A stretch of 64,000 nucleotides of DNA from the NCBI RefSeq assembly GCF_000243415.2, contig NZ_KI912270.1, positions 2,046,001 to 2,110,000 of the forward strand, read 5' to 3'. Shown piece by piece: positions 1-64,000 of the stretch (the stretch's first letter is position 1; the number at the start of each line of letters is the position of its first letter). Source of the stretch: Mycolicibacterium tusciae JS617. GTDB lineage: Bacteria; Actinomycetota; Actinomycetes; Mycobacteriales; Mycobacteriaceae. A model generated the notes under the pieces. That model saw only the letters and a program-made list of their open reading frames with translations. It was not told the DNA's origin and ran no database searches. The translations under genes and the position numbers were made by a program.

Positions 1-320
1 AAGACGACCCCGAGCACGTCGAGGTCTTCGCAGCCTGCGATGAAGCCGGGATGCGGGACGTCCGTACCCGCGAGCGTGCGCAGCGCCGCCATCTCACGAA
101 GCATTGTCTTGTCGCTCGTCGGCCTCGGATGAAGGGGCGGGCGGCGCAACACCATCGGGCGCCCGTCGATGTGCAACCGCACCACGATGTTCTGCGTCCC
201 GCCGGTAAGGGGTTCCACGTCGGTGACGGCCGATCCCAGCCCCTGCTGTTGCGCCCAGCGCTGCACCGCAGCCTGGTCGTCGTCGCTCAGTGTCGGCAGC
301 TGCAGCGCGTGATCGGACAT
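1..320 (-). CDS. Phosphotransferase (APH/choline-kinase-like family), 3' end outside the window
   Basis: Reading the minus strand from the ATG at 320 gives an open frame that runs off the left edge, about 106 residues. The N-terminal half of a kinase-like fold is visible: a glycine-rich LTGGTQNIVVRL loop near residues 38-49, then a MVLRRPP strand where the ATP-anchoring Lys would lie, then REMAALRTLAG and a VPHPGFI segment. This is typical of the mycobacterial APH-type phosphotransferases often found beside acyl-CoA dehydrogenases; their substrates are mostly unknown. The catalytic HGD and DxD motifs lie outside the window. The overlapping plus-strand frame at 51-650 is a shadow. Confidence 0.75.
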   Translation of the reverse strand, partial: MSDHALQLPTLSDDDQAAVQRWAQQQGLGSAVTDVEPLTGGTQNIVVRLHIDGRPMVLRRPPLHPRPTSDKTMLREMAALRTLAGTDVPHPGFIAGCEDLDVLGVV

Positions 321-344
321 GCCTACATGGTGTCAGGTCGGACG

Positions 345-1709
345 CTAAGCCTGATAGTTCAGGCAGGATTCGGCGCCGTTGATCACGCCTTGGCGGTACG
401 CCTCGACCCTGGCCCAGCCTGCACCCTGACGTTCGACATCACCGTCACCGCGGAACACCAGCAACGCCTTGATGCCTTCGTCCAGGTCTCCTGGCGAGAT
501 GTGGTAGGTGCTGGTCTCGGGACGGTTGTAGAGGATCACGCTCGCCGTGTAGCCGCCTGCCAGGCAGTCGCCGCGCAACGTCGAGGTCTTCACGTCGGAC
601 TCGTCGCCCAGCCTGGTCAATGCCGCCAGTCCCCATTGGGTGGCGAGTAGCGTGACGACCGCGTAGTCGCCGCCCTGTTTGTAGACCTCGGGCATCGCGT
701 CGACGTTGTCCCAGCCCACGTAATCCTCTGGTACGCAATAGAACAGCGCATATCCCTCTGCCGACTGATCTCCGCACATCGGCGGATTGGCCGGGTCGAA
801 CGGCTCGATCGCATGCAACGGCACCCACTGCTGGCCGTTGGAGATCTCCGGGTACAGCTGGGTGAAGTAGTCCTCGATGTCATACGGCACTCCGTTGATG
901 ATCGAGTCGTAGGGAGAGTCTCCCCCGCGCGACGCATCCTCCTGATCGTTGAACGGAAGTGCGAGCACCATCGGCTCGTCGTCACGGTAGTCCTTGCACC
1001 TGCCCAGCCCGTTGTCGTAACCGTCCTGGAAGGCGCTTACCCGGTCGAACCCACTGCCGTGGGCGTCCGGGTCGATCTTGGATGTGCCGGGCGTATCACG
1101 CAGGTCGAGAACACCCGCCAGGGCGCTGTCCAGATCGGCGGCGTTGACATCGAACACCTTGTCGTCCTGCGCATGTCGTGACCATGCGCCCGCGAAGCAG
1201 TCGGCTTGCAGTTCCTTGGTGACGGTGCGGCCGGTGAAGTTCGAGCGCGCCTGAACGGCATGGCCCCATTCGTGCGCCATCACCACCGCGATGGTGAAAG
1301 GCCCGAACTTGTCCTGCAATTCGGGCAGCAGCTGCTGGGCGTCCCACGCGACGACGTCCTCGGTCGAGCAGTAGAAGGCGTTGCCCGCCACCTCTTCCGG
1401 CGAGGTGGTGCACGGCGGAGCAGGACTGTCAGCGGTGACCGCGTAGTAGCCGCCGGAGATCTGCTCGAACTCCTTGTCGTAGAGCTGTGGGTACTGCTCG
1501 GCCCAGTATTGCTCCAGGTCCGCAATGGCCTGCATTGCGATCTTGTTCACCGGCGCCGACGCGTCACCGTCGATCGTGACGTTGCTGATGTCCGGCGGCG
1601 CCCCGGCCTTCGTCTTCTCGCCCTGTATCGACGGCCCGGCTTTCGTGCCACCCCCGCAGCCCGCCACCAGCAGGACAACAGCCGCGGCCGCGGCCACCCT
1701 TATGCGCAT
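345..1709 (-). CDS. Exported lipoprotein, neutral zinc metallopeptidase with a degenerate second domain
   Basis: The 454-residue protein starts at the ATG at 1709 (a TTG six bases upstream is less likely). The N-terminus is a lipoprotein signal: MRIRV, a hydrophobic stretch, then VAGC with the lipidated Cys at 18. Residues about 100-180 form a metallopeptidase domain with HEWGH at 146-150 and a downstream ELQADCFAG, the zinc-ligand arrangement of the putative neutral zinc metallopeptidase family (Pfam PF04228 type). Residues about 310-390 repeat the same layout: Cys, FYC.PEDYVGWD, TQWGL at 357-361, RGDCLAGGY. The two zinc His and the catalytic Glu are missing there, so this half looks like a pseudo-peptidase. 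Likely attached to the outer face of the membrane. Substrate unknown. Confidence 0.8.
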   Translation of the reverse strand: MRIRVAAAAAVVLLVAGCGGGTKAGPSIQGEKTKAGAPPDISNVTIDGDASAPVNKIAMQAIADLEQYWAEQYPQLYDKEFEQISGGYYAVTADSPAPPCTTSPEEVAGNAFYCSTEDVVAWDAQQLLPELQDKFGPFTIAVVMAHEWGHAVQARSNFTGRTVTKELQADCFAGAWSRHAQDDKVFDVNAADLDSALAGVLDLRDTPGTSKIDPDAHGSGFDRVSAFQDGYDNGLGRCKDYRDDEPMVLALPFNDQEDASRGGDSPYDSIINGVPYDIEDYFTQLYPEISNGQQWVPLHAIEPFDPANPPMCGDQSAEGYALFYCVPEDYVGWDNVDAMPEVYKQGGDYAVVTLLATQWGLAALTRLGDESDVKTSTLRGDCLAGGYTASVILYNRPETSTYHISPGDLDEGIKALLVFRGDGDVERQGAGWARVEAYRQGVINGAESCLNYQA

Positions 1710-1757
1710 GGGCAAACATTAGCGGCCAAGATCAGAATTTGGGCAGCAAGTGCGCGT

Positions 1758-3494
1758 TCAGTCCAGAATGCGTCGCGCCACGTTCGTCGTCGCCAGGTCG
1801 AGGAGTTCATCGGCCCGCCCCGCGAGAATCGTGCGGATCGCGTACAACGAGAAGCCCTTCGCCTGTTCAACCGTGATCGCAGGAGGAATCGACAGCTCCT
1901 GCCTGGCGGTCACCACATCGATGAGTGCGGGCCCGTTGTATTCAAACGCGTCGACCAGTGCCCGCTCCAGATCGGCCGGTTGCTCGACGCGTCGGCCGAA
2001 AATTCCCATCGCCTGTGCAACGGCGGCAAAGTCGGGGTTGACCAGATCGGTACCGAAATTCACGATGCCCGCGGCCTTCATCTCCAGTTCGACGAAGTTC
2101 AACGAGGAGTTGTTGAACACGATCACCTTCACTGGCAGCCGGTTCTGGATCAGTGTCGTCAACTCGCCGAACAACATCGTCAGCCCGCCGTCGCCGGCAA
2201 GCGCGACCACTTGGCGGTCGCGGTAGGCCGTTTGTGCGCCGATCGCCAACGGCAGGGCGCACGCCATGGTGCCGTGGTTGAACGACCCGATGAGTCGTCG
2301 GCGGCCGTTCATCGAGAGGTATCGAGCCGCCCACACCACGGGCGAACCGACGTCGGCAGTGAACACCGCATCGTCGGCAGCCAACCGATTGGCAAGGCCG
2401 GCAAGGTATTCGGGGCGGATCGGCGTGCGATCGCGATCGTTGACCGCGAGGTCATCCATGCGCTTGCGGGTCTTGGAATAGTGGCGCAGCGCCCGGTCCA
2501 GGTGGTCGCGTTCGGTCTTCTGTCTCAGCAGTGGGGCCAGCGCAGCGACGGTGTCTTTGACGGTGCCCACCATGCCGAGGTCGACCGGCGTGCGACGGCC
2601 GAGGTTGCGGCCACGGACGTCGACCTGGATGACCTTGGCGTCGTCGGGATAGAACTGCTGGTACGGGAAGTCGGTGCCCAGCATCAGCAGCGCGTCGCAC
2701 TCCTTGATCGCCTTGTATCCCGAGGCGAAGCCGAGCAGTCCGGTCATGCCCACGTCGTACGGGTTGTCGTACTCGATGAACTCCTTGCCGCGTAGCGCAT
2801 GCACGATCGGCGCGTTCAGCGTCGCCGCCAGCGCAACCAGGGCATCGTGTGAGCCGGCGACTCCGGCGCCACCCAGAATAGTGACGGCCTTGGCTCCGTT
2901 GAGAATCGCGGCGGCGCGCTGCAGCGACTCGTCATCGGGGCGCACCACCGAGGACGTCGCAACGACCGGACGTGCGCTCCATCCGGACGCGTCAGCGCGC
3001 TGCAGGAAGATCTCACCGGGGACGACGACGACCGCGACGCCGTTCTCCTCCACGGCCGCGCGCATCGCCATCTCGAGGATGCGCGGCAACATCTCGGGGG
3101 TGCTGACGAGTTCGCAGTAGACGCTGCACTCGCGGAACAGGCTCTGCGGGTGCGTCTCCTGGAAGTACTCCGAACCGATCTCGGTGCGCGGGATGTGCGC
3201 GGCGATCGCCAGCACCGGGACGCGGCTGCGCTGCGCATCGAACAGCCCGTTGATCAGATGCAGGTTGCCGGGGCCGCAGCTGCCCGCGCACACGGCCAGA
3301 CCGCCGGTGAGTGCCGCATCCGCTGCGGCCGCGAACCCCGCGGTCTCTTCGTGACGGACGTGCTCCCACGTGATTTCGCCCGAGCGGCGAATCGCGTCGG
3401 TGAAACCGTTGAGGCTGTCGCCGGGTAGGCCGTAGACACGCTGAATGCCACTGATCCGCAAGGCCTCGATGACGTGATCGGCAACAGTCGCCAT
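1758..3494 (-). CDS. Thiamine-pyrophosphate enzyme, pyruvate oxidase/pyruvate:quinone dehydrogenase type
   Basis: The 578-residue protein (start MATVADHV; a GTG at 3503 would add three residues) has the three-domain layout of acetolactate synthase-like TPP enzymes. The N-terminal PYR domain contains the catalytic Glu in HVRHEETAGFAA and the GSCGPGNLHL loop. A central FAD-type domain follows, and the C-terminal PP domain has the GDGGLTMLFGEL...FNNSS TPP/Mg motif. Length and order match PoxB (572 residues in E. coli), which converts pyruvate to acetate and CO2 and passes electrons to quinone. A related TPP decarboxylase cannot be excluded. An IS1182-family element begins only 43 bp upstream of this start, so the native promoter is probably displaced. 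Confidence 0.8.
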   Translation of the reverse strand: MATVADHVIEALRISGIQRVYGLPGDSLNGFTDAIRRSGEITWEHVRHEETAGFAAAADAALTGGLAVCAGSCGPGNLHLINGLFDAQRSRVPVLAIAAHIPRTEIGSEYFQETHPQSLFRECSVYCELVSTPEMLPRILEMAMRAAVEENGVAVVVVPGEIFLQRADASGWSARPVVATSSVVRPDDESLQRAAAILNGAKAVTILGGAGVAGSHDALVALAATLNAPIVHALRGKEFIEYDNPYDVGMTGLLGFASGYKAIKECDALLMLGTDFPYQQFYPDDAKVIQVDVRGRNLGRRTPVDLGMVGTVKDTVAALAPLLRQKTERDHLDRALRHYSKTRKRMDDLAVNDRDRTPIRPEYLAGLANRLAADDAVFTADVGSPVVWAARYLSMNGRRRLIGSFNHGTMACALPLAIGAQTAYRDRQVVALAGDGGLTMLFGELTTLIQNRLPVKVIVFNNSSLNFVELEMKAAGIVNFGTDLVNPDFAAVAQAMGIFGRRVEQPADLERALVDAFEYNGPALIDVVTARQELSIPPAITVEQAKGFSLYAIRTILAGRADELLDLATTNVARRILD

Positions 3495-3510
3495 TGCGCC
3501 CACACTATGC

Positions 3511-3533
3511 GATTTCGGTGCGCCAGCAGTCGC
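3511..3533. repeat. Left half of an intergenic palindrome split by IS1182 copy 1
   Basis: GATTTCGGTGCGC at 3511-3523 is the left arm. The complementary arm CGCACCGAAACC lies at 5439-5450 on the far side of the insertion sequence. Joined across the element they form a hairpin just after the SDR stop codon, like the intact one at 32687-32738. Probably a former terminator. Confidence 0.75.
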
Positions 3534-3537
3534 TCAG

Positions 3538-5424
3538 CGGGTTGTTTCGAAATGGCGTGTCGGTGTGAGTGCCTGATTTGTTGGTCGTCGAGAATGTGTT
3601 GGTGGCCAAGGGGTATCGACCGGTAGTGCGTGATCAGCAGTTCTTAGTTCCGCCGGATATGCGGGAGTGGCTGCCTGCGGATCATTCGGTGTGGGCGTTG
3701 ATCGGGATCGTGGAGGGGTTGGACACCTCGGCGTTTCACCACCAGCGACGGACCGGTGGTGTCGGGCGGGCCGGGTATGACCCCGACATGTTGGTGACGC
3801 TGCTGATCTGGGCGTGGTCGCAGGGGGTGCGGTCCTCGCGTCGGATCGAGCGGGCGTGTGCTGATGTGGTGTCTTATCGGGTGATCTGTGCTGGTGATGG
3901 GCCTGATCACGTCACGATCGCGCGGTTTCGCGCCGAGAACCACGCCGCGTGTGAGCAGTTGTTCACCGAGGTGTTGATGTTGGCTGCCGGGCTGGGGTTG
4001 GGCCGGCTGGAGACTGTGGCACTCGACGGAGTCAAGATCGCCTCGAACGCGTCGCTGTCGGCCAACCGCACCACCTCGGGGCTAGCCAAGGCCGCCGCGG
4101 CGGAGGCGGCCCGAATCGCCAAGGCTGCGGCGGCCGCACACGAAGCCACTGATGCCGCCGAGGACGAGATGTTTGGCGACGATAACCCGGGGTCGGTACC
4201 GGCCGAGTTGACCGATCCGGCGGTGCTGGCTAAACGCATCGCCGAAGCGCTGGCACGGCGCAACGCCGAGGACACCGCCCAGGGGCCCGCCGCCGATGAT
4301 GGTGCACCGGCTGCGGAATCGGTTGAGCTCGAACGGGTTGCCCACGACCGATCGGGGCGCATCGCCCAAGCCCAGGCCCGCATCGACGCCGAGATCGCCG
4401 CCGAACGCGCCGAACGCGACGCCTTGGTGGGCAAGTATCTGGCGCGCATCGCGGCCGGGGAGAAGATGACCGGCCGGATCCCGGCCGGCGCCCAGGTGGC
4501 GATGGCCGAGCGGGTGCTGGCCGCGGCGGTGGCCAGGTCGCAGGCCAAACACCAGAGTTGGGCCGCACGCGGCGCGGTCGGCGCCCGACGTCCGGGGCGC
4601 TCACCGGCGCCCGTCGAGCAGAACGCCCGGGTCCGTCAGGCGCGAGCGCGACTGGAGCGGGCCCGGGCCGCGCAGGTGGCTGCCGCCCAGGCCGCCACCA
4701 ACGTCGAACGCACGGCCAATCTCACCGATCCCCAATCACGGATCCAGCCGTTGCGCGGGGGTGGCTGGCTGCAGGGCTACAACTGCCAGGCAGTCACCGC
4801 CGCTGACGGGCTGATCGTGGCCACCGGGGTGGGCACCAGCCCGGTGGACAACCAGTACTACACCGACATGATCGACAAGGCCATCAAGTCCGCGGACCTG
4901 ATCACCGGCCACCGCCGCGATGACACATCAACCACGGCCACCGCCTCCTCGATCGCGATGGTGCTCGCCGACGCCGGCTACTGCACGAACGAGAACCTGA
5001 CCGCGCCAGGACCAGACCGGCTGATCGCTACCGGCAAGGCCCGCGACGTGCACCACGCGGCCACCGAACATCCCACTCAAGGGCCACCGCCCACCGACGC
5101 CGATCCGATCGCGGCGATGGCTCACCGGTTACGCACCCCGCAGGGAATCATTCAGTACGCCATGCGATCTCACATCGCCGAGACACCATTCGGACATGCC
5201 AAGCACAACCTCGGATTCCGCCGATTCACCGGCAGAGGCCTGGCCCGAGCACGCAGCGAATGGACATTCCACGCCGCGGTCCACAACATCGGCAAGATCC
5301 TCAACCACCTCGCCAGCACACCACTGCCCGCCTGATCGGGCGGCCCCAGTACTAACACTCACCATCGATCCAGCGACGAACTATGCCCGTCGATCCAGCG
5401 AGAACTTCAATTCGAGACAGCCCG
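3538..5424 (+). mobile_element. IS1182-family insertion sequence, copy 1 (intact)
   Basis: The boundaries were set by comparing this copy with the second one (45962-49155). Terminal inverted repeats start CGGGTTGTTTCGAAATG on the left. On the right they end CAATTCGAGACAGCCCG, matching at about 14 of 17-18 positions. TCAG flanks both ends (3534-3537 and 5425-5428) as a probable 4-bp target duplication. The length is 1887 bp, with one transposase gene. The element sits inside an intergenic palindrome (see 3511-3533). Confidence 0.85.
3569..5335 (+). CDS. IS1182-family transposase, full length
   Basis: The 588-residue protein starts with GTG and has the DUF772-type N-terminus (RPVVRDQQFLVPPDMREWL) followed by a DDE nuclease domain. 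Candidate catalytic residues are Asp in VALDGVKIASNAS, Asp in LADAGYCTNENL and Glu in HIAETPFGHAKHN. A long Ala/Glu-rich insertion (about residues 165-360) separates the first two acidic motifs. No frameshift or stop is seen, so this copy could be active and could supply transposase to the broken copy at 46 kb. The antisense frames in this region are shadows. Confidence 0.9.
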   Translation: MPDLLVVENVLVAKGYRPVVRDQQFLVPPDMREWLPADHSVWALIGIVEGLDTSAFHHQRRTGGVGRAGYDPDMLVTLLIWAWSQGVRSSRRIERACADVVSYRVICAGDGPDHVTIARFRAENHAACEQLFTEVLMLAAGLGLGRLETVALDGVKIASNASLSANRTTSGLAKAAAAEAARIAKAAAAAHEATDAAEDEMFGDDNPGSVPAELTDPAVLAKRIAEALARRNAEDTAQGPAADDGAPAAESVELERVAHDRSGRIAQAQARIDAEIAAERAERDALVGKYLARIAAGEKMTGRIPAGAQVAMAERVLAAAVARSQAKHQSWAARGAVGARRPGRSPAPVEQNARVRQARARLERARAAQVAAAQAATNVERTANLTDPQSRIQPLRGGGWLQGYNCQAVTAADGLIVATGVGTSPVDNQYYTDMIDKAIKSADLITGHRRDDTSTTATASSIAMVLADAGYCTNENLTAPGPDRLIATGKARDVHHAATEHPTQGPPPTDADPIAAMAHRLRTPQGIIQYAMRSHIAETPFGHAKHNLGFRRFTGRGLARARSEWTFHAAVHNIGKILNHLASTPLPA

Positions 5425-5428
5425 TCAG

Positions 5429-5450
5429 CGGTGATTACCGCACCGAAACC
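5429..5450. repeat. Right half of the palindrome split by IS1182 copy 1
   Basis: CCGCACCGAAACC at 5438-5450 pairs with the arm at 3511-3523. It sits 2 bp beyond the stop codon of the SDR gene, consistent with an original terminator for that gene. Confidence 0.7.
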
Positions 5451-5452
5451 AC

Positions 5453-6220
5453 CTACTTAGGGGCGAAGCGCTGACCCGCGTCCAGGCGCAGGCACTGCCC
5501 GTTGAGCATCGGGTTCTCGACGATCGCAGTCACGAGCTTCGCGTACTCCTCCGGCTTGCCGAGGCGCTTCGGGAACGCCGCGTCCTTCGTCAGCGCCTTG
5601 GCGAACTCGTCGGGGATGCCCTCGGTGAGACCCGTGGCGAACAGGCTCGGCGCGATCGCGAGTGCGCGGATGCCCAGGCTGCCCATATCGCGGGCCATGG
5701 TGAGGCACATCCCGGCGATGCCGGCCTTCGACGCGGTGTACGCGACCTGCCCGATCTGGCCCTCGAAGGCGGCGATCGAGGCGGTGTTGATGATGACGCC
5801 GCGCTCTTCCTGCTCGTCATCGACTAGGTCCTGCTTGCTCATCTGCCATCCGGCCAGCCTGCTGATGTTGAAGGTGGCGATGAGGTTGAGGTCGACGCTC
5901 TTACGGAAGGCCTCCAGGCTGTGCGGGCCGTCTTTCTTGACCGTGCGCTCGGCGGCGCCGCCGCCGGCGGTCGTAACGATGATGTGGAGTCCGCCGAGCT
6001 GGTCGATGGCCTGCTGCAGTACTTTCTCCGTGCCCTCGAAGTCGGTGACGTCGACCTCGTGGAACGAGCCGCCGATGGCGTCAGCGACTTCCTTGCCCTT
6101 CGATTGCGGGCGGTCCAGCACTGCCACGCTAGCGCCGCGCTTGGCCAGCAATTCGGCCGTGGCCTTGCCAAAGCCAGACGCCCCACCGACGATGATGGCC
6201 TTCTTGCCGTCGATCTCCAT
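5453..6220 (-). CDS. Short-chain dehydrogenase, 3-hydroxyacyl-CoA dehydrogenase type II-like
   Basis: The 255-residue classical SDR has the NAD-binding GGASGFGKA at the N-terminus, VDVTD, TTAGGG (in place of NNAG), NTASIAAFEG with the catalytic Ser, and YTASK (Tyr and Lys). The sequence most resembles HSD17B10-like 3-hydroxy-2-methylbutyryl/3-hydroxyacyl-CoA dehydrogenases of beta-oxidation; the exact substrate is not shown. A clear ribosome binding site (GGGAG) lies 7 bases before the ATG. The gene ends just inside the IS1182-split palindrome. It probably forms its own transcription unit, divergent from the molybdo-enzyme gene at 6320. Confidence 0.8.
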   Translation of the reverse strand: MEIDGKKAIIVGGASGFGKATAELLAKRGASVAVLDRPQSKGKEVADAIGGSFHEVDVTDFEGTEKVLQQAIDQLGGLHIIVTTAGGGAAERTVKKDGPHSLEAFRKSVDLNLIATFNISRLAGWQMSKQDLVDDEQEERGVIINTASIAAFEGQIGQVAYTASKAGIAGMCLTMARDMGSLGIRALAIAPSLFATGLTEGIPDEFAKALTKDAAFPKRLGKPEEYAKLVTAIVENPMLNGQCLRLDAGQRFAPK

Positions 6221-6319
6221 TTGAGCTCCCTTTCCAAAATGTGCCCGGACTGTAAAGCAACCTAGCTGATGTCACTTTTCGGTAAGCCTTTCGGGTCGGC
6301 ACGTGGGTAGCTTGGCGTC

Positions 6320-7852
6320 ATGACCGCCCGTGGCGCCAAAGCGATGGCAGGGGTCGCTGCCGCGGCCGTCGCGCTCGGCGTGGCCCAATTGCTCGCCGTT
6401 TTCTTCGGTCCCGAGGCCGACTCCCGCAACGCCGTCGGATCAGCCGTCATCGACCTCACCCCCGGCCCGGTGAAGGAATGGGCCATCCAGACCTTCGGCA
6501 CGGCCGACAAGCTGTTTTTGACCGTGGCGGTAGTGGGGGTGATCGCGGCGCTGGCAGCGGTGACCGCACAGTACGAAACGCGCCGCGTTCCGGTGGGCAG
6601 CGCCGCGATCGTGCTGGCCGGGATCGCGGGCAGCGCAGCCGTACTGTCCCGTGCGGGGGCCACCGCCGCAGACATCGTGCCGACGGTCATCGGCACCGTG
6701 TGCGGCGTCGCCGTGCTGCGGCTGCTGACCTCCGGCCGGTTCACCGACCAGCCCGAAGTCGACCCCGCGGCCGACGCCCCCGATCGCGGCAGACGACTGT
6801 CGCTCGTCACGCTCGGCTTCCTGGGAGCGGGAGCGCTCACGGGGGTCGGTGGTGCGGTGCTGTCGCGGCTGACGACCTCTGTCTCGGGCGATCGCAAGGC
6901 TTTCGAGCTCCCGAAGATCGATGTGGCCGCACCGGCGGTCCCGCCGGCTGTGCAACCGCAGGGCGTTGCACTGCCGTCCTTCATCACCGGCAACGAGGAT
7001 TTCTACCGGATCGACACCGCCCTGTCGGTGCCACAGCTGAGCCGGGCCGACTGGGAACTGAAGATCCACGGCATGGTCGATCGCGAGATCACCTATCGCT
7101 TCGACGATCTGGACTCCTTCGAGGTCATCGAGAAGCTGGTGACGCTGACGTGTGTGTCCAATCCCGTCGGCGGTGACCTGGTCGGAAACGCGGCGTGGAC
7201 CGGTTATCGCGTCCGGGATCTGCTGGCGAAGGCGGGCATTCACTCCGATGCGGACATGGTGCTGTCGACGTCGATCGACGGGTTCACCGCGGGCAGCCCC
7301 GTCGAGGCGCTCACCGACGACCGCGACTCGCTGCTCGCGGTCGGCATGAACGGCCAGCCGCTGCCCACCGAACACGGCTACCCCGCACGTCTGGTCGTCC
7401 CCGGCCTCTACGGCTACGTGTCGGCCACCAAGTGGGTCGTCGACCTTGAGCTCACCCGGTTCGACCGCGCGCAGGGGTACTGGACGCCGCTGGGCTGGTC
7501 GGCGCGCGGGCCGATCAAGACGCAATCCCGCATCGACGTGCCACGCAGCGGCGCGGACGTGGCACAGGGCGCGGTGACATTCGGTGGGGTCGCGTGGGCC
7601 CAGGACCGCGGTGTGCGGTCAGTCGAGGTGCGAATCGATGAGGGCGACTGGGAGCAGGCCGACCTCGGCGCGAACTACGCCAACGACACCTGGCGGCTAT
7701 GGAGTTTCGGATGGCAGGCCACCCAGTCGGGGCTGCACACGATTTCGGTACGCGCGACCGACAACACCGGCTACATCCAGACCGCCGAGAGCGCCGACCC
7801 GGTTCCCGACGGCGCCACCGGCTGGCACACCGTCTCCTTCGCCGTCAAATGA
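6320..7852 (+). CDS. Membrane-anchored molybdopterin oxidoreductase, sulfite-oxidase fold
   Basis: The 510-residue protein begins with a membrane region of about 190 residues and four to five hydrophobic segments (about 7-30, 64-83, 93-110, 116-135, 160-183). The sulfite oxidase-like molybdopterin domain (about 225-415) follows, with the Mo-ligand Cys in TLTCVSNPVGG at 278, the GYRVRDLLAKAG segment and the GYPARLVVPGLYGY loop. A C-terminal immunoglobulin-like dimerisation domain (FGGVAWAQDRGVRSVEVRID) completes it. This matches mycobacterial membrane-bound SO-family proteins of unknown substrate. The catalytic domain likely faces outside. A sulfite dehydrogenase or a YedY-like methionine-sulfoxide reductase role is possible. 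Confidence 0.85.
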   Translation: MTARGAKAMAGVAAAAVALGVAQLLAVFFGPEADSRNAVGSAVIDLTPGPVKEWAIQTFGTADKLFLTVAVVGVIAALAAVTAQYETRRVPVGSAAIVLAGIAGSAAVLSRAGATAADIVPTVIGTVCGVAVLRLLTSGRFTDQPEVDPAADAPDRGRRLSLVTLGFLGAGALTGVGGAVLSRLTTSVSGDRKAFELPKIDVAAPAVPPAVQPQGVALPSFITGNEDFYRIDTALSVPQLSRADWELKIHGMVDREITYRFDDLDSFEVIEKLVTLTCVSNPVGGDLVGNAAWTGYRVRDLLAKAGIHSDADMVLSTSIDGFTAGSPVEALTDDRDSLLAVGMNGQPLPTEHGYPARLVVPGLYGYVSATKWVVDLELTRFDRAQGYWTPLGWSARGPIKTQSRIDVPRSGADVAQGAVTFGGVAWAQDRGVRSVEVRIDEGDWEQADLGANYANDTWRLWSFGWQATQSGLHTISVRATDNTGYIQTAESADPVPDGATGWHTVSFAVK

Positions 7853-7872
7853 TTCACATGCTCCCCTCGAGC

Positions 7873-7927
7873 GAGCGTGAGCTTGTGCACGAGATTTTCG
7901 CTGGATCTCGCACATAAGCTCACGTTC
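7873..7927. repeat. Long intergenic hairpin between the molybdo-enzyme and ligB
   Basis: GAGCGTGAGCTTGTGC followed by ACGAGAT pairs with a right arm ending TAAGCTCACGTTC, about 19 of 23 positions, around a short TTTTCGCTGG loop. It starts 21 bp after the upstream stop codon and ends before the ligB ribosome binding site (AGGACAGGAG). Probably a terminator or a dispersed mycobacterial palindromic repeat; there is no U-tract. Confidence 0.6.
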
Positions 7928-7949
7928 GGCGGAAGGACAGGAGAAACCC

Positions 7950-9497
7950 GTGCATCTGCTTGACGTCGTCACCGCGTCGACGGAGGTCGGCGCCACCTCG
8001 GCCCGGCTGAAGAAGATCGGCGTCATCGCCGACCTGCTGCGCCGCACCGGTGAACAGGGAGACGCCACGCTGGTCGCGGTGGTCGTCTCGTGGCTGTCGG
8101 GAGAGCTTCCGCAACGCCAGATCGGGGTCGGCTGGGCGGCGCTGCGGACGTTGCCGCCCCCGGCGCCGGAGGCATCGCTGACAGTCTTGGACGTCGACGC
8201 CCGCTTCAGCGAAATCGGCGCCGTCGCGGGCAAGGGCTCCCAAGCGCGCCGCGCCGAGATGGTCTCAGGACTGTTCGGACAGGCCACCGACGCCGAGCAG
8301 ACGTTCCTGCGCCGCCTGCTCGGCGGTGAACTCCGTCAGGGAGCGCTGCTCGGAGTGATGGCCGACGCGGTCGCCAAGGCCGCCGATCTTCCGGCGCCCG
8401 CGGTGCGGCGTGCGGCCATGCTCGGCGGCGATCTGCCCGCGGTCGCTGCCGCGGCGCTGACCGCGGGCGAGGCTGCGCTGGAGCAGTTCACCCTCAAGGT
8501 AGGCCAGCCCGTCGGACCGATGCTCGCCCAAACCGCCACTAGCGTTGCCGATGCACTCGAACGCATCGGCGGCACAGCGGTTTTCGAGGCCAAGCTGGAT
8601 GGGGCGCGAGTGCAGATTCACCGTGCCGGCGATGCCGTGTGGATCTACACGCGAAGTCTCGACGACGTCACCGCCCGGCTGCCCGAGGTGGTAGATGCGA
8701 CGCTGGCGCTGCCTGTCACCGATTTGATCGCCGACGCCGAGGCGATCGCACTGCGCCCCGATGGCCGTCCACATCGATTCCAGGTCACCGCGTCCCGATT
8801 CGGGCGTTCGGTCGACATCGCCGCGGCAAGAACCGCCCAACCACTGTCGATGTTCGTGTTCGACCTTCTGCATCTCGACGGCACCGACCTGCTCGATCTG
8901 CCGACGAGTGAACGTATTGCGGCTCTCGACGCGATCGTTCCGAAGGAGCACCGCGTCGACCGGCTGATCACCGAAAGTACCGAGGCGGCACAGGACTTTC
9001 TCGACGTGACACTGGCGGCGGGCCACGAAGGCGTCATGGCGAAATCGCTGACGACACCCTATGAGGCAGGTCGCCGCGGCGCGGGCTGGCTGAAGGTCAA
9101 ACCGGTACACACGTTGGATCTGGTGGTGTTGGGCGTCGAATGGGGGTCGGGCCGCCGCACCGGGAAGCTGTCGAACATCCATCTCGGCGCCAGGGATGAC
9201 GCGACGGGCGAATTCGTCATGCTCGGAAAGACTTTCAAGGGCATGACGGATGCGATGCTGGCGTGGCAGACCACCCGCTTCCTGGAACTGGCCGACGGTC
9301 CGACCGACGGTTATGTCGTGAAGGTGCGGCCCGAGCAAGTGGTCGAGATCGCGCTCGACGGTGTACAGACCTCGTCGCGCTATCCCGGCGGGATGGCGCT
9401 GCGCTTCGCGCGGGTGCTTCGCTACCGCGACGACAAGAGCCCCGCCGAGGCCGACACCATCGACACCGTCCGCGCCCTCTACCAGCGCGGAGACTGA
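7950..9497 (+). CDS. ligB: ATP-dependent DNA ligase (LigB type)
   Basis: The 515-residue protein is close in length to M. tuberculosis LigB (507). An N-terminal DNA-binding domain (about 1-205) precedes the adenylation domain with motif [11 protein letters not shown] (active-site Lys at 215), motif [13 protein letters not shown], motif IV EGVMAKS and motif V GWLKVKP. An OB-fold domain finishes the protein. It seals nicks using ATP, through an enzyme-AMP intermediate, and is normally dispensable beside the NAD-dependent LigA. The GTG start at 7950 is supported by AGGACAGGAG a few bases upstream. It is followed by the DosR-box-bearing promoter of the nitroreductase gene. Confidence 0.9.
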
Positions 9498-9517
9498 GCC
9501 TTAAAAAGTCCCACCAA

Positions 9518-9537
9518 ACGGGGCCTTTCGTCCCTAG
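9518..9537 (+). promoter_or_regulatory. Candidate DosR (DevR) box upstream of the nitroreductase gene
   Basis: The site ACGGGGCCTTTCGTCCCTAG matches 14 of 20 positions of the DosR consensus TTSGGGACTWWAGTCCCSAA, including GGG, the central TT and GTCCC. It lies about 65 bp before the ATG at 9602 and a few kb from devR itself. Assigned by eye; no matrix score was computed. Confidence 0.65.
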
Positions 9538-9601
9538 TCCGTCGCTCCCAGCTCCGCCGAGTATGGAAGTTGTTCACCAACACGAGACGGAGGGCGCACG
9601 G

Positions 9602-10582
9602 ATGAACGCTTACTTCCCGGATCGCGACACGATCCGAACTGTGTTGTCGCTTGCTATCCGAGCGCCGTCGATCCACAACTCGCAACCATGGCGGTGGCGG
9701 GTCGGCGCCGAAAGTCTGCATCTGTATGTCGATCCGCAGAGGCATCTGGCCAACACCGATCCGGATAGTCGGGACCTTCTGCTGAGTTGCGGCGCGTCGC
9801 TGCACCACGCTGTGGTCGCCTTGGCGGCACTCGGATGGCAGGCAAAGGTTCATCGCCTGCCCAACCTCGCGGATCCGGAACACCTCGCCGCAATCGAGTT
9901 GCGCCCCAGCCCCGCGAGTGCACTGGATGTCACGCTGGCGGCCGCGATTCCGAAGCGGCGTACGGATCGCCGACTGTACAACGCCTGGTCGGTGCCGGAC
10001 GCCGACATCGCCATGATGGGGGCGCGCGCTGCACGCGCAGGGGTGTCGGTGCGCCAAGTCGCCTCACTACCGAAGCTGGAGCAGATCGTCAGCCAGGCTG
10101 TCCGCCAGCACGCGGCAGATTACGACTACCTGAATGAATTGTCGGTGTGGAGTGGACGGTACGCATCGGTGGCGGGTGTTCCGGCTCGAAACACACCGCA
10201 GTCCGATCCCACGGCGCCGCTTCCGGGCCGTCTGTTCGCCGGCCCGGTATTGACGCAGCCGCCCGACATCGATCCGGCAGACGACGCCGCTGTGGTTCTG
10301 GCGCTCGGGACGAATGACGACAGCCCACTGTCACGATTGCGCGCAGGTGAGGCCACGAGCCTGGTGCTGTTGTCGGCTACCGCGTTCGGACTCGCCAGCT
10401 GTCCAGTGACCGAACCTCTCGAGATCGCCGAAACGCGGGAAGCCGTAAAGGCAGAGGTATTCGGCGACAGCGGTGTTCCCCAGATGCTGTTGCGTATCGG
10501 ATGGGCGCCCGTGAATGCCGATCCACTTCCGTCGACCCCGCGCCGGCCACTCGCGGACGTCGTTGATTGGCTGGCTGATTGA
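9602..10582 (+). CDS. Acg-family nitroreductase-like protein (Rv3131-like position)
   Basis: The 326-residue protein starts at the ATG with GGAGG upstream; the open frame extends into ligB, but the upstream part is not real. The signature RAPSIHNSQPWRW near residues 18-31 and the ending PSTPRRPLADVV are typical of the Acg/Rv3131/Rv2032 family. These are FMN-binding, nitroreductase-fold proteins that are strongly DosR-induced, with a poorly known reaction. The gene is convergent with devS, the same arrangement as Rv3131 beside devS (Rv3132c) in M. tuberculosis, and has a candidate DosR box. It is therefore the probable positional counterpart of Rv3131. Confidence 0.85.
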   Translation: MNAYFPDRDTIRTVLSLAIRAPSIHNSQPWRWRVGAESLHLYVDPQRHLANTDPDSRDLLLSCGASLHHAVVALAALGWQAKVHRLPNLADPEHLAAIELRPSPASALDVTLAAAIPKRRTDRRLYNAWSVPDADIAMMGARAARAGVSVRQVASLPKLEQIVSQAVRQHAADYDYLNELSVWSGRYASVAGVPARNTPQSDPTAPLPGRLFAGPVLTQPPDIDPADDAAVVLALGTNDDSPLSRLRAGEATSLVLLSATAFGLASCPVTEPLEIAETREAVKAEVFGDSGVPQMLLRIGWAPVNADPLPSTPRRPLADVVDWLAD

Positions 10583-10585
10583 TGC

Positions 10586-13019
<2,434 letters not shown>

Positions 13020-13026
13020 TGAGAGT

Positions 13027-13040
13027 CCTTCCGCCGAAGG
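13027..13040 (-). promoter_or_regulatory. Small hairpin covering the devR ribosome binding site
   Basis: In the mRNA, CCTTC-GGCG-GAAGG forms a 5-bp stem with a tetraloop. The 3' arm is the Shine-Dalgarno sequence of devR, whose ATG is 8 bases further on. It could damp translation. Inferred from sequence only. Confidence 0.4.
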
Positions 13041-13081
13041 TCTGAACGCGTACGCATCCAACATGCTCGTCATGACGTCGT

Positions 13082-13098
13082 CTGACAAGTCCTGTCAG
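13082..13098. repeat. Inverted repeat between the nitroreductase stop and devR
   Basis: CTGACA-AGTCC-TGTCAG is a perfect 6-bp inverted repeat that overlaps the stop codon of the upstream nitroreductase. It lies about 65 bp before devR. It may be an attenuator-like hairpin or an operator; it does not fit a DosR box. Confidence 0.4.
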
Positions 13099-14078
13099 TA
13101 GCGAATCTCCAAGACTTCCCGCAACGACCGTCTCGGTGTCGGCGCTGGTACGGTCTCGATCGAGGGGGCAATTCCGACTCGAATCAACGCCTGGGGCATC
13201 GATTTTCGCCCGGTGAGCTGCCGGATGACAGCCTGGCTTGATTCCAACTCGGTGATATGGGTCATCGGGCACGTCGCGAATCCGGCTCTGGTGCAGGTCA
13301 GGAGCACCGCTGAAAGAGCCTGGCCGCAGTTGACGGCATCTTCGCGCGTGTCGGCCGCTGTCGAGAGCACGAGCACCCTGGCCTGGTCCTGCAAAGTCGC
13401 GGTCCGGCGATCGCCGTATCCGCTCGACGGGAACCCACGGTTAACCGGGACCCGCTGCCGTTCCGATCGGGATATCAGGGCACTCGGTGGGACTCCTTCG
13501 GATAGCCTGAAAGGCGCAGTCCACCAAGCTAATTCAGCGTGATAGAAATCGTCGTATCGGCGCAGCGACTCCGTGAGCCGAGAGGCTTCGGCCAGATACG
13601 GGCGAGCGTCGTCTTCCAGAACGTCGAGCGACACCACCTCACCACCGATTCGCTCGCGAAGCTCCTTTTCGAACGACGCCCAGTCGCCCGGTGCGCGGAA
13701 GGGAAGCCGATCGGTGCGCCGATGAAGTATGGCGTCGGCCAGGTCGCAGACGTCCTGAGTCACCGACTTCAGTGGAGCAAAGGTGATGGACGCGATATGG
13801 TCCGGCTTGTCCTCATCGGGGAACTGCTCGACGGTCGCGTTCCAGCCTGCGGCGGCCGTTGCGATTTTGAAGTGATCGAGAGCGACTCCACAACTGATCA
13901 GCGCCTCGCGACCACAGCCATCGTGGGAGCGCACCATACGGTGAACATCGGCGTGCAGTTCAACGACGGAACCTCGAACGGTCCACCGCCACGGCTGGCT
14001 GTTGTGCAGCGAGGGAGCGCGGCAGGCCAACTCAACTGCGTTCGCAATCACCTGATAATCCAACGCACGCGTGGTCAT
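13095..14078 (-). CDS. Acg-family nitroreductase-like protein, second copy
   Basis: The 327-residue protein has the family signature CRAPSLHNSQPWRW near residues 19-32, AILHRRTDR, a central SERQRVPVNRGFPSSGYG and the ending PAPTPRRSLREVL. It is a distant paralogue of the gene at 9602. Members bind FMN and are induced under hypoxia or NO; their physiological substrate is unsettled. The ATG has AGGGAG upstream. The gene lies 15 bp after the pyridoxamine-oxidase-like gene and upstream of devR, so it is probably part of the tgs1 transcript under DosR control. Confidence 0.85.
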   Translation of the reverse strand: MTTRALDYQVIANAVELACRAPSLHNSQPWRWTVRGSVVELHADVHRMVRSHDGCGREALISCGVALDHFKIATAAAGWNATVEQFPDEDKPDHIASITFAPLKSVTQDVCDLADAILHRRTDRLPFRAPGDWASFEKELRERIGGEVVSLDVLEDDARPYLAEASRLTESLRRYDDFYHAELAWWTAPFRLSEGVPPSALISRSERQRVPVNRGFPSSGYGDRRTATLQDQARVLVLSTAADTREDAVNCGQALSAVLLTCTRAGFATCPMTHITELESSQAVIRQLTGRKSMPQALIRVGIAPSIETVPAPTPRRSLREVLEIRY

Positions 14079-14093
14079 GGCATTGTGCTCCCT

Positions 14094-14534
14094 CTAATCA
14101 CCGGCGGCATTGCGGTACTGCGGCAAACCCGGTTCACGGAAGCGACGTCCGGTGATCTTCTCCGTCCGGATCCGGACGAAGTGGTCCCGCCGGCCGTCAA
14201 CCCACGGCTGCAGGAAAGTTCCTGCGAGTTCGACCAATTCGTCGATGTCGGTGATCGGCTGCGCGTGCCCGACCACGGTCACACTCCATCCCGTGCGAAG
14301 GTCTGGGTCCAACTCGTCTGCCTCGAAGGCGACGACGAGGTTGTCAGCGGCTGCGGCCAGTTTCGCGCCACCGGCCACACGGATCACCAGATCATCGCGC
14401 CATAGCCGGAAATTGACCGGCTGCACGGCCGGCAGTGCGTCCTCGGTGAAGACCAGACGGCCCACCCGAACCTCTTGCAACAGATCGAGACATTGCCTGC
14501 GGTTCAGGACATCGAGTTCTTGAGCTTTCGACAT
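14094..14534 (-). CDS. Pyridoxamine 5'-phosphate oxidase-like, FMN/F420-binding split-barrel protein
   Basis: The 146-residue protein starts at MSKAQELDVL; the longer open frame upstream overlaps tgs1 and is an artefact. The pattern is CLDLLQEVRVGRLVF, ALPAVQPVNF, then LVVAFEADELD and GWSVTVVGHA. This is typical of the small mycobacterial split-barrel family found in the DosR regulon (Rv3129-like) and among F420-binding proteins. Substrate unknown. It begins 5 bp after the tgs1 stop codon and precedes the second nitroreductase by 15 bp, so co-transcription from the tgs1 promoter is likely. Confidence 0.8.
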   Translation of the reverse strand: MSKAQELDVLNRRQCLDLLQEVRVGRLVFTEDALPAVQPVNFRLWRDDLVIRVAGGAKLAAAADNLVVAFEADELDPDLRTGWSVTVVGHAQPITDIDELVELAGTFLQPWVDGRRDHFVRIRTEKITGRRFREPGLPQYRNAAGD

Positions 14535-14539
14535 CGCGA

Positions 14540-15949
14540 TCAACCCCCTTGTACCAGTGTGAGCGTTCCCACGGGCGTGGAGCGCGAATGGCCTGCGCTG
14601 ACGGCGGTCAATCGTGCGACTGCACGCTTGATCCCGCGTGCGAGTTCGTCGACGTCTGGCGCAGCGTCGTAGTCGCCGATGATTCCGAAGGCGAGGTGGT
14701 CGGCGTAGCTCATGATTGCTATGCCCGTGCGTAGTTGTAATGCCAGCGGAGGAATCGGAAGCAACCGGACAACCTCCCGGCCCATGAGCCGCAAGCGCTT
14801 TCGTGGTCCTGGCACGTTCGTGGCCAAGGTGACGACACCGCGTTGCGGTAGCCGAGTCAACGTCCGCACCGTCCACGCCGTTACCGGGAAGGGGATGGCC
14901 TTCGCCGCGGATAGGAAGATGTTGCCGGCTTGACGTTGTCCGCTTCCCTTGGCTCGAGTGAGTCGCGCGTGCACAGCTTGGAGCTGGGCGACAGGATCGG
15001 CCTTCTCCACCGGAAGGCACGGCAACATGACCGAGACACGGTTGTCCGTCTTGTCCGCAGCGTCGGCCGATCGCACAGAGACCGGCACCAGAGTGCGAAG
15101 TGAATCGGGCCGTGGTCGCTCTCCGCGACGGAGCAGCATCGTGCGGTAGCTGTCTGTGATCGCTGACAGCGCAACGTCGTTGACGGTCACCCCGAACCCA
15201 GTGCAGATCTTTGCGACATCGTCGAGCGAGACCTCGACCGCGGCGTAGCGCCGCATGTTGGTCAGCGGTCCGGTGAGCGACGACGACGACGCGGGACGCA
15301 GCAGACCGCTCGCGATCTCGGCGGCTCCCTGTAGGGCGTGCGATGCAGCGGACGTCACGCCAAGCGATGTGCGCCACGCTCCGGCGATCCATTCGATCGG
15401 GTTGAGTGTGAGCGCTGGAAGTCGCCAGCCGCGCACCGACTGGTGCGCGGCGCGGATTTCAGTTGCGAAGGTGTCGTCCACGCCGTCGTCGCAGATCCGG
15501 TAGAGCATGTGCGTCGCCGCGATACCGTCGGCGACGCAATGGTGGACCTTCATCAAGATTGCCCACCGATTGTGCGCCAGGCCACCGACGACCCAGCATT
15601 CCCACAAGGGCCTGTCACGATCCAGACGGCGCTCCATGATCTCGGCGACCCAACGCGACAGTGCTGCATCGTCTCCAGGGTCCGGTAGCGCCGCCCGCCT
15701 GATGTGGTGGAAGATGTCGAGGTCGGTGTCGTTTACCCAACGCGGAGCTCCGAGGTCCAACGGCTGGGTGTGCAGGACTTGGCTGAACCTCGGCACCGAC
15801 ATCACGCGCTCGCCGATGGTCGAGACCAGCGAATCGAAGCTGGGCATCGGGCCGGCAAGCACGGCGACGGCGCCGATCGCGAGGCTCACGTGGCGGTCGG
15901 AGTCCTCGGCCTGGAGGAACCCCGCGTCAAGCGTTGTCAATTGCTCCAT
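14540..15949 (-). CDS. tgs1: Wax ester synthase/diacylglycerol acyltransferase, Tgs1-like
   Basis: The 469-residue protein starts at MEQLTTLDAGFL, matching the start of M. tuberculosis Tgs1; an upstream start at 15991 would place the DosR box inside the gene. The acyltransferase motif HHCVADG lies at 136-142, and the C-terminal half has NDVALSAI and the NVPGPR motif. It esterifies acyl-CoA to diacylglycerol to make storage triacylglycerol in hypoxic, non-growing cells. A DosR-box-like site lies 36-52 bp upstream. In M. tuberculosis tgs1 is also next to the devRS locus, so this is a rearranged version of that neighbourhood. Confidence 0.9.
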   Translation of the reverse strand: MEQLTTLDAGFLQAEDSDRHVSLAIGAVAVLAGPMPSFDSLVSTIGERVMSVPRFSQVLHTQPLDLGAPRWVNDTDLDIFHHIRRAALPDPGDDAALSRWVAEIMERRLDRDRPLWECWVVGGLAHNRWAILMKVHHCVADGIAATHMLYRICDDGVDDTFATEIRAAHQSVRGWRLPALTLNPIEWIAGAWRTSLGVTSAASHALQGAAEIASGLLRPASSSSLTGPLTNMRRYAAVEVSLDDVAKICTGFGVTVNDVALSAITDSYRTMLLRRGERPRPDSLRTLVPVSVRSADAADKTDNRVSVMLPCLPVEKADPVAQLQAVHARLTRAKGSGQRQAGNIFLSAAKAIPFPVTAWTVRTLTRLPQRGVVTLATNVPGPRKRLRLMGREVVRLLPIPPLALQLRTGIAIMSYADHLAFGIIGDYDAAPDVDELARGIKRAVARLTAVSAGHSRSTPVGTLTLVQGG

Positions 15950-15981
15950 GAATCCACTGTCGGCCTTCTTTGAGCGCAGCG

Positions 15982-16001
15982 GCAGGGGCAAAGGTCCCTA
16001 C
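15982..16001 (-). promoter_or_regulatory. Candidate DosR box upstream of tgs1
   Basis: On the minus strand the core is GGGACC-TTTG-CCCC, about 12 of 20 consensus positions with both half-sites recognisable. It overlaps the stop codon of the upstream split-barrel gene and ends 32 bp before the tgs1 ATG. This also argues for the shorter tgs1 start. Confidence 0.6.
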
Positions 16002-16429
16002 TTGGCAGGCAAGTGGTCGTCGACTGCCGTTCCGAATCGGAAACGCCGGCCGCTGATTTGTGATGGCTCCACGCGTACGTACCGCGGCTTGGCCCCCGCC
16101 GTCCAGGGCAGCAGTTGTGCTCGCTCGGCTTCCTCGATCTCAGCGCTGGTGTGCAGCACCTGCGCAATGCCCTTGACGATCACACTCCAACCGCCGGAGA
16201 CGTCGTGGTCATCGGCTTCGAAAGCCACGTGAGCGTTCATCACGACGGTGAACAGCTTGGTCGCGAAGTCCGCTGTGCGAAACAGCACGGTCCTGCGTTG
16301 CACGACGAAATTGACGGGAAAGATCTCTGGGCTGCCCTCGACGCAGGTGACCAGACGGCCCAGCGTCCTACTCGACAGCAGGTTCCAGCTCTCGTCTATC
16401 GAGAGGACGTCCATCGGTTTGCCGGCCAT
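15998..16429 (-). CDS. Pyridoxamine 5'-phosphate oxidase-like split-barrel protein, second copy
   Basis: The 143-residue protein has SWNLLSSRTLGRLVTCVEG, PEIFPVNFVV, NAHVAFEADDHD, GWSVIVKGIA and the ending GRRFRFG. This is the same family and layout as the protein at 14094. The partners tgs1 and devRS suggest a role in hypoxic metabolism, perhaps flavin- or F420-dependent; no reaction can be assigned. It lies 25 bp after the membrane-protein gene and its stop codon overlaps the tgs1 DosR box. Confidence 0.8.
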   Translation of the reverse strand: MAGKPMDVLSIDESWNLLSSRTLGRLVTCVEGSPEIFPVNFVVQRRTVLFRTADFATKLFTVVMNAHVAFEADDHDVSGGWSVIVKGIAQVLHTSAEIEEAERAQLLPWTAGAKPRYVRVEPSQISGRRFRFGTAVDDHLPAK

Positions 16430-16454
16430 GAAAGCAGTGTAGGGACCGAGGGGT

Positions 16455-16880
16455 TCAGCTGGACAACACTAGAATTCCACCCACGATCAAGGCAACGAGC
16501 TTGACGGCTTCCAGCGCTACGTAGACATAGTGCGCACGAGACCGAGCGACGTTCTGCCCGGCCAACACCGCATCGGAGCGACGCGTCAATTGTGGTCGCA
16601 CACCGGCCATCTGGACTGTCAGGGCGCCGAAGGCAATCGCATACGTCACGACGATGCCGCTTCGCGGATGGCTCACGCCCAGCGCGACGGCGATACCGAC
16701 GGCGATCAACACCTCGGCGCTGTTGAGGGCGCGAAAGACCAGTCGGCCGATGCCCAGGCCGATCGGGAGGGTGACCCCGGGAGCCCGGAACTTCAGCGGC
16801 GCCTCGAGGAAAGAGATGGCCAACACCATGCCAAGCCAGACGAACGTCAGCGCGGCGGCGACGGCTGGACCCGAGCTCAT
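16455..16880 (-). CDS. Small integral membrane protein of unknown function
   Basis: The start is the ATG at 16880, which overlaps the TGA of the upstream regulator gene (ATGA), so translation is probably coupled. The 141-residue protein is mostly hydrophobic with about four membrane segments (residues about 8-27, 38-62, 70-92, 115-140). The middle contains an RRSDAVLAGQNVARSRAHY loop. No catalytic motif is recognised. Its coupling to the Cys-containing regulator and position opposite the truncated haemoglobin suggest a role in the same response. Confidence 0.7.
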   Translation of the reverse strand: MSSGPAVAAALTFVWLGMVLAISFLEAPLKFRAPGVTLPIGLGIGRLVFRALNSAEVLIAVGIAVALGVSHPRSGIVVTYAIAFGALTVQMAGVRPQLTRRSDAVLAGQNVARSRAHYVYVALEAVKLVALIVGGILVLSS

Positions 16881-17551
16881 GAGGTTGGCCTTTCCATCGT
16901 GACGTGGGCCAGGCACAGGTCAGGCTCGACGAACGGCTCCAACTTCTCGACAGTGACGGGCGCATTCCACGCGTCCAACGCGCCCTGCATGAGTCCCAGG
17001 TGGATCGGGCAGATGATGGCCGACTTGTCCGCGGCCACCTCGAGGAACGGGCAATGACGCAGTCCGACTTGAACGGCGCCGTTGGCTTCCAATCGCTGCG
17101 GCGCAAATCCCAGGTCGTCGAGCAGGGCGATCAGCCGCTTGATCGACTGACGCACACCTGGTGGGTTACGCGTCGGGTTGGTGACCTGGGTTGCCCACGC
17201 GCGGCCGGCCTCGAGCGCCTTGACGCTGGCGTTACGTTCGCCGGCCAGCGCGAGGGTGAGGATCTCGGCGAGCAACCGGTAGCGTCGCGAGCCGCCGGGG
17301 TCCATTCTGCGAACCGCGCGGTACATCAGCGGTGGCCGGCCTTGGCGCCTCAGATCCGGTTCAACCTGCTCCACCCTGCCATCGGCAACTAGGCGATCGA
17401 GGTGAAACCGTACGGTATTCGGATGCACCTCAAGCTCTTCCGCGAGATCCGCGATCGTCGTCGCGCTGGCCGCATCCCTCAACGCCGCCAGCACATCGTC
17501 GCGGCGGCCGGCAGGCTGTGACCGGGATCGCGCCGCCGCCGTCTTCGACAT
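16877..17551 (-). CDS. Winged-helix regulator with C-terminal Cys motif, possible Fe-S sensor
   Basis: The 224-residue protein has an ArsR/DeoR-like helix-turn-helix (IADLAEELEVHPNTVRFHLDRL, about 33-54) and a wing containing RRQGRPPLMYR. The C-terminal domain carries Cys in GLRHCPFLEV, IICPIHLGLM and EPDLCLAHV plus nearby His residues. This layout resembles SufR-like and related regulators that hold a [4Fe-4S] cluster and respond to NO or O2. It is divergent from the truncated haemoglobin gene across a palindrome that is a natural operator. The regulator and its target would thus form an NO/O2-responsive pair. Cluster binding is an inference. Confidence 0.75.
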   Translation of the reverse strand: MSKTAAARSRSQPAGRRDDVLAALRDAASATTIADLAEELEVHPNTVRFHLDRLVADGRVEQVEPDLRRQGRPPLMYRAVRRMDPGGSRRYRLLAEILTLALAGERNASVKALEAGRAWATQVTNPTRNPPGVRQSIKRLIALLDDLGFAPQRLEANGAVQVGLRHCPFLEVAADKSAIICPIHLGLMQGALDAWNAPVTVEKLEPFVEPDLCLAHVTMERPTS

Positions 17552-17560
17552 ACGCTAGAG

Positions 17561-17584
17561 TTTATACAAATGCTCTTGTAAAAA
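17561..17584. promoter_or_regulatory. Candidate operator between the Cys regulator and the truncated haemoglobin
   Basis: TACAA-ATGCTC-TTGTA is a perfect 5-bp palindrome with a 6-bp spacer, at 17565-17580, extended by AT-rich flanks (TTTA and AAAA). The spacing equals that of known SufR sites (CAAC-n6-GTTG). It sits in the short divergent promoter region (17552-17598). Confidence 0.6.
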
Positions 17585-17598
17585 CCAAGGGGGCTTCG

Positions 17599-18003
17599 AT
17601 GACCGATCTGGCTACCCGCGACGACGTCGACGTGCTTCTGCGGCGCTTCTACGGTCGGGTGTTCTCCGACGATGTCTTGGCCGAACCGTTCAGCGAGCTA
17701 CGCGCAAAAGGGCTGGAGTCCCATCTGCCGGTGATGTGCGACTTCTGGGAAACCGTTCTGTTCCGCGCCGGGCTCTACCATGGCAGCGCCCTGCTGGTTC
17801 ATCGCCAACTCAATGAGCAACATCCGTTGTGCGCCAACCATTTCACGCGCTGGCTTGCACTGTGGGAGCGCACGGTCGACGAAATGTACGACGGTCCCGC
17901 CGCGCAGCGGGCGAAGGCTCAGGCCGCCAGGATCGCCAAGTCCATGCACCGACGTCTCACCGGCAGCGACGCACCGGAACTCGACGCGTTGATCCCGCAC
18001 TGA
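17599..18003 (+). CDS. Truncated haemoglobin, group III-like
   Basis: The 134-residue protein starts at the ATG preceded by AAGGGGG. The globin-like pattern is VLLRRFYGRVFSDD, MCDFWETVLF, GLYHG, HRQLNEQHPL and NHFTRWLALWERTVDEMY. The last includes the probable proximal His (H81) and conserved Trp of group III globins. Such proteins bind O2 and NO and are linked to NO or oxidative defence. It is divergent from the Cys-containing regulator and convergent with narI (7 bp between stop codons). Its place between the devR region and the nitrate reductase fits removal of NO made during nitrate respiration. Confidence 0.85.
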   Translation: MTDLATRDDVDVLLRRFYGRVFSDDVLAEPFSELRAKGLESHLPVMCDFWETVLFRAGLYHGSALLVHRQLNEQHPLCANHFTRWLALWERTVDEMYDGPAAQRAKAQAARIAKSMHRRLTGSDAPELDALIPH

Positions 18004-18010
18004 TCCCGCG

Positions 18011-18739
18011 TCACCAGCCCCGGCGCCGCGGGTGTGAGCCCACCAGCTCGTCGGAGGCCGCGTCGCGGGTGCGGTAAACGATGTAGGGCCGGAACAGGTA
18101 TCCGATCGGTGCGCTGAACACATGCACCAGCCGGGTGAACGGCCACAGGCAAAACAGCACCAATGCGATCATCACGTGGATGTGGAACCACAACGGCGCC
18201 TGCACCATCAGATCACCGCGCGGCTGCAGGATCCAGATGGACCGGAACCACGGTGACACGCTCTCCCGGTAGTCATGCTCCGCGCCGACCGGCGTCGCCC
18301 CGATCAGCGTGCACGACAGACCGGCCACAATCGCCAGCACCAGCACCAGATACATCACCTTGTCGTTGACGGTGGTCGCCAGAAACACCGGACCCGTGGT
18401 GCGACGGCGAAACACCAACAGCGCGATACCCCCCAGGGTGGTGACGCCGGCGACGGCACCGAGAACCATAGCCTGAATGTGGTACACGTGATCGGTCATG
18501 ACCAGGTCGGTCCACGACTCGGGGATGACCAAACCGATGATGTGGCCGGCGATGACCACCAGGATGCCGAAGTGAAACATCGGGCTGCCGATGCGCAGCA
18601 GTCGCGATTCGTAGAGCTGCGACGAGCGGGTGGTCCAGCCGAACTTGTCGTAGCGGTAGCGCCACCAGATTCCGACCGCGACGATCGCCAGGGTCACATA
18701 GGGGACGACATCCCAGAAGATAACCCATCCCGAAATCAT
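18011..18739 (-). CDS. narI: Respiratory nitrate reductase gamma subunit (cytochrome b)
   Basis: The 242-residue protein has five hydrophobic segments (about 5-23, 52-72, 88-108, 126-146, 184-206). Conserved His residues lie in SPMFHFGILVVIAGHIIG and FHIHVMIALVLF; they bind the two b-type haems. It takes electrons from menaquinol at the membrane and passes them to NarH. It begins just after the narJ stop codon and is the last gene of narKGHJI. The C-terminal tail (YIVYRTRD and beyond) is slightly longer than in E. coli (225 residues). Confidence 0.92.
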   Translation of the reverse strand: MISGWVIFWDVVPYVTLAIVAVGIWWRYRYDKFGWTTRSSQLYESRLLRIGSPMFHFGILVVIAGHIIGLVIPESWTDLVMTDHVYHIQAMVLGAVAGVTTLGGIALLVFRRRTTGPVFLATTVNDKVMYLVLVLAIVAGLSCTLIGATPVGAEHDYRESVSPWFRSIWILQPRGDLMVQAPLWFHIHVMIALVLFCLWPFTRLVHVFSAPIGYLFRPYIVYRTRDAASDELVGSHPRRRGW

Positions 18740-18740
18740 C

Positions 18741-19394
18741 TCAATCTCCCTGTGCGCGTCGCGGTGGCACGGTCAACGTGAACGGTTCCAGCCCAACCGA
18801 TTCGGCCGGCGGCCCGGCCGTGGCCAGTCGCCGAGCGCGCTCGATGTCCCGGTCGGTCGCCGTCGGCAGCGTCTGACACACCGCGGCAACAGCGTGCGCA
18901 TACGGCGAGCCCGATCGTTCCAACGCGTCGCGCAATACATCGATCGGCACCCGGTGCTCGACGAGCAATCGCCGGCCCGCCTCGGGGTCGACGGTAGCGG
19001 CGAACTCAAGCACCACCGGCAGATGGTCGGGCGCTTCGCCGTGCGGCGGCCCTACCCCGGCAGTCCGATAGGCCCGCGTGAAGGCCAGCATCTGGCTGCC
19101 GCGGTTGCGGGTGTCGCCGGCGGTCCAGTACGTCAGATACATGGTCGACCGGCGCCGCAGGTCGAAGGTGTCGACGTAGTCGGTGGCCGCACGCATCGGA
19201 TCGGCGTCCCGCAATGCCACCACAGTCCGGCCGAGCAGTTCGGCCGGGCTGCCTGACACGTTTGCGAGCAGCTCATCGACGGTGGCCAACCGTCCGATGT
19301 GCTGCTCGTCGGGGTAAGCCAGCAGCAGCGAGGCTGCCTGCCACACCAGCCGGTGTTCAAGGGTGCATCCGCGTTCGCGCCTGAGCAGTTTCAT
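18741..19394 (-). CDS. narJ: Nitrate reductase assembly chaperone
   Basis: The 217-residue protein has the TorD/NarJ-like helical pattern: LVWQAASLLLAYPDE at the N-terminus, YVDTFDLRRRSTMYLTYW in the centre, HLPVVLEFAA and PYAHAVAAVCQTLP later. NarJ holds apo-NarGH in the cytoplasm until the molybdenum cofactor is inserted and is not part of the final enzyme. The ATG overlaps the TGA of narH by ATGA (19391-19394), so translation is coupled. Confidence 0.9.
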   Translation of the reverse strand: MKLLRRERGCTLEHRLVWQAASLLLAYPDEQHIGRLATVDELLANVSGSPAELLGRTVVALRDADPMRAATDYVDTFDLRRRSTMYLTYWTAGDTRNRGSQMLAFTRAYRTAGVGPPHGEAPDHLPVVLEFAATVDPEAGRRLLVEHRVPIDVLRDALERSGSPYAHAVAAVCQTLPTATDRDIERARRLATAGPPAESVGLEPFTLTVPPRRAQGD

Positions 19395-21058
19395 TGCTGC
19401 GGCCCGCCACCGGGGAACATGCCACCGGGCACCCCGCGCCCGTCCCAGTTGAGCAGGTTCACCCGCGACGGATCCTTGGCGGTGACCGCAATCCCGTCGG
19501 TGGTCTGCCGGGTCCGCAGGGCGTGGAACGTCTCAACAGCCACCGGTACCGGGTCGCCGCTGGCCTCACCGAACGGCCCCGACTCGTACATACCGGGGCC
19601 CCCCTCGAACGAAAGCGAACAGCCGGGCTCCTCGAGCGACTGAGATTCCAGCGCATGCGCGTCGGCGATGTATGCCGTCGGTATGACGTAGCGCTCGTCG
19701 TATTTGGCCAGTGCGAGCAGGCGGTACATCTCGTAGATCTGCTCCTCGGTCATCCCGACCGCCTGCGGAATGTGCGGCTGGGTTTCGCGGCCGAGGTTGA
19801 TGTCGCGCATGTAGGAGCGCATCGCGGCCAGTCGGCGCAGCACGCCCTCCACCACCGCGGTATCGCCCGCGGTGAACAGCCCGGCGAGGTACTCGATCGG
19901 AATCCGCAGCGCCTCCAGCGCGCCGAACAGGTTGCCCAGCTCCTCGCCGTCGTGGCCGTCACGGGCGACGGCGTCGACCACCGGAGACAGCGGCGGGATG
20001 TACCAGACCATCGGCATGGTCCGGTATTCGGGATGCAGCGGCAGCGCCACCTGATAGTTGTGGATCAGCGCGTAGATCGGTGATCGCTGCGCCGCCTCGA
20101 TCCACTCCTCAGAGATGCCCTCGGCGCGTGCCCCGGCGATCACCGCTGGGTCCTTGGGGTCCAACAAGACAGATTTCTGCGCCTCGTACAGGTCGGTGTC
20201 CTTCTCCACCGACGCTGCCTCCAACACCCGGTCGACGTCGTAGAGCACCAGGCCCAGGTAACGCAGCCGGCCGACGCAGGTTTCCGAACACACCGTCGGC
20301 AGACCGACCTCTATGCGTGGATAGCAGAACGTACACTTCTCGGCCTTGCCGGTCTTATGATTGAAATACACCTTCTTGTAGGGACATCCGGACACACACA
20401 TGCGCCAGCCGCGGCACCGGTCCTGGTCCACGAGCACTATGCCGTCCTCGGCGCGCTTGTACATCGCGCCGGACGGGCAGGATGCGACACACGACGGGTT
20501 CAGACAGTGCTCGCAGATGCGGGGCAGGTAGAACATGTAAGTCTGCTCGAGCTCCAGCCGGACCTTTTCGCTCACCTGCGCCAGTACCGGGTCGCCCGAC
20601 AGGATTTCCGGTGAGCCCCCGAGGCTATCGTCCCAATTCGCCGACCACTCGATCTTCATCGGCTCGCCGCTGATCAGGCTGCGCGGCGGTGCCACCGGCA
20701 TGTGCTCACCGAGCGGCGCGTTCGTCAGGTTCTCGTAGTCGTAGGTCCACGGCTCGTAGTAGTCGTCCATGCTGGGCATCTTCGGGTTGGAAAAGATATG
20801 GAACAGCTTGCTCAGCCGACCGCCGTCGCGCAGCCGCAACCGGCCCTTGCGGTCACGCACCCACCCTCCGCGCCACCGCTCCTGATCTTCGTAGGTGCGC
20901 GGATACCCTTGGCCTGGGCGGGTTTCGACATTGTTGAACCAGACGTACTCCATGCCGGGCCGGTTGGTCCAGGCCTGTTTACAGGTCACCGAGCAGGTGT
21001 GACACCCGATGCACTTGTCGAGGTTCATCACCATCGCCATCTGGGCCATGACTTTCAT
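19391..21058 (-). CDS. narH: Respiratory nitrate reductase beta subunit (Fe-S)
   Basis: The 555-residue protein starts MKVMAQMAMVMNLDKCIGC. All four Fe-S clusters can be read: CIGCHTCSVTCKQAW; CEHCLNPSCVASCP; CRGWRMCVSGCPYK, where Trp replaces one Cys as expected for the [3Fe-4S] cluster; and CTFCYPRI with VCSETCVGR. It carries electrons from NarI to NarG on the cytoplasmic side. The stop codon of narG directly abuts the start. Confidence 0.95.
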   Translation of the reverse strand: MKVMAQMAMVMNLDKCIGCHTCSVTCKQAWTNRPGMEYVWFNNVETRPGQGYPRTYEDQERWRGGWVRDRKGRLRLRDGGRLSKLFHIFSNPKMPSMDDYYEPWTYDYENLTNAPLGEHMPVAPPRSLISGEPMKIEWSANWDDSLGGSPEILSGDPVLAQVSEKVRLELEQTYMFYLPRICEHCLNPSCVASCPSGAMYKRAEDGIVLVDQDRCRGWRMCVSGCPYKKVYFNHKTGKAEKCTFCYPRIEVGLPTVCSETCVGRLRYLGLVLYDVDRVLEAASVEKDTDLYEAQKSVLLDPKDPAVIAGARAEGISEEWIEAAQRSPIYALIHNYQVALPLHPEYRTMPMVWYIPPLSPVVDAVARDGHDGEELGNLFGALEALRIPIEYLAGLFTAGDTAVVEGVLRRLAAMRSYMRDINLGRETQPHIPQAVGMTEEQIYEMYRLLALAKYDERYVIPTAYIADAHALESQSLEEPGCSLSFEGGPGMYESGPFGEASGDPVPVAVETFHALRTRQTTDGIAVTAKDPSRVNLLNWDGRGVPGGMFPGGGPQQ

Positions 21059-24000
21059 CTAGAACACCACCTCTTGGCTGCGACGGCGAACCACCGTCAC
21101 CTCGTCGCGTTGGTTACCGGTGGGACCGAGATAGTTGAACGCAAACGCGTTCTGCGCGTAGCCGCCGGCCAGGTGGCTGGGTTTGATCAGCAAGCGGGTC
21201 AGCGAATTGTGGATGCCGCCGCGCTTGCCGGTGGTCTCCGACAGTGGGACGTCGATAGTGCGCTCCTGGGCGTGGTAGACGAACACCACCCCCTCGGGCA
21301 TGCGGTGAGATACGATCGCCCGTAGCACGATCACGCCGTTGCGATTTACCGCCTCGACCCAATCATTGTCCTGCACTTCGATTTTCGTGGCATCTGCCGG
21401 ACTCATCCACATGGTGGGACCACCCCGGGACAATGACAGCATGAACAGGTTGTCTTGGTACTCCGAGTGGATCGACCACTTCGAATGCGGTGTCAGGTAC
21501 CGCACTGTGATACCGATCCCGTCCGCTCCGCTCTGACCCACCGGGGCCGCGCCGAACAGCCGCGACATGTCCAGCGGTGGCCGGTAGATCGGCAGCTGCT
21601 CGCCGAGTTCCTCGAGCCAGTCGTGATCGAGGTAGAAGTGCATCCGGCCGGTCAGCGTGTGAAACGGCTTGAGCTCCTCGATGTTCACCGTAAAGGGTGC
21701 GTACCGGCGCCCACCGGTTTCACTGCCCGACCATTCCGGGCTGGTGATCACCGGCACCGGGCGTGCCTGCGTGTCGGCGAATGTGATGCGGCGCTCCTCG
21801 CTGCCCTCGGCCAGGTGCGCCAACGGCCGCCCGGTACGCCGCTCCAGCTCGCGGAACCCTTCGACGGCGAGTCGGCCGTTGGTGGTTCCCGACAGCGCGA
21901 GGATCGTCTCGGCCATGCGCTCCGCGGTGGTGATCGCCGGACGTCCCGCAGCCACACCGGTGTTCATCACACCGAACTTGGCGGCGAGTTCGTCGACCTC
22001 CTTATCCGGGTGCGTGGTGACCCCCTTGGTGGTCAAACCCAACCGCTCGACGAGCGGTCCCAGCGCCGCCCATTGCTCGGCCACCCCCGGGTAGTCGCGT
22101 TCCACCACCGCCAACGGGCCCATGGTCTTCCCGGGCACCGGTTTGTCTCCTGTGGTGCGCCAGTCCTGTTCGACGCCACCGGGATAGGCCATCGCGCCGG
22201 GAGTGTCGTGCTGCATGGCGCCCATCACCACGTCGGTGCGCACACCCAGATGCTTTTTCGCCAACGCCGAGAACGCCCGTGCCACCGCAGCGAATGCCTC
22301 GAAGTCGGAATGAGCTTCCCAAGGCGGGTCGACGGCCGCATTGAACGCGTGCACGTAGGGATGCATGTCGGTGCTGGACAGGTCGTACTTCTCATACCAG
22401 GTGGCCGCCGGCAACACCACATCGCTGAGCAGCGTGGTAGATGTCATCCGAAAGTCGATCGACATCATCAGGTCTAGCTTTCCCTCCGGGATATCATCCG
22501 GCCAGGCAATATCGTTGGGGCGCAATGCTTCTGAAGCGGGTATGGCCTGCAGGTTGGAGTCCGTGCCGAGAAGGTGGCGCAGAAAGTATTCGTTGCCCTT
22601 GCTCGAGGAACCCAACAGGTTGGCGCGCCAAACCGACAGCACCCGTGGCCAATTCGCGGGGGCATCGGGATCGGTGACGGCCAGCTTCAGCTTTCCGGAC
22701 GCCAACTGCTCGGCGACGTAGCCGGGGATTTCTGAGTTTTCGCACCCGGCAGCCGCTGCCTCGTCGGCGACGTCGAGGCTGGAGCGGTCGAACTGTGGGT
22801 AGAACGGGCTCCAGCCCATCGCCGCAGCCGAGGCCAGCACGTCCATCGTGTGTCTGCCGCGGAATCGGCCCCGTCCCAGCGGGCTGGCCAGCGCGTCGGC
22901 CCGGTAGCCGTCGTAGCGCCACTGATCGGTGTGGACGTACCAGTACGAGGTTCCCGGCGCCTGCCGCGGCGGCCGCACCCAGTCGGTGGCCATCGCCATC
23001 GCCGACCACCCGGTGACGGGCCGACACTTCTCCTGCCCGACGTAGTGCGCCCATCCCCCACCGTTGCGACCCATCGCGCCGGTCAGCAACACCAGCGCCA
23101 GCACCGCCCGGTAGGTGGCGTCGCCGTGGAACCACTGGCAGATTCCGGCGCCCATGATGATCATCGATCGTCCGCCGGATTCCTCGGCGTTGCGGGCGAA
23201 CTCCTTCGCGATCCGGACCGCTTGTGTCGCCGCCACCCCGGTGATCGATTCCTGCCAGGCCGGCGTATAGGGATGGTCCGCGTCGTCGTAGCCGGTGGGC
23301 CAGTCCCCGGGCAATCCGGGGCGGGCCACTCCGTACTGAGCCAGCATCAGGTCGAACACCGTGCAGACCCGGTGCTCACCCACCTGGCGTACCGGCACAC
23401 CGCGCGTCAGCGTTTCGCCGTGCCCGTCGAGACTGTCGAAGCGCGGCAGCGCGATCGATGCCGCCGCACCGCCCTGCGCGCCCAGCACCGTCAGCGCCGG
23501 CACCAGATCACCGAGTTCGAGGTTCCACTTGCCCACGCCGTCGTCGCCGAAGCGGAATCCCAGCGAGCCGCGCGGCACCACCACCGAGTCGGTCGCCCCG
23601 TCGACCAGCACCGGCTTGAACGCGGCGTTCTCCACGTCGGCCGCATCGCCGCCCAGATCGGCCGCAGTGAGCATTTTGCCAGGCACCAGGTTGCCGTCGC
23701 GGTCCTCGAGCTTGACCAGAAACGGCAGGTCGGTGTACTGGCGCACATAGTCGACGAAGAACGGAACACGTTGTTTGACAAAGTATTCCGACAGCACCAC
23801 GTGGCCCATCGCCATGGCCAGCGCGCCGTCGGTCCCCGCGGCGCAAGGCATCCACTCGTCGGCGAACTTGGTGTTGTCGGCGTAGTCGGGGCTGACGCTG
23901 ACGACCTTGGTGCCGCGGTAGCGGACTTCGGTCATCCAGTGGGCGTCGGGTGTGCGGGTCACCGGCACGTTGGAGCCCCACATCATCAGATACGACGCAT

Positions 24001-24769
24001 CCCACCAGTCGCCGGACTCCGGCACGTCGGTCTGGTCGCCGAACACCTGCGGTGAAGCCACCGGAAGATCGGCATACCAGTCGTAGAAGGAGGTCATCAC
24101 CCCGCCCAGCAGTTCGATGAACCGCGAGCCCGCTGCATGGCTGACCATCGACATGGCCGGGATGGGCGAGAAACCAGCGACTCGGTCGGGGCCGTAAGTC
24201 TTGATGGTGTGCACATGGGCGGCGGCGATCATCTCGGTGGCCTCAGCCCAGCTCACCCGAACCAACCCGCCCTTGCCGCGGGCCTGCTGATAACGCCGTC
24301 GGCGCTGCGGGTCGGCCTGGATGTCCGCCCACGCCAGAACCGGATCACCCAGCCGCGCCTTGGCTTCGCGGTACATCTCCACAAGCACGCCGCGCGCGTA
24401 TGGGTAGCGCACCCGCGTCGGCGAGTACGTGTACCAGGAAAATGCCGCGCCGCGCGGACAGCCGCGGGGTTCGTACTCCGGTCGGTCCGGACCCACCGAC
24501 GGGTAGTCGGTTTCCTGGGTCTCCCAGGTGATGATGCCGTCCTTGACGTAGATCTTCCACGAGCACGACCCTGTGCAATTCACGCCGTGCGTGGAGCGCA
24601 CCACCTTGTCATGACTCCAGCGGTCCCGGTAGAAGACGTCGCCTTCGCGGCCGCCGCGACGGGTCACCGTGCGTAAGTCGTCGGAGAATTCGCCGGGGGT
24701 GAAGAACCGCCCGCTGCGCGCGAGGAGCTCCTCGATCGGCCCTCCGGCACGCGATGCTGTCGACGTCAT
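21059..24769 (-). CDS. narG: Respiratory nitrate reductase alpha subunit (molybdenum)
   Basis: The 1236-residue protein starts at MTSTASRAGGPIEELL. The ATG at 24769 overlaps the narK TGA (ATGA), and the further upstream frame is not real. The FS0 cluster motif is H61-x3-C65-x3-C69 with C104. The molybdenum-binding Asp is D230 in TSFYDWYADLP. GSNVPVTRTPDAHW, AAGTDGALAMAMGHV and the C-terminal LTGRMHFYLDHDW fit the NarG family. It reduces nitrate to nitrite in the cytoplasm with NarH and NarI. No frame damage is seen over the whole gene, so the enzyme should be functional. Confidence 0.95.
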   Translation of the reverse strand: MTSTASRAGGPIEELLARSGRFFTPGEFSDDLRTVTRRGGREGDVFYRDRWSHDKVVRSTHGVNCTGSCSWKIYVKDGIITWETQETDYPSVGPDRPEYEPRGCPRGAAFSWYTYSPTRVRYPYARGVLVEMYREAKARLGDPVLAWADIQADPQRRRRYQQARGKGGLVRVSWAEATEMIAAAHVHTIKTYGPDRVAGFSPIPAMSMVSHAAGSRFIELLGGVMTSFYDWYADLPVASPQVFGDQTDVPESGDWWDASYLMMWGSNVPVTRTPDAHWMTEVRYRGTKVVSVSPDYADNTKFADEWMPCAAGTDGALAMAMGHVVLSEYFVKQRVPFFVDYVRQYTDLPFLVKLEDRDGNLVPGKMLTAADLGGDAADVENAAFKPVLVDGATDSVVVPRGSLGFRFGDDGVGKWNLELGDLVPALTVLGAQGGAAASIALPRFDSLDGHGETLTRGVPVRQVGEHRVCTVFDLMLAQYGVARPGLPGDWPTGYDDADHPYTPAWQESITGVAATQAVRIAKEFARNAEESGGRSMIIMGAGICQWFHGDATYRAVLALVLLTGAMGRNGGGWAHYVGQEKCRPVTGWSAMAMATDWVRPPRQAPGTSYWYVHTDQWRYDGYRADALASPLGRGRFRGRHTMDVLASAAAMGWSPFYPQFDRSSLDVADEAAAAGCENSEIPGYVAEQLASGKLKLAVTDPDAPANWPRVLSVWRANLLGSSSKGNEYFLRHLLGTDSNLQAIPASEALRPNDIAWPDDIPEGKLDLMMSIDFRMTSTTLLSDVVLPAATWYEKYDLSSTDMHPYVHAFNAAVDPPWEAHSDFEAFAAVARAFSALAKKHLGVRTDVVMGAMQHDTPGAMAYPGGVEQDWRTTGDKPVPGKTMGPLAVVERDYPGVAEQWAALGPLVERLGLTTKGVTTHPDKEVDELAAKFGVMNTGVAAGRPAITTAERMAETILALSGTTNGRLAVEGFRELERRTGRPLAHLAEGSEERRITFADTQARPVPVITSPEWSGSETGGRRYAPFTVNIEELKPFHTLTGRMHFYLDHDWLEELGEQLPIYRPPLDMSRLFGAAPVGQSGADGIGITVRYLTPHSKWSIHSEYQDNLFMLSLSRGGPTMWMSPADATKIEVQDNDWVEAVNRNGVIVLRAIVSHRMPEGVVFVYHAQERTIDVPLSETTGKRGGIHNSLTRLLIKPSHLAGGYAQNAFAFNYLGPTGNQRDEVTVVRRRSQEVVF

Positions 24770-26004
24770 TTCGAGTCCTTGATGTGCTGAGCAACAGGTT
24801 CGTGTGCGTGCAGCCGCAACGCCGTGTAGCCGAGGGCGATGAGTGCGGTGGCTACCAGCAGCAGCAGCCCGATTGTGTAGTCGTTGTCGACCGAGTCGTA
24901 GCTCGCGCCCATCACCAGCGGCGGGAAGTAGCCACCGAGCCCGCCTGCCGCGGCGACGATTCCGGTGACCGCGCCCACCGATTGTGCCGGTGCCCGCCGA
25001 GCCACCCATGCGAAGACGCCGCCGGTGCCGATTCCGAGGAAGATCGCCAGCGTGATAAACGTCGCCGCCGACCACATGTCCGGCGGCGGCTGGAACACTG
25101 CCACAAATGCCATCACCGCGGTGCCTGCGAACGATGTCAGCACCACGTACTTCGGTGCGATCCGGTCGGCCAGTGCTCCGCCGATCGGCCGGGCCAACAC
25201 GGCGGCCAACGCGAAGCCTGCGGTGCGCGCGCCCGCGTCGACCGCGGTGAATCCATAGATCGTCTTGATGTAGGTGGGAAGGTAGTTGCTGAACGCGACG
25301 AAGCCGCCGAACACCACCGCATACAGGAACGACATCTCCCAGGTGACCGGCAATTTCGCGGCGGCAATCAGCTTGGGCACCACGCGCCCGGTGTTGGGGG
25401 TGAAATTCGGCGAGTTCCGCATTACCAAAACGCAGGCCACCGCCGTCAGCGCGAGCGCGACCGCGACGATTGCGTGGGTGGTGAAGAGGCCGAACCATCC
25501 CACGAACCGCGGGGTGAAGAACGCCGAGAGTGCGGTCCCGACCATTCCCATGCCGAAGACGCCGGTCGCGAAGCCGCGACGCGAGGCCTCGTACCAGCTG
25601 TTCGCGAACGGGATTCCGACCGCGAATATCGTTCCGGCGATTCCCAGGAAGAAACCACATACCAGCAACAGCGGGTAAGACCCCGCCCTCCCGGCCGCTC
25701 CGACGGCCAGAACCGGCACGATCGAGGCCAGGGATACCGCGATGAACATCGTGCGGCCGCCGAATCTGTCGGCGAGCGACCCGATCACGATGCGGCCCAG
25801 AGACCCGACGAGGATCGGCGTGGCGACGAGCATGGACGCCTCTGCGCTGCTCAACGAGAGGTCACCCGCATAAGTCGTCGACAGTGGCCCGATCATGTTC
25901 CAGGCCCAGAAGTTGATCGCCGAGACCCAGGTGGCCAGCACCAGGTTGACAGTTCTGCTGGTGCCGGTGTCCGGCGTGGGCGCCGCGTTCACGTTCTCAG
26001 ACAA
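24766..26004 (-). CDS. narK: Nitrate/nitrite transporter, first gene of the nar operon
   Basis: The MFS protein is about 412 residues with 12 membrane segments. The first is at NLVLATWVSAINFWAWNMIGPL, followed by the loop LADRFGGRTMF and a FGMGMVGTALSAFF segment typical of NarK. The start is uncertain: TTG at 26004 or GTG at 25992; the open frame to 26217 has no further homology and overlaps the intergenic hairpin. The gene order narK-narG-narH-narJ-narI in one coupled unit is like the corynebacterial operon and unlike M. tuberculosis, where narK2 is separate. No DosR box was recognised upstream. Confidence 0.85.
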   Translation of the reverse strand: MSENVNAAPTPDTGTSRTVNLVLATWVSAINFWAWNMIGPLSTTYAGDLSLSSAEASMLVATPILVGSLGRIVIGSLADRFGGRTMFIAVSLASIVPVLAVGAAGRAGSYPLLLVCGFFLGIAGTIFAVGIPFANSWYEASRRGFATGVFGMGMVGTALSAFFTPRFVGWFGLFTTHAIVAVALALTAVACVLVMRNSPNFTPNTGRVVPKLIAAAKLPVTWEMSFLYAVVFGGFVAFSNYLPTYIKTIYGFTAVDAGARTAGFALAAVLARPIGGALADRIAPKYVVLTSFAGTAVMAFVAVFQPPPDMWSAATFITLAIFLGIGTGGVFAWVARRAPAQSVGAVTGIVAAAGGLGGYFPPLVMGASYDSVDNDYTIGLLLLVATALIALGYTALRLHAHEPVAQHIKDSK

Positions 26005-26060
26005 CCATCTCGACCGAGAATGGGAAGTGGCTTTCGCGGAAACGATTGCAATTAAAGCAG

Positions 26061-26095
26061 AATCATGATTACCCCGAGGCTGGGTCACCTCGGGT
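26061..26095. terminator. Hairpin between the MHS permease and narK
   Basis: CCCGAGG (26073-26079) pairs with CCTCGGG (26088-26094) around an 8-base loop, next to the palindrome AATCATGATT (26061-26070). It lies 23 bp after the permease stop and about 70 bp before narK. A terminator for the permease is most likely; an operator for nar is the alternative. Confidence 0.5.
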
Positions 26096-26117
26096 GACTT
26101 AGGTAAGCCTGACTGAG

Positions 26118-27506
26118 CTAGGGAGTGATGACTGTTTCTGGGTCTGGCTCGCCTACAGAATCCAACGAGGCGTCCTTGGTTTCGCGCATGACCAGAATTG
26201 CAATAAAGCTCAAACACGCCGCAATGAAGAGGTACAGGCCCACCCAGCCCACGCCGTAGGACGTGGCGAGCCAGGTGGCGATGAACGGCGCTACCGCGGC
26301 CCCCAGAATGCTCGCGACGTTGTAGGAGATTCCCGATCCCGTATACCGCACATTCGTCGGAAACAGTTCGGGCAGGACCGCGCTCATTGGGCCAAAAGTG
26401 AAGCCCATCAATGTCATTCCAATGATCAAGAAGAGCAGCATTGTGCCTTCGGAGGCACTACCGGATCCGAGCATCGGGGCGAATAGCGCACCGTAGGCCA
26501 TGATTCCGGCGGTGACGACCAGCAACGAGCGCCTGCGGCCGAAGCGGTCGGAGACCAAGCCCGACAAGGGCAACGTTGCCGCGAAGAACAGCACGGCGAT
26601 CAGCTGTAGCTGCAGGAAGTCGACGTAGGCGAACCCGAGGCCCTTGCCGTCTGGCGGCCGCTGCCCAGTGCCGAAGCTCAGAGCCCAGGTCGTCACGATG
26701 TAGAAGATCGTGTAGGTCGCCAGCATCACGAAGGTGCCGATGATCAGCTGGCGCCAACTGGTCCGAAATACTTCGGCCACGGGTGCTTTCACTTTCTCAC
26801 CACGCTCGACGGCGCGGGTGAACACCGGTGTCTCGACGAGGCGCAACCGCACATACAGGCCGATGGCCACCATCACGGCGCTCAGCAAGAACGGTATGCG
26901 CCAGCCCCACGTCAAGAACGCCCCGTCCAGATCGGGCTTGACACTGCCGTGACCGAGCCACAGCAGCAACCCCACGAAAAGGCTGTTGGCCAACAGGAAT
27001 CCGAACGGCGCCCCGAGTTGCGGCCACATCGCAGCCCAGCCTCGCCTACCTGGCTTCGCAGTCTCGGTGGCCAGCAGCGCCGCCCCGCTCCATTCGCCGC
27101 CGAGCGCCAACCCCTGCGAAAAGCGCATGATCGCCAGCAGCGCGGGAGCCAGGATGCCCACCTGGGAGTAGGTCGGCAACAGCCCAATCGCGAAGGTCGC
27201 AATCCCCATCACCAGCAGGGAGGCGACCAGGGTGGCCTTGCGGCCCACTCGATCGCCGAAATGACCGAACAGGACCGAGCCCACCGGGCGGGCCACAAAG
27301 GCGAGACCGAAGGTGGCCAGCGAGGCCAAAAGTGCCGTCGTCGGATCACCCTTGGGGAAGAACAGGTGCGGGAACACCGAAACCGCGGCGGTGGCGTAGA
27401 TGTAGAAGTCGTAGAACTCGATGGTGGTACCCACCATCGAGGCGATCACGATACGGCGACGCGGAATTCCGCCGACCAGATCGGGGTCTGACGTCTCGGT
27501 GCTCAT
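26118..27506 (-). CDS. MFS permease, metabolite:H+ symporter (MHS/ShiA-ProP) type
   Basis: The 462-residue protein has 12 predicted membrane segments. The family markers are IEFYDFYIYATAA in TM1, the loop FGHFGDRVGRKATL between TM2 and TM3, RFSQGLALGGEWSGAALLATE in TM4-5 and SGLVSDRFGRRRSLL at the middle of the second half. Members import organic acids, betaine, shikimate or similar compounds with protons. The substrate is not shown. The ATG has GAGAGG upstream. It may serve the nearby catabolic genes; a single-gene unit is likely because hairpins or gaps flank it. Confidence 0.85.
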   Translation of the reverse strand: MSTETSDPDLVGGIPRRRIVIASMVGTTIEFYDFYIYATAAVSVFPHLFFPKGDPTTALLASLATFGLAFVARPVGSVLFGHFGDRVGRKATLVASLLVMGIATFAIGLLPTYSQVGILAPALLAIMRFSQGLALGGEWSGAALLATETAKPGRRGWAAMWPQLGAPFGFLLANSLFVGLLLWLGHGSVKPDLDGAFLTWGWRIPFLLSAVMVAIGLYVRLRLVETPVFTRAVERGEKVKAPVAEVFRTSWRQLIIGTFVMLATYTIFYIVTTWALSFGTGQRPPDGKGLGFAYVDFLQLQLIAVLFFAATLPLSGLVSDRFGRRRSLLVVTAGIMAYGALFAPMLGSGSASEGTMLLFLIIGMTLMGFTFGPMSAVLPELFPTNVRYTGSGISYNVASILGAAVAPFIATWLATSYGVGWVGLYLFIAACLSFIAILVMRETKDASLDSVGEPDPETVITP

Positions 27507-27621
27507 CTACGGCGCCTCTCTGCCGGGGTTTGGCAAAGGCACATCATGCCAGCGCCCAGTGCGGTTTGCGGCTCGTACGTGGAGATAGGTTGGCGAGCTG
27601 TCCGGGGCGGACCAGTCATAA

Positions 27622-28212
27622 CTACCCGGATGCAACAACGCCTTCGGAATCCCACGGCGCCAGAGGCGAATCCGAGGTGGACCGAAATGCGTCGGGCACG
27701 TCGGCGGTGACGCTCCACGTCGCCGCCAGCCGGCCCATGCCCACCGCATAGGCGCAGTGCACACCGAGTTCGACGAGCTCCTCCTCAGTGAAGTGCCTGC
27801 GCAGGTCGTCGTAGACGCTGTCGTCGATCGCCAGGTGATTGGTGGCGAACAGGTCGGCATATCGCAGCGCGCTGCGTTCGGCCGCAGTGAGGTCGTCAGC
27901 CTCGGCCGGTTGTTCGAGCGAGCACACCAGGTCCTCGGTGAGCCCGTCGTCGATGGCGCTCTGGTAGCGCACCGACATGCAACTGCGGCACTGGTTATGG
28001 AAGGCGATCCGCAGTCTCACCAGTTCGACGAGCCGCGGCGACAGCGTGCCGGTGGAGACGAGCGCCGCCTTCAATGCGCCCAGAGCACCCGCCACCTCGG
28101 GCCGATGCCCGAGTATCGACGCCACTCCGAGGTTGATCCGGTCGCCCTGCCCGAGGTCATCCAGCGGGATCGACGAGAAGGCCGCAGAAGAGGCAATCCG
28201 GGGCTTCGTCAC
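27622..28212 (-). CDS. Carboxymuconolactone decarboxylase/AhpD-like protein
   Basis: The 196-residue all-helical protein starts with GTG. A CxxC is present at C75/C78 in FHNQCRSCMSVRYQSA, as in AhpD-type disulphide proteins, after a LVRLRIA segment. The His that usually follows four residues after CxxC is replaced by Arg. The C-terminal part (LVELGVHCAYAVGMGRL) is typical. A peroxide- or thiol-linked role is possible; a decarboxylase is not indicated. It is upstream of the permease in the same direction (115 bp apart). Confidence 0.75.
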   Translation of the reverse strand: MTKPRIASSAAFSSIPLDDLGQGDRINLGVASILGHRPEVAGALGALKAALVSTGTLSPRLVELVRLRIAFHNQCRSCMSVRYQSAIDDGLTEDLVCSLEQPAEADDLTAAERSALRYADLFATNHLAIDDSVYDDLRRHFTEEELVELGVHCAYAVGMGRLAATWSVTADVPDAFRSTSDSPLAPWDSEGVVASG

Positions 28213-28323
28213 AACAAGTCACCTCACATCGCCGTAGGTTAGCGCTGAGGAACACCGTAACGCGCGGGACTGCGACAGCTGAACTCTTGGTCATTCGATA
28301 AGCAACTACAGAGGAGCGCCGCC

Positions 28324-28779
28324 GTGAACAACCACGACATGATCCTCATCAGCGTCGACGATCACATCATCGAACCGCCGGACATGTTCCGCAACCATCT
28401 AGCCAAGAAGTACTTGGACGAGGCGCCGCGGTTGGTGCACAACCCCGACGGGTCGGACACCTGGCAGTTTCGCGACGTGGTGATTCCGAACGTGGCGCTC
28501 AACGCTGTTGCGGGCCGACCCAAGGATGAGTACGGCCTGGAGCCCCAAGGCCTCGACGAGATCCGACCGGGCTGCTGGCAGGTCGACGAGCGCGTCAAGG
28601 ACATGAACGCCGGCTGCATCCTGGGCTCCATCGATCCGTTCAGCCACATCGCCAAGGGGCGGGCGACCGTCGGGGCGCTACGCGAGGCGGCAGAAGGCCA
28701 CGACGTTTCCATCAAGGCGCTGAGCAAGCACGAGCAAGGGGGGTCTTGGGGCGAATTCACTTCAAGCGCAACTGGATAG
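28324..28779 (+). pseudogene. Amidohydrolase gene with in-frame deletion of its catalytic core
   Basis: The 151-residue open frame has a good start (AGGAG, GTG). The N-terminal part, MILISVDDHIIEPPDMF to KDMNAGCILGS, is the normal first about 100 residues of a COG2159 amidohydrolase (the family is usually about 400-430 residues). It is joined directly to DPFSHIAKGRATVGAL and HDVSIKALS, which resembles the usual C-terminal tail of the same family after the final WYSFDPF segment. The roughly 270-residue metal-binding barrel between them is missing although the frame is open. The product can hardly be an active hydrolase. Family comparison is from memory. Confidence 0.75.
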
Positions 28780-28810
28780 GGCCACCGCTCAACAGAAGTG
28801 ACAGCTCAGG

Positions 28811-30046
28811 TCATCGCAGCGAATACCTGATCGGCAGGTGCTTGGGCCCGCCGACAAAGATTGTCGCGGTGTACGCCGGATCTCCGGTCAGTTCTACCGA
28901 GTCCAGCCGGGGTATCAGCTCAGAGAAGAAGCTGTTGACTTCCATCCGGGCCAGCGCTGCGCCCAGACAGAAGTGCACGCCATAGCCGAAGGCGTTGTGC
29001 TTGTTGGGTTCGCGGCCCACGTCGAATCGAAACGGTTCATCGAAGACGTCCTCGTCGCGATTCGACGAGACATAGGAAAGCAGCACCGACTCCCCCGCCG
29101 CGATTCCGACACCGCGCACCTCGGTGTCCTCCCGAGCGGTGCGCATGAACTCCTTCACCGGCGTGACCCATCGGATCATCTCCTCGGTGGCCGTTGGCAT
29201 GAGGTCCATATTCGCGCGTAGCCGCTCGCGTTGGTCTGGATGGTCGATGAGCGCGTGCATTCCGCCTGAGATGACGGCGCTGGTGGTGTCGTGCCCCGCG
29301 GCGGCGACGATCGCGTAGTACGACACGGTTTCGATGTCGTTGAGCGGTTCACCGTCGATGGTGGCGTTGGCAATGGCCGACGCCAGATCGTCGGTCGGCG
29401 CCTCACGGCGTGAAGCTGTAACCGCCGTGAAGTAGGCGAACATCTCGAGCAGAGCTGTCATCTGCTCCTCTTTTGTCGTACCGCGCTGCAACTCCGCATC
29501 GTCGTTACCGAACAACTCCTGGGTGTACTTGAGCATCTGCGGGAAGTCCTGCTCCGGAAGGCCGAGCATCGACATGATCACGTACAACGGATAATTCACC
29601 GCGACCTGCTGCACGAAATCGCACTCCGGTCCTGCTGCCACCATCTGGTCGACGAACCGCTTCGCGAGCTCATCGACACGAACTTTGAGCGCCCGCATGG
29701 CCTTCGGGCGAAACCAGTCTGCGCCGATCGCCCGCACCACACGATGTTGGGGATCGTCCATGTGGATGAGCGTGTTGATGCCGACGGCGGCCTGCTGCTC
29801 ATCGCCTTCCTCCGTCATCAACACTGGACGCGGCGAGTTGGTGAAGACGTCGTTGGCCCGTTCGATCGCCATGATGTCGGCGTGTTTGGTGATGGCCCAG
29901 AATGGCCGGTAGTCGGGCACCTCGACCCATGACACCGGCGCATGGGCTCGCAGATGTGTCAGTGCCGCATGCAGAGTCGCCTCATTGGTATACGACGCAG
30001 GGTCGGCGAAGACCTTCGCCGCTTCATCCATGATCCGGGTATCCAT
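28811..30046 (-). CDS. Cytochrome P450
   Basis: The 411-residue class I bacterial P450 has the I-helix oxygen-binding AAAGHDTTSA, the ExxR in ATEEMIRW and the haem loop FGYGVHFCLGAALARME with the Cys ligand. The NTLIHMDDPQHRVVR segment fits mycobacterial CYP families that hydroxylate steroids, terpenes or fatty acids; the exact family cannot be named by eye. It needs a ferredoxin and a reductase, which are not nearby. It follows the LLM oxidoreductase gene by 10 bp, so the two form an operon. Confidence 0.9.
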   Translation of the reverse strand: MDTRIMDEAAKVFADPASYTNEATLHAALTHLRAHAPVSWVEVPDYRPFWAITKHADIMAIERANDVFTNSPRPVLMTEEGDEQQAAVGINTLIHMDDPQHRVVRAIGADWFRPKAMRALKVRVDELAKRFVDQMVAAGPECDFVQQVAVNYPLYVIMSMLGLPEQDFPQMLKYTQELFGNDDAELQRGTTKEEQMTALLEMFAYFTAVTASRREAPTDDLASAIANATIDGEPLNDIETVSYYAIVAAAGHDTTSAVISGGMHALIDHPDQRERLRANMDLMPTATEEMIRWVTPVKEFMRTAREDTEVRGVGIAAGESVLLSYVSSNRDEDVFDEPFRFDVGREPNKHNAFGYGVHFCLGAALARMEVNSFFSELIPRLDSVELTGDPAYTATIFVGGPKHLPIRYSLR

Positions 30047-30056
30047 TACCGGTTCC

Positions 30057-31094
30057 TCACTGTGCAGTCGGCTCGCGCAACTCTTTCAATACCGCCGAGA
30101 TTGTTGATTCCGAGATCGAGTTCGGGAAACCCACCATGACCCGGTCGATCAGGCCGTCGCACCGGTCTCGAATCTTGCCCGCCAGCTTGTCGATTGGAGC
30201 CACCACCGCGAACGTGTCGAGGATCCCATCGTCGATGAGCGCGCCCATACCGTCCCAGTCGCCTTTCAGCGACAGGCCGTGCAGCTGGTCGTGCAGCTCT
30301 CCCCAGCCGTGCAGATCGAGGACCTTCTTATAGGCGGGTGTCGAACCGTAGAACGCGATCTGCTTTCGGGTGCCGACCGCGGCGGCATCCAGCTCCGACT
30401 CGTCGGAACCCGTGACGACGAACAGTGGGCACGACACCTGGAAGTCATCGCGCTGCCGGCCCGACTTGGCCATCCCGCGCGTCAGCGCGGGCATGGTCAC
30501 CTCTTCGAAGTAACGCTTGGTCGTGAAGGCATGCGCGAGAATTCCGTCGGCGACTTCACCCGTCATCTCGGTCATCGCTTCACCCACTGCTGCGATGAAC
30601 ACTTTCGGCACACCGTAGGCATGCGGCTCTGGCGTGAACATCGGCGTCATCAACTTGTGTGTGTAGAAATCGCCCTCGAACCGCAACTTCGAACCGTCAT
30701 GCCAGCATGCCCAGATCTCGTGCAACGCCAGCACGAACTCCCGCATTCGGGGCACCGGCCGGCTCCACGGCATGCTGAAGCGCTTCTCGATGTGCGGTTG
30801 GATCTGAGAGCCCAGACCCAGGTTCAGCCGGCCCCTCGAGTAGTCCTGGAGATCCCAGCCGACGTTCGCGACCGTCATCGGGTTTCGCGCAAACGCCACG
30901 GCGATGCTGGTGCCCAGTTCGATGGTTTCGGTGTGCTCGGCGGCGAGCGTCAAAGGCAGGAACGGATCGTGGTTCACCTCGGCGCTCCAGCAGCCGTCAT
31001 AGCCGCGCCGCTCCAAGGTCACCGCCGCGTCGACCACGGCATGGAGCTGGCTGAAAACGCCGCCGTCGACCTTGAGGCCGGCGCCGGTACCCAT
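30057..31094 (-). CDS. LLM-class (F420-dependent type) oxidoreductase
   Basis: The 345-residue luciferase-like monooxygenase-fold protein starts at MGTGAGLKVDGG (ATG 31094). Diagnostic segments are RRGYDGCWSAEVNHDPFLPL, LGTSIAVAFARNPMTVAN, GRLNLGLGSQIQPHIEKRF and KVFIAAVGEAMTEM. These mycobacterial LLM proteins mostly use F420 and act in fatty-acid, steroid or xenobiotic metabolism; the substrate is unknown. It shares a transcript with the P450 gene downstream and is divergent from the acyl-CoA carboxylase gene. Confidence 0.85.
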   Translation of the reverse strand: MGTGAGLKVDGGVFSQLHAVVDAAVTLERRGYDGCWSAEVNHDPFLPLTLAAEHTETIELGTSIAVAFARNPMTVANVGWDLQDYSRGRLNLGLGSQIQPHIEKRFSMPWSRPVPRMREFVLALHEIWACWHDGSKLRFEGDFYTHKLMTPMFTPEPHAYGVPKVFIAAVGEAMTEMTGEVADGILAHAFTTKRYFEEVTMPALTRGMAKSGRQRDDFQVSCPLFVVTGSDESELDAAAVGTRKQIAFYGSTPAYKKVLDLHGWGELHDQLHGLSLKGDWDGMGALIDDGILDTFAVVAPIDKLAGKIRDRCDGLIDRVMVGFPNSISESTISAVLKELREPTAQ

Positions 31095-31180
31095 GCCCGC
31101 AGACGCTACAGTAAGCAATTCAGTATGGTCAACGTGAACATGCCGGTGCGACGATCGCCTTTCAACGACAGGAAGAGCGC

Positions 31181-32677
31181 ATGACGAACGAGCAGGGCTG
31201 GAAGGAGACGCTCGAAGATCTCGATCTTCGGCGTGAGCGTTCGCGGGCGATGGGCGGCTCCGAGCGACTGGCCAAGCACCACGGCAAGGGCAAGCTCGAC
31301 GCCCGTGCGCGCCTCGACCACCTTCTCGACAAGGGCACCTTCCGGGAATTCGGCACCCTCGTCGGCGGTGAGATCGCCGCCGACGGAATTGTCGCCGGCT
31401 CAGGTCTCATCGATGGATCACCGGTGATGGTCGGGGCGGAAGACTTCACCACGCTGGCGGGCAGCATCGGCCCCGGAGGGAACGCGAAGCGCTACCGGCT
31501 TGCGGAGCTGGCGCTGCGGGACCGGATTCCGTTGGTGATGCTGCTCGAGGGTGCCGGCTTCCGACCCAGCGGCGAGAACTACGGCCGCACCCCCACAGAT
31601 CTGCTCGCCCAGGCACAGTGCTCGGGCAAGGTGCCGATGGTCGGCGGACTGCTCGGCCCGTCGGCGGGCCATGGCGCACTGGTCGCTCCGGTCTGCGACT
31701 GGACCGTCATGAGCAAGCAGGGCGCGATCTTCACCGCCGGCCCGCCGGTCGTGAAAGAGTCTACGGGCGAGGATATTTCGAAGGAAGACCTGGGTGGACC
31801 GTCGGTGGCCATCGCCAGCGGGGTGATCCACAATCTGGCCGAGGACGACGAGGCGGTCCTCGACGACATCCGCCGGTATCTGTCGTACTTCCCGCCGAGC
31901 GCGTGGTCGTATCCGGCGTCGCTGCCCTCAGACGATGCGAGCGAACCGCGCTCGACGCCTGAGCTGCTCGACATCGTGCCGCGAGGCAACCGGCGCGTCT
32001 ACGACATGCGCGCCGTACTCGACGTGGTGTTCGACGAGCGTGGCTGGTTCGAGGTGCAACCGAAATTCGGACCGGCGATGATCTGTGGGCTCGCCCATCT
32101 GGGCGGCCACCCCGTCGCCGTGGTGGCCAATCAGCCCAAGGTGATCGCCGGGTCCATCGACGCCGACGCCGCCGACAAGGCAGCACATTTCATCAACGTC
32201 GCCGACTCGTTCCATCTGCCGATCGTGTTCCTCGCCGACAATCCCGGCATGCTGCCGGGTAGCCGATCGGAGAAGACCGGCGTGCTGCGCAGCGGTGCCC
32301 GCATGTTCGCCGCCCAGACCGCGGCGACGACGCTGAAGCTGCACGTAACCCTGCGCAAGGCCTACGGTTTCGGGTCGATGGTGATGTCGCTGCTGGGCTT
32401 CGACAATCAGAGCGCGACGTTCGCCTACCCGGGGGCGACGATGGGCGCGATGAGTGCCGCTGCGCTCAGCAAGGCCTCCCACGCTGGTGAGGACATGGAG
32501 GCCAAGCTGCGCAAGGCGGAGGTGGAGGCGTCCTTCCGGTCGGCGGGCCATCTCGGCTTCGACGACCTGATCCACCCCGAGGAGACGCGCAACGCCCTGC
32601 TGTCCGCGCTGCAGCGCGGGATCTACAGCAGGCAGGCCGCCGCAGAACCGGTGAGCCGCACCGTCATAACGCCCTAG
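31181..32677 (+). CDS. Acyl-CoA carboxylase carboxyltransferase (beta) subunit
   Basis: The 498-residue protein has the two crotonase-like carboxyltransferase halves: RLDHLLDKGTFREFG and GPSAGHGALVAP in the N-terminal half, then FADNPGMLPGSRSEKTG, LRKAYGFGSMVM and PGATMGAMSAAA in the C-terminal half. It moves carboxyl groups from biotin to an acyl-CoA such as propionyl- or longer acyl-CoA, and needs a biotinylated alpha subunit not encoded nearby. It is somewhat shorter than AccD5-like proteins (about 540). A single-gene unit ends at a large palindrome. Confidence 0.85.
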   Translation: MTNEQGWKETLEDLDLRRERSRAMGGSERLAKHHGKGKLDARARLDHLLDKGTFREFGTLVGGEIAADGIVAGSGLIDGSPVMVGAEDFTTLAGSIGPGGNAKRYRLAELALRDRIPLVMLLEGAGFRPSGENYGRTPTDLLAQAQCSGKVPMVGGLLGPSAGHGALVAPVCDWTVMSKQGAIFTAGPPVVKESTGEDISKEDLGGPSVAIASGVIHNLAEDDEAVLDDIRRYLSYFPPSAWSYPASLPSDDASEPRSTPELLDIVPRGNRRVYDMRAVLDVVFDERGWFEVQPKFGPAMICGLAHLGGHPVAVVANQPKVIAGSIDADAADKAAHFINVADSFHLPIVFLADNPGMLPGSRSEKTGVLRSGARMFAAQTAATTLKLHVTLRKAYGFGSMVMSLLGFDNQSATFAYPGATMGAMSAAALSKASHAGEDMEAKLRKAEVEASFRSAGHLGFDDLIHPEETRNALLSALQRGIYSRQAAAEPVSRTVITP

Positions 32678-32686
32678 CCCTTTGGC

Positions 32687-32738
32687 GATTTCGGTGCGCG
32701 GACGATCGCTCGTCCGCGACTGTTTGCGCACCGAAATC
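32687..32738. terminator. Intact bidirectional palindrome between two convergent genes
   Basis: The outer arms are GATTTCGGTGCGC and GCGCACCGAAATC (13 bp perfect). Inside lies a second hairpin, GCGGACGA-TCGC-TCGTCCGC. It separates the carboxylase gene from the convergent LLM gene. It is of the same type as the two palindromes into which IS1182 copies have inserted (3.5/5.4 kb and 45.9/49.2 kb). A terminator function is inferred. Confidence 0.7.
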
Positions 32739-33786
32739 ACACTGTGGCGCGGTATTCGGCGACGATCGGTTCGAGCTCGTCGGGCGTCGCGCCGTGCATG
32801 ATCACCGCGTCGGCGCCGTAGTCGAACTCCTTTCGGATGCGGTCCACACATTGCCGCGCCGAACCCGTGGCCGACGGCTCCAGCCACTCGTCGGGGATGA
32901 GCGTGGCGATATGCTCGATCTGCTCGGCAGTGGCCTTGTGATCGATGCCGCCGCCGATCGATTGGACCACCTGGTCATCCCTGAAACGTTGCAGCACTGA
33001 GAGATCCCAGCCGTTGGTGTTGATCAGGAGTTCGCCGTAACCCTGCAGGTAGGTCGCCAGTCGCGCCACCGTCTTCTTCAGCCGCAGTTCCTCGGGCAGA
33101 TGGTCGCCGACCGTCGCGAAGCACGACCATACCTTGACGTCATCGGGGTTGCGGCCGGCCTGTTCCGCGGCGTCCTTGACGGTCTTGACCGCGCGTTGCA
33201 GGGTCTCGGGCGTGAAGTAGGTGTGCAGGATGACGTCGTCGAACTCGCGACCACCCAGCGCCAGCGTCTGCGGACCGAATGCCACGATCGCGAGCCGGAT
33301 GTCCTCGTTGAAGTCCGGATCCAGGAACAGCAGCTGATACTTGCCGATCGGACCGTCGTGGTTGAAGACGAGTTCACCGTGCCAGAGCCTTCGCATGACC
33401 TGCGCGAAGTCCTCCATCTGCGCGGTCGTCACAGCGGGCACACCGAAGGCCCCGTACACCGCCGCGATACCGCGACCGATTCCGAGCGTGAAGCGACCCT
33501 TCGACAGCCGGTGCATGGTGGTGGCGTATGACCCGGTGATCAACGGATGGCGGGTGTTGTGGTTCGTCGCAGCGGTGGCGATCTGCATCCGGTTGGTGAC
33601 CGCCAACGCGGCGCCGGTCAACGACGACGCTTCTTTGACGTTCCATCGCTCCGAGATGAATCCCGTACCGAAGCCCAACTCCTCACCGCGGCGCGCCTCG
33701 TCCATCAACCCGGCCGGTCCCTCGCCGCCCGCTCCGGCGAGCAGGTAGTAGCCGAGTTCGTCCAATACGCGTTCAGTCGCCGTCAT
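32737..33786 (-). CDS. LLM-class oxidoreductase, second
   Basis: The 349-residue protein starts at the ATG overlapping the TGA of the upstream gene (ATGA at 33783-33786). It shows DEARRGEELGFGTGFISERWN, ATAATNHNTRHPLITGSYATTM, GRFTLGIGRGIAAVYGAFG and VAFGPQTLALGG, all typical of F420-dependent luciferase-like enzymes. It is only distantly similar to the LLM at 30057. Substrate unknown. It is the last gene of a three-gene operon with an NTF2-like gene and a phosphotransferase gene, which suggests joint action on a bulky substrate. Confidence 0.85.
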   Translation of the reverse strand: MTATERVLDELGYYLLAGAGGEGPAGLMDEARRGEELGFGTGFISERWNVKEASSLTGAALAVTNRMQIATAATNHNTRHPLITGSYATTMHRLSKGRFTLGIGRGIAAVYGAFGVPAVTTAQMEDFAQVMRRLWHGELVFNHDGPIGKYQLLFLDPDFNEDIRLAIVAFGPQTLALGGREFDDVILHTYFTPETLQRAVKTVKDAAEQAGRNPDDVKVWSCFATVGDHLPEELRLKKTVARLATYLQGYGELLINTNGWDLSVLQRFRDDQVVQSIGGGIDHKATAEQIEHIATLIPDEWLEPSATGSARQCVDRIRKEFDYGADAVIMHGATPDELEPIVAEYRATV

Positions 33787-34157
33787 TGCCAGATCCCTTG
33801 TTTGTAGCCGCAATTCCACACTTCGACGATCCTGCCGTCGACCACCCGGAAGATCTCCATGCTGCCGACGTCGGTCTTGGTGCCGTCCTTCAGTTCCATC
33901 GGTGACTGGTAGACGACGGCGACGTGCTCACCGTCATCACCCGCCACCACCAGGTTGAGATCGAAGCGAATCGTCTCGAACATCTCCCAGTGGTCCACGA
34001 TGCGCGCAACCGCCTGCGCATGGGTGAGCACCGTCGACTCTCCGACGTCATGGCGAATCACGCTGTCCCCCATGAGCTCCTCTGCCAAGTCGAACTTGCG
34101 CTCGTTCCAGACGACGAGGTTGTAGAGCTCAACCACTTCTCGGGCTGATCGGGTCAT
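33783..34157 (-). CDS. NTF2/SnoaL-like protein
   Basis: The 124-residue protein starts at MTRSAREVVELYNLVVWN. Its ATG overlaps the stop of the upstream gene (ATGA at 34154-34157). The SnoaL-like cone fold is suggested by DLAEELMGDSVIRHDV, the VARIVDHWEMF helix, VAVVYQSPMEL and SMEIFRVVDGRIVEVWN. Such proteins include isomerases, hydrolases and cyclases as well as non-catalytic binders. Acts with the neighbouring LLM oxidoreductase and kinase-like gene; reaction unknown. Confidence 0.75.
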   Translation of the reverse strand: MTRSAREVVELYNLVVWNERKFDLAEELMGDSVIRHDVGESTVLTHAQAVARIVDHWEMFETIRFDLNLVVAGDDGEHVAVVYQSPMELKDGTKTDVGSMEIFRVVDGRIVEVWNCGYKQGIWQ

Positions 34158-35239
34158 TCGAACACCTCCAGTGCGTCGATCCCGTCGATGGCGGCGACTG
34201 CGCGATCGGTGAGCGTGAGGCATAGTTGGCGTGACCGTTCAGGCAGCGCGTCCCAGCCGTTGAGCGTGATGACGGGCAGAACCATCAGATAGACCGCAGC
34301 GTATCTGTAGTGCCGCCACGCGTCGTCGAACGAATAGTCCGTCACGCCCTGCGCGACAAGGTGATCGAGGTACTCCCGCACAAGGAGTTCGTCGTGGCCT
34401 TCACGGGCCTCGCTACGCAAACCTTGGGTGACGAGGTAGGCGATGTCGGCCGCGCCACAGCCGCGAGCGGCGAACTGGAAGTCGACCACCTTCATCTCGT
34501 CACCGTCGAAGAACAGGTTGTCGGCCCGGATATCGCCGTGCAGCAGCATGTCGCGTTCGGTCAGCGCAGGCAGCGCCGCCATCGCTCGCTGCGCAAAGTC
34601 CTCGGCGAACTGCCCGACACTCGCCGGGACCGAACCGGCGCAATTCTCGAGATAGACCCGCCAGCCCGGCGCGAAGGCGGGCACCAGCAGATCCCGCGCA
34701 ATCGGCGTGTCAATGCTCGGAAACTCCTGCAACGCCGCGGTATTCGCGGGGTTGGCAGACCAGGCATGGAGTCCGGCCAGCTGTTCGATACACAGTCGCG
34801 CTCGACTCATCGAAAGTCCGGCGAGGTGGTCGGCGTTGTCCCAAGCCTGCAGGTCTTCGAGCAACAGGATGAAGTCGACGGAGTCCGGTTCCATTCGTGC
34901 CGCGTAAACCCTCGGCGTCGCGATGGGCGCGTGTCCGGCGACATGCCGATAGAAGGCCAGCTCGCGTCGGTAGCCGCCAAGCAGTTCCATCGCTCCGCGC
35001 GCTTCGGATACGGCGGGCAGCTTCGCAATCAAAGTCGGCGGGACACCATCGCCGGTGAGGTGCAGCCGGTACAGCAGTGACGAGAAACCGCTGTCCATGG
35101 CGATCTGCTCGACACGGACATCGGTGACGTCGGAGCCGAGCTCGGAGGTCAGCCAGTCCGGCGTCAGCGCGTCGATGGCGTCGGGAACCGCCGGATGTCG
35201 CCGGCGGACCGGCTCCGAGGTCGTGCCCGCACTCACCAT
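34154..35239 (-). CDS. Phosphotransferase, ecdysteroid-kinase/APH-like
   Basis: The 361-residue protein has an excellent ribosome binding site (GGAGGAACTCG, then ATG). The kinase-like motifs are LIAKLPAV (Lys of the nucleotide site), the hinge FILLLEDLQAW, the catalytic MLLHGDIRADNLFF and the Mg-binding KVVDFQFAARG. This is the EcKinase/DUF1679-like branch, which phosphorylates small hydroxylated compounds (steroids in insects). The bacterial substrate is unknown. It is the first gene of the operon ending at 32737 and is divergent from a TetR gene across a perfect palindrome. Confidence 0.8.
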   Translation of the reverse strand: MVSAGTTSEPVRRRHPAVPDAIDALTPDWLTSELGSDVTDVRVEQIAMDSGFSSLLYRLHLTGDGVPPTLIAKLPAVSEARGAMELLGGYRRELAFYRHVAGHAPIATPRVYAARMEPDSVDFILLLEDLQAWDNADHLAGLSMSRARLCIEQLAGLHAWSANPANTAALQEFPSIDTPIARDLLVPAFAPGWRVYLENCAGSVPASVGQFAEDFAQRAMAALPALTERDMLLHGDIRADNLFFDGDEMKVVDFQFAARGCGAADIAYLVTQGLRSEAREGHDELLVREYLDHLVAQGVTDYSFDDAWRHYRYAAVYLMVLPVITLNGWDALPERSRQLCLTLTDRAVAAIDGIDALEVFE

Positions 35240-35270
35240 CGAGTTCCTCCACGCCTTATTTGACGAAATG

Positions 35271-35285
35271 CAACTAACTTAGTTG
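35271..35285. promoter_or_regulatory. TetR-type operator candidate
   Basis: CAACTAA-C-TTAGTTG is a perfect 7-bp inverted repeat around one base, in the 67-bp space between the phosphotransferase and the TetR gene. Its position suggests that the TetR protein represses both its own gene and the three-gene operon. Confidence 0.7.
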
Positions 35286-35306
35286 TCGCACGTCTAATAT
35301 GCAAGA

Positions 35307-35927
35307 GTGCCCTCACCTGCTCGTGGCCTGACGCAGCCGGAACGAGTCGAGATCTCCAGTCGGCGGCTGGTCGAGGCGGCGGCTGAGTTGATCGTCGAAA
35401 AGGGCTGGGAGGCAACTACAGCAGCGGAGATCGGCCGTCGAGCGGGCTACAGCCGGGCCATGGTCCACGCCAGGTACGGCAGTAAAGATGCGATTCTCGA
35501 CGCCTTCTTTCTGCACGACTACGTCAAGCAACTCAGCCCCGAACCCGATCCTGATGCCACCGGCCTGCAGGAGGCAGTCGGCCACTTCGACCGGGTTCGA
35601 CGGCTCTTCTCCGAGGACCAAGACTTTCTGCGCGCGATGTTCGTTGCCACGTTCGAGGGGGTCAAGACGACTTCGCCACTGCGCCAGCGCGTCCAGCGTT
35701 GGCTCCAACGCGGCATCGACAAAGTCGAGGCCGGGCTGCGACGCGGCATCGAGGACGGATCGGTTCGCGCTGACGTCGACATCGACCGCGCGACCAGCGA
35801 TCTCAGCGCTGCCATCTTTGGCGCCGCGTACCTGTGGACCGCGCTGGCCGATGGCTATGACCTCGATCGCGAGTTGTCCTACGTCCGCGACCGGTTCATT
35901 CGCGACTACGGCTCGACTGCTCGCTGA
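35307..35927 (+). CDS. TetR-family regulator
   Basis: The 206-residue protein starts with GTG. The N-terminal helix-turn-helix is clear: SRRLVEAAAELIVEKGWEATT, AEIGRRAGYSRAMVHARYGSKDAILDAF. The remaining helical domain would bind an effector. It is divergent from the kinase/NTF2/LLM operon with a palindrome between. The 3' end overlaps the end of the convergent hydrolase gene by 32 bp (35896-35927), so the transcripts are antisense there. Confidence 0.88.
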   Translation: MPSPARGLTQPERVEISSRRLVEAAAELIVEKGWEATTAAEIGRRAGYSRAMVHARYGSKDAILDAFFLHDYVKQLSPEPDPDATGLQEAVGHFDRVRRLFSEDQDFLRAMFVATFEGVKTTSPLRQRVQRWLQRGIDKVEAGLRRGIEDGSVRADVDIDRATSDLSAAIFGAAYLWTALADGYDLDRELSYVRDRFIRDYGSTAR

Positions 35928-37020
35928 CTCCGCGGAGGAACTTCTCCGAGGCCTGCTGGACCCCGCCGGCGAAGAGATGCCCGACATGGCTTCCCAGATG
36001 CCAGTACAACTCGCCGCCCCACCGCTCGTGCAACAGCTGGGCGGGCTCGCGCATCGCCATCCGATCATGCCAGGCGCCGACGATGAGGCGCTTCGACGGG
36101 GGCGGGGTCGGTTCGACGTCGCAGTGATCGACAACCGAGGCGACGGATGCCACGGTGTCGGACTGCAGCAGCTCGATGGTGTCCTGCACCGACGCTCCCC
36201 ATCGGCCGAGGTGCGCGGCGATCATCGCGTTGAGTCCGAAGATCGGTGTGTAAACCGCTACGCCGTCGACCTTCTCGAGATGTGCAGCCAGCGCGGCGAC
36301 CGGGCTTCCCATGGACACCCCGGATACGGCGATCGCGCTGGACTGCGGCCGCAGCCACCGGATGACCGCGCGAACCTCGGACACCACGCGCATCATGCCT
36401 GCGACATTGTTCAGCGGATCCATGTCGGGATAGGTGGGCCAAGTGTCGCGGCGGGCACCGTGGCCGGGCTGTACCGGCAGCGCGATGTTGAAGCCCAGTT
36501 CATCCTGAAGTCGACGGGCCCGTGAGAACAACATGTCGATGGGTTGGCCCTGACCAGCTCCGTGCACCCACACCAGCCAGGGCCGCTGGTCGTCACCGTT
36601 GCGGCAGAGGTGCACCACCGCCGTAGCGGGACCGCCGAACCCCTCGCTGCTCAGCGACTGCGGCAGTCGCGGATCGTGGTCGAATGTCATCTGTTCGTAC
36701 ACCTGGCGGCCGATCCGGCGTCGCCGAATAGAGGCGACCCGCAACGGTTCCGGCTCGGAGTTGGCGTCTGCCACACTGAGCCCCGACAACTCATCGGCCG
36801 CTGCTGCGCAGGCGTCCACCGTGCGTTCGAGTTTCGGCGGCGGTGCGGTCAACGTCATGCCCGACAGGGCGAGCTCGTCGAGCACCACCTCACCAAGTTG
36901 ACGGGCTCCGCGCTGCGACATCGGCTTCCAGTCACCGGAGTTCGCCAAGGCGGCGTGCGCCCGGGGCAGCACTCCGGCGAAATCGCGGCCGATGAGCCGG
37001 GCGCGTTCGGAAGCCTTCAT
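35896..37020 (-). CDS. Alpha/beta hydrolase
   Basis: The 374-residue protein starts at MKASERARLIGRDF. The ATG overlaps the TGA of the upstream BVMO gene (ATGA at 37017-37020); the longer frame inside the BVMO gene is a shadow. The nucleophile elbow is GVSMGSP, the oxyanion region WVHGAGQGQP, and a C-terminal GSHVGHLF may hold the catalytic His. Coupling to a Baeyer-Villiger monooxygenase suggests that it opens the ester or lactone that the BVMO makes. This is an inference from context. Confidence 0.8.
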   Translation of the reverse strand: MKASERARLIGRDFAGVLPRAHAALANSGDWKPMSQRGARQLGEVVLDELALSGMTLTAPPPKLERTVDACAAAADELSGLSVADANSEPEPLRVASIRRRRIGRQVYEQMTFDHDPRLPQSLSSEGFGGPATAVVHLCRNGDDQRPWLVWVHGAGQGQPIDMLFSRARRLQDELGFNIALPVQPGHGARRDTWPTYPDMDPLNNVAGMMRVVSEVRAVIRWLRPQSSAIAVSGVSMGSPVAALAAHLEKVDGVAVYTPIFGLNAMIAAHLGRWGASVQDTIELLQSDTVASVASVVDHCDVEPTPPPSKRLIVGAWHDRMAMREPAQLLHERWGGELYWHLGSHVGHLFAGGVQQASEKFLRGVSEQSSRSRE

Positions 37021-38642
37021 GCCAGCTTGAAACCGGTGTAGCCGGCGTCCGCGATCTCGTCGCACCGCCTGCGATACTCCGGGATCCCTGCCGTGTAGCC
37101 CATGTACATCCGTTTCTTGCCTGGGACGTTTCCGCCGTTGTACCAGGAGTTGCACGACGGATCCGCCAGTACGGTCGGCTCCACGAGGGCGGTCGTGTGC
37201 TCGATCCACTCGCGTTGCGCATCTGGCAGCGCCTCGATGCTTCGGTAGCCATTGTCGCGCAGGTATGCGATGCAGTCGCCAATCCACTCGACGTGCTGCT
37301 CGAGGGCAGCGACGAAATTCGTTGCCGCCGAAGGGCTTCCCGGCGCCTGAACGACGAACAGATTGGGAAACCCCGCCACCGCGATCCCCAGGTAGGTGTA
37401 CGGACCTTCAGACGTCCAGAAGTCGGCCAACGACATCCCCTCGCGGCCATGGACATTGATTCGGGTGAGCGCGCCTGTCATCGCGTCGAAGCCGGTGGCA
37501 TAGATGATCACGTCAAGGTCATGATGCGCCTGCTCGGTGCGGATCCCCGTCGGCGTGATTTCGACGATCGGAGCCTTGCGCAGATCGACCAGTGTGACGT
37601 TGTCGCGGTTGAACGTCTCGTAGTAGCCCTGGTCGATGATCGGGCGTTTACACCCGAAGGGATGGCTCGGAACAAGCGACGCTGCAGTCTCGGGGTCCTT
37701 CACGATGCGGGCGACGGCCTCACCGTAGAGTTTTGCGGCCATGCGATTGGCCTCGATGTCGAAGAAGACGTCGCCCCAACTGAGCGCGCCGATCACGCCG
37801 TTGTCCTCGATGGCCCGCAGCTGGTCTTCCCGTGACGCGGCTTTCAGCGGCGGGTTGGCCATCATCTCGAACATCACCGAGAAGGCACTCAGCCGCGCCG
37901 CTCCGATCATGTGCGCCCGCTGTGCGGCCCGGATCTCGGCGTAGTTCGCCTTCAGCTCGTCGAGCTCGCCGTCGTCGAATGCACGCACCTCCCACGGCAG
38001 CGTGTAGGCCGGCGAGCGCTGAAACACCGTGAGGTGCTCCGCCTGCTGTGCGACGACCGGGATCAGCTGCACGCCAGTCGAGCCGGTGCCGATGACACCA
38101 ACCCGTTTGCCCGACAGGTCATGGCCCTCTTTCGGCCAGCGGCCGGTGAACAACGACGCGCCGGTGTAGGTGTCCATCCCGGGAAAGTCGGGGTCCAGCG
38201 GCACCGACAAGATGCCCGATGCGGCCACCGCGAAAGACGCGACGAACGTTTCGCCGTCCTGGGTTTCGACCACCCATTCGGCGGCGACCTCGTCGAAGGT
38301 CATCGCGACGACTTTGGTGTTGAACTGGATATCGCGGCGCAGGTCCAACTTGTCCGCGACGAAGTTGAGGTAGGCCTCGATCTCCGGCTGCGCGGGCATC
38401 GTCTCCGTCCACACCCACTCCTGCTGAATCTCGTCGGAGAAGCTGTAGGAGTATTCGATGCTCTCGATGTCGCATCGGGCTCCGGGGTAGCGGTTGAACA
38501 GCCAGGTGCCGCCGACGTCCTCGGCCGCCTCGAGCACCAGCGTCTGCACGCCGAGTTCGCGTAACCGGTGCAATGCGTACAGGCCGGAGAATCCGGCTCC
38601 GATGACGATCGCATCGAATCGCGAAGAACTGGGCTTGGTCAC
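37017..38642 (-). CDS. FAD-dependent Baeyer-Villiger-type monooxygenase
   Basis: The 541-residue protein has the FAD Rossmann motif IVIGAGFSGLYAL at the N-terminus, GGTWLFNRYPGARCD, and the second NADPH-binding GVIGTGSTGVQLIP at about 182-196. The BVMO fingerprint FxGxxxHxxxWP is present with two changes: Y159-T-G161 and Phe165 in place of His, then W169-P170. The later YATGFDAMTG fits the family. It would turn a ketone into an ester or lactone with O2 and NADPH. A strong ACTGTAA/TTACAGT operator sits 32 bp upstream of the ATG. Confidence 0.85.
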   Translation of the reverse strand: MTKPSSSRFDAIVIGAGFSGLYALHRLRELGVQTLVLEAAEDVGGTWLFNRYPGARCDIESIEYSYSFSDEIQQEWVWTETMPAQPEIEAYLNFVADKLDLRRDIQFNTKVVAMTFDEVAAEWVVETQDGETFVASFAVAASGILSVPLDPDFPGMDTYTGASLFTGRWPKEGHDLSGKRVGVIGTGSTGVQLIPVVAQQAEHLTVFQRSPAYTLPWEVRAFDDGELDELKANYAEIRAAQRAHMIGAARLSAFSVMFEMMANPPLKAASREDQLRAIEDNGVIGALSWGDVFFDIEANRMAAKLYGEAVARIVKDPETAASLVPSHPFGCKRPIIDQGYYETFNRDNVTLVDLRKAPIVEITPTGIRTEQAHHDLDVIIYATGFDAMTGALTRINVHGREGMSLADFWTSEGPYTYLGIAVAGFPNLFVVQAPGSPSAATNFVAALEQHVEWIGDCIAYLRDNGYRSIEALPDAQREWIEHTTALVEPTVLADPSCNSWYNGGNVPGKKRMYMGYTAGIPEYRRRCDEIADAGYTGFKLA

Positions 38643-38673
38643 GTGTCGGCACCTCGTGTTCGCTCCGACGGGA

Positions 38674-38696
38674 GATACTGTAACGATTACAGTATC
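38674..38696. promoter_or_regulatory. ACTGTAA-type operator upstream of the BVMO gene
   Basis: GATACTGTAA and TTACAGTATC are perfect 10-bp arms around CGA, the longest of the family in this window. It lies 32 bp before the BVMO start, where a TetR-type repressor would block transcription. Related sites are at 44011, 50772 and 54322. Confidence 0.8.
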
Positions 38697-38741
38697 AGGC
38701 GTGGGCGATGACCCGATCGGATGCCGACAAGCGCATCGCGG

Positions 38742-39674
38742 TCAGTGACCCGCAGACGCACCCGCTCCCGCCAGTCGTTCCTCGCGACGCCGGTCGTAGT
38801 GCGCGGCCTTGTCCTCCACGAGGTCGAGGAAGGCGGCCAGTTCATCTCGCGCACGCGCCCCGTCTCCGTCGAGGTCATCGCGTTCGAACACTCGCCAGAA
38901 CCGCAGGACAGGCCGCACGACGTCGTCCAGATGTGAACGGAGGTCGTAGATGCCAGCCTTGGCGATCTTCAGGGCGTTCTCTGCGAAGCCAGGCATCGTG
39001 CTTCCCGGCATCTGGAAGTTGATGACCTCGTGGGCGATCGCGGTCATGGTCGCGTTCGGAGCGATCTCGAACGCTGCATCGACCAGGTTCCGGTAGAAGA
39101 CCATGTGCAGGTTCTCGTCGGTCGCCACGCGGGTGAGGAGTTGTTCGGCGAGCGGGCACCCCGACGCCCTGCCGGTGTTGCGGTGACTGATCCGGGTGGC
39201 CAGTTCCTGAAATGACACGTACGCCAGCGCTTCGAGCATCGACTTGTCACCCGAGTCGTAGCCGGCGACCATGTGCACCATCCGGCCACGCTCGAGCTCA
39301 ACGGGATCGATGCCGCGCGTCACGATGAGGTAGTCGCGGATGGCAATGCTGTGGCGCGCCTCTTCGGCAGTCCACTGACCGACCCATTGCCCCCACGCGC
39401 CGTCGGGACCGAAACGCACCGCGATCTCGCGGTGGTAGGACGGCAGGTTGTCCTCGGTCAGGAGGTTGACGAGCATGGCGGCCCTGGCAACGTCGTCGAG
39501 CGGCGAATCCTCCGGGACCCAGTCCTCGCCGCCGAGGAATGCGAAGTCGCGACCACGGCTCCACGGCACGTAGTCGTGCGGATTCCAGGGCTTCGCCGAC
39601 GCGAGGTGGCGGTTGAGATTGGCCTCCACCACCGGTTCCAGCTCTATGAGCAATGCACTTTGAGTTGTCGTCAT
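38742..39674 (-). CDS. Acyl-ACP desaturase-like ferritin-fold diiron protein
   Basis: The 310-residue protein has NLLTEDNLPSYHREI, WTAEEARHSIAIRDYL, SFQELATRISHRNTG and ATDENLHMVFYRNLV. The E and ExxH residues are those of the diiron centre of stearoyl-ACP desaturases (mycobacterial DesA1/DesA2 family). It would introduce a double bond or hydroxylate an acyl chain using O2. It is transcribed in the same direction as the BVMO but ends 99 bp before it. Its own upstream palindrome (39703-39722) differs from the ACTGTAA sites. Confidence 0.85.
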   Translation of the reverse strand: MTTTQSALLIELEPVVEANLNRHLASAKPWNPHDYVPWSRGRDFAFLGGEDWVPEDSPLDDVARAAMLVNLLTEDNLPSYHREIAVRFGPDGAWGQWVGQWTAEEARHSIAIRDYLIVTRGIDPVELERGRMVHMVAGYDSGDKSMLEALAYVSFQELATRISHRNTGRASGCPLAEQLLTRVATDENLHMVFYRNLVDAAFEIAPNATMTAIAHEVINFQMPGSTMPGFAENALKIAKAGIYDLRSHLDDVVRPVLRFWRVFERDDLDGDGARARDELAAFLDLVEDKAAHYDRRREERLAGAGASAGH

Positions 39675-39702
39675 TCGAGACTCTCCATACTTACGGCTGC
39701 GT

Positions 39703-39722
39703 AACCTACGCTACCGTAGGTT
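39703..39722. promoter_or_regulatory. Operator candidate upstream of the desaturase-like gene
   Basis: AACCTAC-GCTACC-GTAGGTT is a perfect 7-bp inverted repeat with a 6-bp spacer, 29 bp upstream of the desaturase-like ATG. It is unlike the ACTGTAA sites, so another regulator is expected. Confidence 0.6.
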
Positions 39723-39851
39723 GACGGAAAATCAAGCCCCGAACATGGCGAGGAGCCCGAAGTTCGATTCGCCTGATAGACAGGCTGTTTCGCGTCCGCC
39801 GCCAAAGCGGATCACCCGCAGATTCCGCTCGCCCACAGCTGTCGAAACCTC

Positions 39852-39869
39852 TACTGTAATATCTTCCGT
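39852..39869. promoter_or_regulatory. Degenerate ACTGTAA-type operator upstream of the Rieske operon
   Basis: The left half TACTGTAA is exact; the right half (CTTCCGTT) keeps only about four of eight positions. It lies 16 bp before the Rieske ATG, at the place expected for an operator. Weaker binding or loss of the site is possible. Confidence 0.4.
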
Positions 39870-39885
39870 TAAATACGCTGGCGGC

Positions 39886-40896
39886 ATGGGAGGCGACGTG
39901 TTGGTCCCGTTCACCTGGAAAGTCACCGGCTGGTTCATGGTGGGTTGGTCGGCCGAGTTTCCGCAGGGCGAGGTCCGCCCGCTCCGCTACTTCGGCGAAG
40001 ATCTCGTCGCCTATCGCGACGACACCGGTGAACTGCATGTGCTGCAGGCGCACTGCAGGCATCTCGGCGCGCACATCGGACACGGCGGCAAGGTCGTCGG
40101 TGACTGCGTCGAGTGCCCGTTCCACGGCTGGCGATGGGGCCCCGACGGCACCAACCGCTACATCCCCTACCAACCGGACCGGCCCAACCGCGCGCTCAAG
40201 CTTCGGGTGTACCCCGTCAACGAGCAGTACGGCTGCGTGTTCGTCTGGCACCAACCCCAAGGCAAAGAGCCTCAATGGGAGATGCCCGACATCTTCACGT
40301 CGTTCCCGCAGTTCGAGACCGACCCGTCGGCGTACTACCGCCCGTACCCGGAGTTTTCACGCCGAACCGAGAACGAGCCGGTCCATCCGCAGATCGTGGC
40401 CGAGAACGGCCCGGACAGCTCGCACTTCCATTACGTACACGGCGCCACGGTGACCCCGGTGAACCTGGAGTGGAAGATCGTCGACGAGCAGTGGCAGTTC
40501 CTCACCGGCTGGCCGGACGCACGCAGCGACGATCCGAACAAGATGGCGCTGCATATACACAGCCACATGTTCGGCCTCGGCGGTGCGATCAGCGTGTTCG
40601 AGGGGTCGTCAAATCACCGGCTGATCTTCGCCGTCTCACCCGTTGAGGACGGACTCTCGACGATGTTCTACTCGATCTGGTGGCCCAAGGTTGACGGCGA
40701 GACGTCCGACGTACCGCCGGACGAGGTGCGAGAACGAGTCGAGAAGCAGTTCCTCCGCACGGTCTGGGAGGACCTGGACATCTGGCGCTATCAGGAGTAC
40801 ATCGAAAATCCGCCGCTGGCCAAGATCGATGCGAAACCCTATATGGCGCTCAGGAAATGGGCGCAGCAGTTTTATGAAGTCCCCGGATCCGTATGA
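39886..40896 (+). CDS. Rieske-type non-haem iron oxygenase, KshA-like
   Basis: The 336-residue protein starts at the ATG at 39886. The Rieske [2Fe-2S] site is CRH followed by CPFHGW (CxH...CxxH). The mononuclear iron site is in NGPDSSHFHYVHGA. The C-terminal SIWWPKVDGE and DLDIWRYQEYIENPPL are typical of the KshA/steroid 9-alpha-hydroxylase-like branch. It needs a reductase (KshB-like), not encoded here. It is the first gene of a four-gene operon with overlapping ends (hydrolase-like, thioesterase, FadD). The substrate is unknown; a steroid- or terpenoid-like ring is plausible. Confidence 0.88.
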   Translation: MGGDVLVPFTWKVTGWFMVGWSAEFPQGEVRPLRYFGEDLVAYRDDTGELHVLQAHCRHLGAHIGHGGKVVGDCVECPFHGWRWGPDGTNRYIPYQPDRPNRALKLRVYPVNEQYGCVFVWHQPQGKEPQWEMPDIFTSFPQFETDPSAYYRPYPEFSRRTENEPVHPQIVAENGPDSSHFHYVHGATVTPVNLEWKIVDEQWQFLTGWPDARSDDPNKMALHIHSHMFGLGGAISVFEGSSNHRLIFAVSPVEDGLSTMFYSIWWPKVDGETSDVPPDEVRERVEKQFLRTVWEDLDIWRYQEYIENPPLAKIDAKPYMALRKWAQQFYEVPGSV

Positions 40897-41522
40897 GAAT
40901 CGACCTCGCTGACCTCGCCGCGCCCTCGCACACCGCGGTCGTCACCCAGGAGTGTCAGGGTGCAGTCGTCGGACCGAACGCCGGCCTTGCCGCACTCGCC
41001 CACGAGGCACGCCGGGAGGCTCTCCCGAACATCGAACGACTGCTACCGGCCGCGAGGGGTGCCGGCGTCAAGGTCGTGCACTGCCTCGTCCAACGCCGAC
41101 CCGACGGGCTCGGCGGCAACCGCAACGCGAAGATCTTCGCCATGGGCGACGGCTCGGGGGGCGAGATCGCCATCACGCCGGGCACCCCTGGTGCGGAGCT
41201 GCTGCCTGAACTCGGCCCGGCGCCAACCGATCTCGTGCTGCGGCGCTGGCACGGCATTGGCCCCATGGGCGGCACCGACCTGGACGCCGTTTTGCGCAAC
41301 CTGGCGGTGACGACGATCGTTGCCGTCGGCGTCTCGGTGAACCTGGCCATCACCAACCTCTGCATGGATGCTGTGAACAAGGGCTACCGCGTCGTCCTAC
41401 CGCGCGACGCCGTCGCCGGTATCCCTACCGACTACTCGAACACGATCATCGACAACATGCTTTCACTGCTCGCGACCATCACGACTACCGGCGACCTGAT
41501 CGAGGTGTGGAATCAGCCGTGA
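40893..41522 (+). CDS. Isochorismatase-fold protein lacking the catalytic Cys
   Basis: The 209-residue protein has its ATG overlapping the TGA of the Rieske gene (ATGA). It has the cysteine-hydrolase/isochorismatase fold: AVVTQECQGAVVG, KVVHCLVQRR, GTDLDAVLRNLAV, VAVGVSVNLAITN, PRDAVAGIPTDYS. The usual Asp is Glu20. The Lys position is in RRWHG and appears to be Arg. The nucleophilic Cys of GVxxNVC is Ala152. It is therefore probably not a normal amidase, and could be a binder or use different chemistry. Its role in the operon is unknown. Confidence 0.75.
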   Translation: MRIDLADLAAPSHTAVVTQECQGAVVGPNAGLAALAHEARREALPNIERLLPAARGAGVKVVHCLVQRRPDGLGGNRNAKIFAMGDGSGGEIAITPGTPGAELLPELGPAPTDLVLRRWHGIGPMGGTDLDAVLRNLAVTTIVAVGVSVNLAITNLCMDAVNKGYRVVLPRDAVAGIPTDYSNTIIDNMLSLLATITTTGDLIEVWNQP

Positions 41523-42145
41523 CCGAAACCAGCAGTCAAACCCCCGCCGAGAGCACGGCCTTTCCCGAGATCAAGCCCGTCGTCGCCGGACCCGAGCTGG
41601 GCCGGTTCATGACCGCCATGCGGCGCCTGCAGGACATCGTCGTGTCGACCAACCCGGACAGCGCACTGTGGGCCGACGGCGCCGATCAGATCGAAGAACT
41701 GTGCGCGCGCCTCGAAGACCACCGCGCGCCCCAAGGTGTCGCTCCCGCCGGTCGCGGGCCCCACCTGCCGGGGCTCGGCCATCCTTTGATGCCGCCGTGG
41801 ACGATGACGGACTTCGGGGCCGACGGTGTGGTCATGAAGGGCCACTTCAGCCGCTTCCACGTCGGCGGTAACAACGCCGTACACGGCGGCGTCATACCGC
41901 TTTTCTTCGACTGGCACTTCGGGATGATCGTGTCGGCCGCGGGGCGCGCCAACAGCCGCACCGCCTACCTGCACGTCGACTACCGAAAAATCACGCCGAT
42001 TGACCAACCACTTGTCTCTCACGGTCGGATAGATTCGATCGATGGGCGCAAGGCGTTCGTCACCGCGACGATGACAGACTCTGACGGCAACGTCCTCAGC
42101 GAAGCCAACGGCCTGATGATCCGCCTGCTCCCCCACCAGCCATGA
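41519..42145 (+). CDS. Hotdog-fold acyl-CoA thioesterase (PaaI-like)
   Basis: The 208-residue protein takes the GTG at 41519 as start because it overlaps the upstream TGA (GTGA). The hotdog core is NAVHGGVIPLFFDWHFGMI, with the helix-capping HGG, followed by YLHVDYRKITPID, GRKAFVTATMTDSDG and SEANGLMIRLLP. It would hydrolyse an acyl-CoA intermediate. The N-terminal 90 residues are an extra helical part with no recognised motif. The 3' end overlaps the FadD start (ATGA). Confidence 0.8.
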   Translation: MTETSSQTPAESTAFPEIKPVVAGPELGRFMTAMRRLQDIVVSTNPDSALWADGADQIEELCARLEDHRAPQGVAPAGRGPHLPGLGHPLMPPWTMTDFGADGVVMKGHFSRFHVGGNNAVHGGVIPLFFDWHFGMIVSAAGRANSRTAYLHVDYRKITPIDQPLVSHGRIDSIDGRKAFVTATMTDSDGNVLSEANGLMIRLLPHQP

Positions 42146-43839
42146 GAGGCACGATGTCCGATTCGCTCCGTACGTCCGCGGTGTCCGACTCCGCACCACA
42201 GTTCACTGTTCCTGGCGCCGCCGACGCCGTCGCCGCCGTGATCGGTGACCGCGACCTCATCGTCCAGGGCAATCGCCGCTACACCTACGCCCAGATCGTG
42301 GAGCGGTCCAATCGGTTGGCGTCCTACCTACACTCACGCGGGTTGGGCGTTAAGACCGAACGTTGCGAGCTCGCCGGTCATGAGGTGGGTCAGGACCTGC
42401 TGGGCATCTACGCGTACAACGGCCCCGAGTACGTCGAGTCCATGCTCGGTTCATGGCGGGCCAGGGTTGCGCCGTTCAATGTCAACTACCGCTACGTGAA
42501 GAACGAGCTTCAGTACCTGCTCGCGGATTCCGGTGCGACCGCACTGATCTACCACGCGACGTTCGCGCCCCGCGTCGCCGACGTCAAACGCGCGCTTCCG
42601 CGTCTGCGTGTCCTCATCCAGATCGCCGACGAGTCGGGCAACGACCTCGTGCACGGCGCGGTCGATTACGACTCGATCATGAAATCGGGATCGTCGCAGC
42701 CACCGCCGGTCGAGCCGTCCCCCGACGACCTCTATGTCCTCTACACCGGCGGCACGACCGGTATGCCCAAGGGCGTGCTGTGGCGCCAGCACGACATCTT
42801 CATGACGTCGTTCGGCGGTCGCAACATGGCCACCGGTGAACTCACCCAGTCCTACGACGAGATCGCCAAACGCGTCCAAGAGAACCCGGGCACCAAGATC
42901 TTCACGCTTCCACCGCTGATGCATGGTGCGGCACAGTGGAGCGTGATGACCGCGCTCACCACCGGGCAGACAATCGTGTTCTCCGAGACGCCCAGTCGAT
43001 TCGACGCCGACGAGGTCGTCGCGACAGTCGAGCGGGAGAAGGTGCTCGCCGTGCAGGTGGTCGGCGACGCGATGGCGCGCCCGCTTGCCGACGCCCTCGA
43101 ACGCTCGTCGGGAGATCTGTCGTCGATGGCCGTCGTGGCCAACGGCGGCGCGCTGCTGACCCCCACTGCCAAACAACGGCTGATCGACGTCAAACCCGGC
43201 CTGATCATCATGGACGGCGTCGGATCCTCGGAGACCGGAATCCAGATGAATCACATGTCTGCATCCGGCGCCGTATCGACCGGCACGTTCAACGCGGGAC
43301 CGGACACCTTCGTCGCCGCCGAGGAACTCGACTCGATTCTCGAGCCGGGCCATGACGGCATCGGTTGGCTGGCTCAGCGAGGCTTTGTGCCACTGGGTTA
43401 CAAGGGCGATGCGGCCAAGACCGCCAAGACATTCCCGGTGATCGATGGCGTGCGGTTCTCGATTCCGGGTGACCGCGCGCGCCATCTCGCCGATGGCGGA
43501 ATCGAACTGCTGGGCCGCGAGTCTCAGACCATCAATTCCGGCGGGGAGAAGATCTTCGTCGAGGAGGTCGAGACCGCGCTGCTGTCTCACCCCGCCGTGG
43601 CCGACGTCGTGGTCTCCGGCCGCCCGAGCGAACGGTGGGGGCAGGAGGTCGTCGCGATCGTGGCCCTGCTGGACGGCGCCAGCGCCGACGCCCAGGAGTT
43701 GATCGACCACGCGTCGGATTCCATCGCGCGCTACAAGCTGCCCAAGGCCGTGGTATTCCGGCCCGTCATCGAGCGCAGCCCTGCGGGCAAGGCCGACTAC
43801 CGCTGGGCGCGTGAGCAGGCAGTCAGCGGGAGTTCTTGA
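42142..43839 (+). CDS. Acyl-CoA synthetase (FadD, AMP-forming)
   Basis: The 565-residue protein begins at the overlapping ATGA; an ATG four codons later is also possible. The AMP-binding P-loop is VLYTGGTTGMPKGVLW, with GVGSSETG in motif A4, GDRARHLADGGIELLGR near A8 and SPAGKADYRW with the C-terminal catalytic Lys. It activates a carboxylic acid to its CoA thioester. It closes the Rieske operon, which suggests that the ring product or side chain enters beta-oxidation here. It is similar in type to the FadD at 60869. Confidence 0.88.
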   Translation: MRGTMSDSLRTSAVSDSAPQFTVPGAADAVAAVIGDRDLIVQGNRRYTYAQIVERSNRLASYLHSRGLGVKTERCELAGHEVGQDLLGIYAYNGPEYVESMLGSWRARVAPFNVNYRYVKNELQYLLADSGATALIYHATFAPRVADVKRALPRLRVLIQIADESGNDLVHGAVDYDSIMKSGSSQPPPVEPSPDDLYVLYTGGTTGMPKGVLWRQHDIFMTSFGGRNMATGELTQSYDEIAKRVQENPGTKIFTLPPLMHGAAQWSVMTALTTGQTIVFSETPSRFDADEVVATVEREKVLAVQVVGDAMARPLADALERSSGDLSSMAVVANGGALLTPTAKQRLIDVKPGLIIMDGVGSSETGIQMNHMSASGAVSTGTFNAGPDTFVAAEELDSILEPGHDGIGWLAQRGFVPLGYKGDAAKTAKTFPVIDGVRFSIPGDRARHLADGGIELLGRESQTINSGGEKIFVEEVETALLSHPAVADVVVSGRPSERWGQEVVAIVALLDGASADAQELIDHASDSIARYKLPKAVVFRPVIERSPAGKADYRWAREQAVSGSS

Positions 43840-44010
43840 GCGACGCTTGCGAGCGAATCATCGGCTCCGTAGCCGACGGCGGGTGCGGTTGCGCGCCATC
43901 CGCAACGCCAGACGCGAAGCTGTCTGCATCGACCCACTGAAGGGCGCGGCCGCGCGCCCGGTGATGGTGAACGGCGAGGCGGGCTGGCCCGCTGTCCAGC
44001 TGATATAGTC

Positions 44011-44029
44011 TACTGTAAGATTTACAGTA
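44011..44029. promoter_or_regulatory. ACTGTAA-type operator upstream of the P450-TetR operon
   Basis: TACTGTAA and TTACAGTA are perfect arms around GAT. It lies 44 bp before the P450 GTG. As the TetR gene is the second gene of this unit, the site would give autoregulation. The rest of the intergenic region (43840-44072) shows nothing else clear. Confidence 0.8.
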
Positions 44030-44072
44030 CAGTTCGCAGGACCGACCCGGACCCGGAGATGCTGGAGCAGTT

Positions 44073-45281
44073 GTGGAGAGCTCAGTGCACAACGTCACGG
44101 TGGAGGAGGCGGCTGACCTCGTTCGTGACCCCTATCCTCTGTTCGCGCGGCGGCGGCAGCAGTTCGGCGTCTTCAAGGGCAGTGTCATGGACTGGTCCAA
44201 GACACCCGAGTCCATGCTCCCCGAACACCTCTATGCCGCAGTCTCCTTCGATGCGGTCAACCGGGTGTTCCGTGACAGCAAGGTGTTCAACTCCCACATC
44301 TACGACAGCACCATCGGCCTGTTCATCGGCCCGACGATTCTGGCCATGGAAGGCAAGAAGCACTGGGAGCATCGCAATCTGGTGTCCGCGGCCTTCAAGA
44401 CGCGATCACTGTCACGGTGGGAGCCCGAAATCGTCCGCCCTGTCGTCAACGGGCTGATCGACGAGTTCATCGACGTCGGGAACGCCGATCTGGTCAAGCA
44501 ATTCACGCTGGAGTTCCCCACCCGGGTGATCTCGAAGCTGTTGGGCCTTCCCGAAGAAGACCTGCCCTGGTTCCGCAAGCGCGCCGTGGAGTTGATCAGC
44601 TACACAGTGAAGTGGAAGCGGGCGTTCGAGGCGTCCGCGGAGCTGAAAGACTATTTCCTGCAACAGATCGAGCAGCGCAGGAGCAAGCCGACCGAGGACA
44701 TCATCGGCGACCTGGTGACCGCCGAGATCGACGGCGAGAAGCTCACCGACGAAGCGATCTACTCGTTCCTGCGGCTGCTGCTGCCTGCCGGGCTGGAGAC
44801 CACGTACCGGTCGTCGGGGAACCTGCTGTTCCTATTACTCACCCATCCCGAACAGTTCCGCGCGGTGCAGACGGACCGCGACCTCATCGGGCCCGCAATC
44901 GAGGAGGGCCTGCGGTACGAGACTCCGCTGACCACGGTGCAGCGCTACGCCGCCGAGGAGACCGAGATCGAGGGCGTCACCCTTCCGCAGGGCGCGGTCA
45001 TCGACGTGTGCATCGGCTCGGCCAACCGTGACGAGCAGCGGTGGGAACGCTCCGAGGAGTTCGACATCCACCGCAAGCGCGTGCCGCACATATCCTTTGC
45101 CGCGGGCGAACACACCTGCATGGGGCTGCATCTGGCCCGGATGGAGACCCGCGTTGCCGTCGAATGCCTGCTGGATCGGCTGACCGACATCCAACTCCTC
45201 ACCGACGACGACCCCTACATTCACGGTCAGCCCTTCCGCTCCCCCACCGCCATTCCCGTGACGTTTGCGGCGGCCGGTTGA
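44073..45281 (+). CDS. Cytochrome P450, second
   Basis: The 402-residue protein starts with GTG. The I-helix carries LLPAGLETTYRSSGN, with Glu-Thr-Thr in place of the usual Asp/Glu-Thr-Thr pair. The ExxR is in EEGLRYETPL and the haem loop is FAAGEHTCMGLHLARME with the Cys ligand. AMEGKKHWEHRNLVSAAF is the C-helix region. It is unlike the P450 at 28811. It is followed after 3 bp by a TetR gene and controlled by an ACTGTAA-type site, so it is probably the first oxidation step of the predicted pathway. Confidence 0.9.
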   Translation: MESSVHNVTVEEAADLVRDPYPLFARRRQQFGVFKGSVMDWSKTPESMLPEHLYAAVSFDAVNRVFRDSKVFNSHIYDSTIGLFIGPTILAMEGKKHWEHRNLVSAAFKTRSLSRWEPEIVRPVVNGLIDEFIDVGNADLVKQFTLEFPTRVISKLLGLPEEDLPWFRKRAVELISYTVKWKRAFEASAELKDYFLQQIEQRRSKPTEDIIGDLVTAEIDGEKLTDEAIYSFLRLLLPAGLETTYRSSGNLLFLLLTHPEQFRAVQTDRDLIGPAIEEGLRYETPLTTVQRYAAEETEIEGVTLPQGAVIDVCIGSANRDEQRWERSEEFDIHRKRVPHISFAAGEHTCMGLHLARMETRVAVECLLDRLTDIQLLTDDDPYIHGQPFRSPTAIPVTFAAAG

Positions 45282-45284
45282 GTT

Positions 45285-45929
45285 GTGGGCGCCAACACGA
45301 ACTCCGACACCCGCAAGCGACGGGACAGGGGTTCGATCAGTGCCGACGAAATCATCAAAGGCGCCTTTGACGTAGCCGCGCAGGTGTCGATCGACAACTT
45401 GAGCATGCCGGTCCTGGCCAAACACCTCGATGTCGGAGTCACCAGCATCTACTGGTATTTCCGGCGCAAGGACGATCTGCTCGACGCCATGACCGATCTC
45501 GCGCTGGACCGGTTCGAGTTCACCGTGCCGACCATCGACGCAACCAATTGGCGTGAGTCGCTTCGCGATCACGCAACCACGATGCGCGCACACTTCCGTG
45601 ACAATCCGATCCTGTGCGATCTGGTTCTCATCCGTAGTCAGTTCGGCGGCAGCGCGGTGCGCGGAGCATTGCAGAAGATTGAGCAACCGATCGCGGCGCT
45701 GATCGAGGCGGGACTGGATGCTCAGCAGGCCATCGCCGTATACGGAGCGATCTCGGTGCACACCCGCGGGTCGGCGGTGCTGCAGCGCATCCAGGACAAG
45801 ACCGAGAGCTTTACCGCCCAGCCTTCAAATGGTCAGCGCTACATCGGCTTTGCCGACGACATCGATTACGACTACGTCCTGGACAGCATCCTCGATCATG
45901 CCCAGACCCTTATCGACGTGCCCTCGTAA
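45285..45929 (+). CDS. TetR-family regulator, candidate repressor of the ACTGTAA regulon
   Basis: The 214-residue protein starts with GTG 3 bp after the P450 stop. The DNA-binding part is SADEIIKGAFDVAAQVSIDN, then MPVLAKHLDVGVTSIYWYFRRKDDLLDAM. The C-terminal ligand domain has no recognised signature. It lies behind an ACTGTAA/TTACAGT palindrome at 44011, and three further perfect sites stand in front of catabolic genes up to 15 kb away. It is the best candidate for the protein that binds them. The other TetR (35307) has its own, different palindrome. Confidence 0.85.
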   Translation: MGANTNSDTRKRRDRGSISADEIIKGAFDVAAQVSIDNLSMPVLAKHLDVGVTSIYWYFRRKDDLLDAMTDLALDRFEFTVPTIDATNWRESLRDHATTMRAHFRDNPILCDLVLIRSQFGGSAVRGALQKIEQPIAALIEAGLDAQQAIAVYGAISVHTRGSAVLQRIQDKTESFTAQPSNGQRYIGFADDIDYDYVLDSILDHAQTLIDVPS

Positions 45930-45934
45930 TCAGC

Positions 45935-45957
45935 GATTTGGGTGCGCTGGCGTTCGC
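45935..45957. repeat. Left half of the palindrome split by IS1182 copy 2
   Basis: GATTTGGGTGCGC at 45935-45947 pairs with GGGCACCCAAATC at 49169-49181. It starts 5 bp after the TetR stop codon. Joined, the two halves form the bidirectional hairpin between the TetR gene and the convergent aldehyde dehydrogenase gene. Confidence 0.75.
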
Positions 45958-45992
45958 TCAGCGGGTTGTTTCGAAATGGCGTGTCGGTGTGA

Positions 45993-46210
45993 GTGCCTGA
46001 TTTGTTGGTCGTCGAGAATGTGTTGGTGGCCAAGGGGTATCGACCGGTAGTGCGTGATCAGCAGTTCTTAGTTCCGCCGGATATGCGGGAGTGGCTGCCT
46101 GCGGATCATTCGGTGTGGGCGTTGATCGGGATCGTGGAGGGGTTGGACACCTCGGCGTTTCACCACCAGCGACGGACCGGTGGTGTCGGGCGGGCCGGGT
46201 ATGACCCCGA
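45993..46210 (+). pseudogene. IS1182 transposase copy 2, 5' fragment
   Basis: Residues 1-73 are the same as in copy 1 (MPDLLVVENVLVAKGYRP to GRAGYDPD). The IS3 element then interrupts the gene after ACCCCGA. The reading continues at 47513 after the 3-bp duplication. Confidence 0.9.
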
Positions 46211-46274
46211 TGGCGTGCCCTCTGTTCTCCGGACTGCGGACCAAATAGGGTCCGACTGGAAAGGATGAACGGCA

Positions 46275-46565
46275 TTGGCGAAGAAATATCAGAAGTTCTC
46301 ACCGGAGTTTCGGGAGGAAACGGCCCGACTGGTGGTGGACGGGCAGAAGTCCATCGCCGAGGTCGCGCGCGAACACGGGCTCAGTGATACCACTGTCGGC
46401 AACTGGGTTCGGAAGTATCGAGAAACGCATGCCACCGACGAGCCGCCGCTGGAATTATCTGAACGTGCTCGGCTGCGTGAATTGGAACGCGAGAACCGAG
46501 AAATGGCGATGGAACTCGCCTTCTTAAAAAAAGCAGCAGCGTACTTCGCGAAGGAGCCACGGTGA
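46275..46565 (+). CDS. IS3-family OrfA (transposase N-terminal part)
   Basis: The 96-residue protein starts with TTG. The helix-turn-helix is REETARLVVDGQKSIAEVAR and HGLSDTTVGNWVRKY. A leucine-zipper-like helix follows (LRELERENREMAMELAFLKK) and ends AAAYFAKEPR. It binds the IS ends. The stop overlaps the orfB GTG (GTGA), and an A7 run near the 3' end may allow -1 frameshifting to make the OrfAB fusion. Confidence 0.88.
   Translation: MAKKYQKFSPEFREETARLVVDGQKSIAEVAREHGLSDTTVGNWVRKYRETHATDEPPLELSERARLRELERENREMAMELAFLKKAAAYFAKEPR
46526..46532 (+). promoter_or_regulatory. Candidate -1 frameshift site (A7) in the IS3 element
   Basis: Seven A residues lie in the frame TTA-AAA-AAA-GCA of orfA. 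After a -1 slip the frame is open through SSSVLREGAT into orfB. This is the expected mechanism in the IS3 family. Confidence 0.6.
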
Positions 46566-47471
46566 GCCAGAAATACGCGTTCATCGCCGCGGAGCACGCT
46601 GACGGTGCCACCTTTGCGGGCATGGCTCCCACGATCGTGCAGATGCTGAAATGGCTGGGGGGTGTCGAAAATCGGGGGTTCTACGAGTGGTGGGGCCGGC
46701 CGGCGAGTGCGGCGATGTGCCGCCGCGAGGAACTCAAGCTCAAGATCGCCGCACTGTTCACGTCTTTCGGCGCCGTGTACGGGTATCGGCGCATCCACGC
46801 CGAGTTGGTCCGCGCCGGTGAACGGGTAGGCCCAGAGTTGGTGCGCACACTGATGCGCGAGTTGAATCTCGTTGCACTGCAACCGAAACCTTACAAGCGG
46901 ACCACTATCGCCGGCGAGTCCGCCACCGCGGTGCCTGATCTGGTGGCCCGTGACTTCACCGCGGATCGGCCCGGGGTGAAGCTGGTCGGTGACATCACCT
47001 ATATCCGGACCTGGGGCTGGGTGGCTGTATTTGGCGACCGTGATCGACTGCTTCAACAAAGAAGTGATCGGTTACGCGATGGCCGATCACATGCGTACCG
47101 AGCTGGTCACCGGCGCCCTGGAGATGGCTGCCCGCAACCACGCCCTGGAACCGGGATGCATTATGCACACCGACCGCGGGACGCAATACACCTCGACCGA
47201 TTACGCCATTAAAATCGCCGACCTTGATATGAGAGCCTCGCTGGGGCGGACCGGAATATGTTGGGATAACGCGCTCGCAGAATCATTCTTTGCAGCCCTG
47301 AAAAATGAACGTGTGCACCACATGGTGTATCCGACGCGGAAGAAAGCAAGAGCTGATATTGCCCGCTATATCGAACTGTTCTATAATCGGCGCAGACTTC
47401 ACTCCGCGTTGGGCTACCGCACGCCGCATGAAGTCCGCATCGAATACATGAATTCACAGCTCGCGGCATAA
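46562..47471 (+). pseudogene. IS3-family OrfB (DDE transposase) broken by a frameshift
   Basis: The first part (46562-47212) has the N-terminal HTH_21-like region, YGYRRIHAELVRAG and the first catalytic Asp in LVGDITYIRTW. The frame then shifts near the GGGG run at 47013-47016. The second part (46989-47471 in another frame) continues WLYLATVIDCFNKEVIGYAM and carries the second Asp in HTDRGTQYTS and the Glu in NALAESFFAALKNE. One extra G explains the break. A sequencing error is possible, but as read the transposase is inactive. Confidence 0.85.
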
Positions 47472-47516
47472 TTCCCGCGAAATCCGCAGTCCTAAAAGCG
47501 CGGAGCAGGCCACGAC

Positions 47517-49065
47517 ATGTTGGTGACGCTGCTGATCTGGGCGTGGTCGCAGGGGGTGCGGTCCTCGCGTCGGATCGAGCGGGCGTGTGCTGATGTGGTG
47601 TCTTATCGGGTGATCTGTGCTGGTGATGGGCCTGATCACGTCACGATCGCGAGGTTTCGCGCCGAGAACCACGCCGCGTGTGAGCAGTTGTTCACCGAGG
47701 TGTTGATGTTGGCTGCCGGGCTGGGGTTGGGCCGGCTGGAGACTGTGGCACTCGACGGAGTCAAGATCGCCTCGAACGCGTCGCTGTCGGCCAACCGCAC
47801 CACCTCGGGGCTAGCCAAGGCCGCCGCGGCGGAGGCGGCCCGAATCGCCAAGGCTGCGGCGGCCGCACACGAAGCCACTGATGCCGCCGAGGACGAGATG
47901 TTTGGCGACGATAACCCGGGGTCGGTGCCCGCCGAGTTGACCGATCCGGCGGTGCTGGCTAAACGCATCGCCGAAGCGCTGGCACGGCGCAACGCCGAGG
48001 ACACCGCCCAGGGGCCCGCCGCCGATGATGGTGCACCGGCTGCGGAATCGGTTGAGCTCGAACGGGTTGCCCACGACCGATCGGGGCGCATCGCCCAAGC
48101 CCAGGCCCGCATCGACGCCGAGATCGCCGCCGAACGCGCCGAACGCGACGCCTTGGTGGGCAAGTATCTGGCGCGCATCGCGGCCGGGGAGAAGATGACC
48201 GGCCGGATCCCGGCCGGCGCCCAGGTGGCGATGGCCGAGCGGGTGCTGGCCGCGGCGGTGGCCAGGTCGCAGGCCAAACACCAGAGTTGGGCCGCACGCG
48301 GGCGCGGTCGGCGCCCGACGTCCGGGGCGCTCACCGGCGCCCGTCGAGCAGAACGCCCGGGTCCGTCAGGCGCGAGCGCGACTGGAGCGGGCCCGGGCCG
48401 CGCAGGTGGCTGCCGCCCAGGCCGCCACCAACGTCGAACGCACGGCCAATCTCACCGATCCCCAATCACGGATCCAGCCGTTGCGCGGGGGCGGCTGGCT
48501 GCAGGGCTACAACTGCCAGGCAGTCACCGCCGCTGACGGACTGATCGTGGCCACCGGGGTGGGCACCAGCCCGGTCGACAACCAGTACTACACCGACATG
48601 ATCGACAAGGCCATCAAGGCCGCGGACCTGGTCACCGGCCACCGCCGCGATGACACATCAACCACGGCCACCGCCTCCTCGATCGCGATGGTGCTCGCCG
48701 ACGCCGGCTACTGCACGAACGAGAACCTGACCGCGCCAGGACCAGACCGGCTGATCGCTACCGGCAAGGCCCGCGACGTGCACCACGCGGCCACCGAACA
48801 TCCCACTCAAGGGCCACCGCCCACCGACGCCGATCCGATCGCGGCGATGGCTCACCGGTTACGCACCCCGCAGGGAATCATTCAGTACGCCATGCGATCT
48901 CACATCGCCGAGACACCATTCGGACATGCCAAGCACAACCTCGGATTCCGCCGATTCACCGGCAGAGGCCTGGCCCGAGCACGCAGCGAATGGACATTCC
49001 ACGCCGCGGTCCACAACATCGGCAAGATCCTCAACCACCTCGCCAGCACACCACTGCCCGCCTGA
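47517..49065 (+). pseudogene. IS1182 transposase copy 2, 3' part with a frameshift
   Basis: The frame continues from the IS3 insertion point with MLVTLLIWAWSQGV and is nearly the same as copy 1 to about 48300. There an extra G (GCGGGCGCGG against GCGGCGCGG in copy 1) shifts the frame, and the rest, from AATNVERTANLTDPQ to NHLASTPLPA, is read in another frame from about 48406. The copy is thus broken twice and cannot make transposase. Confidence 0.9.
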
Positions 49066-49159
49066 TCGGGCGGCCCCCAGTACTAACACTCACCATCGAT
49101 CCAGCGACGAACTCTGCCCGTCGATCCAGCGAGAACTTCAATTCGAGACAGCCCGTCAG

Positions 49160-49181
49160 CGAATGTTTGGGCACCCAAATC
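49160..49181. repeat. Right half of the palindrome split by IS1182 copy 2
   Basis: GGGCACCCAAATC at 49169-49181 complements the arm at 45935-45947. It lies 3 bp beyond the stop codon of the aldehyde dehydrogenase gene, the site expected for its terminator. Confidence 0.75.
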
Positions 49182-49184
49182 ACG

Positions 49185-50735
49185 TTATTTCGGCCGCGGT
49201 ATCCGGCATCCGATGGTCTTGGTCTCCAGGTACTGCGAAAAGCCCTCGATCCCGCACTGCCGTCCCACGCCGCTGTTCTTGTAGCCACCGAACGGGGCGT
49301 CGGCGCCGTAGAACATCCCGCCGTTGACCCCGAATGACCCGGTGCGGATGCGGCGAGCGATGTTCATGCCACGCTCCATCGATCGTGAGATGACCGCGCC
49401 TGCGAGGCCGTACGTGCTGTCGTTGGCGATGCGCACGGCGTGGTCGTCGTCGTCGAACGGCATCACGATGAGCACCGGACCGAAGACCTCTTCCTGTGCG
49501 ATCGCCGCGCTGTTGTCGATGCCGACGATCACCGTGGGTTGCACGTAATGCCCGCCCGCAAGGTGCTGGGGCAGATATTGGACCGCACCTCCCCCGGTGG
49601 TGATCTCGGCGCCGTCGCGTCGCGCCCGTTCTATCGCCGTCAGAACCCGATCCTTTTGTACAGCGCTGATCACCGGTCCGACAAGGGTTTCCGGCAGCAC
49701 CGGATCGCCGACCGGCACGCCCTGGTACGCGGCGGTGACGGTGGCGACGGCCTCGTCGTACAGCGACCGGTGCACAAGCATGCGGGTGGTGGCCGCGCAC
49801 GCCTGGCCGGCGTGCACGCACACGCCGATTGCGGCTCCCAGGATCGCGGCGGGGTTGGCGTCGTCGAGCACGATAGCCACCGACTTGCCCCCGAGTTCCA
49901 ACAACATCCGCTTCATCGTGTCGGCGCCCTGACGCATCAGCAGCTTGCCGACGGCCGCCGATCCGGTGAAGGAGATCATGTCGATGCGGGGGTCGGTGCC
50001 CAGGATTGAAGCGACGCCGTTGGACGGGGTCGTGACGACATTCAGTACGCCCGCGGGAATGTCGGTGTGCTGGGCGACGAGCCTGCCCAGTCGGGTTGCG
50101 TTCCACGGTGTGTTCGGATCGGGCTTGAGCAGCACCGTATTACCCGACGCCAGCGCGGGTCCGAGCTTGTTGAGGATGACCTCGATAGGGAAGTTCGATG
50201 GAGTGATCGCTGCGACGACGCCGACCGGTTCCTTGACGACGGTGCGGACGTTGCGGTCGCCGAACAACCCGCCGCCGTCGAGGCTGCGTTCCCATTCGAA
50301 GTCGTCGATCAGGCCCGCCGGGTAGCGCAGCGATTCGGCGAGGGGCCAATCCAACTGTGCGGTCTGCGTTGTCATCGCCGGACACCCGACCTCGGCGATC
50401 AGTTCCTCGCGCAGGTCTTCCTTCTCGGTCTCGATCGCCGACTGCAATTGCGCCAGGCACCGCTTGCGAAACTCGCCGTTGGTCGGCCAATCGGTCTCGT
50501 CGAACGCTCGACGGGCGGCCGCGATGGCGCGACTCATGTCGTCGGCGCCGGCGGCGGCCGTCGCCCCGAGCAGCAGGCCGGTGGCGGGGCTGACGTTGTC
50601 GAAGGTGGCGCCGGAGGCCGCGTCCACGAGATGGCCGTCGATCAGCATGCGGGATTCGGCACGCGCTGCCGCCCGGGTGCCGACATCGACGCTGGTTTCT
50701 ATCGGCTCTACTTGATCTTTGATGGAGCTCACCAT
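49185..50735 (-). CDS. Aldehyde dehydrogenase (NAD(P)-dependent)
   Basis: The 516-residue protein has PSNFPIEVILNKLGPALASGN and KPDPNTP around the cofactor site, FTGSAAVGKLLM, the general-base Glu in LELGGKS and the nucleophile Cys in HAGQACAATTRML. EEVFGPVLIVMPFDD and PFGGYKNSGVGRQ complete the family pattern. It oxidises an aldehyde to the acid. It is divergent from the CaiB-like gene across an ACTGTAA-type operator 37 bp before its ATG, so both are expected to be induced together. Confidence 0.9.
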   Translation of the reverse strand: MVSSIKDQVEPIETSVDVGTRAAARAESRMLIDGHLVDAASGATFDNVSPATGLLLGATAAAGADDMSRAIAAARRAFDETDWPTNGEFRKRCLAQLQSAIETEKEDLREELIAEVGCPAMTTQTAQLDWPLAESLRYPAGLIDDFEWERSLDGGGLFGDRNVRTVVKEPVGVVAAITPSNFPIEVILNKLGPALASGNTVLLKPDPNTPWNATRLGRLVAQHTDIPAGVLNVVTTPSNGVASILGTDPRIDMISFTGSAAVGKLLMRQGADTMKRMLLELGGKSVAIVLDDANPAAILGAAIGVCVHAGQACAATTRMLVHRSLYDEAVATVTAAYQGVPVGDPVLPETLVGPVISAVQKDRVLTAIERARRDGAEITTGGGAVQYLPQHLAGGHYVQPTVIVGIDNSAAIAQEEVFGPVLIVMPFDDDDHAVRIANDSTYGLAGAVISRSMERGMNIARRIRTGSFGVNGGMFYGADAPFGGYKNSGVGRQCGIEGFSQYLETKTIGCRIPRPK

Positions 50736-50771
50736 CTACCTCGTACAATCAGAAACAATGCTGGGCGCTCA

Positions 50772-50788
50772 ACTGTAATTATTACAGT
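50772..50788. promoter_or_regulatory. ACTGTAA-type operator between the ALDH and CaiB-like genes
   Basis: ACTGTAAT-T-ATTACAGT is a perfect 8-bp inverted repeat around one base, i.e. ACTGTAA and TTACAGT with a 3-base centre. It is placed to control both divergent genes (37 bp from the ALDH ATG, 29 bp from the CaiB TTG). Confidence 0.8.
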
Positions 50789-50816
50789 AGGCGAATACAA
50801 CAACGGAGAAGTTGAC

Positions 50817-52040
50817 TTGATCAAGGTGATGGACGGCGTTCGTGTCCTCGAGGTTGCACAGTTCACGTTCGTACCGGCGGCCGGAGCGATCCTCGCCGAT
50901 TGGGGCGCGGACGTGATCAAGGTCGAGCACCCGGTGCGCGGCGACACTCAGCGCGGGTTCGTCAACATGGGCGGCTTCCAGTTGGACCCGAACCGGCACC
51001 CCCTCATCGAGCACCCCAACCGCGGCAAGCGCAGCGTCGGCATCGACGTGTCCACACCGGACGGCCAGGAGGTGCTCTACGAGATCGCCAAGACCGCGGA
51101 TGTGTTCCTCACCAATTACATGCCCGCGCAGCGGCAGAAGAACAAGTTCGACGTCGAGCACATCCGCGCGGCCAATCCGAACATCATCTACGCGCGCGGC
51201 AGCGCGTACGGCGACAAGGGCGTGGAACGGGACACCGGCGGATTCGACGGAACCGCGTTCTGGACCCGCAGCGGCGTGGGCCACGCCCTGACACCAGAAG
51301 AGCTCGGGGGCGCTCTGCCGCAGGGCATTCCGGCGTTCGGCGATTCGATCGGCGGGATGAATATCGCCGGTGGGATCTCGGCGGCGCTGTTCCATCGGGA
51401 GCGTACCGGCGAGGCCCTAGAGATCGACGTCTCGCTGCTGAGCACCGCATGGTGGGCAGCCGGCGCCAGCGTCACCCAAGGTATGGAAACCGGGGAGACC
51501 ATGCGCTCGCTGATGCCCGGCACCACCACGTCGGTGAACCCGTTCATGGCCAACTACCTGACATCGGACGGCGGCACCATCAACCTGTGCATCGTCAGCC
51601 CTACCGGATACATCCGGGATGCGTTCGAGCATCTCGGACTGCCCGAACTCGCCGACGATCCGCGCTTCTCCGACGTCATGCCGCTGATCCAGAATGCCGA
51701 GGCCGGTGTGGAACTCATCGCCGAGGCGATCCGCAGCAAGCCGTTCGAGTACTGGCGCCAGCACCTCAAGACCATGAAGGGCCAGTGGGCGCCATTCCAG
51801 AGCCTCATCGACCTCGCGTCCGACGAGCAGGCGATCGCCAACGACATGATCGTGGAAGTCGAAGCCAGCGACGGCGGACCCCCGTTCAAGGTCGTGCGCG
51901 GTCCCATCCAGTTCAACCACGAACCGTTGGAGACGACGCGGGCCCCGCAGGCGTCCGAGCACACCGAGATCGTGCTCATGGAACTCGGGTTGGACTGGGA
52001 CCGCATCGAGGCGCTCAAGGACTCCGGCGCCATCGCCTGA
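50817..52040 (+). CDS. CaiB/BaiF-type CoA-transferase (class III)
   Basis: The 407-residue protein takes the TTG at 50817 as start because GGAGAAG lies 8 bases upstream; a GTG at 50826 and an ATG at 50829 follow in frame. The family pattern is GVRVLEVAQFTFVPAAGAILADWGAD, VIKVEHPVRGDTQRG, GKRSVGIDVSTPDGQEVL and GGFDGTAFWTRSG, with the catalytic Asp expected in that region. It moves CoA between acids, often acting on steroid or terpenoid side-chain acids in actinobacteria. The long frame upstream of 50817 is the ALDH antisense. Confidence 0.85.
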   Translation: MIKVMDGVRVLEVAQFTFVPAAGAILADWGADVIKVEHPVRGDTQRGFVNMGGFQLDPNRHPLIEHPNRGKRSVGIDVSTPDGQEVLYEIAKTADVFLTNYMPAQRQKNKFDVEHIRAANPNIIYARGSAYGDKGVERDTGGFDGTAFWTRSGVGHALTPEELGGALPQGIPAFGDSIGGMNIAGGISAALFHRERTGEALEIDVSLLSTAWWAAGASVTQGMETGETMRSLMPGTTTSVNPFMANYLTSDGGTINLCIVSPTGYIRDAFEHLGLPELADDPRFSDVMPLIQNAEAGVELIAEAIRSKPFEYWRQHLKTMKGQWAPFQSLIDLASDEQAIANDMIVEVEASDGGPPFKVVRGPIQFNHEPLETTRAPQASEHTEIVLMELGLDWDRIEALKDSGAIA

Positions 52041-52044
52041 GTCG

Positions 52045-52103
52045 TTGACTCTGCGCTGAGGGCGTGAGCTACTCGACTTTCTGCGCCGCAGACGCAGAGT
52101 CAA
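52045..52103. repeat. Long-loop palindrome between convergent genes
   Basis: TTGACTCTGCG (52045-52055) and CGCAGAGTCAA (52093-52103) are perfect 11-bp arms with a 37-base loop. It lies 4 bp after the CaiB-like stop and overlaps the last codons of the molybdopterin oxidoreductase gene. Probably a bidirectional terminator or a dispersed repeat. Confidence 0.6.
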
Positions 52104-54309
52104 TGCGCTCGACGCGTATGGGTACGCCTGTCAACCAGGCCATCCCGGACACCGACTCGACGTCACCGGGCTCACTCGACGTCAAACGGTTCACGTTCGC
52201 CCCGCCGGCGCGGTTGGCCAACTGCCAGCCGCCGGTGCCCTTGTGACCCCAGCCGTGCGGTATCGCAACAACCCCGGCTACGAGATCCTTCGTCGAGGTG
52301 ACCGGCACGGTGATCTGACCGTATGGCGAGCTGATCGCCACGACGTCACCGTCGGCGATCTTCAACTCGGCTGCGTCGTCGACGTGCATCAGCGCGTGGT
52401 GGCGACGCTCGCCGCGCATCAACAACGGCGAGTTGTGCATCCACGAGTTCTCCGAGCGTGGCTCTCGCATGCCGATCATCCGCAGCGGGTACCCCTCGGG
52501 ATGTCTGCTATGGGACAGCTTGGCGACCTCGTCGGTGATGTCGGAATGGACCAGCCGAATCCGCCGAGACAGATAGGCCACTGCGTCACGCAGTACGCCG
52601 GTGCGAACATGCGGTGACAGCACGACACCGTGTGGGTGCTGTTCGGTCAAACTGCGCAACGACAATCCACCGCGGCGAAGGCCGAAGCGGTCACCGCCCT
52701 CCGACATCCGCACGAGTGCATCGATCATGATGCGCGGCGTGAGAGCGGTCCCGAAGGTGCTCAATGCTTTTCGGGCCACGCCGAACGCCGCGAATGCCGG
52801 CACCTGCCGCCCGAGTCGACGCGCGAGGTCGTCGACGATGTCCCACTCCGAACGCGACTCGCCCGCGGGTGCGACCACCGCCTCGGTGGCTTGGCGAAAC
52901 GGCGTGGCCTGAAAGGCCTGGAACGTATACGGGAAGTCGTCGCGTTCGTACATGGTGGTCACGGGCAGGATGTAGTCGCATCGCGCCGTGGTCTCAGTGA
53001 CGTAGAAGTCAAGAGCCACCGACAGATCAAGCGTTTCGAACGCGGCCTCGAGTTCATCACCGTTCGGCACCGACAACACGGGGTTGCCCGCCGAGACGAA
53101 CATCGCCTTGATCTGGCGATCGCCCGATGTGGTGATCTCCTTGGCCATCATCGCGGCGGGCTCGGAACCGATCGCGCTGCGAATTCCGCTGACGCGCGAC
53201 CGCTTCCGCCGCCGCGAGCGCCGCATCACGGCGCCCATCATGGTGTTCTGCCACCTCTGGCCGACAGTCTGCATCGAGTTGAAGACCGAACCGCCCGGCG
53301 CGTCGAGGTTTCCCGCGACCAGATTGACCGCGTCGATCAGATAGGTGGTCAACGTGCCGTATCGGCCGACGCACGTGCCGAGTCTTCCGTAGATCGCGGC
53401 GCGCGGTGTGCGCACGAGATCCCGCGCGAGCGCCCTGACGCTCGCAGGATCGATACCGGTCTGGGCGGCCGTCGTCTCCGGCGTGAACGGCCGGCTCAGC
53501 GTTCGCAGCCAATCGACGCCGTCGGCGACCCGGTTCACCCGGTCGACGTCGACAAGGTGCTCGGAAAACATCACTTGCAGGAGCGAGAGCAGCAGAAAGG
53601 AATCCGTGTCGGGAACGATGCCGAGCCATTCGAACGCAACGGCGGTCTCGGTGCGGCGGGGATCGACGACCACCACGCGACCGCCACGCTTGACGATGTC
53701 GTGCATGCGGTCCTTGATTCGGGGCGCGGTCAGGAAGCTGCCATGGGAGACAACCGGATTGGCGCCCATCAGCACCAGCAGGTCTGTACGCGTCAGATCG
53801 GGGATCGGAACCGATGTCGGCACGCCGTAGAGCAGCTGGCTGGCGATCAGCCTGCTGTTCGTGTCCTGCGACGAGGCCGTGAAGTAGTGACCGTGCCGTC
53901 CGAGGCCCTTCATGAACAGCAGTGCCGCGAAGGTGTGCGCGTAGCTGAACGCGCCAGGGTTGCCCATGTACCAACCGACGCCACCGGAACCGTCGCGACG
54001 CAGCACCGCCGAAAGGCGTGCGGCGATATCGGACATCGCCTCATCCCAGGTGACCGGTTCGAATCCGTTCGGTCCACCTTCATCCCCTGGTCCAGCCCGC
54101 CGGCGCCGCAGTGGGGTCGTCACCCGGTCCGGATCGTTCTGCACCTCGGTGAAGGCGATGCCCTTCTGGCACGCGAAACCCGCCGACAGCGGGTGTTCCT
54201 TGTCGGGACGCAACGCGATGAGGCGGCCGTCCTCGACGGTCGCGATCATGCCGCACAGCGGCTCACAGATTCGGCAGAACGTGGGCTTGTGTTCGATCAC
54301 CGGTGCCAC
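52069..54309 (-). CDS. Molybdopterin oxidoreductase, DMSO-reductase superfamily
   Basis: The 746-residue protein has a [4Fe-4S] motif at the N-terminus: C12-x2-C15-x3-C19 (FCRICEPLCGM) and C47 (ACQKG). The molybdopterin domains follow: GNPGAFSYAHTFAAL, TDLLVLMGANPVVSHG, VVVDPRRTETA, GNLDAPGGSVF, AGNPVLSVPNGDEL. The C-terminal molybdopterin-dinucleotide binding domain is SWMHNSPLL...HVDDAAELKIADGD. The substrate is unknown; M. tuberculosis Rv0197-like oxidoreductases are similar in size. It is divergent from the thiolase unit across an ACTGTAA-type site and has no Fe-S or membrane partner gene here. Confidence 0.85.
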   Translation of the reverse strand: MAPVIEHKPTFCRICEPLCGMIATVEDGRLIALRPDKEHPLSAGFACQKGIAFTEVQNDPDRVTTPLRRRRAGPGDEGGPNGFEPVTWDEAMSDIAARLSAVLRRDGSGGVGWYMGNPGAFSYAHTFAALLFMKGLGRHGHYFTASSQDTNSRLIASQLLYGVPTSVPIPDLTRTDLLVLMGANPVVSHGSFLTAPRIKDRMHDIVKRGGRVVVVDPRRTETAVAFEWLGIVPDTDSFLLLSLLQVMFSEHLVDVDRVNRVADGVDWLRTLSRPFTPETTAAQTGIDPASVRALARDLVRTPRAAIYGRLGTCVGRYGTLTTYLIDAVNLVAGNLDAPGGSVFNSMQTVGQRWQNTMMGAVMRRSRRRKRSRVSGIRSAIGSEPAAMMAKEITTSGDRQIKAMFVSAGNPVLSVPNGDELEAAFETLDLSVALDFYVTETTARCDYILPVTTMYERDDFPYTFQAFQATPFRQATEAVVAPAGESRSEWDIVDDLARRLGRQVPAFAAFGVARKALSTFGTALTPRIMIDALVRMSEGGDRFGLRRGGLSLRSLTEQHPHGVVLSPHVRTGVLRDAVAYLSRRIRLVHSDITDEVAKLSHSRHPEGYPLRMIGMREPRSENSWMHNSPLLMRGERRHHALMHVDDAAELKIADGDVVAISSPYGQITVPVTSTKDLVAGVVAIPHGWGHKGTGGWQLANRAGGANVNRLTSSEPGDVESVSGMAWLTGVPIRVERIDSASAAQKVE

Positions 54310-54321
54310 GCCGACCAGGAT

Positions 54322-54338
54322 ACTGTAATAGTTACAGT
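54322..54338. promoter_or_regulatory. ACTGTAA-type operator between the molybdo-enzyme and the thiolase unit
   Basis: ACTGTAA and TTACAGT are perfect arms around TAG. The site is 13 bp from the molybdo-enzyme ATG and 38 bp from the small DUF35-like frame, so one repressor could block both units. Confidence 0.8.
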
Positions 54339-54375
54339 TGGGATAGGCTATTACTCCGACTAGGGAGGATCACCC

Positions 54376-54489
54376 ATGCAGAAGGCGCTCGCGCCCGATA
54401 TCTCGACCTGGCCGCAAGACAATCTGCAGCTGATCGGACGCTGCGCATGCTGCGACGGAATCGTCACGTTCGCGATCCAACCGGTTTAA
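54376..54489 (+). pseudogene. DUF35 (Zn-ribbon/OB-fold) remnant, 37 residues
   Basis: A short frame with a good ribosome binding site (GGGAGG, 7 bases before ATG): MQKALAPDISTWPQDNLQ, LIGRCACCDG, then IVTFAIQPV and a stop. The start is that of the DUF35/ChsH2-like proteins that precede thiolases. The second half of the zinc ribbon and the OB-fold are missing, and the last ten residues look like the normal C-terminal end of such a protein. An in-frame internal deletion is the simplest reading. It is placed 16 bp before the thiolase start, the usual partner position. Family comparison is from memory. Confidence 0.6.
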
Positions 54490-54505
54490 CCGAAAGGCTT
54501 CAGTC

Positions 54506-55654
54506 ATGACCAACGACGTCGCCATCATCGGTGTCGGGCTACACCCATTCGGCCGCTTCGAGGGCAAGTCAGCGATGGAGATGGGTGTTGACGCCATCTT
54601 CGCCGCGGTCGCCGACGCCGGCGTCGAATGGAAAGACATCCAGGCGGCCACCGGAGGCAGCTGGACCGTTGCCAACCCCGACGCCATCGTCGGCATGGTC
54701 GGCCTGTCCGGAATCCCGTTCACCAATGTGTTCAACGCGTGCGCGACGGCCGCCAGCGCCGCCAAGGCTTGTGCGGACGGAATCCGGCTGGGCGACTACG
54801 ACATCGGCATTGCGATCGGTCTGGACAAACACCCCCGGGGCGCATTCACTGAGGATCCGGCGCTGGTGGGGATGCCGAGCTGGTACGCCGAAAACGGCCA
54901 GTACCTCACCACGCAGTTCTTCGGGATGAAGGCCAACAAGTATCTACATGACCACGGCGTCTCCCACGAGACGCTGGCCAAGGTCGCGGCCAAGAACTTC
55001 CGCAACGGCGCGCTGAACCCGAACGCGTTCCGCCGCAAGCCCATCGCCGAGGAGGACATTCTCAACTCGACGATGCTGAACTATCCCCTCACTCAATACA
55101 TGTTCTGCGCGCCCGACGAGGGAGCAGCGGCTGTGGTCATGTGTCGCGCTGACATCGCGCACAAGTACGCCAAGAAGCCCGTGTATCTGAAGGCGGTCGA
55201 GGTGCGGACACGGCGGTTCGGCGCCTATGAGGTCAACACGACCTTCGCCCCGGTCGCCGAGGACGTCGCGCCCACGGTCTACGCCGCACGATCCGCATTC
55301 GAAAAGGCCGGTGTGGCACCGGAAGACGTCGATGTCATTCAGCTGCAGGACACCGATGCCGGCGCGGAGATCATCCATATGGCCGAGTGCGGGTTCTGCG
55401 CCGACGGGGATCAGGAGAAGTTACTGGCCGACGGCGCCACCGAGATCGGTGGCGCACTACCGATCAACACCGATGGCGGGCTGATCGCCAACGGCGAACC
55501 CATCGGAGCATCGGGCCTGCGTCAGATCCACGAGTTGGTGCGCCAATTGCGCGGTGAGGCGGGCGACCGGCAGGTCCCCGGAGAGCCGAAAGTCGGCTTC
55601 GCCCAGCTCTACGGTGCGCCCGGCACCGCAGCGGCGACCATCCTCACGACTTAA
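54506..55654 (+). CDS. Thiolase-like protein (SCP2/lipid-transfer type, Ltp2-like)
   Basis: The 382-residue protein has the acylated Cys in NVFNACATAASAAKA. The DAGAEIIHMAECGF segment stands where the HEAF-type His is usual, and GGLIANGEPIGASGLRQIHE is the C-terminal active loop with Glu-Pro in place of the common Gly-His-Pro. Such proteins act as thiolases or as aldolases (Ltp2) that remove side chains from steroid-type CoA esters, and normally need a DUF35 partner. The partner gene immediately upstream is truncated here. It is controlled by the ACTGTAA-type site at 54322. Confidence 0.85.
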   Translation: MTNDVAIIGVGLHPFGRFEGKSAMEMGVDAIFAAVADAGVEWKDIQAATGGSWTVANPDAIVGMVGLSGIPFTNVFNACATAASAAKACADGIRLGDYDIGIAIGLDKHPRGAFTEDPALVGMPSWYAENGQYLTTQFFGMKANKYLHDHGVSHETLAKVAAKNFRNGALNPNAFRRKPIAEEDILNSTMLNYPLTQYMFCAPDEGAAAVVMCRADIAHKYAKKPVYLKAVEVRTRRFGAYEVNTTFAPVAEDVAPTVYAARSAFEKAGVAPEDVDVIQLQDTDAGAEIIHMAECGFCADGDQEKLLADGATEIGGALPINTDGGLIANGEPIGASGLRQIHELVRQLRGEAGDRQVPGEPKVGFAQLYGAPGTAAATILTT

Positions 55655-55664
55655 CAAGCGCGGG

Positions 55665-55714
55665 CAGACGCAAAAGTCCCCGACACGCCAACGTTTTGGA
55701 GCACTTTGCGTCTG
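55665..55714. terminator. Palindrome after the thiolase gene
   Basis: CAGACGCAAA and TTTGCGTCTG are perfect 10-bp arms around a loop of about 30 bases, starting 11 bp after the thiolase stop. A terminator or dispersed repeat. The rest of the space to 55887 shows no convincing gene. Confidence 0.6.
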
Positions 55715-55887
55715 ATCGCCTCAGGGACTCAAAATTTTCCCGAGCACCCGCAGGACGCTTCATAAATGACAACGCGCGGCGATTCATGGGGTTGCCGATC
55801 GCGAACCCGGATCCCGAAGCGGTCAAGCCGCCTGCAGTGTCGAACGTTTAGCCGGACATATCGCCGCTTGGCGGGCATGCTGGACCC

Positions 55888-56712
55888 ATGCCCACCATCA
55901 CCACCAATGACGGCGTAGACATTTACTTCAAGGACTGGGGTTCGGGTCAGCCGATCGTCTTCAGTCACGGATGGCCGCTGTCGGCCGACGACTGGGACAC
56001 TCAGATGCTGTTCTTCCTGCAGCACGGCTTCCGTGTCGTCGCGCATGATCGCCGCGGCCACGGCCGCTCGTCCCAGGTCGCCGACGGCCACGACATGGAC
56101 CACTACGCCGACGACCTCGCCGCAGTCGTCGAACATCTCGACCTGCGCGATGCCGTGCACATCGGCCATTCGACCGGTGGTGGTGAAGTCGCCCATTATC
56201 TCGCCCGGCACGGCCAGGATCGCGCCGTCAAGGCCGTGCTCATCAGCTCGGTGCCGCCGCTGATGGTGCAGACCGACGCGAACCCCGGTGGCCTGCCCAA
56301 GGAAGTCTTCGACGATCTTCAGGCCCAGCTGGCGGCCAACCGGTCGGAGTTCTACCACTCGCTGGCGTCGGGACCGTTCTACGGATTCAACCGCCCCGGC
56401 GTGGAATCCTCGGAGCCGATCATCCAGAACTGGTGGCGCCAAGGGATGATGGGCGGCGCCAAGGCGCATTACGACGGCATCGTCGCGTTCTCGCAGACCG
56501 ACTTCACCGAGGATTTGAAGAACATCACGATTCCGGTTCTGGTGATGCACGGCGACGACGACCAGGTCGTGCCGTACGCAGACTCCGGGCCACTGTCAGC
56601 CGAGCTACTTCCGAACGGAACCCTCAAGACGTATCCCGGCTACCCACATGGCGCGTTCACCACCCGTCACGACGTCATCAATCCCGACCTGCTGGAGTTC
56701 ATTCGGTCGTGA
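55888..56712 (+). CDS. Alpha/beta hydrolase, non-haem haloperoxidase/arylesterase type
   Basis: The 274-residue protein has [16 protein letters not shown] (oxyanion region), [10 protein letters not shown], the nucleophile Ser in [17 protein letters not shown], the acid in [12 protein letters not shown] and the His in [12 protein letters not shown]. This is the set-up of cofactor-free chloroperoxidases/esterases. It may hydrolyse esters or make peracids. No operon link; it is convergent with the epimerase gene (15 bp between stop codons). Confidence 0.88.
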
Positions 56713-56727
56713 TGTCGGCGCGGCGGT

Positions 56728-57732
56728 TCAACCTCGGCGCGATACTTCCTTGGAATGGTCGACGTGGAACTGTGCCGCCTTCCGTATCGACTCGGCGGCG
56801 GGGCGCGGATTCCAGCCGAGTTCCCGCGTCGCCTTACCGTGATCCGCGGGCGACGTGGTGTGCAGTAGACGCACGCCTGTCACGTCGATGACGGGATCGC
56901 GTCGCAGCAATCGGGACACCACTCCGTTGACGAAACCCGCGGCGTACATCACCGCAAGCGGTATGCCGAAGCGCGGCGGTCGCGTGCCGACCCCGTCCGC
57001 CGCGGTCGTCAGCAACTCCCGCATCGGCATGTACGTCTCGGAAATGATGTAGCGCTCGCCGACCCGGCCGTGTTCGGCGGCGAGCAGGAACGCCTCGGCG
57101 ACGTCCTCGATACCCACTACCTCAGTGGACACACCTTTGACGTACACCGGAAGCTGGCCCTGGGCAGCCAATTTCACCATCAGCCCTTGATTCGGCTGCC
57201 AGTCCAGCGGTCCGTACGGGTTGGACACATTCAGCGCGACGGCGGGCAGTCCCCGCTCGCGGGCATAGCGCAGGACCAAGTCCTCCGCCTGACGGCGCGA
57301 CTCGATGTAGGGTCCGCCGATCCCCGGCCAGTTGAACGCATCGTCTTCAGTCGCCGGGCGGCCTTCGCCGAGGGCGATCGTACCGATGGTGCTGCAGAAC
57401 ACGAACCGGTGCAGGTCGGCGTCGGTGGCGACGTCGAGCACCCGCTGTAAGCAGTTGACGTTGGTTTCGAAAAGAGGTGCCGGGTCGCGCAGGTGAAAGC
57501 GGGTGTCCACCACGCAGTAGTAGACGACATCTCGGTCGGCCATCGCTGCGCGCAAGGCGCTCTCGTCGTACAGGTCGCCGTAGCACCGCTCGACATCGAG
57601 GTCGTCGATGCCCATTGTCTTACTGGACTTGCGGAGATACACCCGAACATCGTCGCCGCGCTCGGCAAGCTTCCGAGTGACATGGGAGCCGACAAAGCCA
57701 CTCGCCCCCATGACGAGGGCCTTACCTGCCAT
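56728..57732 (-). CDS. NAD(P)-dependent epimerase/dehydratase-like (extended SDR, steroid-dehydrogenase-like)
   Basis: The 334-residue extended SDR has VMGASGFVGSHVTRKLAERG at the N-terminus, CYGDLYDESALRAAM, VFCSTIGTIALG and GPYIESRRQAED. In this last segment the usual YxxxK is Tyr-x3-Arg, a change seen in some relatives. NVSNPYGPLDW and the helical C-terminus fit 3-beta-hydroxysteroid dehydrogenase-like members. It would oxidise or reduce a hydroxyl or ketone on the pathway compound. It is the last gene of the long minus-strand operon and abuts the stop of the FadE upstream. Confidence 0.8.
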   Translation of the reverse strand: MAGKALVMGASGFVGSHVTRKLAERGDDVRVYLRKSSKTMGIDDLDVERCYGDLYDESALRAAMADRDVVYYCVVDTRFHLRDPAPLFETNVNCLQRVLDVATDADLHRFVFCSTIGTIALGEGRPATEDDAFNWPGIGGPYIESRRQAEDLVLRYARERGLPAVALNVSNPYGPLDWQPNQGLMVKLAAQGQLPVYVKGVSTEVVGIEDVAEAFLLAAEHGRVGERYIISETYMPMRELLTTAADGVGTRPPRFGIPLAVMYAAGFVNGVVSRLLRRDPVIDVTGVRLLHTTSPADHGKATRELGWNPRPAAESIRKAAQFHVDHSKEVSRRG

Positions 57733-58929
57733 CTACGACGCCTTCTTGGCGACTGGCGGTGCGTAGGCCGGCTTTCCGAGGCCAAGCATGTACTGCGCGA
57801 TCATGTTTCGGAACACCTCAAGGGTGCCGCCGTAAATCCCGACCAACGGCGCGAACCGGTAGACGTACTCGGCGGCCCCGTCATCGGCCGCCCCGTCGGT
57901 ACCGATCGGCAGCGCCGCTGACGTACCCAGGATGTCCATGAGATCCGGCGAGATGTCGCGCATGGTCTGGGCGAGCGCGACACGGCCGAAGATGCTCGGT
58001 GCGCTCAGTGATGCCTCCATTCGGGCGACGCTTCGCCCGAGCCGATATACGACCGAGCCGTCGTCGATCAGACGACGCCCGTCGGGGCCCGTCTCGGCGA
58101 CCTTGGCGGCCGCCTTGTCGACCGCGGTGGCCATGAATCCGGCCTGGTGCATCATGATCGACACATCCTGCAGTCCGTCCTGCGCGGCCGCCACGGCACC
58201 GTGCTCGACGTTGAGGGGTTCGCGGACCACGGTCCAGCCGTCGTTCACCTCTCCGAGCCGGTATTTGTCGTCGACGCGTACATCGCTGTAGTAGACGATG
58301 TTGGTGCGGTCACCATCGACCGTGCGGACGCCCTGGATCTCGATGCCCGGAGAATCCAGCGGAACGAGAAACATGGTCAGGCTCTTGTGCTTCGGTGCCG
58401 CGGGGTCGGTGTTGGTGATCAGGAAAACGTACTGGCAGTTGTGTGCGCCGGTGGTGAACATCTTCGATCCGTTGATCACCCATCCCTCGCCGTCACGCAC
58501 GGCGCGGGTCTTGCAGGTGGCCACGTCGGAGCCGCCCTCTGGTTCCGTGTAACCCAGGCAGAGGCGGGCGTGTCCGCTGTAGACCTTAGGCATGACTTCG
58601 GCTTTCAGTTCGGGCGAGCCGAACTTCTCCACCGAGCGCGAGATCATCGCCGTGGTGCCCGAGGTGACCCACGGCACGTGGGCGCGCCGCTTCTCGAGTG
58701 CCCAGATTCGGGCCCGAAGGCGGTTGAAGCCGCCTTCGGATTCGGGCTTCCATTCCTTTTCCAGATAGCCCGCTTTGCCGAGCGCCAGATGCACGCCTTC
58801 GTCGAAGTTGTCGCCGGTCTCGCGATCGCGGCGGATCACTTCATCGGTGACGTGGGTGCGCAGGAAGCCGCGCGCCTCCTCGAGGAAGGCCTGATCGTCG
58901 TCGTCGAGTTCGACCCGTGAGAAATCCAT
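57733..58929 (-). CDS. Acyl-CoA dehydrogenase (FadE), first of a pair
   Basis: The 398-residue protein has LCLGYTEPEGGSDVATCKTRA (FAD and substrate region), INGSKMFTTGAHNC, the LGEVNDGWTVV loop and, near the end, GIYGGTLEVFRNMIAQYMLG, where Glu/Arg of the FAD-contact motif lie. It would insert a double bond into an acyl-CoA. The FadE at 58942 lies 12 bp upstream in the same direction. Adjacent unlike FadE genes often encode an alpha2beta2 enzyme in steroid-degrading mycobacteria, with the active site mainly in one subunit. Confidence 0.88.
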   Translation of the reverse strand: MDFSRVELDDDDQAFLEEARGFLRTHVTDEVIRRDRETGDNFDEGVHLALGKAGYLEKEWKPESEGGFNRLRARIWALEKRRAHVPWVTSGTTAMISRSVEKFGSPELKAEVMPKVYSGHARLCLGYTEPEGGSDVATCKTRAVRDGEGWVINGSKMFTTGAHNCQYVFLITNTDPAAPKHKSLTMFLVPLDSPGIEIQGVRTVDGDRTNIVYYSDVRVDDKYRLGEVNDGWTVVREPLNVEHGAVAAAQDGLQDVSIMMHQAGFMATAVDKAAAKVAETGPDGRRLIDDGSVVYRLGRSVARMEASLSAPSIFGRVALAQTMRDISPDLMDILGTSAALPIGTDGAADDGAAEYVYRFAPLVGIYGGTLEVFRNMIAQYMLGLGKPAYAPPVAKKAS

Positions 58930-58941
58930 TACGGCTCTTAC

Positions 58942-60033
58942 CTATCCTTCGCTCTTCGCGCGAGCGCTCATCGGTCTTTCCCGCGCGCGAGCGCTCATCG
59001 GTCTTTCCCGCGCAGCGACGATCTCGGCGATGTACTTGGCGGTGGTACCGGGGTCACCGCCGGCCAGCGACCATCCGCGGGCCCGCACCAGATAGGCGCT
59101 GGCCGCGGCTTCCGCCGAAACACCGAGGCCGCCCTGGATATGGACCGCCATCGTCGCCGCCTTCGACGCTTCTTCGGCCATGAACACGAACGCCGAAGGC
59201 GCCAGTTCCAGACGCTCGTCGGGCTCATTGTCGAGGAACCACGCCGCCCGGCGCGCCAGGTTGCGTCCGCCCTGCACCGTGATGGCGATGTTGGCCAGCG
59301 GATGCGAGATGCCCTGCAACGTCGAGATCGGAACACCGAGTGTGTAGCGCGACTTGGCGAACTCGGCAGCGATGGTCATCGTCTCCTCGACGAGACCCAC
59401 CAAGGCTGCCGCGGTCAGCACCCGCCATTCATCGAGTGCCCGCTGGTACTCGGCCAATGCGCCGGACCCGCTGCCAAGAACCGCACGGTCATCGGCGGCC
59501 GCGGGGTCAACCCATGCCATCGGCAACTTGCCGATGTTGTCGACCCTGACCGGCCGGGTCCCGAACGTCAGTCGCACGACCTCGTCACCATCGCGCACGA
59601 TGATGCGGTCGGCAATCGACCCTGTCGGGATCAGACGCACCCCGGACACGTTGTCCTGTCGAGGGTCGAACGAGATCAGATGCTTACCGTTGACGACGTC
59701 CGGCTCGACCGTGCCGAGCCGTGCCAACAAGCGCGCCGCACAGACATGGTCGATCCAGGGAACCGGCGCAAGTGCCCGGCCGAGCTCCTCGGCCACCAAC
59801 GTCAGATCGACGAGAGTGGCGCCGTCACCTCCGCTGGACTCCGGCAGCGCCATGCTGGTTGCCCCCATGGCGCACAGGCGTTCCCACAGACTCTTATCGA
59901 ACCCCGATTCCTCGGCCGCGCGAACGGTCTCGATCGGGCAGTGCGTCTTGAAGAACTCCCGATACGCGGATTGGACCGCCTGATGGTCCTCCGACAGGCT
60001 GTAGTCCAGCCTCCGCAGTTCGTAACGGTCCAT
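58942..60033 (-). CDS. Acyl-CoA dehydrogenase (FadE), second of the pair, with duplicated C-terminus
   Basis: The 363-residue protein starts at MDRYELRRLDYS, with GAGGAG upstream; a GTG at 60039 would overlap the previous stop. The N-terminal helical domain (AMGATSMALPESSGGDG, TLVAEELGRALAPVPW) and the C-terminal domain (RYTLGVPISTLQGISHPLANI, HIQGGLGVSAEA) are both clear. The usual TEP and GTxEI motifs are weak, as in the non-catalytic partner of heteromeric enzymes. The last residues contain RERPMSARA twice, from a 27-bp tandem duplication. Confidence 0.85.
   Translation of the reverse strand: MDRYELRRLDYSLSEDHQAVQSAYREFFKTHCPIETVRAAEESGFDKSLWERLCAMGATSMALPESSGGDGATLVDLTLVAEELGRALAPVPWIDHVCAARLLARLGTVEPDVVNGKHLISFDPRQDNVSGVRLIPTGSIADRIIVRDGDEVVRLTFGTRPVRVDNIGKLPMAWVDPAAADDRAVLGSGSGALAEYQRALDEWRVLTAAALVGLVEETMTIAAEFAKSRYTLGVPISTLQGISHPLANIAITVQGGRNLARRAAWFLDNEPDERLELAPSAFVFMAEEASKAATMAVHIQGGLGVSAEAAASAYLVRARGWSLAGGDPGTTAKYIAEIVAARERPMSARARERPMSARAKSEG
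58957..59012. repeat. 27-bp tandem duplication at the 3' end of a FadE gene
   Basis: The unit containing GAGCGCTCATCGGTCTTTCC occurs twice with a period of 27 bases. It keeps the reading frame and doubles RERPMSARA at the protein C-terminus. Confidence 0.85.
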
Positions 60034-60035
60034 CG

Positions 60036-60872
60036 TCACTGCTCCTCACGCGGTCCGAAAAAGAAGTCGTTCGCATTGTTGTAGAGGTAGTTGTCGCGCA
60101 CCTCGGCGGGCAGGTCCAGCGCCACAGCTTCGGGTACCACGCGATGCATTCGCAGCACCGGCCAGTCCGACGCGAAGATCACCTTGTCCGGTCCGCGGGT
60201 GCGCATGTAATGCAAAAGGCTGTCCGGCAGCCGCTTCGGCGACCACGCCGACGTCATCAGCCGCAGATTCCTGTACTTGATCATCAGCCGGATCGCGACG
60301 TCCCACCACGGATCGGCCCCGTGAATCATGCACAGCTTCAGCTCCGGAAATCGCACACAGACCCGGTCAAGGTGGATCGGGTTCTGCGCCTCGCCGGGGA
60401 TCGGAGGTCCCGGCAGGCCGGTGTTTACGCACAGCGGCAAACCGAGTTCGGCGCATTTGGTGTAGAGAGGATAGTAGACGGCGTCACTCGGCGGATACTG
60501 GCCATCACCCCAAAAGCTGGGCCCCACAGCGGTATACGCCACCGGCAGGTCGCGCACGACGGCGCTGAGCTCCCGCAGCGATGGCATCGGCCGCAGCAGG
60601 TTCACACCGCCCATCGCGAGTGCGAACTTGTCGGGCCGCTGGTCGACGAACTTGCGGGCCGTCACCGACGGCTTGGTCAAATTGTCCATCAGGATGGCCT
60701 TCTCGACGCCGCGCTCGTCCATCTCCTCGAGCAGCTGCGGGAGTTCGACCTGGTCGTAGAGCGACTGGGGTCCCTTGAAGTAGTCGTCACGCACCTTGAG
60801 CATGAACTCGGGCTGCTTCTCGGTCTCGCCGAAGTGGACATTGACCAGACAATCAATTGCTTTCGGGCTCAT
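60036..60872 (-). CDS. Amidohydrolase-family protein (TIM barrel, COG2159-like)
   Basis: The 278-residue protein has AIDCLVNVHFGE in place of the usual HxH metal motif, LEEMDERGVEKAILMDN, LCVNTGLPGPPIPGEAQNP, ELKLCMIHGADPWWD with a metal-type His, and VIFASDWPVLRMHRVV with the final Asp. The family includes decarboxylases and hydrolases for ring-cleavage and beta-keto products. The first metal-binding pair is poorly conserved, so activity is uncertain. The ATG overlaps the FadD stop (ATGA at 60869-60872). Confidence 0.8.
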   Translation of the reverse strand: MSPKAIDCLVNVHFGETEKQPEFMLKVRDDYFKGPQSLYDQVELPQLLEEMDERGVEKAILMDNLTKPSVTARKFVDQRPDKFALAMGGVNLLRPMPSLRELSAVVRDLPVAYTAVGPSFWGDGQYPPSDAVYYPLYTKCAELGLPLCVNTGLPGPPIPGEAQNPIHLDRVCVRFPELKLCMIHGADPWWDVAIRLMIKYRNLRLMTSAWSPKRLPDSLLHYMRTRGPDKVIFASDWPVLRMHRVVPEAVALDLPAEVRDNYLYNNANDFFFGPREEQ

Positions 60873-62485
60873 GTCAGCGATGCCTCTTGTACCGCAGTGG
60901 CTTTCGCCCAGCGGTAGTCAGGTTTGCCGTTTCCGAGGCGACGGACTTGATCGACGATGATGAACTCCTTCGGCGCCTTGAACCGCGCGAGACGCGATGT
61001 GCATTGCCCGTGAAGCTGTTCGGACGTGACGTGGACGTCTGATTGCAGGGCCACCAGGGCGACGATTTCTTCACCCCACCGCTCACTGGGCCGCCCGACG
61101 ACCAGCGCGTCGGCCACACCCGCGTATGCGCGCAACACTTCCTCGACCTCTTCGACGAAAACCTTTTCGCCTCCGGTGTTGACGACGAGCGAATCCCGCC
61201 CAAACAACTGTAGAGAGCCGTCGGGGGTGAGCGAGCCGCGGTCCCCCGAGATCACCACACGCTGTCCTTCGACGACGGGGAAGGTTTTGCGAGTGGCGGC
61301 TTCGTCGTCGAAATAGCCGAGCGGGATGCGTCCACCGCGTGCGACGAAGCCGACCTCCTGCTCCCCCGGTTGCAGGAAGCGACTGTAGTCCTCCGACAGA
61401 ACCAGCGCGCCTTCCCTGAGCACGAACGTGTCTTTCTGATCCCCGCGTTGGCTGCGCCCGAAGCCCACGTTCCCCGTCTCGGAGGAGCCGTAGCCGTTGA
61501 TCAGGGTGATTTGCGGCAGTAACTCCAGAAGTGCCTGTTGGTGTTTCGGATTGGTGGCCGCCCCGCCGGTCCCGATCGCATACATCGACGACAGGTCATA
61601 CGAACCGCTGCGCAGTTCCTCGACCAGCGGCCCTGCGTAGGCATCACCGACCATCGTCATCATGCCGACTTTCTCACGCTCCGCCGTTTGAAGCACCGCA
61701 CATGGGTCGAAGCGCGTCCTGTCGTAGAGCACGATCGGCAGCCCATTGAGGAGGCCCGCAAAGGCTGTCCACATGCCCGCTGCATGCATCAGCGGAGATA
61801 CGGCGAACCACGGCTGACCTTCGAAGCCGAGCTTGGCATGGATTTCGCCGACAGATTCGTGGTCGGCGCCGTTCATGGACACGACGTACGTGTCGCTCTG
61901 CCGCCACATCACCCCTTTCGGGCGGCCGGTGGTTCCGCCGGTGCACACCATCATCACATCATCGGGTGACGCGGCGATGTCGCGATCCGTATCTCCCTGT
62001 GCCAGAGCATCGTCCAAGCTGATGGCGCCCGGTAACAGCGGCACAGAGCTGTCGTCGTCGACGGAGATCATCAGATCCGCGGCGGCAGGCGGAAGGACGT
62101 CGGCCAACTTCGGCCCGAATGAGCGGTGGTAGATCACCGCCCGCGGCTGCAGGTATTCCAGGAGTTCGGCCACCTCGCGCGGCGCGTAGTTGTAGTTGAC
62201 GTTGACCGGCACGGTTCGTGCCTTCAGCGAACCGATAACCATGTCGGGGTACAGATCGTTGTGCATGATGAGTGCCACGCGGTCCTGTCCGCATTCCCAG
62301 TTCGCGAGCTCGCCTCGCTCCCGGTGCGCGCCCAACCCCTGCCCGGCAAGGTAATTGGCCAATCGGCGGGTGCGCTCCGCCGACCCCCCGAACGTGCTGC
62401 GGCGCGTACCGCAGATGGTCATGAGCCGGTCGGGGTCGGCGTCGGCGATCGCGTCGAGCACCGCCCCGATGGTCCATTCGCCCAT
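60869..62485 (-). CDS. Acyl-CoA synthetase (FadD)
   Basis: The 538-residue protein starts at MGEWTIGAVLDAIADADPD; the frame further upstream is a shadow. The AMP-binding loop is VCTGGTTGRPKGVMW, with INGYGSSETGN, GDRGSLTPDGSLQLFGRDS and LGNGKPDYRW with the catalytic Lys. NYAPREVAELLEYLQPRAVIYH is typical of the steroid/terpenoid-acid FadD group. It activates the acid that the two FadE proteins then oxidise. The start follows the stop of the second amidohydrolase gene by 2 bp. Confidence 0.88.
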   Translation of the reverse strand: MGEWTIGAVLDAIADADPDRLMTICGTRRSTFGGSAERTRRLANYLAGQGLGAHRERGELANWECGQDRVALIMHNDLYPDMVIGSLKARTVPVNVNYNYAPREVAELLEYLQPRAVIYHRSFGPKLADVLPPAAADLMISVDDDSSVPLLPGAISLDDALAQGDTDRDIAASPDDVMMVCTGGTTGRPKGVMWRQSDTYVVSMNGADHESVGEIHAKLGFEGQPWFAVSPLMHAAGMWTAFAGLLNGLPIVLYDRTRFDPCAVLQTAEREKVGMMTMVGDAYAGPLVEELRSGSYDLSSMYAIGTGGAATNPKHQQALLELLPQITLINGYGSSETGNVGFGRSQRGDQKDTFVLREGALVLSEDYSRFLQPGEQEVGFVARGGRIPLGYFDDEAATRKTFPVVEGQRVVISGDRGSLTPDGSLQLFGRDSLVVNTGGEKVFVEEVEEVLRAYAGVADALVVGRPSERWGEEIVALVALQSDVHVTSEQLHGQCTSRLARFKAPKEFIIVDQVRRLGNGKPDYRWAKATAVQEASLT

Positions 62486-62487
62486 GG

Positions 62488-63696
62488 TTAGGCGGAGGCC
62501 GTTACGTTCGCACCCAGCAGCTCGAGTGCGTTGTCGCGCATGACCTTCCGGGTGTCCTCGTAGCTGAACTCGGGGAACTGCGGGATATCGGCGGTGAAGG
62601 TCATCGGATCGGCCAGGCCTTCGCCGTGGGGCCAATCCGAACCGAACAGAATCTTGTCGACGCCGATCGTCGCGGCGAGCAGCTTGACGTCATCCTCGTA
62701 GTACGGCGCGATCCACACGTTGTTTCTCAGCTGCTCGACCGGGTCCTCTTTGAAGTGATACGGCGCGGTGTTGGCGGCCTTCTTGAGCCGTTTGATCAAG
62801 CGGTAGACGAAATATGAGCCGTTCTCGATGCTCGCCACCTTCAACTTCGGATGCCGGGTGAAGACCTGATGCACGATCATCGAAGCCATCGAGTCGTGAA
62901 TGGCGCGGTCGTCGAGCAGCACCTGGTCCAACGGATCTTTCTTGCCGAATCCCTCGAACGTGGCCTTGCCGCCCCACAATGCCGCGATCGCGAGGTAGCC
63001 GCTATCGGACAGGTGGAAGATCACCGGAACGCGGGCCTCGGCCAGCCGGGCCCACACCGGATCGTGCAACGGATCGCCCAGTGAACGGGGCTTGGTACGA
63101 CCGGGGACGGGCGCAGGCCGCACACACACGTTCTTGGCGCCGCGACTGAGGACGAAGTCGACCTCCTCCACGGCCTTGTCCGGATCGGCCAGCGAGATGA
63201 TCGGCGCCGAGAGGAAGCGGTGGTCGGGACGATCGAAACCCCAGTCTTCGTCCAGCCACAGGTTGAACGCGTGCACCGTCGCCGTGGTCGCCTCGATGTC
63301 GTGCTTGAGGGCCTCCTCGACACCGCACGCGAAAGTCGGCAGCATGAACACGGTTTCGAGGTTCTGCTTGTCAAGAAACTTCAGCCGGGCATCGCGATTC
63401 TGGTACTCGGGATGGTCGGGCAGCCGGTCGACCTTCATCAGCGATGCCGGGTCAACGCCCTCGGGGATTTCACCGCGGAACAGCAGATCGAGGCACCCCG
63501 GTTCGATGATCGGGTCGAACGTCGGATTCGGGATGAAGTGGTTGACCACGCCGCCCATGACGGCGAACGTGCGCTTGCCCTCGGTGAGCATCTGCACTCC
63601 GCGGCGCTTGAACTCCTTGGGCAGGTGCCGCGTGCACGAGTCGATCGTCTCGTAGTAATGGTTGTCGACGTCGATGGCCATGTAGTCCAGGGTCAC
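62488..63696 (-). CDS. Amidohydrolase-family protein, second
   Basis: The 402-residue protein takes the GTG at 63696 as start, since GTGA overlaps the stop of the enoyl-CoA hydratase gene and AGGACAGGA is upstream; an ATG at 63681 (MAIDVDNHYYE) is also possible. It shows DVDNHYYE at the first metal site, VPVIFHLSDSGY, KVASIENGSYFVYRLI, and ILFGSDWPHGEGLADP with the final Asp. This is the COG2159 group common in steroid-type clusters. Reaction not known. Confidence 0.83.
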   Translation of the reverse strand: MTLDYMAIDVDNHYYETIDSCTRHLPKEFKRRGVQMLTEGKRTFAVMGGVVNHFIPNPTFDPIIEPGCLDLLFRGEIPEGVDPASLMKVDRLPDHPEYQNRDARLKFLDKQNLETVFMLPTFACGVEEALKHDIEATTATVHAFNLWLDEDWGFDRPDHRFLSAPIISLADPDKAVEEVDFVLSRGAKNVCVRPAPVPGRTKPRSLGDPLHDPVWARLAEARVPVIFHLSDSGYLAIAALWGGKATFEGFGKKDPLDQVLLDDRAIHDSMASMIVHQVFTRHPKLKVASIENGSYFVYRLIKRLKKAANTAPYHFKEDPVEQLRNNVWIAPYYEDDVKLLAATIGVDKILFGSDWPHGEGLADPMTFTADIPQFPEFSYEDTRKVMRDNALELLGANVTASA

Positions 63697-64000
63697 GGTT
63701 CCTGTCCTTTCACAGATCCTTGGGCCGGCGGGAAGTTGGGCTGACGCTTTTCGAAGAAGCTCGTGACGCCTTCGATGAAGTCGGGACGCTGCAGGGATTC
63801 GTGCATCAGCTTTTCGGCATCGTCGCTGGCGTCGAACACATCGCGCATGGTGTCTGCGTACACCTGTTGCTTGATCACCGCCAGCGAGCTGGGCGCGCAA
63901 TTGGCGGCGATGTCCTCGGCGTAGGCGATCGCACGTGGCAGCAGCTCGTCCGGCGCCACGACTTCCTTGACCAGACCCAGGCGCTGCGCCTCGTCGGCCA
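63693..64000 (-). CDS. Enoyl-CoA hydratase/isomerase, C-terminal part only
   Basis: The frame enters from the right edge, about 102 residues, starting with ADEAQRLGLVKEVV, the typical end of the crotonase core. It goes on with the C-terminal helices LPRAIAYAEDIAANCAPSSLAVIKQQ and ends FIEGVTSFFEKRQPNF. It would hydrate the double bond made by the FadE pair. Its stop overlaps the next gene (GTGA). The active-site part lies outside the window. Confidence 0.8.
   Translation of the reverse strand, partial: ADEAQRLGLVKEVVAPDELLPRAIAYAEDIAANCAPSSLAVIKQQVYADTMRDVFDASDDAEKLMHESLQRPDFIEGVTSFFEKRQPNFPPAQGSVKGQEP

Follow-up and report, generated by a model that had tools for sequence, protein, structure and literature searches.

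A conserved ACTGTAA-n3-TTACAGT palindrome as the predicted operator of a putatively TetR-controlled catabolic island in Mycolicibacterium tusciae

Introduction

The closest described systems are the KstR and KstR2 cholesterol regulons, in which TetR-type repressors are associated with palindromes in the divergent promoters of clustered catabolic genes. The distance from a KstR2 site to a gene start is 22–82 bp where the gene is regulated and 285 bp for one gene that is not (excerpts of PMC3068626). A further system is motif X, linked to Rv0767c and to phytosterol-induced genes of Mycobacterium sp. VKM Ac-1817D, for which autoregulation was proposed and in which, as far as the excerpted text goes, the TetR gene adjoins a P450 and an aldehyde dehydrogenase gene, as it does here (PMC6593523).

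The locus described here lies in a window of 64 kb, the whole stretch of M. tusciae JS617 DNA that was analysed, and resembles the KstR and KstR2 regulons in its TetR-type regulators, its palindromes in divergent promoters and its catabolic genes, repression being predicted in this case. Nevertheless, its operator is centred on AA-n3-TT, whereas the cores of KstR (TnnAACnnGTTnnA) and KstR2 (AnCAAGnnCTTGnT) have even centres. The window contains a single match to the KstR operator (at 54476; 0.21 expected) and none to that of KstR2; none of the four perfect sites described below matches either operator, which rules out both regulons and agrees with the initial annotation, whose author had not recognised the motif as either operator. 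The strings ACTGTAA and TTACAGT are found in the KstR paper but, in the portion available, within KstR sites and probes such as ACTGTAACGTGTTCTAGTTA. Unlike motif X, the present system belongs to another TetR lineage, and Rv0767c-type loci bear the palindrome TGGACAnnTGTCCA, which at up to two mismatches is found three times in the window (1.96 expected) and at none of the four perfect sites. The Rv0767c-type gene of this genome, so named from its place beside the sole above-cut-off TIGR04284 (Rv0768-type) hit, is a separate locus (L090:8111-8725) far outside the TetR clade (end branch about 10), and the regulator encoded here is not its orthologue. LexA-type boxes read CTGT-n8-ACAG; the present palindrome has a spacing of 7. 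Among the literature matches listed (open-licence papers), we found no description of the motif, the gene set or the regulator, and we judge the regulon to be real, of a type already known, and not described in the literature searched.

Perfect and degenerate sites

The core 17-mer ACTGTAA-n3-TTACAGT occurs four times in the window with no mismatch (Table 1). The four perfect palindromes of the initial annotation are all present, with two positions corrected: 38674 is where a longer palindrome of 23 bp (GATACTGTAA-CGA-TTACAGTATC) begins around the core at 38677, and 44011 is the first base of a 19-bp palindrome around the core at 44012. As had been proposed, the four sites are intergenic among the genes mapped and close to predicted start codons, at 12–44 bp by our measurement (13–44 bp originally); the degenerate sites at 39853 and 31108, both recurring in relatives, had been missed.

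Base composition predicts 2e-5 perfect matches per 64 kb, and none appeared in 200 Markov simulations. At up to three mismatches the window contains six sites against 0.20 expected, a number reached by 0 of 100 shuffles. A scan of the 7.3-Mb genome found no perfect copy besides these four, all inside one 16-kb stretch, and a reversed-pattern control had no perfect match in the whole genome. This outcome favours the initial annotation, which named many random hits outside promoters as a ground for its refutation. At up to two mismatches the genome holds 6 sites versus 10 for the reversed control, and at up to three, 22 versus 79; the control being the more frequent, we gave two-mismatch hits alone no weight as evidence. 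A hit at contig position 2673761 (L006) was taken as background. Eight of the 22 sites fall in 44 kb extending partly beyond the window, where background density gives 0.09. Besides the four perfect sites, these eight comprise four degenerate ones, including those of tetR-B and of the Rieske operon, and all four recur in relatives.

Table 1. Predicted operators and genes of the island, in window coordinates
Feature	Position	Strand	Remarks
Degenerate site ACAGTAAGCAATTCAGT, 3 mismatches	31108..31124	.	between luciferase-like monooxygenase (-) and carboxyl-transferase gene (+)
Baeyer-Villiger monooxygenase (BVMO)	37017..38642	-	closest PDB sequences: phenylacetone and steroid monooxygenase
Perfect operator ACTGTAA-CGA-TTACAGT	38677..38693	.	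34 bp before BVMO
Fatty-acid (acyl-ACP type) desaturase	38742..39674	-	PF03405
Degenerate operator ACTGTAATATCTTCCGT, 3 mismatches	39853..39869	.	16 bp before Rieske gene
Rieske oxygenase, KshA-like	39886..40896	+	PDB sequence search places protein near KshA
Isochorismatase-family hydrolase	40893..41522	+	
Thioesterase-superfamily (4HBT) protein	41507..42145	+	
Acyl-CoA synthetase, PRK07798 subfamily	42142..43839	+	above cut-off
Perfect operator ACTGTAA-GAT-TTACAGT	44012..44028	.	44 bp before P450-tetR pair
Cytochrome P450	44073..45281	+	
TetR-A, TetR-family protein and predicted regulon repressor	45285..45929	+	PF00440
Block with transposase genes, outside the regulon	46289..49065	.	between tetR and ALDH
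Aldehyde dehydrogenase (ALDH), TIGR04284-like	49185..50735	-	below cut-off
Perfect operator ACTGTAA-TTA-TTACAGT	50772..50788	.	common to divergent ALDH (36 bp) and CaiB (28 bp)
Class III CoA-transferase, CaiB-like	50817..52040	+	PF02515
Molybdopterin oxidoreductase	52069..54309	-	
Perfect operator ACTGTAA-TAG-TTACAGT	54322..54338	.	between molybdo-enzyme (12 bp) and DUF35 remnant (37 bp)/thiolase
DUF35 remnant, 37 codons	54376..54489	+	matches both ends of full-length DUF35 protein
Thiolase / lipid-transfer-like protein	54506..55654	+	

Gene content

The P450, KshA-like Rieske oxygenase, BVMO, ALDH, CoA ligase and CoA-transferase, together with the acyl-CoA dehydrogenases, hydratases and thiolase of the enzyme set, suggest a pathway in which a cyclic, hydrophobic substrate resembling a terpenoid or steroid is oxidised to CoA thioesters. 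PDB sequence searches with the BVMO and Rieske proteins named no substrate, and the 120 matches listed for the P450 bear generic "cytochrome P450" names apart from one "hypothetical protein" and one UniRef label, "Steroid C26-monooxygenase". An ORF at L087:12681-13550 has no Pfam match. Where the window carries the transposase block, 15 of 16 clade-A relatives have a tetR-to-ALDH gap of 13–80 bp (610 bp in L055), and the DUF35 protein is full length, at 140–145 aa, in L015, L064 and L067.

Conservation of the sites

The motif initially annotated is strongly conserved beside orthologous genes, at syntenic promoters across relatives, so that the second ground given for refutation, a lack of such conservation, does not apply: at least one perfect site is present in 34 of the 35 named mycobacterial loci carrying the TetR gene, L063 having near-sites only. 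We sorted the loci into clades A, B and C, labels of our own; in the tree, C does not form a single clade (2 changes). Pairwise identity at the four clade-A promoters is 0.98–1.00 in the arms versus 0.52–0.70 in the flanks, the arm values being biased upward because the loci were aligned on their best match. Perfect sites precede the BVMO in 15/16 clade-A BVMO hits (the exception, in L060, is a protein of 30% identity) and in 0/9 clade-C BVMO hits, the P450-tetR pair in 17/17 clade-A (window included) and 16/19 clade-C loci, and the molybdo-enzyme in 15/16 clade-A and 15/15 clade-C loci that have this enzyme. Between ALDH and CaiB, 14 of the 17 clade-A loci have a perfect site and all 17 have one within three mismatches.

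The degenerate sites recur as well. Among loci with a Rieske gene, a site with one to three mismatches precedes it in 18/18 of clade C and 6/14 of clade A, the other eight clade-A loci having instead a perfect BVMO-side site at most 150 bp away. The 31108 site is found within three mismatches at the same place in 6/6 relatives (L179-L184), a conservation that may be partly coding because about 11 bp at the start of the luciferase-like ORF fall within the site. A four-mismatch site at L087:2615 recurs in L185, L187 and L190 and was excluded from the counts.

Perfect sites were detected in 172 of 297 same-genus genomes, against 2/297 for the reversed control pattern, and a homologue of the 45285 TetR (E<=1e-40) in 240. 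All 172 are among these 240, versus 0 of the 57 genomes that lack a homologue (20 of them named, 37 taken as those absent from the match list; Fisher p 2.7e-26), an association that could reflect inheritance of the whole island and not TetR itself; 68 of the 240 have no perfect site.

Outside the genus, seven genomes matched TetR-B, the paralogue described below, and the three best were examined (G316, G522 and G555; 62–67% identical), the other four (37–43%) being left out. Six non-genus loci with TetR-B homologues, taken from the matches listed, contain 12 near-sites in 102 kb, versus 0.18 in simulation (maximum one in 100 runs), and two of these near-sites are 21-bp palindromes, TTACTGTA-n5-TACAGTAA, before a P450 gene. 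At the Nocardia P450 promoter (L079) we found no site.

The paralogous TetR regulators

The initial annotation placed the TetR gene at 45285 behind one of the sites and considered its product, TetR-A, the probable autoregulated repressor. The palindrome does stand before this regulator's own operon, and the co-occurrence reported above supports TetR-A as a candidate, but not as the only one, since the paralogue TetR-B, encoded just beyond the window edge and 56% identical to TetR-A, has a near-identical recognition helix and a conserved degenerate site of its own. TetR-A has a PF00440 N-terminal helix-turn-helix (40.4 bits, cut-off 24), and its predicted model (pLDDT 80.5, pTM 0.70) has the all-helical TetR fold. 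The nearest PDB folds in Foldseek are Tet repressors (E about 1e-6; TM-score 0.70 in the top row), and the Tet repressor and its engineered derivatives are also the best PDB sequence hits. Unlike the Tet repressor, to which identity is 17–24% in the 50 fold matches listed, TetR-A neighbours predicted targets that are enzymes. MftR2 (NF038211), its second-best NCBIfam hit, was rejected as an identity, the score of 56.3 bits being far under the 285-bit cut-off.

TetR-A and TetR-B share 15 of 16 recognition-helix residues and about 45% identity in the ligand-sensing half. In a comparison of A, B and C examples with a Nocardia homologue, 15–16 of the 16 positions of the helix segment (GVTSIYWYFRRKDDLL, residues 51-66) are kept, whereas C-terminal identity to TetR-A drops to 41–55% in the B, C and Nocardia examples; L107, outside the clades, has 14/16 helix residues and no site. 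In the TetR-B loci, chosen from the matches listed, a site (up to three mismatches) lies at most 200 bp upstream of TetR-B in 29/32, with none nearby in the other three, and a later TetR-B set has an upstream site in 7/7.

Proposed regulation and alternatives

Because all perfect copies in this genome lie in one cluster of predicted breakdown enzymes and, among the 297 same-genus genomes, perfect copies were found only where a TetR homologue is present, the palindrome is likely to be the on/off switch of the pathway. We regard the perfect palindromes as the likely operators (with a probability of about 0.86) of TetR-A and TetR-B, which would repress the 44-kb predicted catabolic island until an intermediate binds. 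As we infer it, a TetR dimer on ACTGTAA-n3-TTACAGT, at its short distance from the start codon, would block RNA polymerase at the promoters of the BVMO, P450-tetR-A, ALDH|CaiB and molybdo-enzyme|thiolase genes. Degenerate sites would allow looser repression of the Rieske-thioesterase-ligase operon and of the luciferase-like/carboxyl-transferase pair, while the one between an enoyl-CoA-hydratase (ECH) operon and tetR-B would provide tetR-B autoregulation with weaker repression, and the one ahead of another hydratase operon weaker repression too. The repressor would leave the DNA on binding an inducer, which is probably an acyl-CoA or an oxidised intermediate formed from the substrate. More tentatively, two paralogous repressors on one operator may form a two-signal gate that requires an early as well as a late intermediate, or that works through A/B heterodimers; tightly controlled genes would then have perfect sites and leaky ones one-sided sites.

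TetR-A might instead be the sole binder, TetR-B having its own operator, the resemblance being left over from duplication. In 26 of the 29 site-bearing loci, the tetR-B promoter indeed keeps one perfect and one altered half-site (ACKATAG-n3-TTACAGT). We consider this alternative unlikely, as 123 of the 190 genomes that have just one TetR homologue possess perfect sites (G004, for example, has four sites and only TetR-B). None of these 123 has TetR-A as counted, because all 22 sampled genomes with TetR-A carry a second copy and so are among those with two homologues.

The palindrome might also belong to another regulator of the island, such as the GntR/FCD protein L087:11914-12765, encoded ~6 kb from tetR-B, the tetR genes being merely targets; any gene of an inherited island shows the same co-occurrence with the sites. 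Against this, the same TetR clade stands behind sites in two contexts, P450-tetR and ECH|tetR-B, and at E 1e-20 a GntR query found nothing in L079 or in five outgroup stretches, all with near-sites and TetR-B homologues (in these 11–19 kb stretches a farther gene would be missed), so that we find this reading very improbable. Identity with the Rv0767c operator is hardly tenable: in excerpts of PMC6593523 a TetR regulator is indeed credited with a palindrome close to genes for a P450, an ALDH and a TetR protein, but all 14 Rv0767c-type loci compared (the comparison with motif X was made through this gene) have two TGGACAnnTGTCCA-like sites (up to two mismatches) and none has an ACTGTAA site within three mismatches, and the M. 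tuberculosis Rv0767c sites are reported as GAC/GTC-rich and TAA/TTA-poor in the part available of PMC10312376.

Biological implications

With TetR-A and TetR-B as the preferred regulators, a predicted operator, regulators and targets can now be given for this enzyme island; of 297 same-genus genomes, 240 have the TetR homologue and 172 the perfect operator. KstR is a precedent for an operator that uncovers a whole pathway, and the substrate of the P450, Rieske and BVMO enzymes is here testable by derepression. The perfect and degenerate sites constitute a natural series for the study of DNA sharing by two paralogous repressors. If the two-signal gate proves true, the regulon would be a novel one, serving a terpenoid- or steroid-like pathway, with an operator that over half of the sampled genus retains.

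Putative operator sites in the window and in the genome

The four perfect palindromes ACTGTAA-n3-TTACAGT described in the initial annotation were all recovered, intergenic among the mapped genes and close to predicted starts, as claimed, with a measured range of 12–44 bp instead of 13–44 bp. The number of perfect 17-mers expected from composition is 2e-5 per 64 kb and 0.002 per 7.3 Mb, and none arose in 200 Markov simulations of the window. A scan of the whole genome with the pattern returned exactly these four perfect copies. At up to three mismatches, 22 sites occur genome-wide, eight of them inside 44 kb, where the background density gives 0.09. Since a control with the reversed pattern produced 79 genome-wide matches at up to three mismatches, mismatched sites were counted only if clustered and recurring in relatives.

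Positions of putative operator sites and neighbouring features (L087, stretch holding tetR-B)
Feature	Position	Context
Perfect 17-mer	window 38677	before Baeyer-Villiger monooxygenase (BVMO) gene
Perfect 17-mer	window 44012	before P450-tetR
Perfect 17-mer	window 50772	between divergent aldehyde dehydrogenase (ALDH) and CaiB genes
Perfect 17-mer	window 54322	before molybdo-enzyme gene
Eight sites, ≤3 mismatches	contig 2077108-2121402	
tetR-B	contig 2113418-2114203	beyond the window
Transposase genes	window 46289-49065	between tetR and ALDH; HTH_21, DUF772, DDE domains
37-codon ORF	window 54376-54489	start and end of DUF35 protein joined
KstR-core match, TCCAACCGGTTTAA	window 54476-54489	tail of DUF35 remnant before thiolase
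IS110-type and DUF772-type transposases	L087:6254-9521	downstream of tetR-B
Predicted enoyl-CoA hydratase	L087:10900-11904	in-frame tandem repeat GDERLREEQKT x4, N-terminal half
Outgroup site	L162:11928	no mapped gene after it
Perfect 17-mer	G379 contig 1, 108457-108473	another family, same order

Conservation of the sites and co-occurrence with TetR

The search for loci with the TetR gene gave 36 loci, 35 from Mycobacteriaceae and one from Nocardia. At least one perfect site is present in 34 of the 35 mycobacterial loci (L063, the exception, has near-sites only) and the same promoters hold recurring sites across loci, which decides the annotation's check on conservation beside orthologous genes in its favour. 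Clade A comprises 16 loci with a closer TetR (72–90% identical; counts of 17 include the window) and the C group 19 loci with a TetR 54–58% identical. A perfect site precedes P450-tetR in 17/17 clade A loci and P450 in 16/19 C loci, and the molybdo-enzyme gene in 15/16 and 15/15, respectively. Before BVMO, it was found in 15/16 clade A loci (the one exception, in L060, involves a protein of only 30% identity) and in 0/9 C loci. The ALDH-CaiB gap of clade A has a perfect site in 14/17 loci and, at up to three mismatches, in 17/17; in C loci, perfect sites are found at ALDH (15/19) and before DUF35 (13/15). The Rieske gene is preceded by a degenerate site in 18/18 C loci and 6/14 clade A loci, the remaining eight having the perfect BVMO-side site at most 150 bp away. 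At each of the four clade A promoters, loci were aligned on their best match, a procedure biased towards the arms; pairwise identity was 0.98–1.00 in the arms, 0.48–0.65 in the spacers and 0.52–0.70 in the flanks.

No DUF35 match was found within the stretches of the 16 clade A relatives and, in the seven inspected in detail, thiolase comes directly after the site; the DUF35 partner (full protein 140–145 aa in L015, L064 and L067) therefore seems lost in clade A. The hits to tetR and ALDH are separated by 13–80 bp in 15/16 clade A relatives and by 610 bp in L055.

A perfect site is present in 172 of 297 same-genus genomes, and a TetR homologue (E≤1e-40) in 240. All 172 site-bearing genomes belong to these 240, 68 of which have the homologue and no perfect site, and none of the 57 genomes without homologue has a site (p 2.7e-26). 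Where the TetR is at least 68% identical (22 genomes), four sites are present in 16, three in 5 and one in 1. An order-level survey found a perfect site in 30/42 same-genus genomes versus 1/355 others, that of G379.

Candidate regulators

TetR-A, encoded at window 45285, had been put forward as the candidate repressor; the TetR homologue in all 172 site-bearing genomes of the genus agrees with this proposal, but TetR-A is not the sole candidate. Its paralogue TetR-B is 56% identical (15/16 positions in the recognition-helix segment, 45% C-terminally) and the tetR-B promoter contains ACTATAGGGCTTACAGT, between tetR-B and a divergent hydratase operon. A site with up to three mismatches lies at most 200 bp upstream of TetR-B in 29/32 loci, 26 of which show it as ACKATAG-n3-TTACAGT. 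Seven further stretches, compared later, have the tetR-B site in 7/7 cases and a second one, preceding another hydratase operon, in 5/6 of those covering that place. In the tree, A is set apart from all other sequences by a branch with full or nearly full support, and so is B; C is not. Perfect sites occur in 123/190 genomes with one homologue and in 49/50 with two or more, and a second TetR copy is present in all 22 TetR-A genomes; therefore, TetR-B alone probably suffices for the sites, with A and B probably acting together where both exist. The structure predicted for TetR-A (pLDDT 80.5) has a TetR fold and is closest to Tet repressors. The regulon is of the ordinary TetR-operator kind; one operator with a paralogous pair of candidate regulators is unusual.

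A TetR-B match was found in 7/355 non-genus genomes of the order. Stretches from the best three of these seven, G316 and G522 (62–67%) and G555 (62%), from two other genera of the family, make up, with the Nocardia locus L079 included, an outgroup set of six stretches (102 kb). They hold 12 sites at up to three mismatches versus 0.18 simulated. For 11 of these sites (two of which overlap each other), a homologue of a P450, hydratase, CoA-ligase, CaiB-like or amidohydrolase gene follows at a distance of about 110 bp or less. Two sites are 21-bp palindromes TTACTGTA-n5-TACAGTAA; the Nocardia P450 promoter has no site at up to three mismatches. The GntR protein of the island could be the operator's reader instead of a TetR, but it has no match in these six stretches, which carry near-sites, and this is evidence against it.

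Comparison with known operators

The closest published case is motif X (PMC6593523), a palindrome of phytosterol-grown Mycobacterium that adjoins 14 operons, of which phytosterol raised 13, and that was attributed to the orthologue of Rv0767c. In this genome the Rv0767c-type gene is separate and adjoins the true Rv0768-type ALDH. Two TGGACAnnTGTCCA-like sites (≤2 mismatches) are present in 14/14 Rv0767c-type loci (L090:8104-8117 and 13 relatives, L166-L178), and an ACTGTAA site at up to three mismatches in 0/14. Motif X, compared through this gene, was thus rejected as the present operator. The Rv0767c motif is given as a logo only (PMC4482099) and its sites are reported to be rich in GAC/GTC and poor in TAA/TTA (PMC10312376), with which the TGGACAnnTGTCCA-like sites agree; these provide a sequence-level motif for the Rv0767c-type regulator.

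As the annotation had held, neither the KstR operator TnnAACnnGTTnnA (cf. PMC1995591) nor the KstR2 operator AnCAAGnnCTTGnT (cf. PMC3068626) matches the four sites. The window has one KstR-core match, with a chance expectation of 0.21. No description of the ACTGTAA-n3-TTACAGT operator was found among the matches listed in the literature searched.

The regulon and its proposed mechanism

On comparative evidence, the putative operators define a genuine regulon, as first suggested, one that is conserved and larger than then described, with eight sites in 44 kb and TetR-B. A TetR dimer bound to a palindrome beside the start is predicted to prevent transcription. Repression would be tight at perfect sites and weaker where the site is degenerate, as for the Rieske operon, the carboxyl-transferase pair, tetR-B itself and a hydratase operon.

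The stretch encodes oxidative enzymes (Baeyer-Villiger monooxygenase, desaturase, KshA-like Rieske oxygenase, P450, aldehyde dehydrogenase and molybdopterin oxidoreductase), together with isochorismatase-family and thioesterase-superfamily proteins, acyl-CoA synthetase, TetR, CaiB-type CoA-transferase and thiolase and, farther on, an epimerase-like dehydrogenase, two acyl-CoA dehydrogenases, amidohydrolases and another ligase. Past the window follow several enoyl-CoA hydratases, a short-chain dehydrogenase, a DHDPS-family protein, a second thiolase, the GntR regulator and TetR-B. This enzyme set suggests a hydrophobic cyclic substrate that would be oxidised step by step and activated with CoA.
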